40,082 nt of DNA, from positions 1-40,082 of IMG/VR virus record IMGVR_UViG_3300023220_000259. One strand, written 5' to 3'. Positions 1 through 40,082 of the stretch are shown piece by piece (the first letter of the stretch is position 1; every line of letters starts with the position of its first letter). The notes under the pieces were generated by a model. It did no database searches and had not been told where the DNA came from. It worked only from the letters and a program-made list of their open reading frames with translations. Both the position numbers and the translations under genes were made by a program. Source of the DNA: a virus.

Positions 1-1
1 T

Positions 2-967
2 ATTCGAATTAGCTTAGACGAGTTCTTCGACAACATCAACGTAATTGAACCCGTTGGAATGGGAATTATTTACATCAATGATGTTCCATTCTTAACTATA
101 GAAGATTTAGATTTTTGGTTTGACTCTACAAGTGCAATTACTTTGAATATTTCTGATCCTGAAGGATTGCGGATTATTGCAAATAAGGATAGAATTTTTG
201 GTAAAGTTTTGACGGGTTATCGTGTTTTCACAAAAGCGAGCGACAACGGGACAGGACAAACAAACGCCTATTTTGAAACGATGCACGCGCGCCGCAGCTA
301 TGTGACTGGGTTAGACTTCAAAACAAACGAAAGTTATATTATAAGATCAAATGCAATTGCGTCCCCTCAGTTGACGGAGTTTGTAAGAAACAATGAGGTT
401 GCCAACAATGAAGCCGACGAAACAGCTAGGTTATTATTTTATATTGTTGTCAAGGGTGACGGCGGAGACCCTCGCGGGTTTATTGTTGACAATGATTTTG
501 TAAGTACAACAGGGGTATTAGATGAAGCGACGCAAAAAAACTATTTACTTACTCCTGGCCGTACTGTTTTAGCTCATTTAAAATGGATAAATGCGGGACT
601 GATTCGAGAATATAAAAACAGGGAAGCAACCGAGGTCGGGTTCACTGGATTCTCGCCGATTAAATTAATTGACGCGGACGCCAATTTTACAGCATCTACG
701 CGAATTGGCAGCGAGGCGGCAGAGATCGCCGAGGACGCGGACCTAACCGCAGGGATTGAACCCATACTATTAGAAGACGATATCATAATTGATACCGCGT
801 TAACTGAGGATGAAAACGTCGCCTTACAAGACAACCTAAGAAAACGCATAAGTGTTGTATTTAAAAATATTACTTATGTTGGCTATCTTAGCCAAAATAA
901 TTTTAGTGATTTAACGCGCTTGGAAATGCGCTTACATCGTGCAAACCCTGATTATGTAGCATCATGA
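2..967 (+). CDS. Tail protein downstream of the tape measure, 5' end outside the window
   Basis: The frame is open from base 2, so the true start is upstream of the window; an internal ATG at 59 would give 302 residues but is probably not the start. The end of the window carries a 31-codon gene start (39988) that continues in frame into base 1, which would give a 353-residue protein. Position directly after the tape measure suggests a distal-tail or baseplate-type component. The sequence is mixed alpha/beta with many Asp and Asn; I see no recognisable catalytic motif. It ends with a 4-base ATGA overlap with the next gene, which suggests coupled translation. Confidence 0.75.
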   Translation: MRISLDEFFDNINVIEPVGMGIIYINDVPFLTIEDLDFWFDSTSAITLNISDPEGLRIIANKDRIFGKVLTGYRVFTKASDNGTGQTNAYFETMHARRSYVTGLDFKTNESYIIRSNAIASPQLTEFVRNNEVANNEADETARLLFYIVVKGDGGDPRGFIVDNDFVSTTGVLDEATQKNYLLTPGRTVLAHLKWINAGLIREYKNREATEVGFTGFSPIKLIDADANFTASTRIGSEAAEIAEDADLTAGIEPILLEDDIIIDTALTEDENVALQDNLRKRISVVFKNITYVGYLSQNNFSDLTRLEMRLHRANPDYVAS

Positions 968-1956
968 CAAAACGAAGTTTAAAAGGAACAATAATTAGTT
1001 TGCTCGCAAGTTGGACGCGCGACTTTAGGATCAGCGGATGGTTAAACGACACAACGCCAGACAGCGCCAAAGACAACCCCGCTGAAGTTGTTGTCTTGAC
1101 AAAATCATTAGTTGACGACGTAGCCGGCCGGCTCTTAAAAGGGTTAATCGAACTTGCAGCGCCGACAACTGATTTTTTAGCCTTTGATACAACCAGCGCA
1201 ATAACGAACGCCGGGTCTGTGTTCACCGTTAACCGCACGTTTTATGCCTTCATTAATAACACTTTTTACAAAATAAATACAGGCAGCGATACAGAAGTCG
1301 ATACAATTATCCTTGAACTATCAAGCACTGAAGACGGGCCATATCAAACATTAGATATTACTGACGGCGCGAGCGGGTCGGGTATTGTAGATGTCACAGA
1401 TATTAACTGGACATTTGATAAATTTTCTTTTGACCTAGCAAACCAGCTTTTAAAAGTAAAGTCTATCACAGACGAGGACGACACGGGGCCGATTACAATA
1501 CCTAAAGGAATAACACAGATATTTAGTGATACAATAACAGATGAAGCCGGAACAGGCCCCCCATCATTTACATTTGGAAATGTTATAGGAACTTTTTTTG
1601 CGGAACTCTCAAAAACAAATGTCATTTCGGTAGATCTAACATTTACTATAACGTTTGGCCCGTCTACTGGAAACAATAGCGCAAAATTAATCAGGGTTGA
1701 ATTTGTTTACATGGCAACTGATTTTACACGTTTCGGTTCTGGTACAAGTGAGTTTCAAATATCAGAATTAAATAGTGTTATAACTACCAGAAACACGGAT
1801 CATATCAGAAACCCGTTTACAACGAACGCACTAATACCAACAATAGGCCATGCGACGGTAGTCTCTACGGTAACTTTTGCGGCTGTAACGAATTTAAGAA
1901 TTACCGCAAAATGTACGGTCATAGATTCATTTGATGAAATAGTAAGTTTAACATAA
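964..1956 (+). CDS. Putative tail structural protein
   Basis: This 330-residue protein has a basic N-terminus with a Leu/Ile-rich segment (about residues 8-16), then a long Thr/Ser/Asp-rich beta-type sequence typical of virion proteins. It starts by ATGA overlap with the preceding tail gene and is followed 7 bases later by another tail gene, so it belongs to the post-tape-measure tail operon. I do not recognise the family. Minor tail or baseplate component is inferred from position only. Confidence 0.65.
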   Translation: MTKRSLKGTIISLLASWTRDFRISGWLNDTTPDSAKDNPAEVVVLTKSLVDDVAGRLLKGLIELAAPTTDFLAFDTTSAITNAGSVFTVNRTFYAFINNTFYKINTGSDTEVDTIILELSSTEDGPYQTLDITDGASGSGIVDVTDINWTFDKFSFDLANQLLKVKSITDEDDTGPITIPKGITQIFSDTITDEAGTGPPSFTFGNVIGTFFAELSKTNVISVDLTFTITFGPSTGNNSAKLIRVEFVYMATDFTRFGSGTSEFQISELNSVITTRNTDHIRNPFTTNALIPTIGHATVVSTVTFAAVTNLRITAKCTVIDSFDEIVSLT

Positions 1957-1962
1957 TAGGGA

Positions 1963-2880
1963 ATGAGTACACATCTAGTTTTTCCCGAAGCTAACCCCGT
2001 GCGAATAATCCGCACGAATTTTACTGGATTAAATTATAGTGATCCTGACAATTTACTATTTCATCAATTTTCATTTCCAAACACCCGATCGTTTACTCAA
2101 CCGTTCGAACAAAAAGATCCTTTGTTTTTTCAATTCGAATCAAGCTTTGACATTAACATAATCAGGTTGCATAAATGGGGCGGGTTACAAATCCAGATCG
2201 ACGACGCGCAGGAAGATTCGGTCTTGTACGAAGATAGTGTCGCCGTTGAATCCGAAGACAGCGGGTCTTTTGAGTTTGAAGGCTCAACAGGGTCAAGTAC
2301 TGAGATTATAAAAATCGAATCGGGCTTTAATGTTTATCAAGCGTTTTACGATTTATTGAATGTACCGCCTGGGATTTATGTATTATTAGGCGAAGGCAGC
2401 ATGGACAGCGGCTCTGCAACCTACAGGGTTGAAAGTGAATTAATTGAAGTTCGCCAGACATGGAAAAATTCTACACTGTTTAAGTATTTCAGCAATGAAC
2501 CTAATTTCGGTATCGATTGGCGTTCGGGAGTAACGATGCAATTTAGAATATTAGCCGATTTTGTTAAACCTGCAAACGAAACAGAATTTGATAACATTAT
2601 CGCGGCCTCGTCTCTGGTCACCAAATTGACTGATGTAACCGCAAAGCGCAGGATGTTTGAACTATGGGAAAAGACGCCGTCTTGGATGATAGACAAAGTA
2701 AACCATATTTTGGGACAGGATTTTATAAGTATTGACGACGCGGAAGTCACCGGCGCGGACAGATTAGTCCCCGAATATGAAGGGTTTGGCACCCTCGTTG
2801 CGCAACCATCTACAGTAATAAACCTAAAAAGAAGCGATTTATCTAACCGCCACGATTCAGGGACAAGAACTTTATTCTAA
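1963..2880 (+). CDS. Putative minor tail protein
   Basis: This 305-residue acidic protein has a Glu/Asp/Ser-rich beta segment (about residues 70-115) and a C-terminal alpha/beta part rich in Trp and Phe. It is the last gene of the run that begins with the tape measure, and a promoter-like box follows directly. No enzymatic motif is visible and the family is not recognised. Tail role is from context. Confidence 0.65.
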   Translation: MSTHLVFPEANPVRIIRTNFTGLNYSDPDNLLFHQFSFPNTRSFTQPFEQKDPLFFQFESSFDINIIRLHKWGGLQIQIDDAQEDSVLYEDSVAVESEDSGSFEFEGSTGSSTEIIKIESGFNVYQAFYDLLNVPPGIYVLLGEGSMDSGSATYRVESELIEVRQTWKNSTLFKYFSNEPNFGIDWRSGVTMQFRILADFVKPANETEFDNIIAASSLVTKLTDVTAKRRMFELWEKTPSWMIDKVNHILGQDFISIDDAEVTGADRLVPEYEGFGTLVAQPSTVINLKRSDLSNRHDSGTRTLF

Positions 2881-2881
2881 G

Positions 2882-2897
2882 AATTCATTATATTTGA
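2882..2897 (+). promoter_or_regulatory. Promoter-like box (late type)
   Basis: AATTCATTATATTTGA contains a perfect Bacteroidota -7 box (TATATTTG at 2889-2896), with a weak TTTA at about 2871 in the -33 position. The expected transcript start is about 2903, 11 bases before the ATG at 2914. The same block recurs at 6671-6686 with one change. Confidence 0.5.
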
Positions 2898-2913
2898 ATA
2901 AAAAACAAAGACT

Positions 2914-3510
2914 ATGTCGGAAGTTATAAGCGAAATTGGCGGCGATATTGATCGTGACGCACTCAACTATCCCGTATCGGGAATGCTTCAAAAGGTTTTG
3001 CTAATACCAGGTAGCACCCTTGACCCCCGCGATACAACTCATGTTGTGAAATCTACGGACTCACTAGTGACCGACATCGTCCCAACGACTGCCGGTTTTG
3101 TGATTGAAGGAAACGGGAAAAACAACACAATGGATTTCAACGAAGAATTAGTCAACGACGTAAAAGGTCGAAACGGTTATATTCTGAGTGTCACCGGAAT
3201 TCAAGTTCTTGACCCTTCCGCAGAGACAAGGGAATTTGTTAAGGATCAAGCAGTCGGCGGCGGTCATGTTTTTGTCGTCTTCCAAAGAAAATGGCAAGGA
3301 ACAGCACGAGAGGATGCGTTCTATTTTGGTGGGTTCATGCACGGCATGACAATAAAAGACTATGTTTTCACCGGTAACGAAAACAATGGTGCTATTATGT
3401 TTAGTTTGGTTACCCCCGACGAAAGAACAGAGCCTTTTGGATGGATGAACTATTTGAAAACTAATTACGCCACAACTGAAACCGACGTTTGGACTAACAA
3501 ACTAGGATAA
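2914..3510 (+). CDS. Putative virion protein, possibly tail tube
   Basis: This 198-residue soluble protein has no signal peptide or membrane segment, and its regular beta-rich pattern is compatible with a tube or other virion subunit. It is the only gene in the tail block with its own good promoter-like box, as expected for a protein needed in many copies. No tail tube gene is obvious elsewhere in the window. The tail-tube role is an inference; the alternative is another abundant tail or baseplate protein. Confidence 0.55.
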   Translation: MSEVISEIGGDIDRDALNYPVSGMLQKVLLIPGSTLDPRDTTHVVKSTDSLVTDIVPTTAGFVIEGNGKNNTMDFNEELVNDVKGRNGYILSVTGIQVLDPSAETREFVKDQAVGGGHVFVVFQRKWQGTAREDAFYFGGFMHGMTIKDYVFTGNENNGAIMFSLVTPDERTEPFGWMNYLKTNYATTETDVWTNKLG

Positions 3511-3514
3511 GACT

Positions 3515-4057
3515 TTGAGCGAGAAAACAACCTTTGACGCTAAGAAAGTATCGAAGCAGCTTTCCGAAGACAGAAAAAAGGGTCTGGCAAAAAGAACCAA
3601 GGCCCAAGATGAAATCTTAGAAAGTCTCAAAACTGATAAGGCTAAATTAAGGGGTTCCGGTTCGGTCGTCAAGCTTGATTCTTTAAAGAAAGACCGCGAG
3701 ACGGTCAGAGGTATAGCCGACAAATCAAAGAGTGACATTTTAGCGAGTCTAAAGAAAGACAAAGAAGCGTTGCGGAATTCTGGCAATTCAAGCGCTACCG
3801 CGGAGACCTTGCGAACCGATAGGGCAAAAGCTAGGAACGCGCCAAAAGACACAGTAAAAGACCCGGCGAAACAAAAGCAGGCCCAGGAACTTGAAGCCAA
3901 GGAAGCAGAGAACAGGACTAAAATATATCTGGCAGGTCTTGACGTTCTCAAATTCCCCGAACTGGCAAAAAGGGCAAAACGCTTCGGTATAAAAACCGGA
4001 GACTTAAAAAAACCTGAATTGATTTCAAAGATCGTAGAGGCTGAATCTAAAATATGA
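3515..4057 (+). CDS. Repeat-containing protein with C-terminal SAP/Rho-N-like segment
   Basis: Translation starts at TTG 5 bases after the preceding stop; no better start precedes the conserved-looking N-terminus. The 180-residue protein is highly charged (Lys, Asp, Glu). Residues about 29-115 hold four degenerate repeats of the form xSLKxDKxxLR (ESLKTDKAKLR, DSLKKDRETVR, ASLKKDKEALR, ETLRTDRAKAR). The last 35 residues (LAKRAKRFGIKTGDLKKPEL and following) resemble the helix-extended-helix of SAP, HeH and Rho-N domains, which bind nucleic acid. It overlaps the next gene by ATGA; that gene carries a similar short domain. Function unknown. Confidence 0.6.
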   Translation: MSEKTTFDAKKVSKQLSEDRKKGLAKRTKAQDEILESLKTDKAKLRGSGSVVKLDSLKKDRETVRGIADKSKSDILASLKKDKEALRNSGNSSATAETLRTDRAKARNAPKDTVKDPAKQKQAQELEAKEAENRTKIYLAGLDVLKFPELAKRAKRFGIKTGDLKKPELISKIVEAESKI

Positions 4058-4254
4058 GCAAGGAAAACGGCAGGGAAAAACGAACCAAAGAATTATTAAA
4101 ACTTAGCCGCAAAGACTTGGTTGTTTTAGCTAATAATATGGGGTTGCGTAAAGTGGGGTTTAAACACAAGGACGATGAACACCCAGAAAAGAACAAAATT
4201 CGTAAGACCGAGGATATTGCAGATATGATTTACTTCAAAGAAATAGATTCCTAA
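4054..4254 (+). CDS. Small HeH/Rho-N-like protein
   Basis: This 66-residue basic protein contains LSRKDLVVLANNMGLRK followed by a C-terminal helix, a pattern like the HeH/Rho-N fold seen at the end of the preceding gene and of 29541-30020. It starts by ATGA overlap with the upstream gene. The role is unknown; in many phages such domains sit in small head- or tail-connector region proteins. Confidence 0.55.
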   Translation: MSKENGREKRTKELLKLSRKDLVVLANNMGLRKVGFKHKDDEHPEKNKIRKTEDIADMIYFKEIDS

Positions 4255-4258
4255 AATT

Positions 4259-4660
4259 ATGGCTATTACTACCCAACAGGTCTACTTAGCAAACGACGTT
4301 GAAAACGACTTCGCCCCCGTGGGTCACGTTGTCCCATTAGTACCGGCAAATATTGGAACTGTAGCAGCGGGAAGAGACAAGGAAATAGAATTTTCTGTCG
4401 CTGCAACCGATAGAAACGCTAATAAAGTAACCGCCTTTGATGCTTTGATACTGACTACATTAGTCGCAGCTATTGACGCATGGATCGTTGCAATAGCAGG
4501 CACGCCGGAAGGACTTAACATTGACATTAGTAATACCGTACAATATAATGCCAGGGTAACTAAGATACTCGGCGGAGCCGGCCCAACAAATCATATTTTG
4601 TTATCTTCTGCAACTGATGTATTTAGAATTACAGTTTCGTTTCAATATGCTTCTTCTTAG
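4259..4660 (+). CDS. Putative structural protein
   Basis: This 133-residue Ala/Thr/Val-rich soluble protein alternates short beta strands and helices and has no membrane segment or enzyme motif. It lies between the HeH-like proteins and a DUF6712-like connector, with its stop overlapping the GTG start of the next gene by one base. A head-tail junction or tail role is inferred from context only. Confidence 0.5.
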   Translation: MAITTQQVYLANDVENDFAPVGHVVPLVPANIGTVAAGRDKEIEFSVAATDRNANKVTAFDALILTTLVAAIDAWIVAIAGTPEGLNIDISNTVQYNARVTKILGGAGPTNHILLSSATDVFRITVSFQYASS

Positions 4661-5202
4661 TGCAAAAACTTGTCACGATAGCTGAGTTAAAAGTAAACAC
4701 GGATATAAACCCAGGCATTGGTAATTCAGCAATAAGCGTCGATCGTTTAATCGATGCCGCCCAACTTGAAGACTTGCACCCCTTACTCGGTGACAAACTT
4801 TTTTGGGACTTAATAAAGAATCCAACATCGGTGGCGAGTGGTAGAGATTATGTCTCACTATTAGTAGAAACAGAATACACATTCGATAATATCACCTATA
4901 CTTCCCCAGGGATAAAAAAGGTGCTCTATGATTTTGTTTATGCTAGGTATAGATACCAGAATCAAGAAATTGACCAGCCCGGCGGATTCGCTACCATTGA
5001 CACACCCAACATGCCGCGAACATCCGTAACCAGGAACATAAATATTTATTCGACTTGGCGGAGATCAGCGATAGCAAATTGGGACGAGGTAAGAAACTAT
5101 TTACAAAGGGTAGAGCCTCAATATACACATTGGATAGGAAGCGAAGCCCACCTAGACACAGGTGAAGAAAAGATCATAATCAATAAAGTTACAGTAACAT
5201 AA
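4660..5202 (+). CDS. DUF6712-like head-tail connector protein
   Basis: The gene starts at GTG overlapping the previous stop (TAGTG). The 180-residue protein resembles the DUF6712 family of Bacteroidota prophages: an N-terminal segment on solution to an anchored helix (about residues 28-50, DAAQLEDLHPLLGDKLFWDL), an inserted strand pair, then a helix with YDFVYARYRYQN (about residues 89-100). That layout is typical of gp6/gp15-like head-tail adaptors. Its position far from the capsid genes is unusual unless the order has been shuffled, as often seen in Bacteroidota phages. Confidence 0.55.
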   Translation: MQKLVTIAELKVNTDINPGIGNSAISVDRLIDAAQLEDLHPLLGDKLFWDLIKNPTSVASGRDYVSLLVETEYTFDNITYTSPGIKKVLYDFVYARYRYQNQEIDQPGGFATIDTPNMPRTSVTRNINIYSTWRRSAIANWDEVRNYLQRVEPQYTHWIGSEAHLDTGEEKIIINKVTVT

Positions 5203-5205
5203 ATC

Positions 5206-5397
5206 ATGGGAAAAGGAAACGAACACGAGCAAACACCAACAACTGAAGAAAGTAAGCAAGAATTACTCGCAACAATTGAAGCTATACCAGCGGATAAAAT
5301 AGGAATCTGGGATTCTGTAGTGAGTAAAGAGGGGGGAACTATTGTAGTCTTCCATGTAGACCCCGGCGGACAGCCACACCGACACCCACATCAATAG
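5206..5397 (+). CDS. Small hydrophilic protein of unknown function
   Basis: This 63-residue acidic protein has a His-rich tail (HRHPHQ). It begins 3 bases after the connector gene and directly abuts the next gene. No family recognised. Confidence 0.45.
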   Translation: MGKGNEHEQTPTTEESKQELLATIEAIPADKIGIWDSVVSKEGGTIVVFHVDPGGQPHRHPHQ

Positions 5398-5796
5398 TTG
5401 AAAAACAAAATAATTTGGGTATTAATTGGGGTGCTTTTGCTTTCAATAGCTTGGCATCCCTTCCACCACAATCCCGCAACGATATACCCTTTTTTATTAG
5501 ATCCAGAAAGAAGTACGACGACAGATTGGTATGTTTTCGATTCGTCAAACTGGATAATCAGGTTTATCTATCTCTTAATCATTCATCACTTATTCGGCAA
5601 GGCATACCCCAACCCCTTGGTAATAGGTAGGTTCAAAACCAATTCATATTTGACATTGCCTTTTGTTTTATTTGGCGGGTACATGTATATTACGTATATC
5701 TTGAACGAAACTGATACATCAATACACCCAATAATTGCAGGAATAATTCTCTTTGCAATATCCGCTTTACATTATGGCACTAAAACTCGTGTTTAA
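5398..5796 (+). CDS. Small membrane protein
   Basis: The start is TTG immediately after the upstream stop. The 132-residue protein has about four hydrophobic segments: residues 4-19 (preceded by KNK), 51-65, 78-95 and 107-123. It opens a run of membrane proteins that resembles a lysis module. It could be a holin or a phage-encoded envelope protein; the sequence alone does not decide. It overlaps the next gene by 23 bases. Confidence 0.5.
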   Translation: MKNKIIWVLIGVLLLSIAWHPFHHNPATIYPFLLDPERSTTTDWYVFDSSNWIIRFIYLLIIHHLFGKAYPNPLVIGRFKTNSYLTLPFVLFGGYMYITYILNETDTSIHPIIAGIILFAISALHYGTKTRV

Positions 5797-6184
5797 TAAA
5801 TTCCTGCTTATCTATTTTTATACCGGTTCAATCCCTGTAATATTAAATGTGACAAAACCAAGCGATATTTTTTTACCAATCTTTTTATTATTTCTAATGT
5901 TCATGATGTTCTTACCTGAGATTACAATCAGGACAAGCAAAGAGTTTAGAATGTGGATTAAGGAGGGAATTGAAGACGCCGACGGTAAATTGAATAAGTC
6001 AGATATTAAAGACGGGTTGATCTTGTATGTCTCTTTGTGGTCTCTGCGGGTGTTCATTGGCTTTTCAGTTTCAGAAGTTTTTTACAAAGAGATCGATTTT
6101 AAATTCTACATTACACCTTTAATTTTCTCATTCGGAACCGCAGGGCTAACAATTATCAAATCGATTAAAAAGAAGATGCTATGA
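5774..6184 (+). CDS. Membrane protein, holin-like candidate
   Basis: I place the start at ATG 5774 (136 residues) rather than at an upstream TTG at 5753. Two long hydrophobic segments lie near residues 8-25 and 32-47, followed by a charged region (residues 53-78) and two further hydrophobic segments (about 79-95 and 108-125), ending in a basic KKKML tail. This topology and the neighbouring DUF5675-like gene suit a holin or similar lysis membrane protein. It overlaps the next gene by ATGA. Confidence 0.5.
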   Translation: MALKLVFNKFLLIYFYTGSIPVILNVTKPSDIFLPIFLLFLMFMMFLPEITIRTSKEFRMWIKEGIEDADGKLNKSDIKDGLILYVSLWSLRVFIGFSVSEVFYKEIDFKFYITPLIFSFGTAGLTIIKSIKKKML

Positions 6185-6642
6185 ATATTTTATTAAAAAG
6201 AATTAACGGGGAAAGCCACACCACGATAGGGCTAATATTTATCGACGGTAAATTTGAATGCTTCTGTTTGGAAGATGAAAAAAGATTAATAAAAGTCAAA
6301 GGGGAAACACGCGTTCCAGCGGGAACATACATTGTTGAAAAAAGAAAGGTTGAAACCCCTATGACAAAAAAGTATCGTGATAAGTATGAATTCTTCGACT
6401 ATCATTTATGGATAAAAGATATTCCAGATTTCGAGTTTGTTTATATCCACATTGGGAATGATGACAAAGACACGGACGGGTGTATCCTTGTTGGGGACTT
6501 ACTAAAGAACAATAGATTCGATGAGGTCAATAATTTATTATCAAGTCGAGTCGCTTTCAAAAGACTTTATGAGAAAATCGGGCAAGCTATGTTAAACGAA
6601 ACGATCCATATCACAATATCAGACGAGGACGAAATCGTCTAA
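6181..6642 (+). CDS. DUF5675-like protein
   Basis: This 153-residue protein fits the DUF5675 pattern: an N-terminal strand followed by TTIGLIFIDGKFECFCLED (residues about 14-32), then VPAGTYIVEKR, then a VYIHIGND...DTDGCILVGD block (about residues 89-107) with His and Cys placed as in YkuD-like L,D-transpeptidase folds. The family is common beside phage lysis genes; its reaction is not established. It is the only candidate cell-wall-active protein I see in this module. It sits inside a run of membrane-protein genes and overlaps the one before it by ATGA. Confidence 0.7.
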   Translation: MNILLKRINGESHTTIGLIFIDGKFECFCLEDEKRLIKVKGETRVPAGTYIVEKRKVETPMTKKYRDKYEFFDYHLWIKDIPDFEFVYIHIGNDDKDTDGCILVGDLLKNNRFDEVNNLLSSRVAFKRLYEKIGQAMLNETIHITISDEDEIV

Positions 6643-6670
6643 ACACCCCCCAAATAAGATAGGTTTATAA

Positions 6671-6686
6671 AATTCATTATCTTTGA
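6671..6686 (+). promoter_or_regulatory. Promoter-like box (late type)
   Basis: AATTCATTATCTTTGA contains a perfect -7 box TATCTTTG (6678-6685). It matches the block at 2882-2897 at 15 of 16 positions. The expected start of transcription is about 6692, 16 bases before the ATG at 6708. Confidence 0.5.
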
Positions 6687-6707
6687 GTATGGTTAAAATT
6701 TTAACAC

Positions 6708-6929
6708 ATGAAAAAAATATTAGAGTTCTTCCAAGATGATAAAGGAAGGATGTCAAATGCACGTCTCGGTAATTTACTTATTCTAATTAGCTTCACATGT
6801 GATTATATCACTCATATTGTAAGGGCTATAGAGTTTAATCCATCAGTCACAATAGTTGGAATTGTTGGGACAATAATGGGGATAAAAGTTGCGCAGAAAT
6901 TCGCAGAAAATAAAAATGGGAAAGGGTAA
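6708..6929 (+). CDS. Small two-helix membrane protein, holin candidate
   Basis: This 73-residue protein has a short charged N-terminus ending in RMSNARLGN, a hydrophobic segment (about residues 22-40), a short loop, a second hydrophobic segment (about 46-61) and a Lys-rich tail. Size and topology are those of small class II-like holins. It has its own promoter-like box and overlaps the next gene by 14 bases. Confidence 0.55.
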   Translation: MKKILEFFQDDKGRMSNARLGNLLILISFTCDYITHIVRAIEFNPSVTIVGIVGTIMGIKVAQKFAENKNGKG

Positions 6930-7188
6930 AAAGATATTCAAGAAAATCGCCGCGAGTCCCTTACTATCTATCGGGATGGAAATGCTACCGTTTGGCCTGG
7001 GGTCACTAGCTGGAAATCTCCTTAACAAAGTCAACGACACCGAGGAAGGGGAAGTCGATGTGAAAAGCCTTGTCCCTATAATTATTAAGATGCTCATCTA
7101 TTTAGGACTTGGACTTTTGATTGCAAAAGGGTACTTATCAGAGGGTGAAGTAAATGTCATCAAAGAGACAATCGAAGGAATACAATAA
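6916..7188 (+). CDS. Small membrane-associated protein
   Basis: The start ATG at 6916 is preferred over an in-frame upstream position because it follows the end of the preceding holin-like gene closely. The 90-residue protein has a basic N-terminus (GKGKKIFKKI), a Gly/Leu-rich hydrophobic stretch (about 11-35) and a stronger transmembrane segment (about 55-74). It is the last gene before the terminator at 7228. Possible lysis accessory protein. Confidence 0.5.
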   Translation: MGKGKKIFKKIAASPLLSIGMEMLPFGLGSLAGNLLNKVNDTEEGEVDVKSLVPIIIKMLIYLGLGLLIAKGYLSEGEVNVIKETIEGIQ

Positions 7189-7227
7189 AAAGACTTCATA
7201 ATTGAGTTTTTGACTATTGAGAAAACG

Positions 7228-7265
7228 AGAGGGGACACGGCTTTTAAAGCTTGTCCCCTCTTCCT
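7228..7265 (+). terminator. Intrinsic terminator ending the lysis-like module
   Basis: A perfect 10-bp stem, AGAGGGGACA (7228-7237) with TGTCCCCTCT (7252-7261), encloses a partly self-complementary GCTTTTAAAGC. A short T-rich tail follows. It separates the late module from the early region. Confidence 0.85.
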
Positions 7266-7312
7266 TTATAGCGCGTTGAAAGCATTGGCCACAGCGGACA
7301 ACTTTATATTAA

Positions 7313-7332
7313 TTTGTTAGGTTATAAACAAA
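7313..7332 (+). promoter_or_regulatory. Dyad motif copy 1 (operator or promoter)
   Basis: TTTGTTAGGTTATAAACAAA is an inverted repeat (TTTGTT-N8-AACAAA), identical over 20 bases to the copy at 13443. A -7-like box TACTTTAG lies at 7341-7348, 24 bases after the first TTTG, the same spacing as to TAAACTTG at 13471. The ATG of the first early gene is at 7367. Confidence 0.6.
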
Positions 7333-7366
7333 ATTGGTATTACTTTAGCCTTATAAAATTAACACC

Positions 7367-7783
7367 ATGACAAATTACAAAACTTTTGAGATTATCGCCG
7401 ACTACGCGGACAACTCCAACGAAGCAAAATTCAAACAACGAGTAGCCATTGAAACCGGCGGAGAATATGAAGCCGACACCCTTTTAGTTTTCTATGTTGG
7501 GAACAAAGAATTAACCAATATCAGCACGGAAGAAACCACGGCGGAAGTATGGGAAAACATCGACCCCGCATTTTCAGCAAACCGCAAATTAATAGACGGC
7601 CAAGGAAATGTTTGGGATTTCGTGAGAGAGCGCGAAGAATATTTCATAATAAAATGTGGAATCAATGCGCACTTTATAGACAAAGAAGCAGGGCGAGAAC
7701 TTACCCCCGCTGAATATCTGGAAAAAAGCATGAGAGATTTAGAAACTTCAAAACAGAAATATCGCACAAAGAATTTTAAATAA
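7367..7783 (+). CDS. Conserved-looking protein of unknown function, first early gene
   Basis: This 138-residue acidic soluble protein is the first gene behind the dyad-type promoter at 7313. Its start has the ATTAACACCATG context shared with several early genes. No motif recognised. Early position suggests a host-takeover or regulatory role, which is inference. Confidence 0.6.
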   Translation: MTNYKTFEIIADYADNSNEAKFKQRVAIETGGEYEADTLLVFYVGNKELTNISTEETTAEVWENIDPAFSANRKLIDGQGNVWDFVREREEYFIIKCGINAHFIDKEAGRELTPAEYLEKSMRDLETSKQKYRTKNFK

Positions 7784-7792
7784 ATTAACACC

Positions 7793-7963
7793 ATGAAAAA
7801 GCGATTCATCACATTACCTGCTTCTAAAAAGCAGTATCTAAATCATTATTACAAAATGTTTCAAGCCCTCAAAATGGTAGTAGATGACATCGAAACCAAT
7901 TCAGGGCTTACCACAGAGACCGCCGCGCATGTAACTAAATTATATTATTCACTTAAAGATTAA
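7793..7963 (+). CDS. Small basic protein of unknown function
   Basis: This 56-residue ORF starts MKKRFITLPASKKQYLNHYY, has the ATTAACACCATG start context, and ends in a stop that lies inside the same motif of the next gene. The 9-base gap before it and 4-base gap after it fit an operon. It is basic at the N-terminus and probably helical. No family recognised. Confidence 0.55.
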   Translation: MKKRFITLPASKKQYLNHYYKMFQALKMVVDDIETNSGLTTETAAHVTKLYYSLKD

Positions 7964-7967
7964 CACC

Positions 7968-8387
7968 ATGAAAAATTTGATATTAATAATAATCGTAATT
8001 ATTGTTTCTTCCTGTACAGACAAAAAAGAAGACCCAAATAAATACCCTCAGTATAGTCTTACAACAGTTGATTATGTTCAGGATTCTCTTAGAGATAAGT
8101 TTGTTAATGACGTTGAAAGGCTTGTTAGAGCTACTAATCAACATTTATCTGCCGGTGATTATGAGGATGTTTGGGTCACATTAAGGGTTGTTAAGAGTGA
8201 CATACTATTACCAATGTACGGGACAAGGATTCGGGCTCTTAAAATTATGTATAAGAATCAGGAACATACAAGAATTATTAAACCTAAAAACTTAACTGAA
8301 AATCAGAGAACAATATTCAATGATCTTTTTCATAAAGAACAGAGAAATGAACGTATTCTAGCAAAAGGAATTCGAGATGAATTCTAA
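7968..8387 (+). CDS. Phage-encoded lipoprotein, possibly surface-exposed
   Basis: A type II signal peptide is clear: a hydrophobic stretch of Leu/Ile/Val (residues 4-13) and lipobox V-S-S-C with lipidated Cys16. The residues after it (CTDKKEDP) contain Lys followed by two acidic residues, which resembles the lipoprotein export signal K-(D/E)2 described for Capnocytophaga. The mature 124-residue part is hydrophilic and helical. An early phage lipoprotein suggests superinfection exclusion or receptor masking, by analogy with other phages; there is no direct evidence. It overlaps the next gene by 11 bases. Confidence 0.6.
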   Translation: MKNLILIIIVIIVSSCTDKKEDPNKYPQYSLTTVDYVQDSLRDKFVNDVERLVRATNQHLSAGDYEDVWVTLRVVKSDILLPMYGTRIRALKIMYKNQEHTRIIKPKNLTENQRTIFNDLFHKEQRNERILAKGIRDEF

Positions 8388-8712
8388 AAAAGAAAGCCTA
8401 TTAATAGATAGAATGTACACTGACACAATAGAAGACTTACGTGGCGTGATAACTGATAAATTTGGTAGCATCAAAAAGTTTTGTGAGACTGAAGGAATGC
8501 CAGAAGAAACAAACCTTTCCCGTATATTTTCTAAAAAATCAAATCGGTGTATGTCTATCGGGTTATACATTCGAATATTGATTGCTTTGGGATTAGTGGA
8601 CAAAGACGCCATAATCGGGGAAACGCTGGATTTAAAACTATCCTTAAAGCTTTACTTGAAGATAGATCACACCGCGGTTTTCAGGTCAATAAATACAATT
8701 CCTTATCTATAG
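8377..8712 (+). CDS. Cro-like helix-turn-helix regulator, candidate
   Basis: This 111-residue protein contains ITDKFGSIKKFCETEGMPEE followed by NLSRIFSKKS, then a hydrophobic helix. The FGS-(I)-xxFC start and the LSRIF recognition-helix pattern resemble small Cro/C1-type helix-turn-helix proteins. The protein at 12229-12624 carries the same KFGSIK motif, so the two form a local family. It is placed in the early operon behind the dyad at 7313. Regulator of that dyad is an inference. Confidence 0.5.
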   Translation: MNSKKESLLIDRMYTDTIEDLRGVITDKFGSIKKFCETEGMPEETNLSRIFSKKSNRCMSIGLYIRILIALGLVDKDAIIGETLDLKLSLKLYLKIDHTAVFRSINTIPYL

Positions 8713-8722
8713 ATTACAAAAT

Positions 8723-8995
8723 ATGATAACGAGAGAAGAATATTTAAAGGCTTTAGAGATTATTGACTATTACCATAGGCAAAACGAAAGAAACCCCCGC
8801 GAATTAAAAGAGAATGATATTATAATTTTTTCGGTAACTCATTCGAAACACGTTACAAGAGGAAAAGATTATCAAGTTATACAGCTTGACGATCTTGGTT
8901 ATAGGAAAATAATGTGGATCAAAAACGACAAACGGCAATCGGTTAACATAAATATGAACAGCCATTTGTATCAATGGGAAATTAAAGCAGAATAG
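8723..8995 (+). CDS. Small phage protein of unknown function
   Basis: This 90-residue protein begins MITREEYLKALEIIDYYHRQ, a pattern common in uncharacterised small proteins of Bacteroidota phages, followed by a beta-rich half containing VTRGKDYQVIQLDD. It is co-oriented with the early genes. No function known. Confidence 0.55.
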   Translation: MITREEYLKALEIIDYYHRQNERNPRELKENDIIIFSVTHSKHVTRGKDYQVIQLDDLGYRKIMWIKNDKRQSVNINMNSHLYQWEIKAE

Positions 8996-9024
8996 TTGCT
9001 TTGATTTATTCCCTATCTTTAAGG

Positions 9025-9534
9025 ATGAAAACCGCAATAATAGCACTACTAATTTTCTCTATTCTTCCCGAAACAAAAGGGCAAGCCAATAAAATTTCTA
9101 TTGCTCATAGTGAAATCCAGGTCTTAACCCAGGACGTACCGGGGGTGTCTGCTTCAACTACTTTCAAAAAAATTAGTGAGTGGATCCAATACAATTACAA
9201 AAACCCTCGCAAAGTCAAAAAAGGAAAAGTCGAAAACAAGTTCATTCGGTTTACAGGGGTAGCGAAAGACGCAACCATTTATTTTGGAACAAGCTACGAC
9301 CTGGAATATACAATCAGCATTAACATAAAGGATGATAGATATTCATTAATAGTTGAGCGGCTAAAGTTTTGGAATGGCGGGGCCGGTACTGAAGTAAGAA
9401 TCAAACAGTTTTTTAAACCATACGGGGAAATCAAAAAGGTAAACAAGCCTTTCGGGTGTGGAATTGAGGACACACTAAACCGGATTAACGCATCAATTTA
9501 TAAATATGTCACTAGTGAAGGGCAAGATATTTGA
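9025..9534 (+). CDS. Secreted DUF4468-like protein
   Basis: The ATG at 9025 is chosen over a TTG at 9001 because it gives a good signal peptide: MKTAIIALLIFSILPETKGQ, probably cleaved near residue 20. The mature protein has WIQYNYKNPRKVKKGK, then strands ending in SINIKDDRYSLIVERL (about residues 95-110), which fits the DUF4468 TBP-like fold of Bacteroidota secreted proteins. A periplasmic or surface location is expected. A strong terminator follows at 9588. Role in the phage is unknown; envelope modification or exclusion is possible. Confidence 0.6.
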   Translation: MKTAIIALLIFSILPETKGQANKISIAHSEIQVLTQDVPGVSASTTFKKISEWIQYNYKNPRKVKKGKVENKFIRFTGVAKDATIYFGTSYDLEYTISINIKDDRYSLIVERLKFWNGGAGTEVRIKQFFKPYGEIKKVNKPFGCGIEDTLNRINASIYKYVTSEGQDI

Positions 9535-9587
9535 TTATATTTAAGTTCTATTCATTTTAGTTAGGTGATAATTTACTCTTCTTAGAG

Positions 9588-9618
9588 GCCCGAAGCTCCA
9601 AACTTCGGGCTTTTTTTT
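9588..9618 (+). terminator. Intrinsic terminator
   Basis: GCCCGAAG (9588-9595) pairs with CTTCGGGC (9603-9610) around a 7-base loop, followed by eight T (9611-9618). It ends the first early operon. Confidence 0.9.
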
Positions 9619-9635
9619 GTTGACTTTATAACAAA
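9616..9635 (+). promoter_or_regulatory. Dyad motif copy 2
   Basis: TTTGTTGACTTTATAACAAA keeps both half sites (TTTGTT-N8-AACAAA). It begins inside the T-run of the terminator and lies 22 bases before copy 3, about two helical turns. Confidence 0.55.
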
Positions 9636-9637
9636 CT

Positions 9638-9657
9638 ATTGTTAACTTGCAAGCAAA
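9638..9657 (+). promoter_or_regulatory. Dyad motif copy 3
   Basis: ATTGTTAACTTGCAAGCAAA is an imperfect copy (ATTGTT-N8-AGCAAA). It ends 17 bases before the ATG at 9675. With copy 2 it forms the only tandem pair in the window. Confidence 0.5.
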
Positions 9658-9674
9658 CAAAAATAATTAGCACC

Positions 9675-9917
9675 ATGCAACAACATCAAAAATCAGTAGA
9701 TACACTTCGTAAGTTTTTCACTGTTACCGTGGCAGCTTTTGAAATGCACCACAGTATTAGTTTAGTCTTTGGAAACAAGGGGGACATAAGCGATATGCAC
9801 CATTTACACTTAATAGCAAAAGAAGAAATCGAAAAAGTGGACCCAGATTTAGCCAAAATTGATAATTTACTTTCAATGATGGAAGATTTAACGAAAAAAT
9901 ATAATCTTAAACCTTAA
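9675..9917 (+). CDS. Small early protein of unknown function
   Basis: I choose ATG 9675, preceded by ATTAGCACC, over a TTG at 9639 that lies inside the dyad motif. The 80-residue protein is His/Met-rich and mostly helical (MEDLTKKYNL at the end). It leads the exonuclease operon. No family recognised. Confidence 0.55.
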   Translation: MQQHQKSVDTLRKFFTVTVAAFEMHHSISLVFGNKGDISDMHHLHLIAKEEIEKVDPDLAKIDNLLSMMEDLTKKYNLKP

Positions 9918-9928
9918 AAATTAACACC

Positions 9929-11194
9929 ATGAAATTAACAATTGAACAGGCTAAGGCGTTATACTTCGCCCCCGGAGCTTTACAAGAACCCCCGTATACA
10001 TTATTCAGATTTCACCGCGGGGACAATCGCTACTATTATAGTTATCAACAGTCAACCCCATTTCATCAAGCCGGCAAAGTAGTAACGATAAAGAGAGCGC
10101 GGGAAGTTTTAAAAATGTACACCTCGGTAACTTCTTTTATTAAAAACACTATGCCGACAAGTCCATTTTTAATAAAGTGGATTGCTGAGAAAGGCTACGA
10201 CGCTGCCAAGGCTTTCGCCAACATGCGGGCGGAGTATGGCACGTTAATGCATAAATGCTTTGCGCAACTCACCATCAATAAAACTTTTGAATTTAAAACC
10301 TTGCCGGATCTTGTAGACTTGACACTGCAGGAATGTTACTTACCAAGGACACACCGCGAACCCTGGATCGAAGAACTAGAAAAAGATATCCTCGCCTATT
10401 CACAATTTTTATTAGACTTTAAAATCAAACCCTTGGCGGTTGAGGTTGTTTTGTGTCATCCGAAAGACGGGTACGCGGGCGCCGTGGATTTAATAGCTAA
10501 GGCAATGATACCGGTCAAAGACTTTTACGGGGAAGTCTTGAAGAGCGGGAAGAACAAAGGCAAGCCCAAGCAAACGACCAAGGATATTGAAATGACAATT
10601 ATCGTAGATTTCAAAAGCGGTAAAAATGGATTCTATGAAGACCAAGAAATCCAATTGGAAGCCTACAAGCAACTAGCGGAAAAGAATTTCGGTGTTAAGA
10701 TTGACAGGCTTTATAATTTCAGCCCCAAGGATTGGAAGACAAGCCCGGGGTATAACCTGAAGGACCAAACAGACAGCAAGGCCCGTGCAAAGCTCAAGCA
10801 CTTAATACCACTCATGAAAATTGAGAACGAGCGAAGGCGCCGCAATTTAATAGAGATCGACGGGGAAATCGATTTAACAAAAGGGATATCCCGAAATTAT
10901 CGATCGGTAAGTATTGAAGACTTTATCATCGGTGATTTTAAAGATGAAATGGTCCAGGTCCGGGGAAGCATTGGCGAGCAAGTATTAACGGTTAAAATTG
11001 GAAACGTTGTTCACACTTCACCACCAAGGGATGCGGGCGAATTCCCATACACAAGGAAAGACAAAGCGGCATTCCTGCGGGCTATTAAAAAGCTGACCAA
11101 GCCGAAGAAAAAGAAGTCAAGATCACTGACAGCAAAAAAGTATGTTAATCTAACGACAGCCGAGGTTTCGCAATGGAATCAAAGGAACCACTAG
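9929..11194 (+). CDS. PD-(D/E)XK exonuclease (recombination)
   Basis: This 421-residue protein has the signature of RecB/Cas4-like PD-(D/E)XK nucleases: YGTLMHKCF (His near residue 107), a Glu in AVEVVL (about 172), Asp in GYAGAVDLIA (about 187), then IIVDFKSG (Asp about 226, Lys about 228) and QLEAYKQ (about 243), the QxxxY motif. The C-terminal 120 residues end in a Lys-rich stretch. It most likely processes DNA ends for recombination or replication, with the next gene. The start has the ATTAACACCATG context. Confidence 0.8.
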   Translation: MKLTIEQAKALYFAPGALQEPPYTLFRFHRGDNRYYYSYQQSTPFHQAGKVVTIKRAREVLKMYTSVTSFIKNTMPTSPFLIKWIAEKGYDAAKAFANMRAEYGTLMHKCFAQLTINKTFEFKTLPDLVDLTLQECYLPRTHREPWIEELEKDILAYSQFLLDFKIKPLAVEVVLCHPKDGYAGAVDLIAKAMIPVKDFYGEVLKSGKNKGKPKQTTKDIEMTIIVDFKSGKNGFYEDQEIQLEAYKQLAEKNFGVKIDRLYNFSPKDWKTSPGYNLKDQTDSKARAKLKHLIPLMKIENERRRRNLIEIDGEIDLTKGISRNYRSVSIEDFIIGDFKDEMVQVRGSIGEQVLTVKIGNVVHTSPPRDAGEFPYTRKDKAAFLRAIKKLTKPKKKKSRSLTAKKYVNLTTAEVSQWNQRNH

Positions 11195-11207
11195 AACCCA
11201 ACAGATT

Positions 11208-11924
11208 ATGAAAGGCAGAATAAAAAGAAATGAGGAACTAACCAGAAGTAAGTTTCCCATTATAGGAAAAATCAAAGTCGGAGAAAAAACCGAGAAAGGC
11301 TACCCGACAAGCCTTGATTATTTCCGGTGTACAGGTAAGTATGAAAAACATTTTACCGAAGCATACGGGCAAAAGCCCAATAGAATAAGCATTGTCTTTA
11401 TCTCTGATGATCTGAAAGACTCATGCTTTGAGCGTTACGAGTGTAGGGATACAGACGGGCGCTTGGCGGCGTATGGTGACGGTGAAGACACTTTCGTTTT
11501 TGATGACACCATAAACGAGCATAAGCTGTCAGAACTAAGTAAACCGAAACTTGCGGCGCTCGGTAAATGGTCGGTAATACTCACCATTAAGTTTATAGCC
11601 TTGGATGTGTCCGGGGTCTTTGGTCTTTTCCAATTTGATACTAAAGGGGACAAGTCAAGTATTCCACAAATCCGCGACACGTTCGACACTGTGTTGTCTA
11701 CTATCGGCACGGTGATAAATGTACCTTTTGATTTGATAGTAGAGAAAGTTAAAAGTCAAAAGCCAAGATCGAAAAGCGTCTTTCCTGTTGTGTCTATGGT
11801 GCCGAATATCTCAAAAGATAATCAGGATAAACTCGCCGCCTTCCATAAATCAGGTGGTGATATTAAACAGCTTGGAACATTGAATGAGGAAAAAGTAAAA
11901 AGACTAGAAAACGATCCATTATGA
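11208..11924 (+). CDS. Conserved phage recombination-module protein (gp3/RDF-like)
   Basis: This 238-residue protein contains KGYPTSLDYF, then YGQKPNRISIVFISDD (about residues 53-68), then YECRDTDGRLAAYGDGE (about 76-92). This order matches a widespread phage family often found beside exonucleases and sometimes annotated as a hydrolase or metal-binding protein, with distant resemblance to phiC31 gp3-type recombination directionality factors. No integrase is visible here, so a role in single-strand handling or recombination is more likely than excision. The biochemical function is uncertain. It overlaps the next gene by ATGA. Confidence 0.6.
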   Translation: MKGRIKRNEELTRSKFPIIGKIKVGEKTEKGYPTSLDYFRCTGKYEKHFTEAYGQKPNRISIVFISDDLKDSCFERYECRDTDGRLAAYGDGEDTFVFDDTINEHKLSELSKPKLAALGKWSVILTIKFIALDVSGVFGLFQFDTKGDKSSIPQIRDTFDTVLSTIGTVINVPFDLIVEKVKSQKPRSKSVFPVVSMVPNISKDNQDKLAAFHKSGGDIKQLGTLNEEKVKRLENDPL

Positions 11925-12214
11925 AACGAAACAACCACGATGAATTTGATTTAGAAGTAGTTAAACTGATGGAGAAATTCAAGTTTGATAAAGAAAATTG
12001 TTTGTTTTTTATTAGAGCGCAACTATGTAAGGATAAAGATGGAGATGATTTAGTTGAGGTAATATCGAACGAGGCGTATTATGATGAATTATTAATTGAG
12101 TCATTCCATACTCATAGCATAGATCATAAACATTTTGAAGATGTGATACTATTAGTAGCACATAGAATCATGGAAGATAAAGGATTTATAAAAGACGGGA
12201 AACCAAACATTTAA
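11921..12214 (+). CDS. Unknown helical acidic protein
   Basis: This 97-residue protein is rich in Asp, Glu and His and predicted helical by eye. It is translationally coupled to the upstream recombination gene by ATGA overlap. No motif recognised. Confidence 0.55.
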   Translation: MKRNNHDEFDLEVVKLMEKFKFDKENCLFFIRAQLCKDKDGDDLVEVISNEAYYDELLIESFHTHSIDHKHFEDVILLVAHRIMEDKGFIKDGKPNI

Positions 12215-12228
12215 AAAGACCTGAAAAT

Positions 12229-12624
12229 ATGACAACACACGCAGAATTAAAAGCGGAAATAATAGACAAGTTCGGATCTATTAAGCGCTTTGGAGCTATA
12301 AAGACTCTCGACCATTACGAATTAAGATTATTTTTAATACGCCGGGATAATAATATCTCTGAGAGAGAACAAAGGGCGATCAATGCTTTGGCTGAAGTCG
12401 TAGAGCTTACCAATAAAATGGAAGTCCCCCCGAATGAAATCGGCCCTATTGATAGAATTGCAATGAACAGGGTAATGAAATTAAAATTTGGTAACGTCTT
12501 GAGCTTCTGCAAAGAATACCCGGAGTTTAAACAAGAAACCGTCTACCAGATTTTGAACGGTTACCGGAAGCGCAAAACGAAAATAGTATTTCAATTAATT
12601 GACACCTTAGAAAATTTAAAGTAA
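12229..12624 (+). CDS. Double helix-turn-helix-like regulator, candidate
   Basis: This 131-residue protein has two related segments. The first (about residues 10-35) contains IIDKFGSIKRF, nearly the same as in the protein at 8377-8712. The second (about 87-125) contains KFGNVLSFCKEYPEFKQETV and then YQILNGYRKRK, a convincing Cro-like helix-turn-helix with a basic recognition-helix flank. It may bind a dyad such as TTTGTT-N8-AACAAA. It overlaps the next gene by one base (TAATG). Confidence 0.55.
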   Translation: MTTHAELKAEIIDKFGSIKRFGAIKTLDHYELRLFLIRRDNNISEREQRAINALAEVVELTNKMEVPPNEIGPIDRIAMNRVMKLKFGNVLSFCKEYPEFKQETVYQILNGYRKRKTKIVFQLIDTLENLK

Positions 12625-12938
12625 TGAAAACTTTTAACATTTCGCTCTGTAAGCCCAACGGGAAGCCGACAGGGGAAGTAAAAAATGTAAAAATATTAAG
12701 GGCTTTCGAATACAAAGGCCGTGGTTATGTCCTGCACGAAGAAATAAACGGACACAGGCGAATGTTCAAAGGAAAGATCGTTGTTTCTGATTATAAAACA
12801 GGGGGTCGCGTTCATTGTGGCGACGACCCCACCGAGACAATAGCGGAAGCAAAAGGTAGAATTTTAGAACGCCCTGATTTTAATTACGACGCTTATGAAA
12901 CTATCAATAATTCGAACATTCAATTAGAAATAATTTAA
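12624..12938 (+). CDS. Unknown soluble protein
   Basis: This 104-residue beta-rich protein begins MKTFNISLCKPNGKPTGEVK and has a charged middle. It is coupled to the preceding regulator by TAATG overlap. No function can be read. Confidence 0.5.
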   Translation: MKTFNISLCKPNGKPTGEVKNVKILRAFEYKGRGYVLHEEINGHRRMFKGKIVVSDYKTGGRVHCGDDPTETIAEAKGRILERPDFNYDAYETINNSNIQLEII

Positions 12939-12957
12939 CTTTTAACACTAAATAACA

Positions 12958-13341
12958 ATGACAAAAAAGACAGAAGTAAAAGTCCCGGTCGAATTACTGA
13001 TCGAAGAGAAAGCGAAAATCGCTGATGAATTAGTCGAATTCCGTGATGAAATCGGAACCCTCACCGAAAAGATGAAGGAAACGACGGCCAAGTCAAAAAA
13101 GGAAATTGCAATCATTGAGGGCAAAGTCTCTTACCATTACAAGTGCTTGAAGATTGGCCATAAAGATGTAATGATGAAATGCGACATTGTGAAAAACTTT
13201 GATTCAGGCTTCAAAGAGTATCACACTAAGGACGGCAAAGTCCATGAAATACCCTTAGTCGGTGATGATTACCAATTGGAGACAGACGACAAGACAGTGG
13301 GCAATGTGCCTGATGAAATACCGGAAGACGTTCAAATTTAA
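12958..13341 (+). CDS. Unknown protein with N-terminal coiled coil
   Basis: This 127-residue protein has a Glu/Lys-rich heptad region (about residues 10-55) followed by a beta-type domain with HYKCLKIGHKDVMMKCD. It is the last gene before a terminator. Its place at the end of the recombination operon suggests an accessory factor, which is inference. Confidence 0.55.
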   Translation: MTKKTEVKVPVELLIEEKAKIADELVEFRDEIGTLTEKMKETTAKSKKEIAIIEGKVSYHYKCLKIGHKDVMMKCDIVKNFDSGFKEYHTKDGKVHEIPLVGDDYQLETDDKTVGNVPDEIPEDVQI

Positions 13342-13369
13342 ATATTATAACTTTGAACCGGTGTTAATT

Positions 13370-13429
13370 CCCCGGCTAAATCTAAATGAAGATTCAACTA
13401 AAGTTTCTCAAATGATTAGCCGGGGTTTT
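13370..13429 (+). terminator. Long-loop terminator after the recombination operon
   Basis: CCCCGGCTAA (13370-13379) pairs perfectly with TTAGCCGGGG (13416-13425), followed by TTTTC and a further T-run. The 36-base loop holds two weak hairpins (ATCT/AGAT and AACT/AGTT). Confidence 0.75.
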
Positions 13430-13442
13430 CTTTTTTACAACA

Positions 13443-13462
13443 TTTGTTAGGTTATAAACAAA
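13443..13462 (+). promoter_or_regulatory. Dyad motif copy 4
   Basis: TTTGTTAGGTTATAAACAAA is identical to copy 1 at 7313. A -7-like box TAAACTTG (13471-13478) follows 24 bases after TTTG. The expected transcript start is about 13485 and no protein gene follows for 370 bases. Confidence 0.6.
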
Positions 13463-13479
13463 TAAGGTTGTAAACTTGT

Positions 13480-13566
13480 ATTAGTTAGTTACTAGGGATT
13501 TGATTAACTAAAGATTTTAAAGGCTTTGCCGGATAGTTCCCTAGACTTGATGGCCAAGCCTTTTTT
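13480..13566 (+). ncRNA. Candidate small RNA with kissing-loop potential
   Basis: Behind the promoter-like dyad at 13443 lie two hairpins. Hairpin A pairs TTAGTTA (13485-13491) with TAACTAA (13505-13511) and has CTAGGGA (13492-13498) in its loop. Hairpin B pairs AAAGGCTT (13519-13526) with AAGCCTTT (13556-13563), is followed by T (to 13566), and has TCCCTAG (13538-13544) in its loop. The two loops are perfectly complementary over 7 bases. Hairpin B acts as an intrinsic terminator, so the transcript would be about 80 bases with no ORF. Confidence 0.55.
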
Positions 13567-13574
13567 GGTTTCAC

Positions 13575-13763
13575 AGGAGTTACGCCGCTTCTCCTACATC
13601 AAAAAGAACTTAGGTTAAATGGCCGAAGTAGCAAAGTGCGTTCCCCTATATTGGGTTTTACATCGTGTGAGTCGAAATAGGTGCAATCCTTAGACACACG
13701 TTAATAAAACGATGGCATAACAGGAGGATGTCATTAGTGCGAAGCGATCCTATTGCGACCGAT
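13575..13763 (+). ncRNA. Structured gene-free region, candidate RNA or origin
   Basis: This stretch has no convincing ORF but many inverted repeats: AGGAG (13575-13579) with CTCCT (near 13591-13595); CGTGTG (13664-13669) with CACACG (13695-13700); GTCGAAATAGG (13671-13681) with CCTATTGCGAC (13749-13759), 10 of 11 paired, which together with the former makes a pseudoknot; and GGCAT with ATGTC presenting AGGAGG in a loop. It lies directly upstream of a GIY-YIG endonuclease. I could not match group I or II intron cores. Strand and function are uncertain. Confidence 0.35.
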
Positions 13764-13775
13764 TGAGTAAGAAAA

Positions 13776-13815
13776 ACCTCTCTTTTTTTCTAAAATTGGG
13801 GGAAAGAGGGGGTGC
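13776..13815. terminator. Possible hairpin terminator, either strand
   Basis: CCTCTCTTT (from 13778) can pair with AAAGAGGG (from 13803), with A-rich sequence on one side. Read on the minus strand it would be followed by a T-run. This would be appropriate for ending a minus-strand RNA or bounding the structured region. Weak evidence. Confidence 0.25.
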
Positions 13816-13856
13816 TTCTTCTTAACCTTTGCTCCCTTCTGAGTAAATAGATAAGC

Positions 13857-14321
13857 ATGAAGAATAGAAAGAAATCAAAAAGTAATTTCCTGATATCTCA
13901 AATGAAGAGAAGGACAATAATAAGAGTGCTTAAGGATTTAGGGATAAATAAAATTGGAATTAACCCTTTCCATAGATGTACAAACGTTACACTATTTGAT
14001 GAGTTTGAAGCAAAAAAAGGAATTACTATCCATGAATTCATAAAAGAGAAAAACATTAGGAAAAACATTAAATTGAAAGAAGGTAAGATCTACATAATTG
14101 GTAATCTACATCATGGATTAGTAAAGATCGGATTTAGTACAAATCCAGATAAAAGGTTATCAGGTATCCAATGTGGATGCCCTTTTAAAGTAAAAGTACT
14201 AAGGGTCTTTAATGGCACAATGAAGCAAGAAAAATATTTACATTATAAGTACCGAAACTTAAACACAAATGGCGAATGGTTTAAATATGAAGGTGAATTA
14301 ATGCAAAATATTAAACTTTAG
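13857..14321 (+). CDS. GIY-YIG/T5orf172-type endonuclease
   Basis: This 154-residue protein has a basic N-terminal half (about 75 residues) and a C-terminal GIY-YIG-like domain of the T5orf172/MUG113 kind: IYIIGNLHHGLVKIGFSTN (about residues 78-96), Arg in DKRLSGIQ, a late Glu in QEKYLHYKYR and the closing GEWFKYE. Such enzymes are often homing or mobile nucleases in phages. It stands alone between gene-free DNA and small zinc-knuckle genes, so it looks inserted. The ATG at 13857 is the only good start. Confidence 0.75.
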   Translation: MKNRKKSKSNFLISQMKRRTIIRVLKDLGINKIGINPFHRCTNVTLFDEFEAKKGITIHEFIKEKNIRKNIKLKEGKIYIIGNLHHGLVKIGFSTNPDKRLSGIQCGCPFKVKVLRVFNGTMKQEKYLHYKYRNLNTNGEWFKYEGELMQNIKL

Positions 14322-14410
14322 CTATTGCAAGGGATAGGGGGAACTATAATTAACAGACTATGAAAACACCAAACGACATAAAAGCAACTTTTAATTAGAT
14401 GAAATGTTAG

Positions 14411-14626
14411 ATGAGTGAATATAGGTGTGAAAAGTGTGGTCAGTTTGTAAACCCTTGTCATGAGAATATTAGACCAGTGGAGATTCACGGGATGTTTTCA
14501 AAAGATTGTGATATATTTTTTCATGATGATTGTTTTTTTGATTGGTGTGACGATCAGGATAATTTAAAACAACAAAAATATGATGAACAATGTGATTTGT
14601 ACAATAAAACAGGTATTCAACAATAG
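14411..14626 (+). CDS. Small Cys/His-rich protein, zinc-binding candidate
   Basis: This 71-residue protein has CEKCGQFVNPC near the N-terminus and HDDCFFDWC near residue 40, giving a likely zinc-binding pattern. Its last residues (GIQQ) and the DNA that follows are repeated at the end of the next gene. No function known. Confidence 0.5.
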   Translation: MSEYRCEKCGQFVNPCHENIRPVEIHGMFSKDCDIFFHDDCFFDWCDDQDNLKQQKYDEQCDLYNKTGIQQ

Positions 14627-14637
14627 AAACTAGATGA
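14615..14637 (+). repeat. 23-bp direct repeat, left copy
   Basis: The 23 bases starting ATTCAACAATAG are identical to 14837-14859. They cover the 3' end of the upstream gene and the spacer before the next start. Confidence 0.85.
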
Positions 14638-14638
14638 T

Positions 14639-14848
14639 ATGGAAAATGGAGACACTCTAATATTTTTAGACGGAACACACTGTAAATGCGAGTGTGGGGA
14701 TTTGGTGCTACATAAAAGATCAGGACAGAAGGATAGGGAATTAAGGGTAGTTAATACACATGGCAGGCCAAAAGACGGAAAAGCTCCTTTATGGTGGATT
14801 AGACACTGTGAATCTTACGGGGATACATTTACTAAAATTCAACAATAG
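14639..14848 (+). CDS. Small Cys/His protein inside a direct-repeat cassette
   Basis: This 69-residue protein contains CKCECGDLVLH (about residues 15-25), a compact Cys-rich motif, and ends KIQQ, like the neighbour's IQQ. The gene and its spacer lie between two 23-bp direct repeats, so it may have been gained by recombination or could be deleted by it. Function unknown. Confidence 0.5.
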   Translation: MENGDTLIFLDGTHCKCECGDLVLHKRSGQKDRELRVVNTHGRPKDGKAPLWWIRHCESYGDTFTKIQQ

Positions 14849-14859
14849 AAACTAGATGA
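14837..14859 (+). repeat. 23-bp direct repeat, right copy
   Basis: Identical to 14615-14637; it covers the end of the cassette gene and the spacer before the replication gene at 14871. Confidence 0.85.
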
Positions 14860-14870
14860 CTAAATAAAAA

Positions 14871-15293
14871 ATGACACTATTTAATCAATTAACACCTGAA
14901 ACTGAAAAGCTCATCGAAGACCATTCCGAACTAATAAACAAGCATTTGGGCGTATGGATCAGCAACGAAATAAAAATAAAAGGCGGAATCGCTGGCGATG
15001 TAATCAATTTTTTGTTTCTGGAAAAACAAAGAATCAATCCTAGTCAAAGAATTATAAAATTAACCCCCGACAGAAAAAGGCTAATCGAAGCACAAATAAG
15101 AAGCGGTAACGGGTTAGCTCAGTTTATGGGTGTAATTTCTTTTAAGGTTAGACAATGGATGAATGACTCTGAATTCAGCAAGCATCTAACGCCGGAAACA
15201 TTATTCAGAATATCTAATTTTCAAAAATATTTAGAGGAAGCACGGGAAGATTTAGACCAAAAGCCAGTTACAAATGCACAAGAATATAGTTAA
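14871..15293 (+). CDS. Phg_2220_C-like replication protein
   Basis: In this 140-residue protein the C-terminal half has LTPDRKRLIEAQIRSGNGL, a middle VISFKVRQWM and then HLTPETLFRISNFQKYL. This matches the conserved phage C-terminal domain TIGR02220/Phg_2220_C (helix pair, then RPETLF...kFExYL), found in phage primosomal or replication-initiation proteins. It sits just before the helicase gene, as expected for a helicase-loader or initiator partner. The usual N-terminal winged helix is short or missing here. Confidence 0.65.
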   Translation: MTLFNQLTPETEKLIEDHSELINKHLGVWISNEIKIKGGIAGDVINFLFLEKQRINPSQRIIKLTPDRKRLIEAQIRSGNGLAQFMGVISFKVRQWMNDSEFSKHLTPETLFRISNFQKYLEEAREDLDQKPVTNAQEYS

Positions 15294-15384
15294 TCTTAAA
15301 AACTTCATTGGTTGGTTCTTTATTGTGCTGGCATTTTTCCTATTAAGCTGGGTATTATTGATGTACAGACGTCAGAAAATTTAA
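15274..15384 (+). CDS. Single-span membrane peptide
   Basis: This 36-residue ORF begins MHKNIVNLKN, has one strong hydrophobic segment (residues 11-30) and a basic tail (YRRQKI). It overlaps the upstream replication gene by 20 bases and ends 3 bases before the helicase gene. It is small, so the call is tentative. Confidence 0.4.
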   Translation: MHKNIVNLKNFIGWFFIVLAFFLLSWVLLMYRRQKI

Positions 15385-15387
15385 AAC

Positions 15388-16890
15388 ATGAATAAATTAA
15401 CACCACAAACCGAAACCCTCGGAAAGCTCCCCCCACAAAGCGTTGACATTGAGGAAACAATAATCGGGGCGATACTATTAGAAAGCGGCGCACTGGATAA
15501 GGTAAAAGATATTATAACCTCTAAATCCTTTTATCGTGACGCACATCGAATAATTTTCGAAGCCATGGAGAAAATGAAGGAAGAGGGAACCCCTATAGAC
15601 ATTAAAACCACAGTACACCAACTAAGGAAAGCCGGACAACTCGAAGTAATAGGCGGCGCGTATTATATTGCCGAATTGACATCAAAGGTCAACAGTGCTG
15701 CCAACATCGAAACCCACGCCAGGATAGTAGCCGAACAGCATATCAAAAGATCATTGATTATGATTTCGGGTAATCTTCAAAATGCTGCCTATAAAGACAC
15801 GACAGACACGTTCGAACTATTAACACAAATAAAAGGACAGATTGCAGAGATTGACGAAGAGACAATCAAGTCTATAAAAAATCAAAACGCCTTAATCAAG
15901 ATAAAAAACGAAAGCCTGATTGATGAATTTGAACACGGAAAAGAAATTGGCGAAGATCCACGAGTCAACGAAATGAGGGGCAAAGATGGAAACTTGCGTT
16001 TTGCTTGGAAAAGGGGGTTTCTTAATTGTTGGACGGGTTGGCCTAATGATGGAAAAACGCAATTCTTTTCCACTATGTCTCTGACGATGTCAATTAAAGC
16101 CGGTTGGAAGTGGGCTATTTTTTCGCCGGAAATGTATTCGAGCAAAAAATTAAAGGACGGGACTATCGAAACCAATGCAAATGATATTATCGACGATCTG
16201 GTTTTCACCATGACAGGCAAGACGCCCTATAAACATTACAATACTGACAACAGATTGGATATGTACGATTATCTTGAAGCGGTGGACAAGGTTAAAAACT
16301 GGTTTCACTTCATTAATCCCGCTGACAGGGACTACAAAAATATTATAGACGTATTCAGATATTATCATGGTGAATATGGAATCGACGGATTTTTAATTGA
16401 TCCCTTCAAAAATGTGCGTTATGATATGGAAGTCAGATCCGATATAATGTTGGATAGAATTTTCGACGAGTTCAAGCAATTAACACTAGACACTAATACG
16501 TCTATGAATTTTATTGCGCATCCTCGAAGCGTTTCCGAGCCTAAAAATTCAGATGGTAGTTATAAGATAGTTACTCAATGGATGTTGCTAGGCGGTGCCG
16601 CTTGGAACAATGGAATGGACGGGATTTTCTCAATTAATAGACCAAATAAGCACGTGGACAGTAACGACCCCGGCGTCCACTTCTACAACCTGAAGCAGCG
16701 CAAGCAACAACTAGTAGCCCGTACCGGAGTAATCGAAGATATTATGTTTAATTGGAAGACTAACCGATATTATTTTGGTGGTGTCTGCCCTATCGACGGG
16801 GAAATTGATATGGAATTCAGAAAACCAAGTAAACAAGTTGTAATTAATTACAGTGAACCAGGTAAAGAAAACGAAGATTTACCATTTTAA
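15388..16890 (+). CDS. dnaB: Replicative DnaB-type DNA helicase
   Basis: This 500-residue protein starts with the DnaB N-terminal domain (PPQSVDIEETIIGAILLESG, about 12-31; ARIVAEQHIKRSLI, about 112-125). The RecA-like ATPase follows with Walker A GWPNDGKT (about 217-224; the usual G after Pro is Asn) and Walker B-like GFLIDPF (about 334-340). It would unwind DNA at the phage fork and recruit host primase; no phage primase or polymerase is visible. The upstream Phg_2220_C protein is a plausible loader. Confidence 0.85.
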   Translation: MNKLTPQTETLGKLPPQSVDIEETIIGAILLESGALDKVKDIITSKSFYRDAHRIIFEAMEKMKEEGTPIDIKTTVHQLRKAGQLEVIGGAYYIAELTSKVNSAANIETHARIVAEQHIKRSLIMISGNLQNAAYKDTTDTFELLTQIKGQIAEIDEETIKSIKNQNALIKIKNESLIDEFEHGKEIGEDPRVNEMRGKDGNLRFAWKRGFLNCWTGWPNDGKTQFFSTMSLTMSIKAGWKWAIFSPEMYSSKKLKDGTIETNANDIIDDLVFTMTGKTPYKHYNTDNRLDMYDYLEAVDKVKNWFHFINPADRDYKNIIDVFRYYHGEYGIDGFLIDPFKNVRYDMEVRSDIMLDRIFDEFKQLTLDTNTSMNFIAHPRSVSEPKNSDGSYKIVTQWMLLGGAAWNNGMDGIFSINRPNKHVDSNDPGVHFYNLKQRKQQLVARTGVIEDIMFNWKTNRYYFGGVCPIDGEIDMEFRKPSKQVVINYSEPGKENEDLPF

Positions 16891-16905
16891 AAAAAGACAA
16901 TTGTT

Positions 16906-17169
16906 TTGAAATTTTCAACAAAACGATATAGTGTAAAGCTTGAATTATGGAACCGTAACCCCTTCCATAAAGACGGCAGGCTTTACGAACAAAGGCAATA
17001 CGGGACCGGCTTTTCGCTCTTCCTTGACCTGGGGGTTACGACTGAAGAACAAGCCAAGGAAGCCGCCCAAATAGAGTGGAAACAATATCCGACAGAAGAT
17101 TGGATAAAAAGAATTTTAATAAGGAATCCTGAATCAGAATTAATTTATGAACATTTCACTAACACTTAA
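16906..17169 (+). CDS. Unknown small protein
   Basis: The frame opens at TTG 16906 and encodes 87 residues with a beta-rich first half (KRYSVKLELWNRNPF) and helical end. It is four bases from the next gene. No family recognised. Confidence 0.5.
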   Translation: MKFSTKRYSVKLELWNRNPFHKDGRLYEQRQYGTGFSLFLDLGVTTEEQAKEAAQIEWKQYPTEDWIKRILIRNPESELIYEHFTNT

Positions 17170-17172
17170 AAA

Positions 17173-17694
17173 ATGATAATCAACAGATCGTGGGCAATGC
17201 CTTCCAAGCATACATTTTTAATAAAACCTATTGGAAATCTAGTTAAAAGATACGTAAGCGATGGAACAGGATGGATTGACCCGTTTGCAGGAGAGAACAG
17301 CCCCGCCGAAATAACTAACGACCTGAATCCAGACAAGCCAACAATGTATCATCTTCACGCTAAAGAGTTTGCGCACCAATTGACAGGAGAATACGAAGGA
17401 GTATTGTTTGACCCCCCATACTCATTACGACAAGTGAAAGAGTGTTACGACGAAATTGGAGTGAAATTGTTCAAGGAGGATTCGCAGAGGTTCCCGCAAA
17501 ATGTAAAGGAGGAAATATTACCTAAAATAAAGTTGGGGGGGATTGTCATTTCTTTTGGATGGAACTCTCAAGGGTTTGGAAAAAAACTAGGCTTTGAAAT
17601 CATAGAAATATTACTAGTTGCTCACGGACGATCTCATAATGATACAATAGTAGTTGTAGAAAGAAAGTTTCAAAATGAGCTATTCAAAAAATGA
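17173..17694 (+). CDS. Orphan DPPY-type DNA methyltransferase
   Basis: This 173-residue protein shows a motif I-like WIDPFAGE (about residues 35-42) and motif IV LFDPPYSLRQ (about 77-86), then GGIVISFGWNS in the expected position of later strands. These are marks of small amino-methyltransferases (N6-adenine or N4-cytosine). No matching restriction enzyme is nearby, so it probably protects or marks phage DNA. Target site cannot be read. It overlaps the next gene by ATGA. Confidence 0.65.
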   Translation: MIINRSWAMPSKHTFLIKPIGNLVKRYVSDGTGWIDPFAGENSPAEITNDLNPDKPTMYHLHAKEFAHQLTGEYEGVLFDPPYSLRQVKECYDEIGVKLFKEDSQRFPQNVKEEILPKIKLGGIVISFGWNSQGFGKKLGFEIIEILLVAHGRSHNDTIVVVERKFQNELFKK

Positions 17695-18125
17695 TACTAA
17701 GAATAAAAGCGGGACAAAATAAAGACATCCTCTTTGTAACTCAAAAGCTTTTAGAATTAACTGAAGGTGATTACACGGTCGAGGTTAAGAAGCGGCGCAA
17801 GATTCGCACCATTTCACAAAACCGATATTATTGGGGCGTTGTTATTCCTTACATATCTTTAGAGCTTGGCTATTCAAAGGACGATGCGCACGAAGTTCTC
17901 GCCCGCCAATTTCTAGCCAAAACAATAAAACTACCAGACGGTGAAGAAATGGAAATCGCCAGAACAACAACAGGATTAGATACAGCCGAATTCGCACAAT
18001 ACATTGATAAAATAATGTTCTTAGCCTCAGAAACTTTGGGAATTAAAATTCCCCAGGCCGGCGAAGTACACCAAGACACTATCGACGAATTACACAACAG
18101 AGTCGAAGAAAGTCTAGCAAATTAG
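17691..18125 (+). CDS. NinB-like recombination protein
   Basis: This 144-residue protein has KRRKIRTISQNRYYWGVVIP (about 37-56), ELGYSKDDAHEVL (about 61-73), and TTTGLDTAEFAQYIDKI, in the order found in NinB-like proteins of lambdoid and other phages. NinB binds single-stranded DNA and takes part in recombination. It is coupled to the methyltransferase gene and lies close to the RuvC-like resolvase, forming a recombination set. Confidence 0.65.
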   Translation: MILRIKAGQNKDILFVTQKLLELTEGDYTVEVKKRRKIRTISQNRYYWGVVIPYISLELGYSKDDAHEVLARQFLAKTIKLPDGEEMEIARTTTGLDTAEFAQYIDKIMFLASETLGIKIPQAGEVHQDTIDELHNRVEESLAN

Positions 18126-18141
18126 TTAACTTGTAAACAAA
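18122..18141 (+). promoter_or_regulatory. Dyad motif copy 5
   Basis: TTAGTTAACTTGTAAACAAA (TTAGTT-N8-AACAAA) begins inside the stop region of the NinB-like gene and ends 10 bases before the ATG at 18152. Confidence 0.5.
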
Positions 18142-18151
18142 TATTAACACC

Positions 18152-18370
18152 ATGAAACATTTAATAGAATCAATTTTCCCGTTTAGATATTTAATTATAA
18201 TAGGTATCTTATATTCATTTTCGATATTGTACCGACCTTATAGGAAATGGCTACTATCAACGGAAGAACCAAAAGAATTAAAAGCTTTTTTGCTTGTTCC
18301 TATAGCTGTAACTATTTCATCCGGAATACTCTTCACATTTATTTTCATATCAATTTATAGTAAGCCATGA
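18152..18370 (+). CDS. Two-helix membrane protein
   Basis: This 72-residue protein has hydrophobic segments at about residues 12-26 and 46-68 separated by a basic and acidic loop (RPYRKWLLSTEEPKE). Its start has the ATTAACACCATG context behind dyad copy 5. It overlaps the next gene by ATGA. Function unknown. Confidence 0.5.
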   Translation: MKHLIESIFPFRYLIIIGILYSFSILYRPYRKWLLSTEEPKELKAFLLVPIAVTISSGILFTFIFISIYSKP

Positions 18371-18594
18371 AAATTAAAAATATTTTTAAATCTAATTGGA
18401 CACGCTGGGAACCTGTACACGTTTACACACATGATTGGCATAGTTTCATAATATTAAGCAAACTCAATAAAAAATCAGGACTAGTAAAATTTAGGACAAT
18501 TCAAATAAATTCTAAGTTTGGGGGAATGATCGAAAGTCCTAAAGAAATTGATTTTAAAAACTCGTTTTCGCACCTATTAAAAACACCAGCATGA
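18367..18594 (+). CDS. Unknown small basic protein
   Basis: This 75-residue protein has a beta-rich core (FIILSKLNKKSGLVKFRT). It is joined to both neighbours by ATGA overlaps, so it is very likely translated with the resolvase. No family recognised. Confidence 0.5.
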   Translation: MKIKNIFKSNWTRWEPVHVYTHDWHSFIILSKLNKKSGLVKFRTIQINSKFGGMIESPKEIDFKNSFSHLLKTPA

Positions 18595-19028
18595 AATTCA
18601 TAGGAATAGACTGTGGACGCCAAACAGGGTGGGCAGAATGGGAAGACCGCCTAGACAGATTCACCAAGCTTGAAACTTATGATTTCTGGGGTGCAATAGA
18701 TGAACTTAGCCTCGTTGCTGCTTTCAATAAGTTAAATGATTACGAAACGAAAGTAATAATCGAAGACCCTGGATTAAATAAACCTACTTTTGTTCCTAAG
18801 GGAATGCCTCGAAACGTGGCACTAAAAAAAGCCCAGGACGTAGGACGCAACAAGGAAAACGCTTTTTTAATCATAAAATATTGCGAGAAGTATCAAATAC
18901 CTTTTGCAACTTTAAGACCAAGCGCCCCGAAATGGAACGCCGAAACCTTCAAAAACCTTACAAAACACCAAGGAAGGACAAACGAACATAACCGCGACGC
19001 CGCCCGCTTAGTATGGAAACTATCATAA
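18591..19028 (+). CDS. RuvC-like Holliday junction resolvase
   Basis: This 145-residue protein shows the RNase H-fold pattern of RuvC: FIGIDCGRQTGWA with Asp7, VIIEDP with Glu58, a basic helix (KGMPRNVALKKAQDVGRNKE, about 70-89) and terminal RDAARLVW with Asp136. The size fits phage resolvases that resolve branched DNA before packaging. It starts by ATGA overlap with the preceding gene. Confidence 0.75.
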   Translation: MKFIGIDCGRQTGWAEWEDRLDRFTKLETYDFWGAIDELSLVAAFNKLNDYETKVIIEDPGLNKPTFVPKGMPRNVALKKAQDVGRNKENAFLIIKYCEKYQIPFATLRPSAPKWNAETFKNLTKHQGRTNEHNRDAARLVWKLS

Positions 19029-19041
19029 ATTTATTGGAATC

Positions 19042-19272
19042 ATGAAAGCAGAAGAAAAGACATTAAGAAAAGCAATGAGTATAGAATATTGTGAACTAAC
19101 AAGATTCGATTATTTAGATCATCCACAAGAATCAGAAATGATATATGATGCAATGCGAAAATTCTCTAAAGCTCAATTGATAGAGTTTAGTAAATACTTA
19201 GTAATAGAGTTTAGCACTGATGACGGAATAACCGCGGAAAAATATGTTGAACAATTTCTAAAAGAATCATGA
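19042..19272 (+). CDS. Unknown helical protein
   Basis: This 76-residue acidic, mostly helical protein (KAQLIEFSKYLVIEFSTDD) lies between the resolvase and HNH genes. No motif recognised. Confidence 0.5.
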   Translation: MKAEEKTLRKAMSIEYCELTRFDYLDHPQESEMIYDAMRKFSKAQLIEFSKYLVIEFSTDDGITAEKYVEQFLKES

Positions 19273-19378
19273 AAGCACTTGGCAGTATTCACAAGTATCA
19301 ACGGGCAAAGTCGATATAATGGAAATATTTTCTAAAAAGAAGATTGAACAATTTATAGAAGAATATGATAAAAAATAA
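19269..19378 (+). other. Two tiny overlapping ORFs, doubtful
   Basis: A 16-residue ORF (19269-19319, MKALGSIHKYQRAKSI) starts by overlap with the upstream stop and ends in TAATG, where a 19-residue ORF begins (19319-19378). That one overlaps the HNH gene start. The chain of overlaps resembles coupled translation, but both peptides are very short; they may only be a translational relay or a decayed gene. Confidence 0.25.
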
Positions 19379-19763
19379 CACCACAACAGGCGAAAGAATA
19401 AGCGAAGCCACAATCAAACGTCGCTATACCGCAGCACTTAGGAAAAAGCATTCAGGACGACCAAACACAAAACAATGTGTTTGCCGTGGCGATAACTGCC
19501 AGGGGCAAGCAGTACACAACGACCACACCATCGCACGCGCAAGGCTAAAAGAAATAGGGAAAGCAAATTTGATTTATTCACTAAGCCAATATGCCTTCGT
19601 CGATTCCTGCGAAAAGTGTCATAAAGAATTCGAATCTTACCGAGACGGCGCGTGTCTTTCTCACGTCAATTATGAAGAAAGATTGGACTACATAAGGGTA
19701 CATGATCCAGAGGGCGCAGAAATAAGAGATAATTTTACACCTATGTTTAAACTGAATCAATAA
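19365..19763 (+). CDS. HNH-type endonuclease-like protein
   Basis: This 132-residue protein has CVCRGDNCQG (about 38-47) followed by VHNDHTIARARLKEIGKANL (about 50-69), then SCEKCHKEFES (about 82-92). Paired Cys and the HNDH...CxxCH arrangement fit a zinc-stabilised HNH fold. It may be a homing or processing nuclease in the recombination region. Catalytic identity is not certain because the central Asn is displaced. Confidence 0.55.
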   Translation: MIKNNTTTGERISEATIKRRYTAALRKKHSGRPNTKQCVCRGDNCQGQAVHNDHTIARARLKEIGKANLIYSLSQYAFVDSCEKCHKEFESYRDGACLSHVNYEERLDYIRVHDPEGAEIRDNFTPMFKLNQ

Positions 19764-19765
19764 TT

Positions 19766-20161
19766 ATGAATATAATTGAAGAAATCTATAAATCGAACTA
19801 CATGGACAGCCGGAGGTTTTCATATGTTGGGACACTTCGAAATGAAAAGATATTTAAGATTAATGAGATAGTTTTTTTTGCTCCTTTTTTTGCTAAACCC
19901 GATATAGCACAAGGTAAGATTGTAGGTGTTGAGCTACCACCAGATGACAACCCTGAGTATATTTATAAATTGGAGATTCCAAAAGAATTAGTCATAAACG
20001 ATTTTAATGGAAAACCGACTGATAGGGTTGAGTTAGAATGTGACAAAATCTTTAGTACGCTTGAGGAGGCAAAAGAATCAGCGAAAAGAAAATTGGAATG
20101 TTCTTACAAATTACAAAAAAAAGAAATTGAACGATATTTCAAACAGTTCGATAAAAAATGA
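19766..20161 (+). CDS. Unknown soluble protein
   Basis: This 131-residue protein has a beta-rich N-terminal half with a short Phe-rich strand (FFAPFFAKP) and a C-terminal Lys/Glu helix (EEAKESAKRKLECSYKLQKK). It is coupled to the next gene by ATGA. No family recognised. Confidence 0.5.
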   Translation: MNIIEEIYKSNYMDSRRFSYVGTLRNEKIFKINEIVFFAPFFAKPDIAQGKIVGVELPPDDNPEYIYKLEIPKELVINDFNGKPTDRVELECDKIFSTLEEAKESAKRKLECSYKLQKKEIERYFKQFDKK

Positions 20162-20598
20162 TACTAATAGAATCAATACTCGCGATACTGTTTTTGTTTG
20201 CAGCTTTCATTCTGCTTTTATCTATGTTGGTCACAATCGAAGAGCAAAAGAGAAAAGAGGAAGTCGAAGAGAGATTACGCCCGGCTTGGGATTGGGTACT
20301 AAATCAATTCAAAAAGAATGATGTAAACTGGAACCCTGGGGACTTCGGATATAGTATAAAATTTAAAGACATGCAAGTCACCAGTAGGTACTCTATGCAT
20401 GGAATAAATATTATGATGTGGATAAACCCCGCAGCCTTCGCCGCTCTTGGCATTCTGAAAGAGATAGGACACTTGCACGGACTCACCCACACATCCGGAA
20501 AATTCATGAAGCACGGATCAAACGCGACAAATATGAATCCAGAAGATTTAGAAGAGTATTTCGACGCGATAAAAGAGGCAAGAAAAGAGCGAGAATAG
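20158..20598 (+). CDS. Membrane-anchored protein of unknown function
   Basis: This 146-residue protein has an N-terminal transmembrane anchor (about residues 5-27, rich in Leu/Ile/Phe) followed by a charged linker (EEQKRKEEVEERLR) and a soluble domain with His-rich GHLHGLTHTSG (about 103-113). The His cluster could bind metal. No known family seen. Confidence 0.5.
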   Translation: MILIESILAILFLFAAFILLLSMLVTIEEQKRKEEVEERLRPAWDWVLNQFKKNDVNWNPGDFGYSIKFKDMQVTSRYSMHGINIMMWINPAAFAALGILKEIGHLHGLTHTSGKFMKHGSNATNMNPEDLEEYFDAIKEARKERE

Positions 20599-20607
20599 TC
20601 GTAATAA

Positions 20608-20627
20608 TTAGTTAAGTTACAAACAAA
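20608..20627 (+). promoter_or_regulatory. Dyad motif copy 6
   Basis: TTAGTTAAGTTACAAACAAA (TTAGTT-N8-AACAAA) ends 13 bases before the ATG at 20641, whose context is again ATTAACACCATG. Confidence 0.5.
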
Positions 20628-20640
20628 ACGAATTAACACC

Positions 20641-20832
20641 ATGACTGATATAAAAATAAAAGCAACATTTAAAAATTCTGATAAGGCTATTGATTTCGAG
20701 TTGTCAGATATAGTTTTTTCTATGGGTAGTCTTTGCGCCGAGGATGTTTCTTTAAAAGAAGAAATAGGGGAAGATTTAGCTTATCTACAGGATAATTGGG
20801 ATTATGTTGAATTACAAATAATCAACGATTAA
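20641..20832 (+). CDS. Small acidic protein, last middle gene
   Basis: This 63-residue acidic protein follows dyad copy 6 and is the last gene before the late leader. It looks like a small regulator or inhibitor, but no motif is recognised. Confidence 0.5.
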   Translation: MTDIKIKATFKNSDKAIDFELSDIVFSMGSLCAEDVSLKEEIGEDLAYLQDNWDYVELQIIND

Positions 20833-20833
20833 T

Positions 20834-20849
20834 AATTCACTATATTTAC
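20834..20849 (+). promoter_or_regulatory. Late-type promoter-like box
   Basis: AATTCACTATATTTAC resembles the blocks at 2882 and 6671 and contains TATATTTA (20841-20848) as -7 box. The expected transcript start is about 20855. Confidence 0.4.
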
Positions 20850-20854
20850 AACGG

Positions 20855-20935
20855 TGGTTTATATTTTTCATGGCTCACAATTAAGATGAGCTAAAGTTTA
20901 AAATCCCTGAATTGTGAAGGGTTCAGGGATTTTTT
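20855..20935 (+). ncRNA. Late leader RNA with terminator, attenuator candidate
   Basis: Within 80 bases of the promoter-like box are two hairpins. Hairpin A pairs GCTCA (20873-20877) with TGAGC (20887-20891). Hairpin B pairs AATCCCTGAA (20902-20911) with TTCAGGGATT (20922-20931), followed by T to 20935, a good intrinsic terminator. TCACAATT (20875-20882) is complementary to AATTGTGA (20910-20917), which spans the top of stem B and its loop. The RNA could be a separate small RNA or a leader whose read-through gates the late genes. Confidence 0.5.
20902..20935 (+). terminator. Intrinsic terminator in the late leader
   Basis: A perfect 10-bp stem with a 10-base loop and a T-run. It lies upstream of the late genes rather than after them. 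Confidence 0.8.
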
Positions 20936-20941
20936 AAAATT

Positions 20942-21016
20942 ATGGCAGTAACAACAGTATCAAAAACAAGCACAATAGTTCGAACAGTATCTAAAAAATC
21001 AACCATAATTAGATAA
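20942..21016 (+). CDS. 24-residue tandem-repeat peptide
   Basis: This short ORF encodes MAVT followed by two 10-residue repeats, TVSKTSTIVR and TVSKKSTIIR, and a stop one base before the next gene's ATG. The peptide is basic and Thr/Ser-rich. The repeat holds at protein level while the codons differ in several places, which favours selection on the peptide. It is the first ORF after the leader terminator. Function unknown; it could also be a leader peptide. Confidence 0.5.
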   Translation: MAVTTVSKTSTIVRTVSKKSTIIR

Positions 21017-21017
21017 T

Positions 21018-21305
21018 ATGGAAAAGGTTTTCACGACTCAGCAATGGACATTAGACTTGGACGTCGGAGCCGACCAGACAGGCGCGACAAGCCCTTTAAT
21101 TTATGCACGGGCACCAGACGGAACGGAAAGCAGTTTTGTCGCTACCATTAGCACGAACATCCTATCACGGGCTTTCTTAGTTGCAGAGATAGCAACGGAG
21201 GGTTTTTGGACATTCTGGGCTTCCTCAACCCTTGGGGGTCTTGTTGGAATTGGGGAACCTGTAGAGCTACAAGTTTTCATTCCTGGGGACACAAAAGGAT
21301 TTTAA
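21018..21305 (+). CDS. Virion protein with Ig-like/baseplate-type fold, putative
   Basis: In this 95-residue protein WTLDLDVGADQTGATSPLIY, then PDGTESSFVATI, and later GFWTFWAS follow the pattern common to small phage structural beta domains (for example the N-terminal domain of BppU-like proteins: L-x-G-A-T, PDGT, GxWT). It is the first sizeable gene of the late operon. A tail or fibre component is likely. Confidence 0.55.
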   Translation: MEKVFTTQQWTLDLDVGADQTGATSPLIYARAPDGTESSFVATISTNILSRAFLVAEIATEGFWTFWASSTLGGLVGIGEPVELQVFIPGDTKGF

Positions 21306-21313
21306 AAAATATT

Positions 21314-21475
21314 ATGATTATCTTAAAGGGAAGAAAGAGAAAATTAACCGTGCAAGAAGAAGAGGAAATCAACTTGTGCGCTACACGGTGGTATTATCAT
21401 TTAAAGAATAAAAAAAAAGACATTGAAAGCAAAAACAAATTGACGAGCGAGCCGGTAAAGGCTAAATTAATTTAG
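21314..21475 (+). CDS. Small basic protein of unknown function
   Basis: I start it at ATG 21314, 8 bases after the preceding stop; an upstream in-frame start would overlap the previous gene widely. The 53-residue product is Lys-rich (ILKGRKRKL, KNKKKDIESK) with one Trp-Tyr-Tyr helix. A terminator follows directly. Function unknown. Confidence 0.5.
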   Translation: MIILKGRKRKLTVQEEEEINLCATRWYYHLKNKKKDIESKNKLTSEPVKAKLI

Positions 21476-21482
21476 AAAAACG

Positions 21483-21510
21483 AAGGGCGGCGGCAAATAG
21501 TCGCCCTTTT
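21483..21510 (+). terminator. Intrinsic terminator
   Basis: AAGGGCG (21483-21489) pairs with CGCCCTT (21502-21508), followed by TT and an AT-rich tail. Confidence 0.75.
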
Positions 21511-21516
21511 AATTAA

Positions 21517-21553
21517 TTGGACTCCTTTTTGTACCTTAGCAAAACCGATCGGT
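21517..21553 (+). promoter_or_regulatory. Promoter-like region with palindrome
   Basis: TACCTTAG (21532-21539) matches the -7 box at 7 of 8 positions, with TTG at 21517. Just downstream, near the expected start of transcription, is the perfect palindrome ACCGATCGGT (21544-21553), a possible operator. The next ATG is at 21564. Confidence 0.4.
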
Positions 21554-21563
21554 ATTTCATACA

Positions 21564-22607
21564 ATGGCGCTAAAAATCTACAATAAAGGTAACCTCGTTG
21601 CTCATGTCAGCACAACAAGTGATATTGCAAAAATAAAAATCCCAATCGACCAAGAATATGTATGGCCAAAAAATCAAATGTTTTACTCATTTGTTGACGC
21701 AACATCACTTTTTACAATAGTAAGGCTGCACGGTTGGGAACAAAAAGAAATCGCTGTCGGTATTCCCTTCACTGATTTTTTAGACGGTGACGACGCTGCT
21801 TTTGCGTCAAGTGATGATTTAAGAGATTATTTAGAAAACATTCTAGGTAGTATTTCCAATGATTATGCTGAGGAAATTGCGCTCGGCAATGTTCCTAACA
21901 TGACAAGCGCAACCCTTTTTGGCCACAACCCAAACATTGCAAACGGCACTGAAGAGGTCATCACAGAAATAAACGGCGATGATTACCCCTATTTGTCAGC
22001 GGACACAACTTTATATCTATCAAGCTCTGACGATACGGACACTCAAAACATTTTAATCACGGGAATGGATGATGATTATGAAAGGGTATTACAATCACAA
22101 GAACTAACCGGACAAACGGCGGTCGCAATCGATACTGATTTGTTTAGGGTGTTTTCATTAAGAAATATCGGGTCGACTGTGTTGGCTGGCGACGTTTACA
22201 TCACTAGCGAAAACGCACACACAGCAGGGGTGCCAGATGATTTAACAAAAGTTTTAGCTAAAATATCAATTGGTAGTAATGCAACGAACATGGGATTGGT
22301 AACGACTGCCACCGGTGAAGTATTAATAGGCCTAAAATTCCGTGCCTACTTAAGAAAAAACCAATCCGCTCAATTCTCACCTTATATCAGGGCTTTAGGC
22401 GGGGTTTTTATTAGAGGCTTACCGTTTGCTATTTATCAACAAGCATTCGAAACAAAAACAGAATCATTCCCAGTATTACCGGAAAAGACTGATTTAGAAT
22501 TCAGGGCGCTTGCAATTGATGCTGACGCTCAATGTTCCGTAGGTGTAGATTATCGATTAAAAGTAACGCCAACAACACCGGAAATGTTAAACAGTAGATT
22601 TTTCTAA
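21564..22607 (+). CDS. Virion structural protein, putative
   Basis: In this 347-residue protein, FGHNPNIANGTEEVITEING (about 119-138), a Ser/Asp/Thr-rich segment and then LNIL-type strands with NILITGMDDDYERV resemble a class of marine phage structural proteins built of beta domains (GHNP...VTV.G.D..Y). It has its own promoter-like region and sits upstream of terminase. It is probably an abundant head or tail component; which one cannot be said. Confidence 0.6.
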   Translation: MALKIYNKGNLVAHVSTTSDIAKIKIPIDQEYVWPKNQMFYSFVDATSLFTIVRLHGWEQKEIAVGIPFTDFLDGDDAAFASSDDLRDYLENILGSISNDYAEEIALGNVPNMTSATLFGHNPNIANGTEEVITEINGDDYPYLSADTTLYLSSSDDTDTQNILITGMDDDYERVLQSQELTGQTAVAIDTDLFRVFSLRNIGSTVLAGDVYITSENAHTAGVPDDLTKVLAKISIGSNATNMGLVTTATGEVLIGLKFRAYLRKNQSAQFSPYIRALGGVFIRGLPFAIYQQAFETKTESFPVLPEKTDLEFRALAIDADAQCSVGVDYRLKVTPTTPEMLNSRFF

Positions 22608-22671
22608 TAAGTATAATTTAGAAAAAAGGATAGATTTTTGTTAGAGAGTATTTACGAAACGTAAAAAACAG

Positions 22672-22974
22672 ATGGCAAAGCAGATTGGTAGAAACATTAA
22701 CAAAAGTGATTCATCCGAAGAAAACACAATCGCATTAACAACGACCACTATCGAAATAGCGGGTGCAAACACAGATAGGATTAGATTTGAAGTTCACAAC
22801 TTAAGCAAAGAGGTTGTCTTTTTAAATGAGCGTGGTGCGGTTGACAACTTAACTAATGGTAAAAGGATTGGCCCTTTCGGATCTTATGACATGGCAGTAG
22901 ACACCCCGCACACCGGAAAATACAGCGCGCGTACAGAAAAAAGGACAGGAAATATTAACGTAATTGATGTATGA
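22672..22974 (+). CDS. Small beta-type virion protein, putative
   Basis: This 100-residue protein has ANTDRIRFEVHNLSKEVVFL in the middle, the pattern of small beta-sandwich decoration or head-fibre proteins in phages, and ends YSARTEKRTGNINVIDV. It overlaps the next gene by ATGA. Structural role by context. Confidence 0.5.
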   Translation: MAKQIGRNINKSDSSEENTIALTTTTIEIAGANTDRIRFEVHNLSKEVVFLNERGAVDNLTNGKRIGPFGSYDMAVDTPHTGKYSARTEKRTGNINVIDV

Positions 22975-23354
22975 AAGAATCGCCGCCACTACCCCCAAAT
23001 TTCAGACACGATTCTGATAATATTATTCAAGAATATCAGACTGTTGGCACCGAGGATGACAAAGCAGAATTCACCATTCCACTAGGAAAAGTAGGTTTTG
23101 TAGAACTGGTATTTTCTGCATTTTCTGAAGGGGATAAATACATCATAGAAGGACAAGCGGACGGAGTTGGATTTACTTGTATAGGCGGGGGCGAAGGAAA
23201 AGAAGGAGGAGAATCCATCTTAGCACCGCGGTTCAATCCTTGGGGGCCATTTCCCGCGGGGGCTGAAATAAGATTACACAGAGAAACCGGAACACCAGCT
23301 AAAGATTGGGCCGGCGGATATACTGGATATCTTGAAGACGAAATAAATGAATAA
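22971..23354 (+). CDS. Small virion protein, putative
   Basis: This 127-residue protein is Gly/Pro-rich with beta strands (FTIPLGKVGFVELVFSAFS) and a Gly/Glu-rich loop. It is coupled to the preceding gene by ATGA. It is likely part of the same particle component; no family recognised. Confidence 0.5.
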   Translation: MKESPPLPPNFRHDSDNIIQEYQTVGTEDDKAEFTIPLGKVGFVELVFSAFSEGDKYIIEGQADGVGFTCIGGGEGKEGGESILAPRFNPWGPFPAGAEIRLHRETGTPAKDWAGGYTGYLEDEINE

Positions 23355-23366
23355 CTAAAAGATAAG

Positions 23367-23374
23367 TATATTTG
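23367..23374 (+). promoter_or_regulatory. Promoter-like -7 box
   Basis: TATATTTG is a perfect TAnnTTTG. The expected start is about 23381, ahead of the small ORF at 23403 and the terminase small subunit. Confidence 0.4.
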
Positions 23375-23402
23375 CAATATATGAAAAATAAATATTTGTT
23401 AT

Positions 23403-23543
23403 ATGTCAGCATCACATAAACTTCCATTAAAGGAATATTCCGTTGAAGACAACAAACGGATAATGGATATTCTTAGTCAACCAACGGTACTTTCATCTTC
23501 TTTCATAAAAGCTTCAGAAAGTAGAAGATCTAAAAGAATATAG
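23403..23543 (+). CDS. Small protein upstream of terminase
   Basis: This 46-residue ORF begins MSASHKLPLKEYSVEDNKRI and ends in a basic ESRRSKRI. It follows a good -7 box and ends 38 bases before the terminase small subunit. It is hydrophilic and likely real, but too short to place. Confidence 0.45.
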   Translation: MSASHKLPLKEYSVEDNKRIMDILSQPTVLSSSFIKASESRRSKRI

Positions 23544-23581
23544 TATTTTTATTTATATTGCAGTAACAAAACGTTTTTGTT

Positions 23582-24118
23582 ATGAAGAAAAAAGGCCGTG
23601 CCTCAAAATACACACCAGCAATCAAGAAGAAAATATTCAAATTAGTATCAACCGGAGAACACCGAATAATTGATATTTGCACGCAAGTAGGAATAAGCGA
23701 AACCCAATACTACGCTTGGAAAGACCCTAGTCACACACAATTCAAAACGGATTTTACGGAGCTAATCAAAGAAGCAGACCGCCGCCGCCTCGATGCATTC
23801 AAAACAATGGCTAGGACGGGACTAGCTATGAAGCTAATGGGCCACAAGTACGAGGAAGTAACCCAGGAATACGAAATCGTAAACGGAAAGCAAATACTAA
23901 AGGGATTCAAGACCGTGACAAAGTTTATAATGCCGACCGATACTTCAATAATTTTCACCCTTACAAATAAAGACCCTGAGAACTTCAAGCATTCCAACCG
24001 ATTAGCATTAGACCATAAGATCGAAGAGCCAACTATCGACCCTGGAACATTGCCAACTAAAGAGCTTGAAAAAAGAACTTTATTATTAGCTGAACATAAT
24101 ATCACTATACAGAATTAA
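23582..24118 (+). CDS. Terminase small subunit
   Basis: In this 178-residue protein the N-terminal helix-turn-helix is clear: KYTPAIKKKIFKLVS, then IIDICTQVGISETQYYAWK (about 32-50), then a helix with LIKEADRRRLDAFKTMA (about 62-78). This is the usual DNA-recognition domain of phage small terminases, which bind the packaging site. A middle beta region and a C-terminal ELEKRTLLLAEHN helix would make the oligomer contact the large subunit encoded at 25481. Four intervening genes separate the two subunits. Confidence 0.75.
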   Translation: MKKKGRASKYTPAIKKKIFKLVSTGEHRIIDICTQVGISETQYYAWKDPSHTQFKTDFTELIKEADRRRLDAFKTMARTGLAMKLMGHKYEEVTQEYEIVNGKQILKGFKTVTKFIMPTDTSIIFTLTNKDPENFKHSNRLALDHKIEEPTIDPGTLPTKELEKRTLLLAEHNITIQN

Positions 24119-24120
24119 TC

Positions 24121-24525
24121 ATGACACCACAAGAACTAAGAATAGGAAATTTTGTAAAATCAATAGAAGATGACAAGTCATATGAAGTTGTCGCTATCGA
24201 CCATCTTGGCAATGGATATTATAATGGCTCAAAATCTTTTGGTAAAAGAGAAAAACATATTAATGAACATGCATTTTTTTTTAAAAGCTGCGAATTATTA
24301 GGTATTCCTTTAGCATCTGAATGGTTATTAAAATTGGGGTTTGAATACTTACCAAATAGAAATTTTATGAGTATTGGAACTTCACCTAAATTTCAAAACT
24401 ATTTCAGTATTGATTTAAGGGGTAATTATGTAGAGTTTAGCTACAAGAGGATAACGGTTGAATACGTTCACCAACTGCAAAACCTATACTTTGCGTTAAC
24501 AGAAAAAGAACTTAGAATTAATTAA
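24121..24525 (+). CDS. LRI...YVHQLQNL family protein, copy 1
   Basis: In this 134-residue protein TPQELRIGNFV at the start and VEYVHQLQNLYFALTEKEL at the end are the signature of a very common but uncharacterised family in Bacteroidota phages, with a middle segment EWLLKLGFEYL. It is paralogous to 24791-25222. The family's role is unknown; it is usually scattered among accessory genes. Confidence 0.7.
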   Translation: MTPQELRIGNFVKSIEDDKSYEVVAIDHLGNGYYNGSKSFGKREKHINEHAFFFKSCELLGIPLASEWLLKLGFEYLPNRNFMSIGTSPKFQNYFSIDLRGNYVEFSYKRITVEYVHQLQNLYFALTEKELRIN

Positions 24526-24542
24526 CACTAAACATAAAAATC

Positions 24543-24767
24543 ATGAGTAACACCAAAAACAAAGCAGAAGTAGAATTTGAAATACTTGAAAAAACGGGAA
24601 AAAATGCTATCATCGTGCCATTTAAAAAGGAAATATTAGCATTGATTGATAAGTTTGCAGATTCTGGACAATCAGGCTCCGCCGCCCCATATACTGCCAA
24701 AGCCATTTCCCAAGCCGTAGAACACCTTTGTTTACAAGAACCGATTTGTCCTATAACCGGCCGGTAA
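24543..24767 (+). CDS. Unknown small protein between the paralogues
   Basis: This 74-residue protein starts MSNTKNKAEVEFEILEKTGK and ends with Cys-containing LCLQEPICPITGR. Its first codons resemble those of the tiny ORF after the second paralogue (25152). Function unknown. Confidence 0.5.
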   Translation: MSNTKNKAEVEFEILEKTGKNAIIVPFKKEILALIDKFADSGQSGSAAPYTAKAISQAVEHLCLQEPICPITGR

Positions 24768-24790
24768 GAACATCATAAAAACCGAAGATC

Positions 24791-25222
24791 ATGAAACCGA
24801 ACGAATTACGAATAAATAACTGGTACAACTCAACAAAGTTTAACGCGCCTGTAATGTGTGAGGTGGCGGACTTTGTGGCAATATACGAAAACGCTCAGGG
24901 AGCCACACCCGATGAAACCGACGTCGCAGTACTGTTTAAACCAATCCCTTTAACATTTGAATGGTGGGAAAAATGGTTTAAATGGAATTTGAAACATTGT
25001 TGGTGGACTTTAGGTGATTTAACTTTTGTTCAATGGCAAAGTCCTATTTATATAATTGGGATAGATGAATTAGACGGCCAAAGAGTAAACATGGAATATG
25101 TCCATCAACTTCAAAATCTATGCTTTGCTTTAACAAAAAAAGAACTTAATCATGAGCAATACACCCAAAAAAGAAACCAAGGAAACCGAGGAAGCCTAAA
25201 ACACCAAAGAAATGAACCATGA
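24791..25222 (+). CDS. LRI...YVHQLQNL family protein, copy 2
   Basis: In this 143-residue protein KPNELRINNWYNS at the start and MEYVHQLQNLCFALTKKEL near residue 120 match copy 1, while the Trp-rich middle differs. The C-terminal tail after KKELN (about 24 residues, Arg/Asn/Gln-rich) has no counterpart in copy 1 and appears to read through the start of the small ORF at 25152, suggesting a lost stop or deletion. Confidence 0.65.
   Translation: MKPNELRINNWYNSTKFNAPVMCEVADFVAIYENAQGATPDETDVAVLFKPIPLTFEWWEKWFKWNLKHCWWTLGDLTFVQWQSPIYIIGIDELDGQRVNMEYVHQLQNLCFALTKKELNHEQYTQKRNQGNRGSLKHQRNEP
25152..25199 (+). pseudogene. 15-residue ORF, possible remnant of a duplicated neighbour
   Basis: MSNTPKKETKETEEA starts in the same position relative to copy 2 as the 24543 gene does to copy 1, and both begin MSNT after the bases ATCATGAG. 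It is wholly inside copy 2's extended frame. It looks like the remnant of a second copy of the downstream gene. Confidence 0.3.
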
Positions 25223-25479
25223 GCATAGAGATAAAGCCAAATATTAATAAAGGTGAAATGATTAATAATGACACCATAACCCATGAGGTCATAAAATATT
25301 TATATGAACACGGTGAAACTTTCTGGCGGGATATTACTACAGAAGACAAAGGGGCGGTGGCTTCTGTGTTAAGCACATTAGTAAAACAAACCAAAGTAAT
25401 CAGAACCAAAAGAGGATATTATAAAATCTCGGATAAATGGCCTAAACACGTATTATTAAAAACTGTAAGAACATCGTGA
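25219..25479 (+). CDS. Winged-helix-like DNA-binding protein, candidate
   Basis: This 86-residue protein has ITHEVIKYLYEHGETFWRDI (about 20-39), then SVLSTLVKQTKVIRTKRGYY (about 49-68), the helix-helix-wing pattern of small winged helices. It overlaps the preceding gene by ATGA and ends one base before the large terminase. It may regulate late genes or assist packaging; neither is shown. Confidence 0.5.
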   Translation: MSIEIKPNINKGEMINNDTITHEVIKYLYEHGETFWRDITTEDKGAVASVLSTLVKQTKVIRTKRGYYKISDKWPKHVLLKTVRTS

Positions 25480-25480
25480 T

Positions 25481-26899
25481 TTGGAAACCCTCACCAAACA
25501 CATAGTAGAACTCTACAAAAAAAAGCTCTATGATAAAATACCAATCACAACCCTTGGCAAGAAAGACGGCCGTGTCCAATTCGGGTTTTTATCAGATAAG
25601 CAGCTTTACGCCCTTGAATTATTAACCGATCATAAAACGAATTATGTAGGATTCGGAGGAAGTAGCAGGGCGGGCAAGACAATACTTGAGGCATACTGGC
25701 AAACACTACAATGTTTAACTTATCCAGAAGTACGATATGGACTAGGAAGGGAAGAGCTAACACGCCTGAAAACCAAAACAATGAATACATATTACGCCCT
25801 TTGGAAACTTTGGGGCATGAAGCCTGACCGAGATTATAACATGAATAATCAAACGCACGTGCTTACTTTCAAGGCTAACGATTCAGAGATTGTATTAATT
25901 GAGACGGCAGCCCAACCCAGGGACAAAGACTTCTTACGATTTGGGGGTTTAGAACTCACAGCTGCAGCGGTTGACGAATCAAACGAATCAGTACAAAAGG
26001 CAATAGATACTTTATTCACTCGGACAGGCTGGCAAAAAAACGAAGAATTAGGGTTACCTCGAAAGATGCTAGAAACTTTTAACCCGAACAAATCCCACGT
26101 TTACACAAGATATTTTCAGCCCTACAAGAAAAACGAGGAAACAGAGAAAAAGAAATTCATTCCGGCCCTACCAGGAGACAACCCACACCCAAGCGTTAAG
26201 CAATGGATTAAAGACGTTGTCGCAATGGGTGACACCACACTAATCGAAAGGCTTATACACGGCAATTTCGACTACGACGACGACCCCGCGACGATGTGTC
26301 CTTATGATGCCATTACAGATATGTTTACCAATGACCATGTTAAACCAGGGGTTAACCGGTACATTTCTGCGGATCTCGCAATGCAGGGCCGTGACCGAAT
26401 GATCGGGGGCCACTGGGAAGGTATGGTCGGATGGATTGATATTGATTTAGCCAAGACGACGGGAAGAGAAATAGAAAACTTATTAACAGATTTGAAGATC
26501 AATAAGCGTGTTCCTAACTCTCGCGTTGTGGCTGATTCTGACGGCCTTGGGGCTTACTTATCTTCCTACATGGAAAATATAACCGAGTTTCATGGTGGGG
26601 CCAAGGCTAACGACAATAAGAACTTTGCCAACCTTAAGGCCGAATGCGCTTTCAAGCTTGCCGAGTTGATCAACAATAGATTTATTAGAATAATTTGCAC
26701 CAAAGAACAGGAAGAGAAAATCAAAACGGAGGTGTCAACATGTTTGAAAGCTGATAAAGTTGACTCGGATACGACACCGAAGCGGCTAATCTCAAAAGAC
26801 AAAATGAAACAGTTACTTGGCCATTCTCCTGATTATCTGGATTTCTTGATAATGCGTATGATTTTCGAAGTGAAAAAAGAATACAGTTTATTTGCGTGA
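25481..26899 (+). CDS. terL: Terminase large subunit
   Basis: This 472-residue protein starts at TTG directly after the previous gene. The ATPase domain has Walker A GGSSRAGKT (about 59-67) and Walker B AAAVDESNE (about 161-169, Asp then Glu). The nuclease domain has ISADLAMQGRDR (Asp about 298), VVADSDGLG (Asp about 352) and a late SPDYLDFLIM (Asp about 454-457). It is the packaging motor that cuts and pumps DNA into the prohead through the portal encoded at 27825. Confidence 0.9.
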   Translation: METLTKHIVELYKKKLYDKIPITTLGKKDGRVQFGFLSDKQLYALELLTDHKTNYVGFGGSSRAGKTILEAYWQTLQCLTYPEVRYGLGREELTRLKTKTMNTYYALWKLWGMKPDRDYNMNNQTHVLTFKANDSEIVLIETAAQPRDKDFLRFGGLELTAAAVDESNESVQKAIDTLFTRTGWQKNEELGLPRKMLETFNPNKSHVYTRYFQPYKKNEETEKKKFIPALPGDNPHPSVKQWIKDVVAMGDTTLIERLIHGNFDYDDDPATMCPYDAITDMFTNDHVKPGVNRYISADLAMQGRDRMIGGHWEGMVGWIDIDLAKTTGREIENLLTDLKINKRVPNSRVVADSDGLGAYLSSYMENITEFHGGAKANDNKNFANLKAECAFKLAELINNRFIRIICTKEQEEKIKTEVSTCLKADKVDSDTTPKRLISKDKMKQLLGHSPDYLDFLIMRMIFEVKKEYSLFA

Positions 26900-26902
26900 A
26901 AT

Positions 26903-27187
26903 TTATGGTAGGGGGCTTTTTTTGTTCCGTGAGTACCACTGCATAGGTATTAAAGCTTGGTTAGGTTCTCTCCTTAATGCTGTACTTAGGTCGCTTTTAA
27001 AAACCTTAATGTGGTATCGTGTCATTCTTGGTTTCACTATTTTGCCAATTTTCACAGAACAGACATGATAAACTGAATTAGATTTCGATTTGCCAACAGC
27101 AACGAGAAAATCATCAACAAATATTCCAGACACCCAACAGGGCATATCAATATACAATGATTTTAACTGGTCGTTCACCTCTATCAT
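26903..27187 (-). CDS. Unknown protein, the only minus-strand gene
   Basis: This 94-residue protein begins MIEVNDQLKSLYIDMPCWVS and continues with VYHVCSVKIGKIVKPRM and LSTALRREPNQALIPMQWY. It has a natural amino acid mix, fills the 400-base gap between terminase and the next + gene, and ends only 3 bases from the terminase stop, head to head with it. No convincing promoter is seen. Moderate confidence; it may be an inserted moron-type gene. Confidence 0.45.
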   Translation of the reverse strand: MIEVNDQLKSLYIDMPCWVSGIFVDDFLVAVGKSKSNSVYHVCSVKIGKIVKPRMTRYHIKVFKSDLSTALRREPNQALIPMQWYSRNKKSPLP

Positions 27188-27271
27188 CTTTGTGAAGTAA
27201 CAACAATTTTTTTAATCTATACACATGAGCGTGTCATTTACCAACAGAAACAAATTAACTACTTTTTTGTG

Positions 27272-27279
27272 TAAATTTG
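27272..27279 (+). promoter_or_regulatory. Promoter-like -7 box before the portal operon
   Basis: TAAATTTG is a perfect TAnnTTTG. It overlaps a TTG at 27277, which argues that the gene starts at ATG 27301 instead. Confidence 0.45.
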
Positions 27280-27300
27280 AATTCTAGCAATTATAAGTCT

Positions 27301-27825
27301 ATGAAGGCGATAGAATTCAAGGAACAAAATTTCAAACTTTTAGCAGGTAACAACCCCAATACGTACGACATGCCAGCGTGTAAAGCGATAAATCAAGAAG
27401 GCACTCGGTTTATAATTGGGAAATTTGAACTCTCAGAAGATGAAAGAGAAAGATTTTTGGAAACCGGTGAATTGTTTGTTTGTGTTATAGGCGGAGGTTG
27501 GCCCCCAATGTTACCAACTACATTAAATCCATTTAAGGAATTAGGCTTCAAACAAGACAAACCCGTCCGCGGAATTCCCAACGTTAAATACAAAAAGGAA
27601 ATTGAACAACTTTTGAAAGATATTTTTTGGAATAAATCAATGACCGAAGAATATTGGATTGATTTCTTAGAAGGATTAGCCCAAACATGCCCCTTTCAGG
27701 AAACATCAAACAACATTGAGGCTGGTATAATTGCCGGAAGATCAAAAGAAGATTGTTTAAAAATGTTGAGAGATTCATATTTAGAAGCTTTGGCGGAAAA
27801 AGTTGATTTCCTGAATAAAAAATAA
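27301..27825 (+). CDS. Unknown protein upstream of portal
   Basis: The ATG at 27301 gives 174 residues. The first half has strands with FIIGKFELSEDERERFLETG and GGGWPPMLPTTLNPF, the second is helical with FLEGLAQTCPFQETSNN. Its stop overlaps the portal start by one base. A head-assembly accessory role is possible from position only. Confidence 0.6.
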   Translation: MKAIEFKEQNFKLLAGNNPNTYDMPACKAINQEGTRFIIGKFELSEDERERFLETGELFVCVIGGGWPPMLPTTLNPFKELGFKQDKPVRGIPNVKYKKEIEQLLKDIFWNKSMTEEYWIDFLEGLAQTCPFQETSNNIEAGIIAGRSKEDCLKMLRDSYLEALAEKVDFLNKK

Positions 27826-29528
27826 TGGCAGTTTTAGAGGAATCTCAAATAATACAATTAGCAAAAGAAGAAGTAGACGAGTGGATTGTATTAGCCCGCA
27901 AAGATCATAAAAAATTAAAAATGCATTATTTCGGGGAAGGGAAAGACGAATTCCTTGAGAAAGTCGAGGGGCTGGAAACCGACGCCGAATTGGATTTGCG
28001 AAAGCGGTTTGCAATGACTAATGAATTTCTTACCGACATCCTAATCCGCCCAATGGATAATATTTGGAGCGCTAAGGGTACCACGGTAACGCTCGATTTC
28101 ACCCAAGATATAAACCGCCAACTATTCGAGCTTGGAATCAAGAACATTCGATCAGGATTAAATATTAAGAATTACACCAAACAGATTTGGAAAGATAAAT
28201 TCATCACCGATCCGGCGGGATTGTTTTTCGTCGAAGTATCCTTAGACGGGGCAACAGTAAAAGCCACACAAAAAGCGATAACCACAATCCGAAAAATGTT
28301 AATGAGCGGCATACAGCCCGAATATGTCATGTTCGAAGCTCACAAAATTGAAAACGAAAGAGGCGAAGAGGGGCAGGATCAGACAAACGAAAACTTTGCG
28401 GATCATTGGTTTGTAGACGATGCATTTTATTATTTAATTAGAGTATGGGCAGACAAGGAACGAGACCCGACAATAATCCTTAAAATAGAAAATCAATTCA
28501 TCAGGGTTCCAGGCTTTGCAAATAGTCCTATTTGGGACACAAACCGAAAGTTTTTTATCTCGCCTATTTGGAAGCAAATAGATTTACTGGATAAATACTT
28601 GGTTAATGGTTCAGTGAAAGAAATCTTTCAAGCGAAACACGGCTTTCCAATCTTCGCGATTTACGGCAGTCAAAAAGACATTTGCCGAACATGTGAAGGT
28701 GTCGGGCAGATTCATGACACACAGAACAGAACGTCAGGGGGCCGAGCTTGTGGAAGTTGTGGGGGTAGTGGGTTCAAGTATAGGAAACAAGTTTCGGACG
28801 TTCATGTTTTGAATCCTCCAAAATCAAAGGACGATCCACAGTTGAAGTGGTTTGCGCAATATGTTTCGCCTGATCTAAAGACGTGGGCTCAACAAAGAAC
28901 AGAACAGGATTGGACAAAGGATTTAACCTCTATCAGTTTGTGGGGTAGTACTATTGAAAAAGGAGACAACGCAACTGCTACTGGTCGCTGGATAGACGTC
29001 CAGCCCGTTAACAATAGGCTAAATGATTTTAGCGATATCGTTGAAGCTGTGCACACTAGGATTATAAATTTATTTGCTCAGTTTTTCACGCCGGAATCGT
29101 TCAAAGATGCCGATGTCAACTATTCAAGAAAATATCTACTAGAAACAGTCGGCCAAGTCTGGAAAATGTATATCGATGCCAAGAAAGACGGGGCAAGTGA
29201 GACCCTTTTAGGGCAACTATTGGTACAATTTTATGAAACAGAATATCAATCCAATGATTTGTTAAGGGAGTACTATTTAAAAATTTTACAGATTGACCCT
29301 TTAGCGCACGTAAATCTTGAAGAACTGGACGATATAACCGCCCCTGTTAATTTCAAGCAAAGAAAGATTTATCTAAAATCTTGGCTGCAAACTAGAGGGA
29401 TAGCCGAGGTTATATTAATGCCTATTGAAAAAGCTATCGAAGATTTAGACAAATACATCGAAGAAAATAGCACGATAGTAATCGGCCCCGCAGAGGTTGT
29501 GAAGGGCGGTCAAGAAACTGAAAACTAA
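27825..29528 (+). CDS. Portal protein with embedded zinc-finger motif
   Basis: This 567-residue protein is of portal size and position between terminase and capsid. It has an N-terminal helical region, a beta-rich wing, and late helices (about 410-500). Residues about 286-315 contain two CxxCxGxG units, CRTCEGVG and CGSCGGSG, 14 residues apart, as in DnaJ zinc centres. This insertion is not part of the classical portal fold. Function as the DNA gate in the head vertex is inferred from context and size. Confidence 0.75.
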   Translation: MAVLEESQIIQLAKEEVDEWIVLARKDHKKLKMHYFGEGKDEFLEKVEGLETDAELDLRKRFAMTNEFLTDILIRPMDNIWSAKGTTVTLDFTQDINRQLFELGIKNIRSGLNIKNYTKQIWKDKFITDPAGLFFVEVSLDGATVKATQKAITTIRKMLMSGIQPEYVMFEAHKIENERGEEGQDQTNENFADHWFVDDAFYYLIRVWADKERDPTIILKIENQFIRVPGFANSPIWDTNRKFFISPIWKQIDLLDKYLVNGSVKEIFQAKHGFPIFAIYGSQKDICRTCEGVGQIHDTQNRTSGGRACGSCGGSGFKYRKQVSDVHVLNPPKSKDDPQLKWFAQYVSPDLKTWAQQRTEQDWTKDLTSISLWGSTIEKGDNATATGRWIDVQPVNNRLNDFSDIVEAVHTRIINLFAQFFTPESFKDADVNYSRKYLLETVGQVWKMYIDAKKDGASETLLGQLLVQFYETEYQSNDLLREYYLKILQIDPLAHVNLEELDDITAPVNFKQRKIYLKSWLQTRGIAEVILMPIEKAIEDLDKYIEENSTIVIGPAEVVKGGQETEN

Positions 29529-29540
29529 ATTTTAAACACA

Positions 29541-30020
29541 GTGAGCAAAAAAAAGCTAACAAAAGCAGAGCGGAAAGCCGAGGGTTTTCACGATGTTGAA
29601 AAAGTAGAACTCGTAACGGGGGAATACAGTATAATTGAGGGTATGGGGAAAGTTCTGCGGAACAATTTAAAATCCATAGCTCAGGAATCAATCGACGCAC
29701 TAAACGAGCAGCAAATCAACACGCTTATATTGTATCGAAAGAAAGGCACTAAATACAAACTCGAAGAGAGGACAAAAATCGGTAGGGTTTACCCCAACGG
29801 ACACAAAAAGGAGGGTCAATTAATGCCTTACAAATACTTTATTGAGGACGGCGATATCGCCTCAACGTCAAACGATGAAGATAACGACGAAGCGGATCTG
29901 AGTAAATTAGGCCGTAAAGATTTGGACGCTATGGCGGAAGGATTAGGAATTGACGATCCCGCAGGATTGGCAAACAAAGGCGAAGTAATTGAAGCAATTG
30001 AAGCCGCCCAAGCATCTTAA
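29541..30020 (+). CDS. Head protein with C-terminal SAP/HeH-like segment
   Basis: The gene starts at GTG. The 159-residue protein has a basic N-terminus and a beta-rich centre with RKKGTKYKLEERTKIGRVYP, then a Asp/Glu-rich linker, then LSKLGRKDLDAMAEGLGID and a final helix, similar to the HeH-like tails at 3515 and 4054. It lies between portal and scaffold genes. Role unknown. Confidence 0.55.
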   Translation: MSKKKLTKAERKAEGFHDVEKVELVTGEYSIIEGMGKVLRNNLKSIAQESIDALNEQQINTLILYRKKGTKYKLEERTKIGRVYPNGHKKEGQLMPYKYFIEDGDIASTSNDEDNDEADLSKLGRKDLDAMAEGLGIDDPAGLANKGEVIEAIEAAQAS

Positions 30021-30049
30021 ATAAATTTTTAACTTAAAAATAAATTACA

Positions 30050-30898
30050 ATGTTTAACGAGGAAACAATAAAGAAATTCGAAGGTTTCGGGTTCGATGTT
30101 TCCAAACTTATCGAAGTTGCCAAAAGCGACAAAGAAGCAAGTTTGGACGTTCCAAACCTAAAGACTGAAGAGGAAGTCAGCAAATTAAAAACGGAGGATC
30201 AATTCAATACATTTGGTAGTAATCGATTTGGACAAGGCAAGGAGGCTATGGAAGAAATCAGAGCCAAAGAAATTAATGACAAAAATGAGCTTGGACTAGA
30301 GGAAAAAGACAGAAAAAATCTAGACATGGTTATAGATGCATTCGCAGCTAAAAAACTAAAGGAATCAGGCGCTAAGCCCGATGAATGGGCGCAGGAAAAA
30401 TTAACCCTACAGAAAAATTTTCTAACCGAAAAGGAAGGGCGAGCCGCTGACAATACAGTATTTACACAAAAGTTGGCTATCTTTAAGCTGCGCGGTGAGG
30501 TTTCCGGTCTCGTAGACTCCACAAAGAAAACCAAAATCGACAAAGGGGATATCTTAGATATATTCTTTTTAAAGCACCGCAGCCAAATAGTTGACGGTCG
30601 TACCGTATGGTTCCAGGGTGACAAGAAATTACAAGATGATTCGCTTGAACCTCTAACCACAAAAGACGTATTCGGCTCATTCATGGACGAAAGAAAGTAT
30701 TACATTTCTTCAGGAATGGGAGGCGGAGACGGGAACGAAAACGGCAGTGCCGACGATAAGTTCACCAAATTTGTAGATTTCGTAAAGTATTGTGAAAAAA
30801 ACGACTTAGATCCTAATTCAGAGGAAGCTCAAAAAATTCTTATTGATAAAACGGATCCAAAAGTCGCAGCTTCGGAAGCTTTTATGAATGACACATAG
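30050..30898 (+). CDS. Capsid scaffold-like protein
   Basis: This 282-residue, highly charged, helical protein (Lys/Glu/Asp-rich, KTEEEVSKLKTEDQF) precedes the capsid gene, as a scaffold should. A middle part has KEGRAADNTVFTQKLAIFKL (about 128-147) and a Gly/Asn-rich linker near residue 225. No serine protease motif is seen. Scaffolding is the best call. Confidence 0.65.
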   Translation: MFNEETIKKFEGFGFDVSKLIEVAKSDKEASLDVPNLKTEEEVSKLKTEDQFNTFGSNRFGQGKEAMEEIRAKEINDKNELGLEEKDRKNLDMVIDAFAAKKLKESGAKPDEWAQEKLTLQKNFLTEKEGRAADNTVFTQKLAIFKLRGEVSGLVDSTKKTKIDKGDILDIFFLKHRSQIVDGRTVWFQGDKKLQDDSLEPLTTKDVFGSFMDERKYYISSGMGGGDGNENGSADDKFTKFVDFVKYCEKNDLDPNSEEAQKILIDKTDPKVAASEAFMNDT

Positions 30899-30951
30899 GA
30901 CAGTCGTAAAACATACGGCAGTGAATTAAGAATTTAAAGAACTTTTAAAAA

Positions 30952-31986
30952 ATGGCTAACGCTGCTAGTTCGGTACTTGTTGCCGGACAAACTAAATTCA
31001 ATCAACGTATGTTGGGTGCGGAATGGAAACTTCCAGAAAGCGCCGCGATTATCGCCGCAAATAAAGGCGAAATGGCAAACCCTGCATTTCGACAGATTAG
31101 GACAAGCGCAGGCAGAACAATAACCGCAAAGTTCCCTATTCGGCAAGCTGCCGGGGGCGCCGTGGTTCGTGCTGCTTTACACACTGGAACAAATCCAGAT
31201 ACCGACACGGAGACCATAACCTGGTCCAAGTTTGTCGAAGACTTTTCAATCCCGCTTACATTGGGTGATAATAACGTGTTTGAATGGACAGAACTTTATG
31301 CCGCTGCCCGACGAAATGCAATATTTAATCTGATTAGTAGGGTTGATGCCTCGTTCGTTGCTTCGTTGCTTGCTGATGAATCAACGGCTAGTGCTGGCGG
31401 TGCCAATGGTACTTTTAACGCTACCACGGACGAATACGAAATCCCTGCGGGTAATTCTGAAAACTTCTTCAGTGAGGTTAAAGCAATGCACAATAAGAAC
31501 CTTTACAAAGGCCAATTGATTGCGCTTGCAGATTCTAAAGCGGCAGTTTTAGAAGATAGATTGGGTCGTGATGGTATGGGAAATGCGGTAAATAAAGCGC
31601 CACAATTACAGGGATATGCTGCTATCATCCAAACAAGTCGCGCGTTGTCTGCTTCATCTTCTGATGGTTCGACTATATCTTATGAAAATGGATTGGTCGG
31701 TGTGAATTTCTGGATTCCACAAAAGAACCGTAAAACGTTGAACGCTGAAAGGGCAATGCGAGACAGTGTCGGAGACTTTGGACAGTTTACCGTACCGGAT
31801 TTTCCAGGTATTGTTTTTGCTGATTCGATCTACGCTTCGCGCTCGGATCAATCTGCGGTCGGCGGTGATGAACAAGATTTGCAAATTAATGAAGAAATTT
31901 CCTTGGAAATGGCTTATGTTAGTGCGCCTGTTAGCTCGTTTCACACAGAAACAAGCCCTGTTTTCACTAGTATTCTATTAACTTAA
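30952..31986 (+). CDS. Major capsid protein
   Basis: This 344-residue protein lies between scaffold and terminator-bounded genes. It has the HK97-type feel: an N-arm rich in Ala/Asn, then TITAKFPIRQAAGGAVVRA (about 58-76), SIPLTLGDNNVFEWTELY and a long helix (ELYAAARRNAIFNLISRVDA), and a C-terminal beta part. It is expected to be the most abundant protein. The fold itself would need structure prediction. Confidence 0.75.
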   Translation: MANAASSVLVAGQTKFNQRMLGAEWKLPESAAIIAANKGEMANPAFRQIRTSAGRTITAKFPIRQAAGGAVVRAALHTGTNPDTDTETITWSKFVEDFSIPLTLGDNNVFEWTELYAAARRNAIFNLISRVDASFVASLLADESTASAGGANGTFNATTDEYEIPAGNSENFFSEVKAMHNKNLYKGQLIALADSKAAVLEDRLGRDGMGNAVNKAPQLQGYAAIIQTSRALSASSSDGSTISYENGLVGVNFWIPQKNRKTLNAERAMRDSVGDFGQFTVPDFPGIVFADSIYASRSDQSAVGGDEQDLQINEEISLEMAYVSAPVSSFHTETSPVFTSILLT

Positions 31987-31998
31987 AATACGCGAAAA

Positions 31999-32433
31999 AT
32001 GAAAAAGAACACATTTTTATTACTTGGTTTTTTGATTGCCTTCGCTTGTTTTGGTCAAGTCCGACAACTTGCGGACGTGCAGGTCAACGAGGTTGAAACG
32101 CTATTTTCGGATGTCATAACAATATCGCGAGGGGCTGCAACGCTGTCTATCGATATGCTCTGTACGGAGGACGGAGGAACGACCGACGGGTCTATTTTCT
32201 TGCAAGTACGGAACGGCTCAGGCGGAAATTGGCAGACGGTAGGAAGCACCGAACACTCGAATTTATGGTCAGGAAATGCAGATTCATTATTCACTATGAC
32301 TGATGGTGCAATATTTCACGTTCTATTAGCTCCGGCCCCCTTTCTTAATTATAGATTAGGAGTAACCGGAACGGCGAGTGATACCACAACGGTAAGTTTT
32401 GATTATTTAATATCATACTATCTGAAAAGGTAA
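31999..32433 (+). CDS. Ig-like protein with a signal peptide, next to the capsid gene
   Basis: In this 144-residue protein the N-terminus MKKNTFLLLGFLIAFACFGQ is a good signal peptide, with likely cleavage near AFACFG-Q. The rest is a small beta domain with SIFLQVRNGSGGNWQTVGST and later NYRLGVTGT. The gene is 12 bases after the capsid gene and directly before a terminator. A secreted protein among head genes is unusual; it may be displayed on the host surface or may be a decoration protein that kept a leader. It resembles 32525-32848 in pattern. Confidence 0.6.
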   Translation: MKKNTFLLLGFLIAFACFGQVRQLADVQVNEVETLFSDVITISRGAATLSIDMLCTEDGGTTDGSIFLQVRNGSGGNWQTVGSTEHSNLWSGNADSLFTMTDGAIFHVLLAPAPFLNYRLGVTGTASDTTTVSFDYLISYYLKR

Positions 32434-32475
32434 ATCGTACTTAGAAAAGTCGATAAAAAACGAACAATTAAGAAG

Positions 32476-32500
32476 CCCCCGCAATTTGTGGGGGTTTTTG
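32476..32500 (+). terminator. Intrinsic terminator after the capsid genes
   Basis: CCCCC (32476-32480) pairs with GGGGG (32490-32494), extended by a G-U and further pairs, followed by five T. Confidence 0.8.
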
Positions 32501-32524
32501 TTTAAATTAGCTTTCAAAAAGATA

Positions 32525-32848
32525 ATGGCAAATCCAACACCCGACGAGATAGGAGGGTCAACAAAATTTTCAGCTATAGGTATTGATTCGAATGGAAACA
32601 TTGATATTGGAGAACTACGTGGTCTCTTTTCAATTCATGGATTCAAAACATTCGACACAGCCACACTGAAACTTCAGGGTTCTTTGGATGACGGTACTAC
32701 CTTCACGGATATTACGGGCTTATCATTCACCGCCCCATTTACAACTAATTTTCAATACCGTGGAAAGGTAAGAATAAATATTTCAGGAGCAGGAACGGAA
32801 GACATTGACTTCTATTTGAAACAAATTGATAGGCCAGTTTTCCAGTAA
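32525..32848 (+). CDS. Small Ig-like virion protein, putative
   Basis: I use ATG 32525; an upstream GTG lies in the terminator. The 107-residue protein has LKLQGSLDDGTTFTDITGLS and ends RVRI-type strands with ISGAGTEDIDFYLKQ. The pattern (L.G.S.DG..F...tG... and GAGTxDxxxYLK) parallels the preceding signal-peptide protein, so the two look like paralogues, one with and one without a leader. A capsid decoration or tail-attached role is possible. Confidence 0.55.
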   Translation: MANPTPDEIGGSTKFSAIGIDSNGNIDIGELRGLFSIHGFKTFDTATLKLQGSLDDGTTFTDITGLSFTAPFTTNFQYRGKVRINISGAGTEDIDFYLKQIDRPVFQ

Positions 32849-32852
32849 AAAA

Positions 32853-33590
32853 ATGCCAATCATTAAACCTATAAAAAAAGCTGTTCAACAACCTATTCAA
32901 TCTCAAGTATCACAAGTAGTTATTGACACAGCAGGGTTAATATCACACTGGAAATTTAATACGTCATCGCCATTAGATAGTCAAGGCTCTTTTGACGCGA
33001 CATTACAAAATGGAGCAACATACGGGACAGATCAAAATTCAATAGCTAATAATTGTTTATCAACTGATGGAGTAAATGACAGGGCGGATATTGACGGGAT
33101 TTTAGCTTCTATTGGGGCTACTACGATTGGTAGCTGGACCTTATGGATAAATCCTGTAGACGCTACTCCTGCAACTACAGAAGAACTATTAACTTTCTCA
33201 AATAGTGCTGATGGTACTATCATTGTTCTTTCTATTCAAACTGACGGAAAAGTAAAATCGACTTGCAATATTGCAGGTAATAGTAAATGGAAAGTTGTAA
33301 CTGATAGTGTCGTTTTATCAAATGGTGTTTGGGCTCATCTTGGTTTGGTTATGAATGGAATAATACCTATTCTGTACATAGACGGTATTGCGGTTGCACA
33401 AACGATAACCGTAACCACTGACACAACAATTTGGCTCAATGACGGGACTTTTAATAGGGGTAGAATATCAAATCTTAATTTTATTGGAAGTGAGGTTAAT
33501 TTTTTTGATGGATTAACTGATGATGTTAGAGTTTATAATTTAAATAAAACAGCTAGTGAAATGTTAGCAATTAAAAACGAAGGGGTATGA
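32853..33590 (+). CDS. LamG/concanavalin A-like virion protein, putative
   Basis: The start ATG 32853 is preferred over a TTG at 32826. The 245-residue protein has a Gln-rich N-terminal tail and then a Laminin-G-like pattern: LISHWKFN...LDSQG near residue 30, a WTLWINP strand (about 93-99), SNGVWAHLGLVMNG (about 148-161) and LYIDGIAV and FDGLTDDVRVYNLNKT near the end. Such domains bind glycans. In a head-adjacent gene this suggests surface binding by the capsid or tail. Confidence 0.7.
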   Translation: MPIIKPIKKAVQQPIQSQVSQVVIDTAGLISHWKFNTSSPLDSQGSFDATLQNGATYGTDQNSIANNCLSTDGVNDRADIDGILASIGATTIGSWTLWINPVDATPATTEELLTFSNSADGTIIVLSIQTDGKVKSTCNIAGNSKWKVVTDSVVLSNGVWAHLGLVMNGIIPILYIDGIAVAQTITVTTDTTIWLNDGTFNRGRISNLNFIGSEVNFFDGLTDDVRVYNLNKTASEMLAIKNEGV

Positions 33591-33976
33591 TAAAATATGG
33601 ATTAGCAGTGAAGGAGCATTTAGTTCATTCTGATTTCGATATAGTTACTGACGAAGGATGGAACCCAAAAGAACTATCAAATGATGTGCCTACAGAGAAA
33701 ACAATAAACGGCAAAAAGGAATATGAATTTAGTTCAAAAATCAACCTTGTAATAGTAGAGGGTAACCCATGGACAAAAGAGCATACAGATGCTTGCGATA
33801 AGTCCCGAACAGATTGGAATACCGCAAACCCCACAAACAAACTAAACTTAAGCGAAAAATTAGTCTTTACTCATTCAGAAGCGAAGCGAATAAACAAGGA
33901 CTTTCACGACAGGACTAATACAGCAATTAAAGCCAAATACCCGTCAGCGGTAACAAAGGAATACGGCGAGATTTAA
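33587..33976 (+). CDS. Unknown virion-region protein
   Basis: This 129-residue soluble protein, Lys/Asn/Thr-rich, is joined to the LamG gene by ATGA overlap. The end resembles a helix pair (EAKRINKDFHDRTNTAIKAK). No motif recognised. Confidence 0.5.
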   Translation: MIKYGLAVKEHLVHSDFDIVTDEGWNPKELSNDVPTEKTINGKKEYEFSSKINLVIVEGNPWTKEHTDACDKSRTDWNTANPTNKLNLSEKLVFTHSEAKRINKDFHDRTNTAIKAKYPSAVTKEYGEI

Positions 33977-34015
33977 TATTTTTTTTAAAATCTTTATATT
34001 CTTAATTAACACCAA

Positions 34016-34612
34016 ATGAGGAACTACCGATATAAACGTTTTATAAGGTTTCCACGAGAGGAACAACAATATTATCAAGTCAGACTTAGATATCTACCCC
34101 CGAAATCCATTATTAAGGTTTTTATTTTTAAGCTTCGTGCGATTGAAATAAGCGACGTCTACAAAATTCCGCTTTCATTCGGGGAAGTTACCATGTTACA
34201 AAATTTCAAAAAAAAAGGAAACACATTCGCAGCTATGCAAATAGTTTTCCGGTGGCGAGGATTACAAATTCCAAAATTGTTATTTATGTATACACGGTTG
34301 ACACACTTATTCGCCGCACAAAATCACATAAATAAAGAACTTGAAAAATTAGCCAAAGAGGAGTCCGATAAATGGCAACCGAAACAAACAGATCCAGACT
34401 TCAAAGCGGCGGGAAGTGATAAATTAAGTAAATTTGGAAACTATAACCCGGTTACAACAATAGCCGAGCGATTTAGTCAAACTCCCGCGAATGTTTTTAA
34501 ATGGGATTATGGCGATATTTTTATGGAGTTAGAGCAAAAGACAGTTTCTGGCGACATAATGACAAATTACAGGAAGATAAAAACTAAAAAAAATAAACCC
34601 AGAAGAACATGA
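34016..34612 (+). CDS. Tail/head assembly protein of unknown function
   Basis: This 198-residue basic protein has a beta-rich N-terminal part and ends with FGNYNPVTTIAERFSQTPAN, then VFKWDYGDIFMELEQKT. It precedes a small helical gene by ATGA overlap, a layout that looks like a tail assembly chaperone pair, but no shared-frame product is possible (a TAA blocks the -1 frame). The start lies behind ATTAACACC plus two bases. Confidence 0.5.
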   Translation: MRNYRYKRFIRFPREEQQYYQVRLRYLPPKSIIKVFIFKLRAIEISDVYKIPLSFGEVTMLQNFKKKGNTFAAMQIVFRWRGLQIPKLLFMYTRLTHLFAAQNHINKELEKLAKEESDKWQPKQTDPDFKAAGSDKLSKFGNYNPVTTIAERFSQTPANVFKWDYGDIFMELEQKTVSGDIMTNYRKIKTKKNKPRRT

Positions 34613-34890
34613 ACGAATATCAAGAAACACTATTGGAACATACTTTGGTTGCCCAGTTAATAAAAGGTACATCACTTCAATTAGAGGAGATGCGCAACCA
34701 GTTAAAGCGGGACATGGCAAGCATTTCCTTACAACTACAATGTAAAAAATTGAACTCCGAACTTTTAACACTTACCCCGATGTATAACGCAATATGCGAA
34801 AAAGCAATCGACGGGCTTGAACAAAAATACGGGGCTAAACTTGATTTCTTAAGAGTGCAAGAAGAACCAAAACAAAACGGGAAACAATGA
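34609..34890 (+). CDS. Small helical protein
   Basis: In this 93-residue helical protein SLQLEEMRNQLKRDMASISL is followed by LQLQCKKLNSEL, an amphipathic coiled-coil-like stretch. It lies in the position of a tail chaperone and overlaps both neighbours by ATGA. Function unknown. Confidence 0.5.
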   Translation: MNEYQETLLEHTLVAQLIKGTSLQLEEMRNQLKRDMASISLQLQCKKLNSELLTLTPMYNAICEKAIDGLEQKYGAKLDFLRVQEEPKQNGKQ

Positions 34891-35426
34891 CAAATGTAGA
34901 TTTCTTCCGCGATTTCGCCGAGTCAACAGCAGCGACAGTAAAGACCAAGGAATATTATTTCGAACACGATATGGAACTTCAAGTCCTTGGTAATTTAATG
35001 CAGGCTCTCGACGCAACGGACAAGCAAAAAAAGATGTTCCATTTCACGCTTCCCAAAAAGGTAAAGCCCATTCAAAACAAGGCGGGTAACACTATTGGGG
35101 TGCAGTATGGTGGCGAAATTATGATCTTAGTAAAAGCGGATCCAAAAATCCCTATCGATGTGCAGCACAAAGGCCCCGGAAAGCTTGACCCCGCGGCCGG
35201 ACGGTATACGACAAACGTCAAATCATTAATTGATGAAGGCGAAATCGCCCGACAGATACAGGAATTCGCGACACTTCAAAATATAACAAACCTTGATAAT
35301 TCCCTTTGTGATTCTGTGAATATTACAATCTTACCTGGGTCCGAAGTCTATGGCGAAATGGGATTCTTCGGGGACGGGGTTAATTTTGAATATGATTTAA
35401 TTATCATGCATGACAACAACGACTAG
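34887..35426 (+). CDS. Virion morphogenesis protein, putative
   Basis: This 179-residue protein begins FFRDFAESTAATVKTKEYYF and has a beta-rich centre with IGVQYGGEIMILVKADPKIP. It is similar in type to tail-completion or minor tail proteins that follow head genes. No catalytic motif. Role by context. Confidence 0.5.
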   Translation: MTNVDFFRDFAESTAATVKTKEYYFEHDMELQVLGNLMQALDATDKQKKMFHFTLPKKVKPIQNKAGNTIGVQYGGEIMILVKADPKIPIDVQHKGPGKLDPAAGRYTTNVKSLIDEGEIARQIQEFATLQNITNLDNSLCDSVNITILPGSEVYGEMGFFGDGVNFEYDLIIMHDNND

Positions 35427-35445
35427 AAAAACAAACACTAAAATT

Positions 35446-35733
35446 ATGATAGAATTAGGAGATAAAGTAAAAGACAATATTTCGGGATTTACAGGGATAG
35501 TCACATCATACACCAAGTTTATAACTGGATGCGATAGATGTTTCGTTTGTCCTGACAAATTAGACAAAGAGGGGTCAGTAATTGACGGGCATAGTTTTGA
35601 TGTCTTAGAACTTGCTATCGTTAAGAAAAAAGCTGTCAGTTTCAACGAGCCAAAAGAGCCAAAGGTAAAAGTCAAAGGCTCACCGCGCCCAGGCAATGAA
35701 AAAAGAACAATGGGAGAAAAGACGAATAGATAA
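35446..35733 (+). CDS. KOW-like small phage protein
   Basis: I prefer ATG 35446 (95 residues) over one at 35410 that overlaps the previous gene. MIELGDKVKDNISGFTGIVT and GCDRCFVCPDKLD match a common phage family whose core reads LGDkVkD..TGF.GiV...y..GC.Ry.v. It is likely a small beta barrel. Function not established. It overlaps the next gene by TAATG. Confidence 0.55.
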   Translation: MIELGDKVKDNISGFTGIVTSYTKFITGCDRCFVCPDKLDKEGSVIDGHSFDVLELAIVKKKAVSFNEPKEPKVKVKGSPRPGNEKRTMGEKTNR

Positions 35734-35894
35734 TGAAAATATATGGGTTCACTTACTATGAATATGGCATTTTGTATGCCGTGAACTTACCAGCAAACAA
35801 TGTTATTGAGGCGGTCACAATAGAAAAAAAGACACACTTAACATTGATTGGTGAATTGATCTATAGTAAAAAAGTTAATAATGCCAAACCGTAG
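35733..35894 (+). CDS. Small protein of unknown function
   Basis: This 53-residue ORF begins MKIYGFTYYEYGILYAVNLP. It starts at TAATG overlap with the previous gene and overlaps the next by 14 bases. The tight fit supports it being real. No family recognised. Confidence 0.5.
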   Translation: MKIYGFTYYEYGILYAVNLPANNVIEAVTIEKKTHLTLIGELIYSKKVNNAKP

Positions 35895-36240
35895 ATCATT
35901 CAAAATTCCTCTTTACCCAGGATGGATAATTGTTATTAACACAAGCGACCCGAAGGAAGTAAAAAAATTAGTAAAGGGTTACGACTTTCAGGACGGCGAG
36001 GTATACGGGCACACAATTGCAGGATTTATTAAAATAGATAAGATTGAAAGAAACTGTTATTATGTAATACTCAACACTAAACACAAACAATTCACTACGG
36101 GGTTAATATCTCATGAGGCTTTGCATGTTTGCAAAAACGTTTGGTCAGCAATTGGATACCGACCAGAGAACGATAATTCAGAGCCAGAAAATTATTTATT
36201 AGATTGGGTAGTTGATCATATTAATTTCTGTTTAAAATGA
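35881..36240 (+). CDS. Zincin-like HExxH protein
   Basis: This 119-residue protein contains TTGLISHEALHVCKNVWSAI with the HExxH motif HEALH (about residues 83-87), and a downstream acidic SEPENYLLDWVVDHI that could offer a third zinc ligand. It fits small metallopeptidase-like proteins found in phage tail regions. Whether it cleaves a virion protein, cell-wall peptide, or has lost activity cannot be read. Confidence 0.6.
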   Translation: MPNRRSFKIPLYPGWIIVINTSDPKEVKKLVKGYDFQDGEVYGHTIAGFIKIDKIERNCYYVILNTKHKQFTTGLISHEALHVCKNVWSAIGYRPENDNSEPENYLLDWVVDHINFCLK

Positions 36241-36713
36241 ACCCCGACGAAGTCTTAGCCGAAGAATTAGAACTATTAGAAGAGGACTTAATCAAGTCTT
36301 ACGACTCACTAAATTTAAGGGCTTCCGGTGAATGGGTTAAGCAATTAGATTCATTCGTTTTAAGTTCTGTTTCAAAGCTCGTCGGGGGAGTAGTGGGGGC
36401 AAAGTATACCACGCAGCTAGTTAAGGGCAGACGCCCCGGCAAAATGCCCCCCAGCAAAGTTATTGAAGCATGGATCAGAGTAAGAGGAATAAAAGCCAAG
36501 GACAGGAAAATGTCTATTAAACAATTAGCCTTCGCTATTGCGATGAGTATAAAAAAGAAAGGAACTAAAATATTCCAGAAAGGCGGCACGGATTTAATTG
36601 AATCAGTAATCACCCCATCAAGGGTTGCAAGTATTATCGAAAAGGTTGGGGAATCAGTACTCAGAGCTAACCAAGAATTATTAGTAAACCAAGCAAGAAA
36701 GATTTTATCATGA
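36237..36713 (+). CDS. Head-tail or tail completion protein, putative
   Basis: This 158-residue helical protein has KQLDSFVLSSVSKLVGGVVG, then GRRPGKMPPSKVIEAWIRVR and SIKQLAFAIAMSIKKKGTK (about 95-113), a pattern common in phage tail-completion (HK97 gp10-like) proteins of Bacteroidota phages. It overlaps the next gene by ATGA. Assignment by similarity of pattern only. Confidence 0.55.
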   Translation: MNPDEVLAEELELLEEDLIKSYDSLNLRASGEWVKQLDSFVLSSVSKLVGGVVGAKYTTQLVKGRRPGKMPPSKVIEAWIRVRGIKAKDRKMSIKQLAFAIAMSIKKKGTKIFQKGGTDLIESVITPSRVASIIEKVGESVLRANQELLVNQARKILS

Positions 36714-36919
36714 AAAACATTCAAATCAAATTTACAATTAGCGAAAAAGCTCATGCGGTTCTGCAAAGATTAATGAAAACTGAAATGTTTGGATCGAATG
36801 AAGAGGAAACAGCGAAAGCCCTTTTAATGGATAAACTTAATGAACTGTTAACAAGTGATCAGTACGTCAGATTGTTGGGGTTCACGGATCACGTACTTGA
36901 AGATTATGTTCCACATTAG
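36710..36919 (+). CDS. Ribbon-helix-helix-like small protein
   Basis: In this 69-residue protein IQIKFTISEKAHAVLQRLMK followed by EEETAKALLMDKLNELL resembles the strand-helix-helix of RHH DNA-binding proteins. Location inside the tail operon is odd for a repressor, so it may be structural. Low-moderate confidence. Confidence 0.45.
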   Translation: MKNIQIKFTISEKAHAVLQRLMKTEMFGSNEEETAKALLMDKLNELLTSDQYVRLLGFTDHVLEDYVPH

Positions 36920-37082
36920 CGAAAAAGGGTTAGTCGATGAAAACGGACGCCTGATAAAATGGAAGTTTGAAGACAAGCAGAAGCCGAAAAAATCCAGCTT
37001 TAAAAAATGGATTTGGAGGATAGCCCGGTTTGTTGTTTGGTTTTGGTTCTTCTTCTGTATGCTTGTTATTATTTTGATTTAG
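36906..37082 (+). CDS. Small membrane protein before the tape measure
   Basis: ATG 36906 gives 58 residues overlapping the previous gene by 14 bases. A basic middle (KQKPKKSSFKKWIWRIARF) leads into a very hydrophobic C-terminal span (VVWFWFFFCMLVIILI). It is probably a single-pass, C-tail-anchored protein. Function unknown. Confidence 0.5.
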   Translation: MFHISEKGLVDENGRLIKWKFEDKQKPKKSSFKKWIWRIARFVVWFWFFFCMLVIILI

Positions 37083-37095
37083 TTAAATTTGATTT

Positions 37096-39987
37096 ATGGC
37101 GGCTGAGAAAATAGTATTAGCAGAATTCGAATTTGATTTAGAACAAGTTGAAAAAGATCAAAAGAAGTTCGTAAAATCAATCAATGAAATTAGTAAGAGT
37201 CAGCGCGAATTAAGAGAGGAAACAGAGAATTTAACCGAAGCCACCGAGGAACAAACCGAAGAATATTTAGAACAAGACCGCACACTAAAAGGCCTTAACA
37301 AACAGTTCAAAGCCAACGAAAAATTACTTCTGGAAAACAAGGCCGGAATCAAGGGCCTTGTAGATGAACTGGACAGAGAAAACAAAAGCACAAAGCAAGC
37401 AGCCGACAACAATAAAAAGCTTCGAGCAATTAAATCAAACCTGAATCTAACCACAAAGGAAGGAATCAAGATAAATGATGAGATCAACAAAAAGATTAAT
37501 CAAAATACTGATTTCATAAAAAAGAACTCCGACGAACTGGTTAAGAATAGAATAAACGTTGGAAACTATCAGGATGCTGTATCGAATTTAATCCCAGGAT
37601 TAGGGGGACTGATTCAAGCATTCAAAGCTACGACTATTGGATCCAGAATAATGTCAATAGCAATGTTAGCAATTCCAATACTTGCGATATTAGCACCAAT
37701 AGTTTTATTAATAAAAGCATTCACAGACACGGAAGAGGGGATGAATAAAATCAAGCAGATTAGTGCAGGATTAACCGCCGGATTTAATGCGCTATTTAAT
37801 ATTGTCAAAATAGTTGCTCTGAGCGGGTTCGCGGCATTCGGTAAACTACTATCAGGGGATTTTTCTGGGGCGTTGGAAGAAGTGAAAAACGGAATAGATC
37901 AGGTTGCTGAGGCTACTGATGGCTTGGTAGATAAGGTTAAAAAAGCGGCGGGGGATGCATCAAAATTAGAAGAGTTAAGACAGGAATTTGTTGGTATTAG
38001 AAGAGAGAGTGAATTAACAGTTTCTAAATTAGAGAAGCAGAGAATAGTTGAGGAAGGAATTAGAGACAACGAAATAAATTCATTTAAGGATAGAGAGGAT
38101 GCGTCCAAAAAGCTATTTAAAATCAACGCAGATATTGCAAATAAAAAAGTATTGATTGTTGAGAATGAATTAAAATTACTTAAAGAGAGTGAGAGAATAA
38201 TACTTGCCTCAAATGGCAGATTATCAACGTCCGAAAAAGACGCATTAAATGAAGCACAAATCGCATTCCTTGAAGCAGAAGCAGAAAGATTAGACGTATT
38301 AAATGAGAATGAAAGAGAAAGGGATATGCTCCGTTCTGACAGGTTGGAACAAGACCTAGACATTTTAATTGACGGCTTTGATAATCTCAAAACGATAAGG
38401 GAAAGAGAACTGAAATTAGAAAAAACAACTTTCAAAAGAAAAGCTCAAATAATAGATGAACTAAATAATTTAGCACAGGAAACTTTTGAAAAACAAATTG
38501 AAACATTAGAGGAATTTAATGGCGTTCAAATAGATGCCAACGAATTAATAATGGAATCGGACACGTTAGTACTTCGAAATAAACTAACGGCATTAGGACT
38601 GGGAGAAAAGGCAGTTAATCGACTCTTTGAAGTTGTCAGAGAAAGGAGAACCGTTGAGGCAGATTTAGCCGAAGAGGCAATCGACTTAGCCGACAAAGAA
38701 TTAGCAAATACATTAAGAATCACAAAAGAACAAGCCGAAGCCTTCCGAAAGGAAGCAGACAGTCAAAGAGAATTGCGCGCCATAAATTTTGAAATAAAAC
38801 AACTAGAAGAGGAAGAACGACACAGAATTGATCAACAAGATTTAATTGACAATAATGAGGCATTAAAAAACATCCAATTAAAGGATTTAGAATTTGCTTT
38901 AGAACAAGAACGAGAATTCATTGAGGAAGACAGAGCGCAGAGATTAGACGCTATTAACTTAGAGATTGACGACGATAAAGAAAAGAAACTTCAAAAAGAA
39001 TTAGTCCAATTAGAAACGCAAAAAGCCCTCACCGACCTTGAGAGGGACGGGGAAGAGGAAAGAAAAAAAATAAGGGACGATGCCATAAAATTAAGAAACG
39101 AAAAAATTAAAGAGGGGTTTGAATTAGGAACTCAGATTCTATCGAGTGCTTTGGCGTTACAAGCTGAAATTAACAAAGGAAGGACAGACGCACAAATACG
39201 AAGAACGGAGGCTAAATTTGACGCAGAAATTGCCGCGGCTGGAAATAATGCGGAATTAGTAGCAAAACTGGAAGCACAAAAAGCAGATGCCTTACAAGCA
39301 ATTGCTGAAAAAGGAGCAGAAAAAGACAGAAAACTAAAGAAAAAACAATTAAAATTAGAATTGATAGTTGCAATCGCAAAAGGAGCAGTCGCCACAATTA
39401 CCGCACTTGCTAATCCTCCTGGCCCGCCTTTTTCAATTCCCCAAGCGATTGCGGCAGGTATTGCGGCAGGTATACAAATAGTAACAATTAAGAATCAACT
39501 TAAAGCACTCGGTGGATCAGGCGGAAGTTCCGGAAGTAGTGGTGGTGGTGGTTCTGGCGGTGGTGGTACTGTTGGCGGCGGTGCCTTTAGTGGCACCTCA
39601 TCAAGGTTAGACACAAAATCAGGGTCAACGCGTATTGTTGGAGAAACAGGGGGTTCATCAACGAGTGAAAGACGTTTTGCAAAGGGAACTTCTTTTCTAA
39701 GAGGCCCTGGAAGTGGAACAAGTGATTCAATACCGATTTGGGGTTCACGTGGCGAAGGTATAGTCCCCGCTCTCTCAAACTCACATTATGCAGGGCTTAC
39801 TCAATCAATGATAGATGGAAACGTCGGCGCATGGATGCTGAACAACCAACAGATAATCAACGGGGAAACTGGCGGTAAAGCAGCGCCACAAGCAAAAAGA
39901 CCTATAGTAGTAAACAAGGTTATTCGTTCACACGATGAGTTAATGGAAATGTATTTCTTAAAGGAAAAATTCGACTATCAGGGATAA
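37096..39987 (+). CDS. Tape measure protein
   Basis: This 963-residue protein is helical with long Glu/Lys/Leu-rich coiled coils (about 1-150 and 280-740), a hydrophobic segment (about 178-208), a second hydrophobic zone (about 755-800) and a Gly/Ser linker (about 805-835) before a C-terminal GTSFLRGPGSGTSDSIPIWG. It sets tail length; by the usual rule of about 0.15 nm per residue the tail would be about 140 nm. It precedes the distal tail genes that close the genome. No lysozyme or peptidase domain is visible. Confidence 0.85.
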   Translation: MAAEKIVLAEFEFDLEQVEKDQKKFVKSINEISKSQRELREETENLTEATEEQTEEYLEQDRTLKGLNKQFKANEKLLLENKAGIKGLVDELDRENKSTKQAADNNKKLRAIKSNLNLTTKEGIKINDEINKKINQNTDFIKKNSDELVKNRINVGNYQDAVSNLIPGLGGLIQAFKATTIGSRIMSIAMLAIPILAILAPIVLLIKAFTDTEEGMNKIKQISAGLTAGFNALFNIVKIVALSGFAAFGKLLSGDFSGALEEVKNGIDQVAEATDGLVDKVKKAAGDASKLEELRQEFVGIRRESELTVSKLEKQRIVEEGIRDNEINSFKDREDASKKLFKINADIANKKVLIVENELKLLKESERIILASNGRLSTSEKDALNEAQIAFLEAEAERLDVLNENERERDMLRSDRLEQDLDILIDGFDNLKTIRERELKLEKTTFKRKAQIIDELNNLAQETFEKQIETLEEFNGVQIDANELIMESDTLVLRNKLTALGLGEKAVNRLFEVVRERRTVEADLAEEAIDLADKELANTLRITKEQAEAFRKEADSQRELRAINFEIKQLEEEERHRIDQQDLIDNNEALKNIQLKDLEFALEQEREFIEEDRAQRLDAINLEIDDDKEKKLQKELVQLETQKALTDLERDGEEERKKIRDDAIKLRNEKIKEGFELGTQILSSALALQAEINKGRTDAQIRRTEAKFDAEIAAAGNNAELVAKLEAQKADALQAIAEKGAEKDRKLKKKQLKLELIVAIAKGAVATITALANPPGPPFSIPQAIAAGIAAGIQIVTIKNQLKALGGSGGSSGSSGGGGSGGGGTVGGGAFSGTSSRLDTKSGSTRIVGETGGSSTSERRFAKGTSFLRGPGSGTSDSIPIWGSRGEGIVPALSNSHYAGLTQSMIDGNVGAWMLNNQQIINGETGGKAAPQAKRPIVVNKVIRSHDELMEMYFLKEKFDYQG

Positions 39988-40082
39988 ATGGCACTACCAA
40001 AATATAAGATTGAAATCGACGGGCTAACAGAATCAAACGGGCTACAGTACGTTGATGTCGTGAAAAATTGGAGAGACTTTTT
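39988..40082 (+). CDS. 5' start of the tail gene that continues at base 1 (partial)
   Basis: Thirty-one codons (MALPKYKIEIDGLTESNGLQ and following) follow directly after the tape measure stop and run off the end. The last two bases plus base 1 make a codon (TTT) and the frame continues through 2-967, so both pieces are likely one gene. Same family as the first entry. Confidence 0.75.
   Translation, partial: MALPKYKIEIDGLTESNGLQYVDVVKNWRDF

Follow-up and report, generated by a model that had tools for sequence, protein, structure and literature searches.

A 20-bp dyad, TTTGTT-N8-AACAAA, is repeated six times in the early region of a Bacteroidetes-type tailed phage, analysed here as a window of 40,082 nt (IMG/VR record IMGVR_UViG_3300023220_000259, positions 1 to 40,082). 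The copies begin at 7313, 9616, 9638, 13443, 18122 and 20608, as the first-pass annotation had listed them. All are on the plus strand in a single orientation, all are intergenic or at gene ends, and all lie within 13 kb that is termed early on gene content only. On balance, the sequence suggests that the six copies are operators to which a DNA-binding protein of the phage would bind, most probably in order to repress early transcription.

The set of six is genuine and far outside chance expectation. Scored over the whole window with a matrix built from the set, they reach 22.7-27.9 bits, against 16.1 bits for the best non-member, which is inside a gene. The best site of the late region has only 14.1 bits, in agreement with the earlier observation that the motif is missing there. 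At a threshold of at least 18 bits the matrix returns 6 sites (shuffle mean 0.05). The pattern TTWGTT-N8-AACAAA is present 6 times where 0.045 would be expected, with a maximum of 1 in 200 dinucleotide shuffles, and the exact-arm form TTTGTT-N8-AACAAA 4 times against 0.02 expected. With each copy left out of the matrix in turn, five of the six are still top-ranked genome-wide among non-training sites; copy 2 is the weakest (13.4 bits, rank 2). Generic clustering of palindromic words was dropped as too noisy in AT-rich genomes. In its place, an unbiased search of all half-sites and spacings was used, in which TTTGTT-N8-AACAAA ranks first in the genome and exceeds all 200 shuffles. The whole-sequence matrix search that had been proposed for the motif clearly did not reveal many equally good copies inside genes, and the motif survives it. 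One exact-arm dyad had been omitted from the earlier list, at 15011 inside gene 14871-15293; it is without the core, scores below 8 bits and is not a member, and the list of six stands.

A phage operator set is expected to have more copies than chance in regulatory positions, as found here, together with two-fold symmetry. The latter is present in the outer pairs 1-6, which match in 5, 6, 4, 6, 5 and 6 of the six copies (32/36 complementary in total), and is missing from the inner pairs 7-10, which match in only 0, 1, 2 and 0. The dyad as first described therefore holds for its outer arms and not as a full palindrome. Core positions A7, T10, T11 and A14 are conserved yet asymmetric, which is unusual for a simple dimer operator and counts against the operator reading. 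The held-out forward score exceeds the reverse score in all six copies, although a shared orientation carries little weight (about 3% by chance) because there are only six sites and the region has one transcribed strand. A leader RNA hairpin was considered and rejected, as the arm changes (in copy 3, and T3 to A in copies 5 and 6) disrupt base pairs and are not matched by compensating changes.

The primary promoter of Bacteroidetes has the form TTTG / TAnnTTTG (PMC6847099). Copies 1, 2 and 4 resemble it: each follows an intrinsic terminator, overlies the -33/spacer of a host-type promoter-like sequence, and contains a TTAG or TTG that is separated by exactly 20 nt from a TAnnTTTG-like box, although the boxes are mismatched. 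Copies 3, 5 and 6 differ in not standing at a -33 position. All features given below are on the plus strand, and the terminators and promoters are read from sequence patterns. The unit preceding copy 1 ends in a terminator at 7229-7267 (GAGGGGACA...TGTCCCCTC with a T-rich tail). Copy 1 itself (TTTGTTAGGTTATAAACAAA, 7313-7332) is on the -33/spacer of the predicted promoter for 7367-8995, consisting of TTAG at 7317-7320, N20 and the -7 box TACTTTAG at 7341-7348. Under the 4-5 nt box-to-start rule (PMC6847099) the start is predicted at about 7353, and the ATG is at 7367.

Copy 4 (13443-13462) is identical to copy 1 over 20 bases, as had been noticed, and over 21 if the preceding A is included. 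It is positioned in the same way on the -33/spacer of a predicted small-RNA promoter (TTAG at 13447-13450, N20, TAAACTTG at 13471-13478), for which the predicted start is about 13483. The -7-like boxes reported earlier at a shared offset after these two copies are indeed present, at 7341 and 13471, 24 nt after TTTG and 20 nt after the inner TTAG, the latter being normal host spacing. Upstream of copy 4, a predicted short RNA would start near TAACTTTG (13347) and end at a terminator hairpin with a T-run at 13370-13436 (CCCCGGCTAA...TTAGCCGGGG). The predicted small RNA 3' of copy 4 (13483-13572; -24.2 kcal/mol, z -2.2) ends in a terminator hairpin, and an Rfam search with it gave no match.

Copy 2 (TTTGTTGACTTTATAACAAA, 9616-9635) follows the terminator GCCCGAAG...CTTCGGGC-T8 at 9588-9618, the T-run of which overlaps its first bases. 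Its TTG at 9620-9622 is 20 nt before a -7-like box, TAACTTGC at 9643-9650, that lies in copy 3 and serves the predicted promoter of the exonuclease operon (9675-13341). Copy 3 (ATTGTTAACTTGCAAGCAAA, 9638-9657) covers both this box and the predicted start at about 9655, and the 22-bp spacing claimed for copies 2 and 3 is correct. Copy 5 (TTAGTTAACTTGTAAACAAA, 18122-18141) holds the stop codon of 17691-18125 in its left arm, which bears out the gene-end placement given earlier, and ends 10 nt 5' of the ATG at 18152. Copy 6 (TTAGTTAAGTTACAAACAAA, 20608-20627) ends 13 nt 5' of the ATG at 20641. No recognisable promoter was found at copies 5 and 6.

Under the operator reading, one sequence-specific protein, probably phage-encoded and probably a dimer, would bind all six copies. 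At copies 1, 2 and 4 it would sit on the -33/spacer of early promoters that the host RNA polymerase uses, and at copy 3 on the -7 box and transcription start of the copy-2 promoter, two helical turns from copy 2. Two more groups of genes follow shortly after copies 5 and 6, and the protein bound there would block polymerase arriving from upstream. Made from an operon that it controls, the regulator would come to cover the promoters and turn early transcription off. We infer a repressive rather than an activating effect because the sites do not keep one position with respect to the promoter; activation is disfavoured at copy 3 in particular, as covering the -7 box would block polymerase. A repressor of lysogeny is unlikely because no integrase and no recognisable repressor was found in the phage.

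Two small proteins are candidate regulators. Candidate A (8377-8712; 111 aa, with a KFGSIKKF motif) belongs to the operon that copy 1 heads and has a relative in Flavobacterium phage FPSV-S1. Candidate B (12229-12624; 131 aa, with two KFG-type motifs) belongs to the one that starts with copies 2 and 3. A KFGSIKxF motif is common to both, and their placement in dyad-headed operons was counted for the operator reading. Family and fold searches with both gave no match and no recognised DNA-binding domain, and their single-sequence structure predictions (pLDDT 49.5 and 39.9) are too poor for use. A precedent is provided by SPBRE of Bacillus phage SPbeta, which was found in silico and later proven to be the site of the repressor MrpR (PMC10516654). 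Similar to the present set, SPBRE consists of short repeats at many intergenic, promoter-proximal sites. It is, however, a 15-bp motif read by the recombinase-like repressor of a prophage, whereas this phage has six copies of 20 bp, no sign of lysogeny and only candidate regulators.

The dyad forms no family in any of 20 relatives, in which only a few arm-only matches were seen, and this absence was counted against the operator reading. Scans of the collections with the portal, terminase, exonuclease, regulator and capsid yielded no close relative represented by a full genome. The best whole-contig relative (G001; capsid 70%, portal 46%) has an unrelated early region, a relative with 74% terminase identity (IMGVR_UViG_3300024518_005311) is only 4 kb long, and a terminase genome scan gave only 43% relatives, in Bacteroidales bins. 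Occurrences of the same dyad elsewhere in IMG/VR were set aside: the 8 stretches reduce to four distinct sequences, on contigs without protein similarity to this phage. Where early transcription units start, several relatives do carry intergenic repeated elements of their own, different from this one, and this was counted for the operator reading; conservation among relatives thus extends to the principle and not to the sequence of the dyad. In one of them, G002, TAnnTTTG boxes are preceded at a distance of exactly 30 nt by a different 20-bp dyad (9 sites at this offset with no more than 1 mismatch, against a mean of 0.64 at other offsets). A TAACG-N4-GGCTA element in G001 appeared to be repeated and did not hold up. 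The B40-8-like phages P2559S, TCUEAP2, PDS1 and AS73P1 also have a repeated element at early-unit starts, including the shared exonuclease operon, but lack the TTTGTT-N8-AACAAA dyad. Their early promoters share TTTTGGTAATTAAAAAA-N7-TAnATTTG.

These promoters bear on the possibility, somewhat unlikely though the foremost of the alternatives, that the dyad is a plain early promoter: an extended -33 and A-rich spacer for the host primary sigma with no dedicated protein, the dyad appearance arising incidentally from T-rich and A-rich flanks. When intergenic sites of the genome are compared with the B40-8-like -33/spacer, copies 1 and 4, with their TTAG-N20-TAnnTTTG-like boxes, take two of the top three places, and in P2559S and TCUEAP2 the syntenic exonuclease operons begin with TTTTGGTAATTAAAAAA-type promoters. 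Part of the conservation at these two copies may accordingly be promoter sequence. If the copies were sigma-A sites, each would show a -33 and a -7 box separated by about 17-21 nt, and copies 3, 5 and 6 are without them. These three score poorly against the relatives' early promoters while keeping both arms, and copies 5 and 6 end too close to the ATG to leave space for a downstream -7 box. TTWG, the four bases that precede the -33, is also conserved with no promoter need. Taking the TAnnTT within the dyad to be the -7 box of every copy is disfavoured as well, as host boxes avoid G at both variable positions (PMC6847099) and no -33 lies upstream. The first-pass proposal of an operator or a phage-specific promoter element is partly supported, with something in favour of both halves. 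The promoter half gains from the position of copies 1, 2 and 4 on host-type promoters and from the match of copies 1 and 4 to the relatives; the outer dyad and the location of copies 3, 5 and 6 away from any -33 argue for recognition by something other than a sigma factor.

A phage activator of delayed early (middle) genes, similar to MotA of T4, is improbable. The -33 elements of this phage are imperfect and the 30-nt dyad of G002 has the fixed distance of activator geometry, but here the distance to the -7 box is 7-8 nt in copies 1, 2 and 4 only, copy 3 covers such a box, and no promoter follows copies 5 and 6. Less probable again are stoperator-like sites, at which a monomeric or asymmetric repressor would halt elongation as well as block promoters. 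The stoperators of L5 and cluster A phages are orientation-bound (PMC9283540). Like the six copies, two of which are promoterless, they are intergenic, near start and stop codons and in one orientation relative to transcription, some at promoters and some not (PMC9283540). The L5 sites are, however, asymmetric, 13 bp long and more than twenty in number (PMC9283540), in contrast to six sites with palindromic outer arms; the evidence from orientation is weak, and no L5-type repressor was found. A site for a host regulator, for example a Bacteroidetes LexA-like repressor or Rex, is very improbable. Phages borrow host regulators, and the TTGT-N10-ACAA geometry is presumably reminiscent of Rex sites, but the targets (exonuclease, membrane proteins and small RNA) give no hint of redox control. 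The known SOS motifs of Bacteroidetes are GGA-N5-TCC, CTAA-N5-TTAG and the diverged TTAC-N5-GTAA (PMC8565304), none of which fits the consensus TTWGTTARSTTRYAAACAAA.

The operator principle is familiar from other phages; the site sequence and its putative protein are new. The literature found on transcriptional control in Bacteroidetes phages goes little beyond promoter guesses, such as the four putative promoters of phage ATCC 51477-B1 (PMC2535602). With exact site coordinates the regulator can be fished out, and the 30-nt dyad of G002 and the B40-8-like TTTTGGTAATTAAAAAA-N7-TAnATTTG promoter are open to direct test. Orthogonal Bacteroidetes regulators could also serve as genetic parts. A wider proposal, at present an unlikely one, is that Bacteroidetes siphoviruses place a lineage-specific, fast-changing regulator and its matching dyad over otherwise conserved early promoters, the sites of this phage also acting as oriented roadblocks to read-through. 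If true, multi-copy dyads would be a widespread and unrecognised control layer in Bacteroidetes siphoviruses.

The six copies of the 20-bp dyad TTTGTT-N8-AACAAA reported in the first-pass annotation (copies 1-6, at 7313, 9616, 9638, 13443, 18122 and 20608) are all present as described, with the consensus TTWGTTARSTTRYAAACAAA. The form TTWGTT-N8-AACAAA occurs six times in the window, against 0.045 in dinucleotide shuffles. A matrix built from the six copies gives them 22.7-27.9 bits. The highest-scoring site outside the set (16.1 bits) is within a gene, and the best score in the late region, which was said to be free of copies, is 14.1 bits. In an unbiased search of the window's intergenic DNA, covering all half-sites of 5-7 bases and all spacers of 0-14, TTTGTT-N8-AACAAA ranked first (p 1.7e-10), exceeding the best dyad of 200 intergenic shuffles (5.5e-10). 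An additional exact-arm dyad at 15011 lies within a gene and lacks the core. The set is real and well placed.

The outer pairs 1-6 are complementary in 5/6, 6/6, 4/6, 6/6, 5/6 and 6/6 copies. The core is asymmetric, as A7, T10, T11 and A14 are near-invariant though the inner pairs 7-10 are mostly non-complementary (0/6, 1/6, 2/6 and 0/6). Under a matrix built from the remaining copies, every copy reaches 13-25 bits along the direction of transcription versus 4-9 bits reversed.

Flavobacterial promoters consist of TTTG/TAnnTTTG, with a weak -33 element, two variable -7 positions without G and a start 4-5 nt past the -7 box (PMC6847099). Copies 1 and 4 resemble early promoters; each contains TTAG 20 nt ahead of a box, TACTTTAG (7341) and TAAACTTG (13471), respectively. 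Copy 2 contains TTG 20 nt ahead of TAACTTGC (9643), a box that falls within copy 3. Intrinsic terminators lie directly 5′ of copies 1, 2 and 4. An ATG follows 10 nt past the end of copy 5 and 13 nt past that of copy 6, and no promoter-like sequence with ≤2 mismatches is within reach of either. Copies 3, 5 and 6 keep both arms though not at -33. Judged from position and sequence only, the simplest account would be an operator laid over early promoters and also repeated elsewhere. Repression would be favoured over activation because a -7 box lies under copy 3 and the copy positions vary. At copies 5 and 6 the target may be polymerase arriving from upstream units, or weak unrecognised promoters.

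A second promoter-like motif, ATTCnyTATmTTTr, is found without the dyad at other units (2882-2896, 6664-6685, 9006-9021 and 20836-20849). Many window genes share the leader (A)TTAACACCATG (7357, 7784, 7958, 9919, 18142 and 20631), which fits the Kozak-like A at position -3 in Flavobacterium. Three likely small RNAs (13342-13436, 13483-13572 and 20839-20930) each have a promoter-like box and a terminator hairpin, with no Rfam match. The 13483-13572 RNA could form a pseudoknot through ACTAGGGA/TCCCTAG and AAGGCTT/AAGCCTT.

The 7.3-20.8 kb region encodes an exonuclease, a Gp3-like protein, a DnaB-type helicase, a methyltransferase, NinB and a Holliday-junction resolvase, and is putatively termed ‘early’ from this gene content alone. 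The Gp3-like protein is a recombination directionality factor (11208-11924; PF18897, 7.5e-30), and the phage has no recognised integrase; neither an integrase nor a recognisable repressor was found in the window by Pfam scan or among the PHROG families listed. One window gene matches Tad3, a Thoeris defence inhibitor (PF25185, 2.9e-7). The portal, terminase and capsid are of the Bacteroidetes siphovirus type, and the window contains no tRNA. Proteins from its two ends are adjacent in G001, the best whole-contig relative (12410-14572 and 14573-17650), so little of the phage genome is probably missing.

The proteins of 8377-8712 and 12229-12624, each within a dyad-headed operon, share a KFGSIKxF motif and match each other at a phmmer E of 0.0037. 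Their assignment as candidate dyad-binding regulators is a guess, since no known DNA-binding family matches either of them. Flavobacterium phages encode a 41% relative of the 8377-8712 protein; in FPSV-S1 (L151 25458-25763) a stop codon interrupts the relative and the match continues beyond.

The dyad belongs to a known kind of element, with no previous description in the literature searched. The closest parallel is SPBRE of SPbeta, an intergenic repeat found in silico and subsequently proved to be bound by the repressor MrpR (PMC10516654). The L5 stoperators resemble the dyad in their orientation rule and gene-end positions, but are asymmetric and more numerous (PMC9283540). The Bacteroidetes LexA motifs (PMC8565304) do not match the dyad.

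The exonuclease and Gp3-like genes also occur in the B40-8-like phages P2559S, TCUEAP2, PDS1 and AS73P1, where an early promoter, TTTTGGTAATTAAAAAA-N7-TAnATTTG, recurs with minor variants and 18-20 nt spacing (L152 1463, 28210, 30637; L153 22968, 24956, 31056; L154 4546, 10372; L155 13962, 19785). In P2559S and TCUEAP2, the exonuclease operon starts with one such promoter. Its conservation across the four phages appears to exceed what the host consensus needs. Copies 1 and 4 are in the top three of the window's intergenic matches to the -33/spacer part of this promoter; copies 2, 3, 5 and 6 are not.

Conservation of the dyad sequence in related phages was not borne out: 20 related contigs contain no family, annotated phages have no close match, and the occurrences in IMG/VR come down to four distinct ones, apparently unrelated. 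None of the relatives identified is both close and complete in its early region. G002 (L132-L134), with a terminase 52% identical to that of the window, carries a 20-bp dyad of its own, AACATGYTAYACAACATRYT, which is mostly found in intergenic DNA ~63 nt ahead of ATG (for example at 6795, 7420, 10994, 13051, 31687, 33152 and 38955). A TAnnTTTG box (≤1 mismatch) starts exactly 30 nt past this dyad in nine cases, versus an average of 0.64 at other offsets, a spacing that points to activator-type geometry. Between the early genes of G001 (L129-L131), long imperfect hairpins (309-448, 1434-1536 and 37497-37602) bounded by YTAACG and TTGTTAG/A resemble integron attC sites. The contig G010 has a weaker dyad, TTAGG-N4-CCTAA, not above its own shuffles; G005 and G011 have other dyads that are above theirs. 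Unlike the dyad sequence, the principle of repeated elements recurs in relatives.
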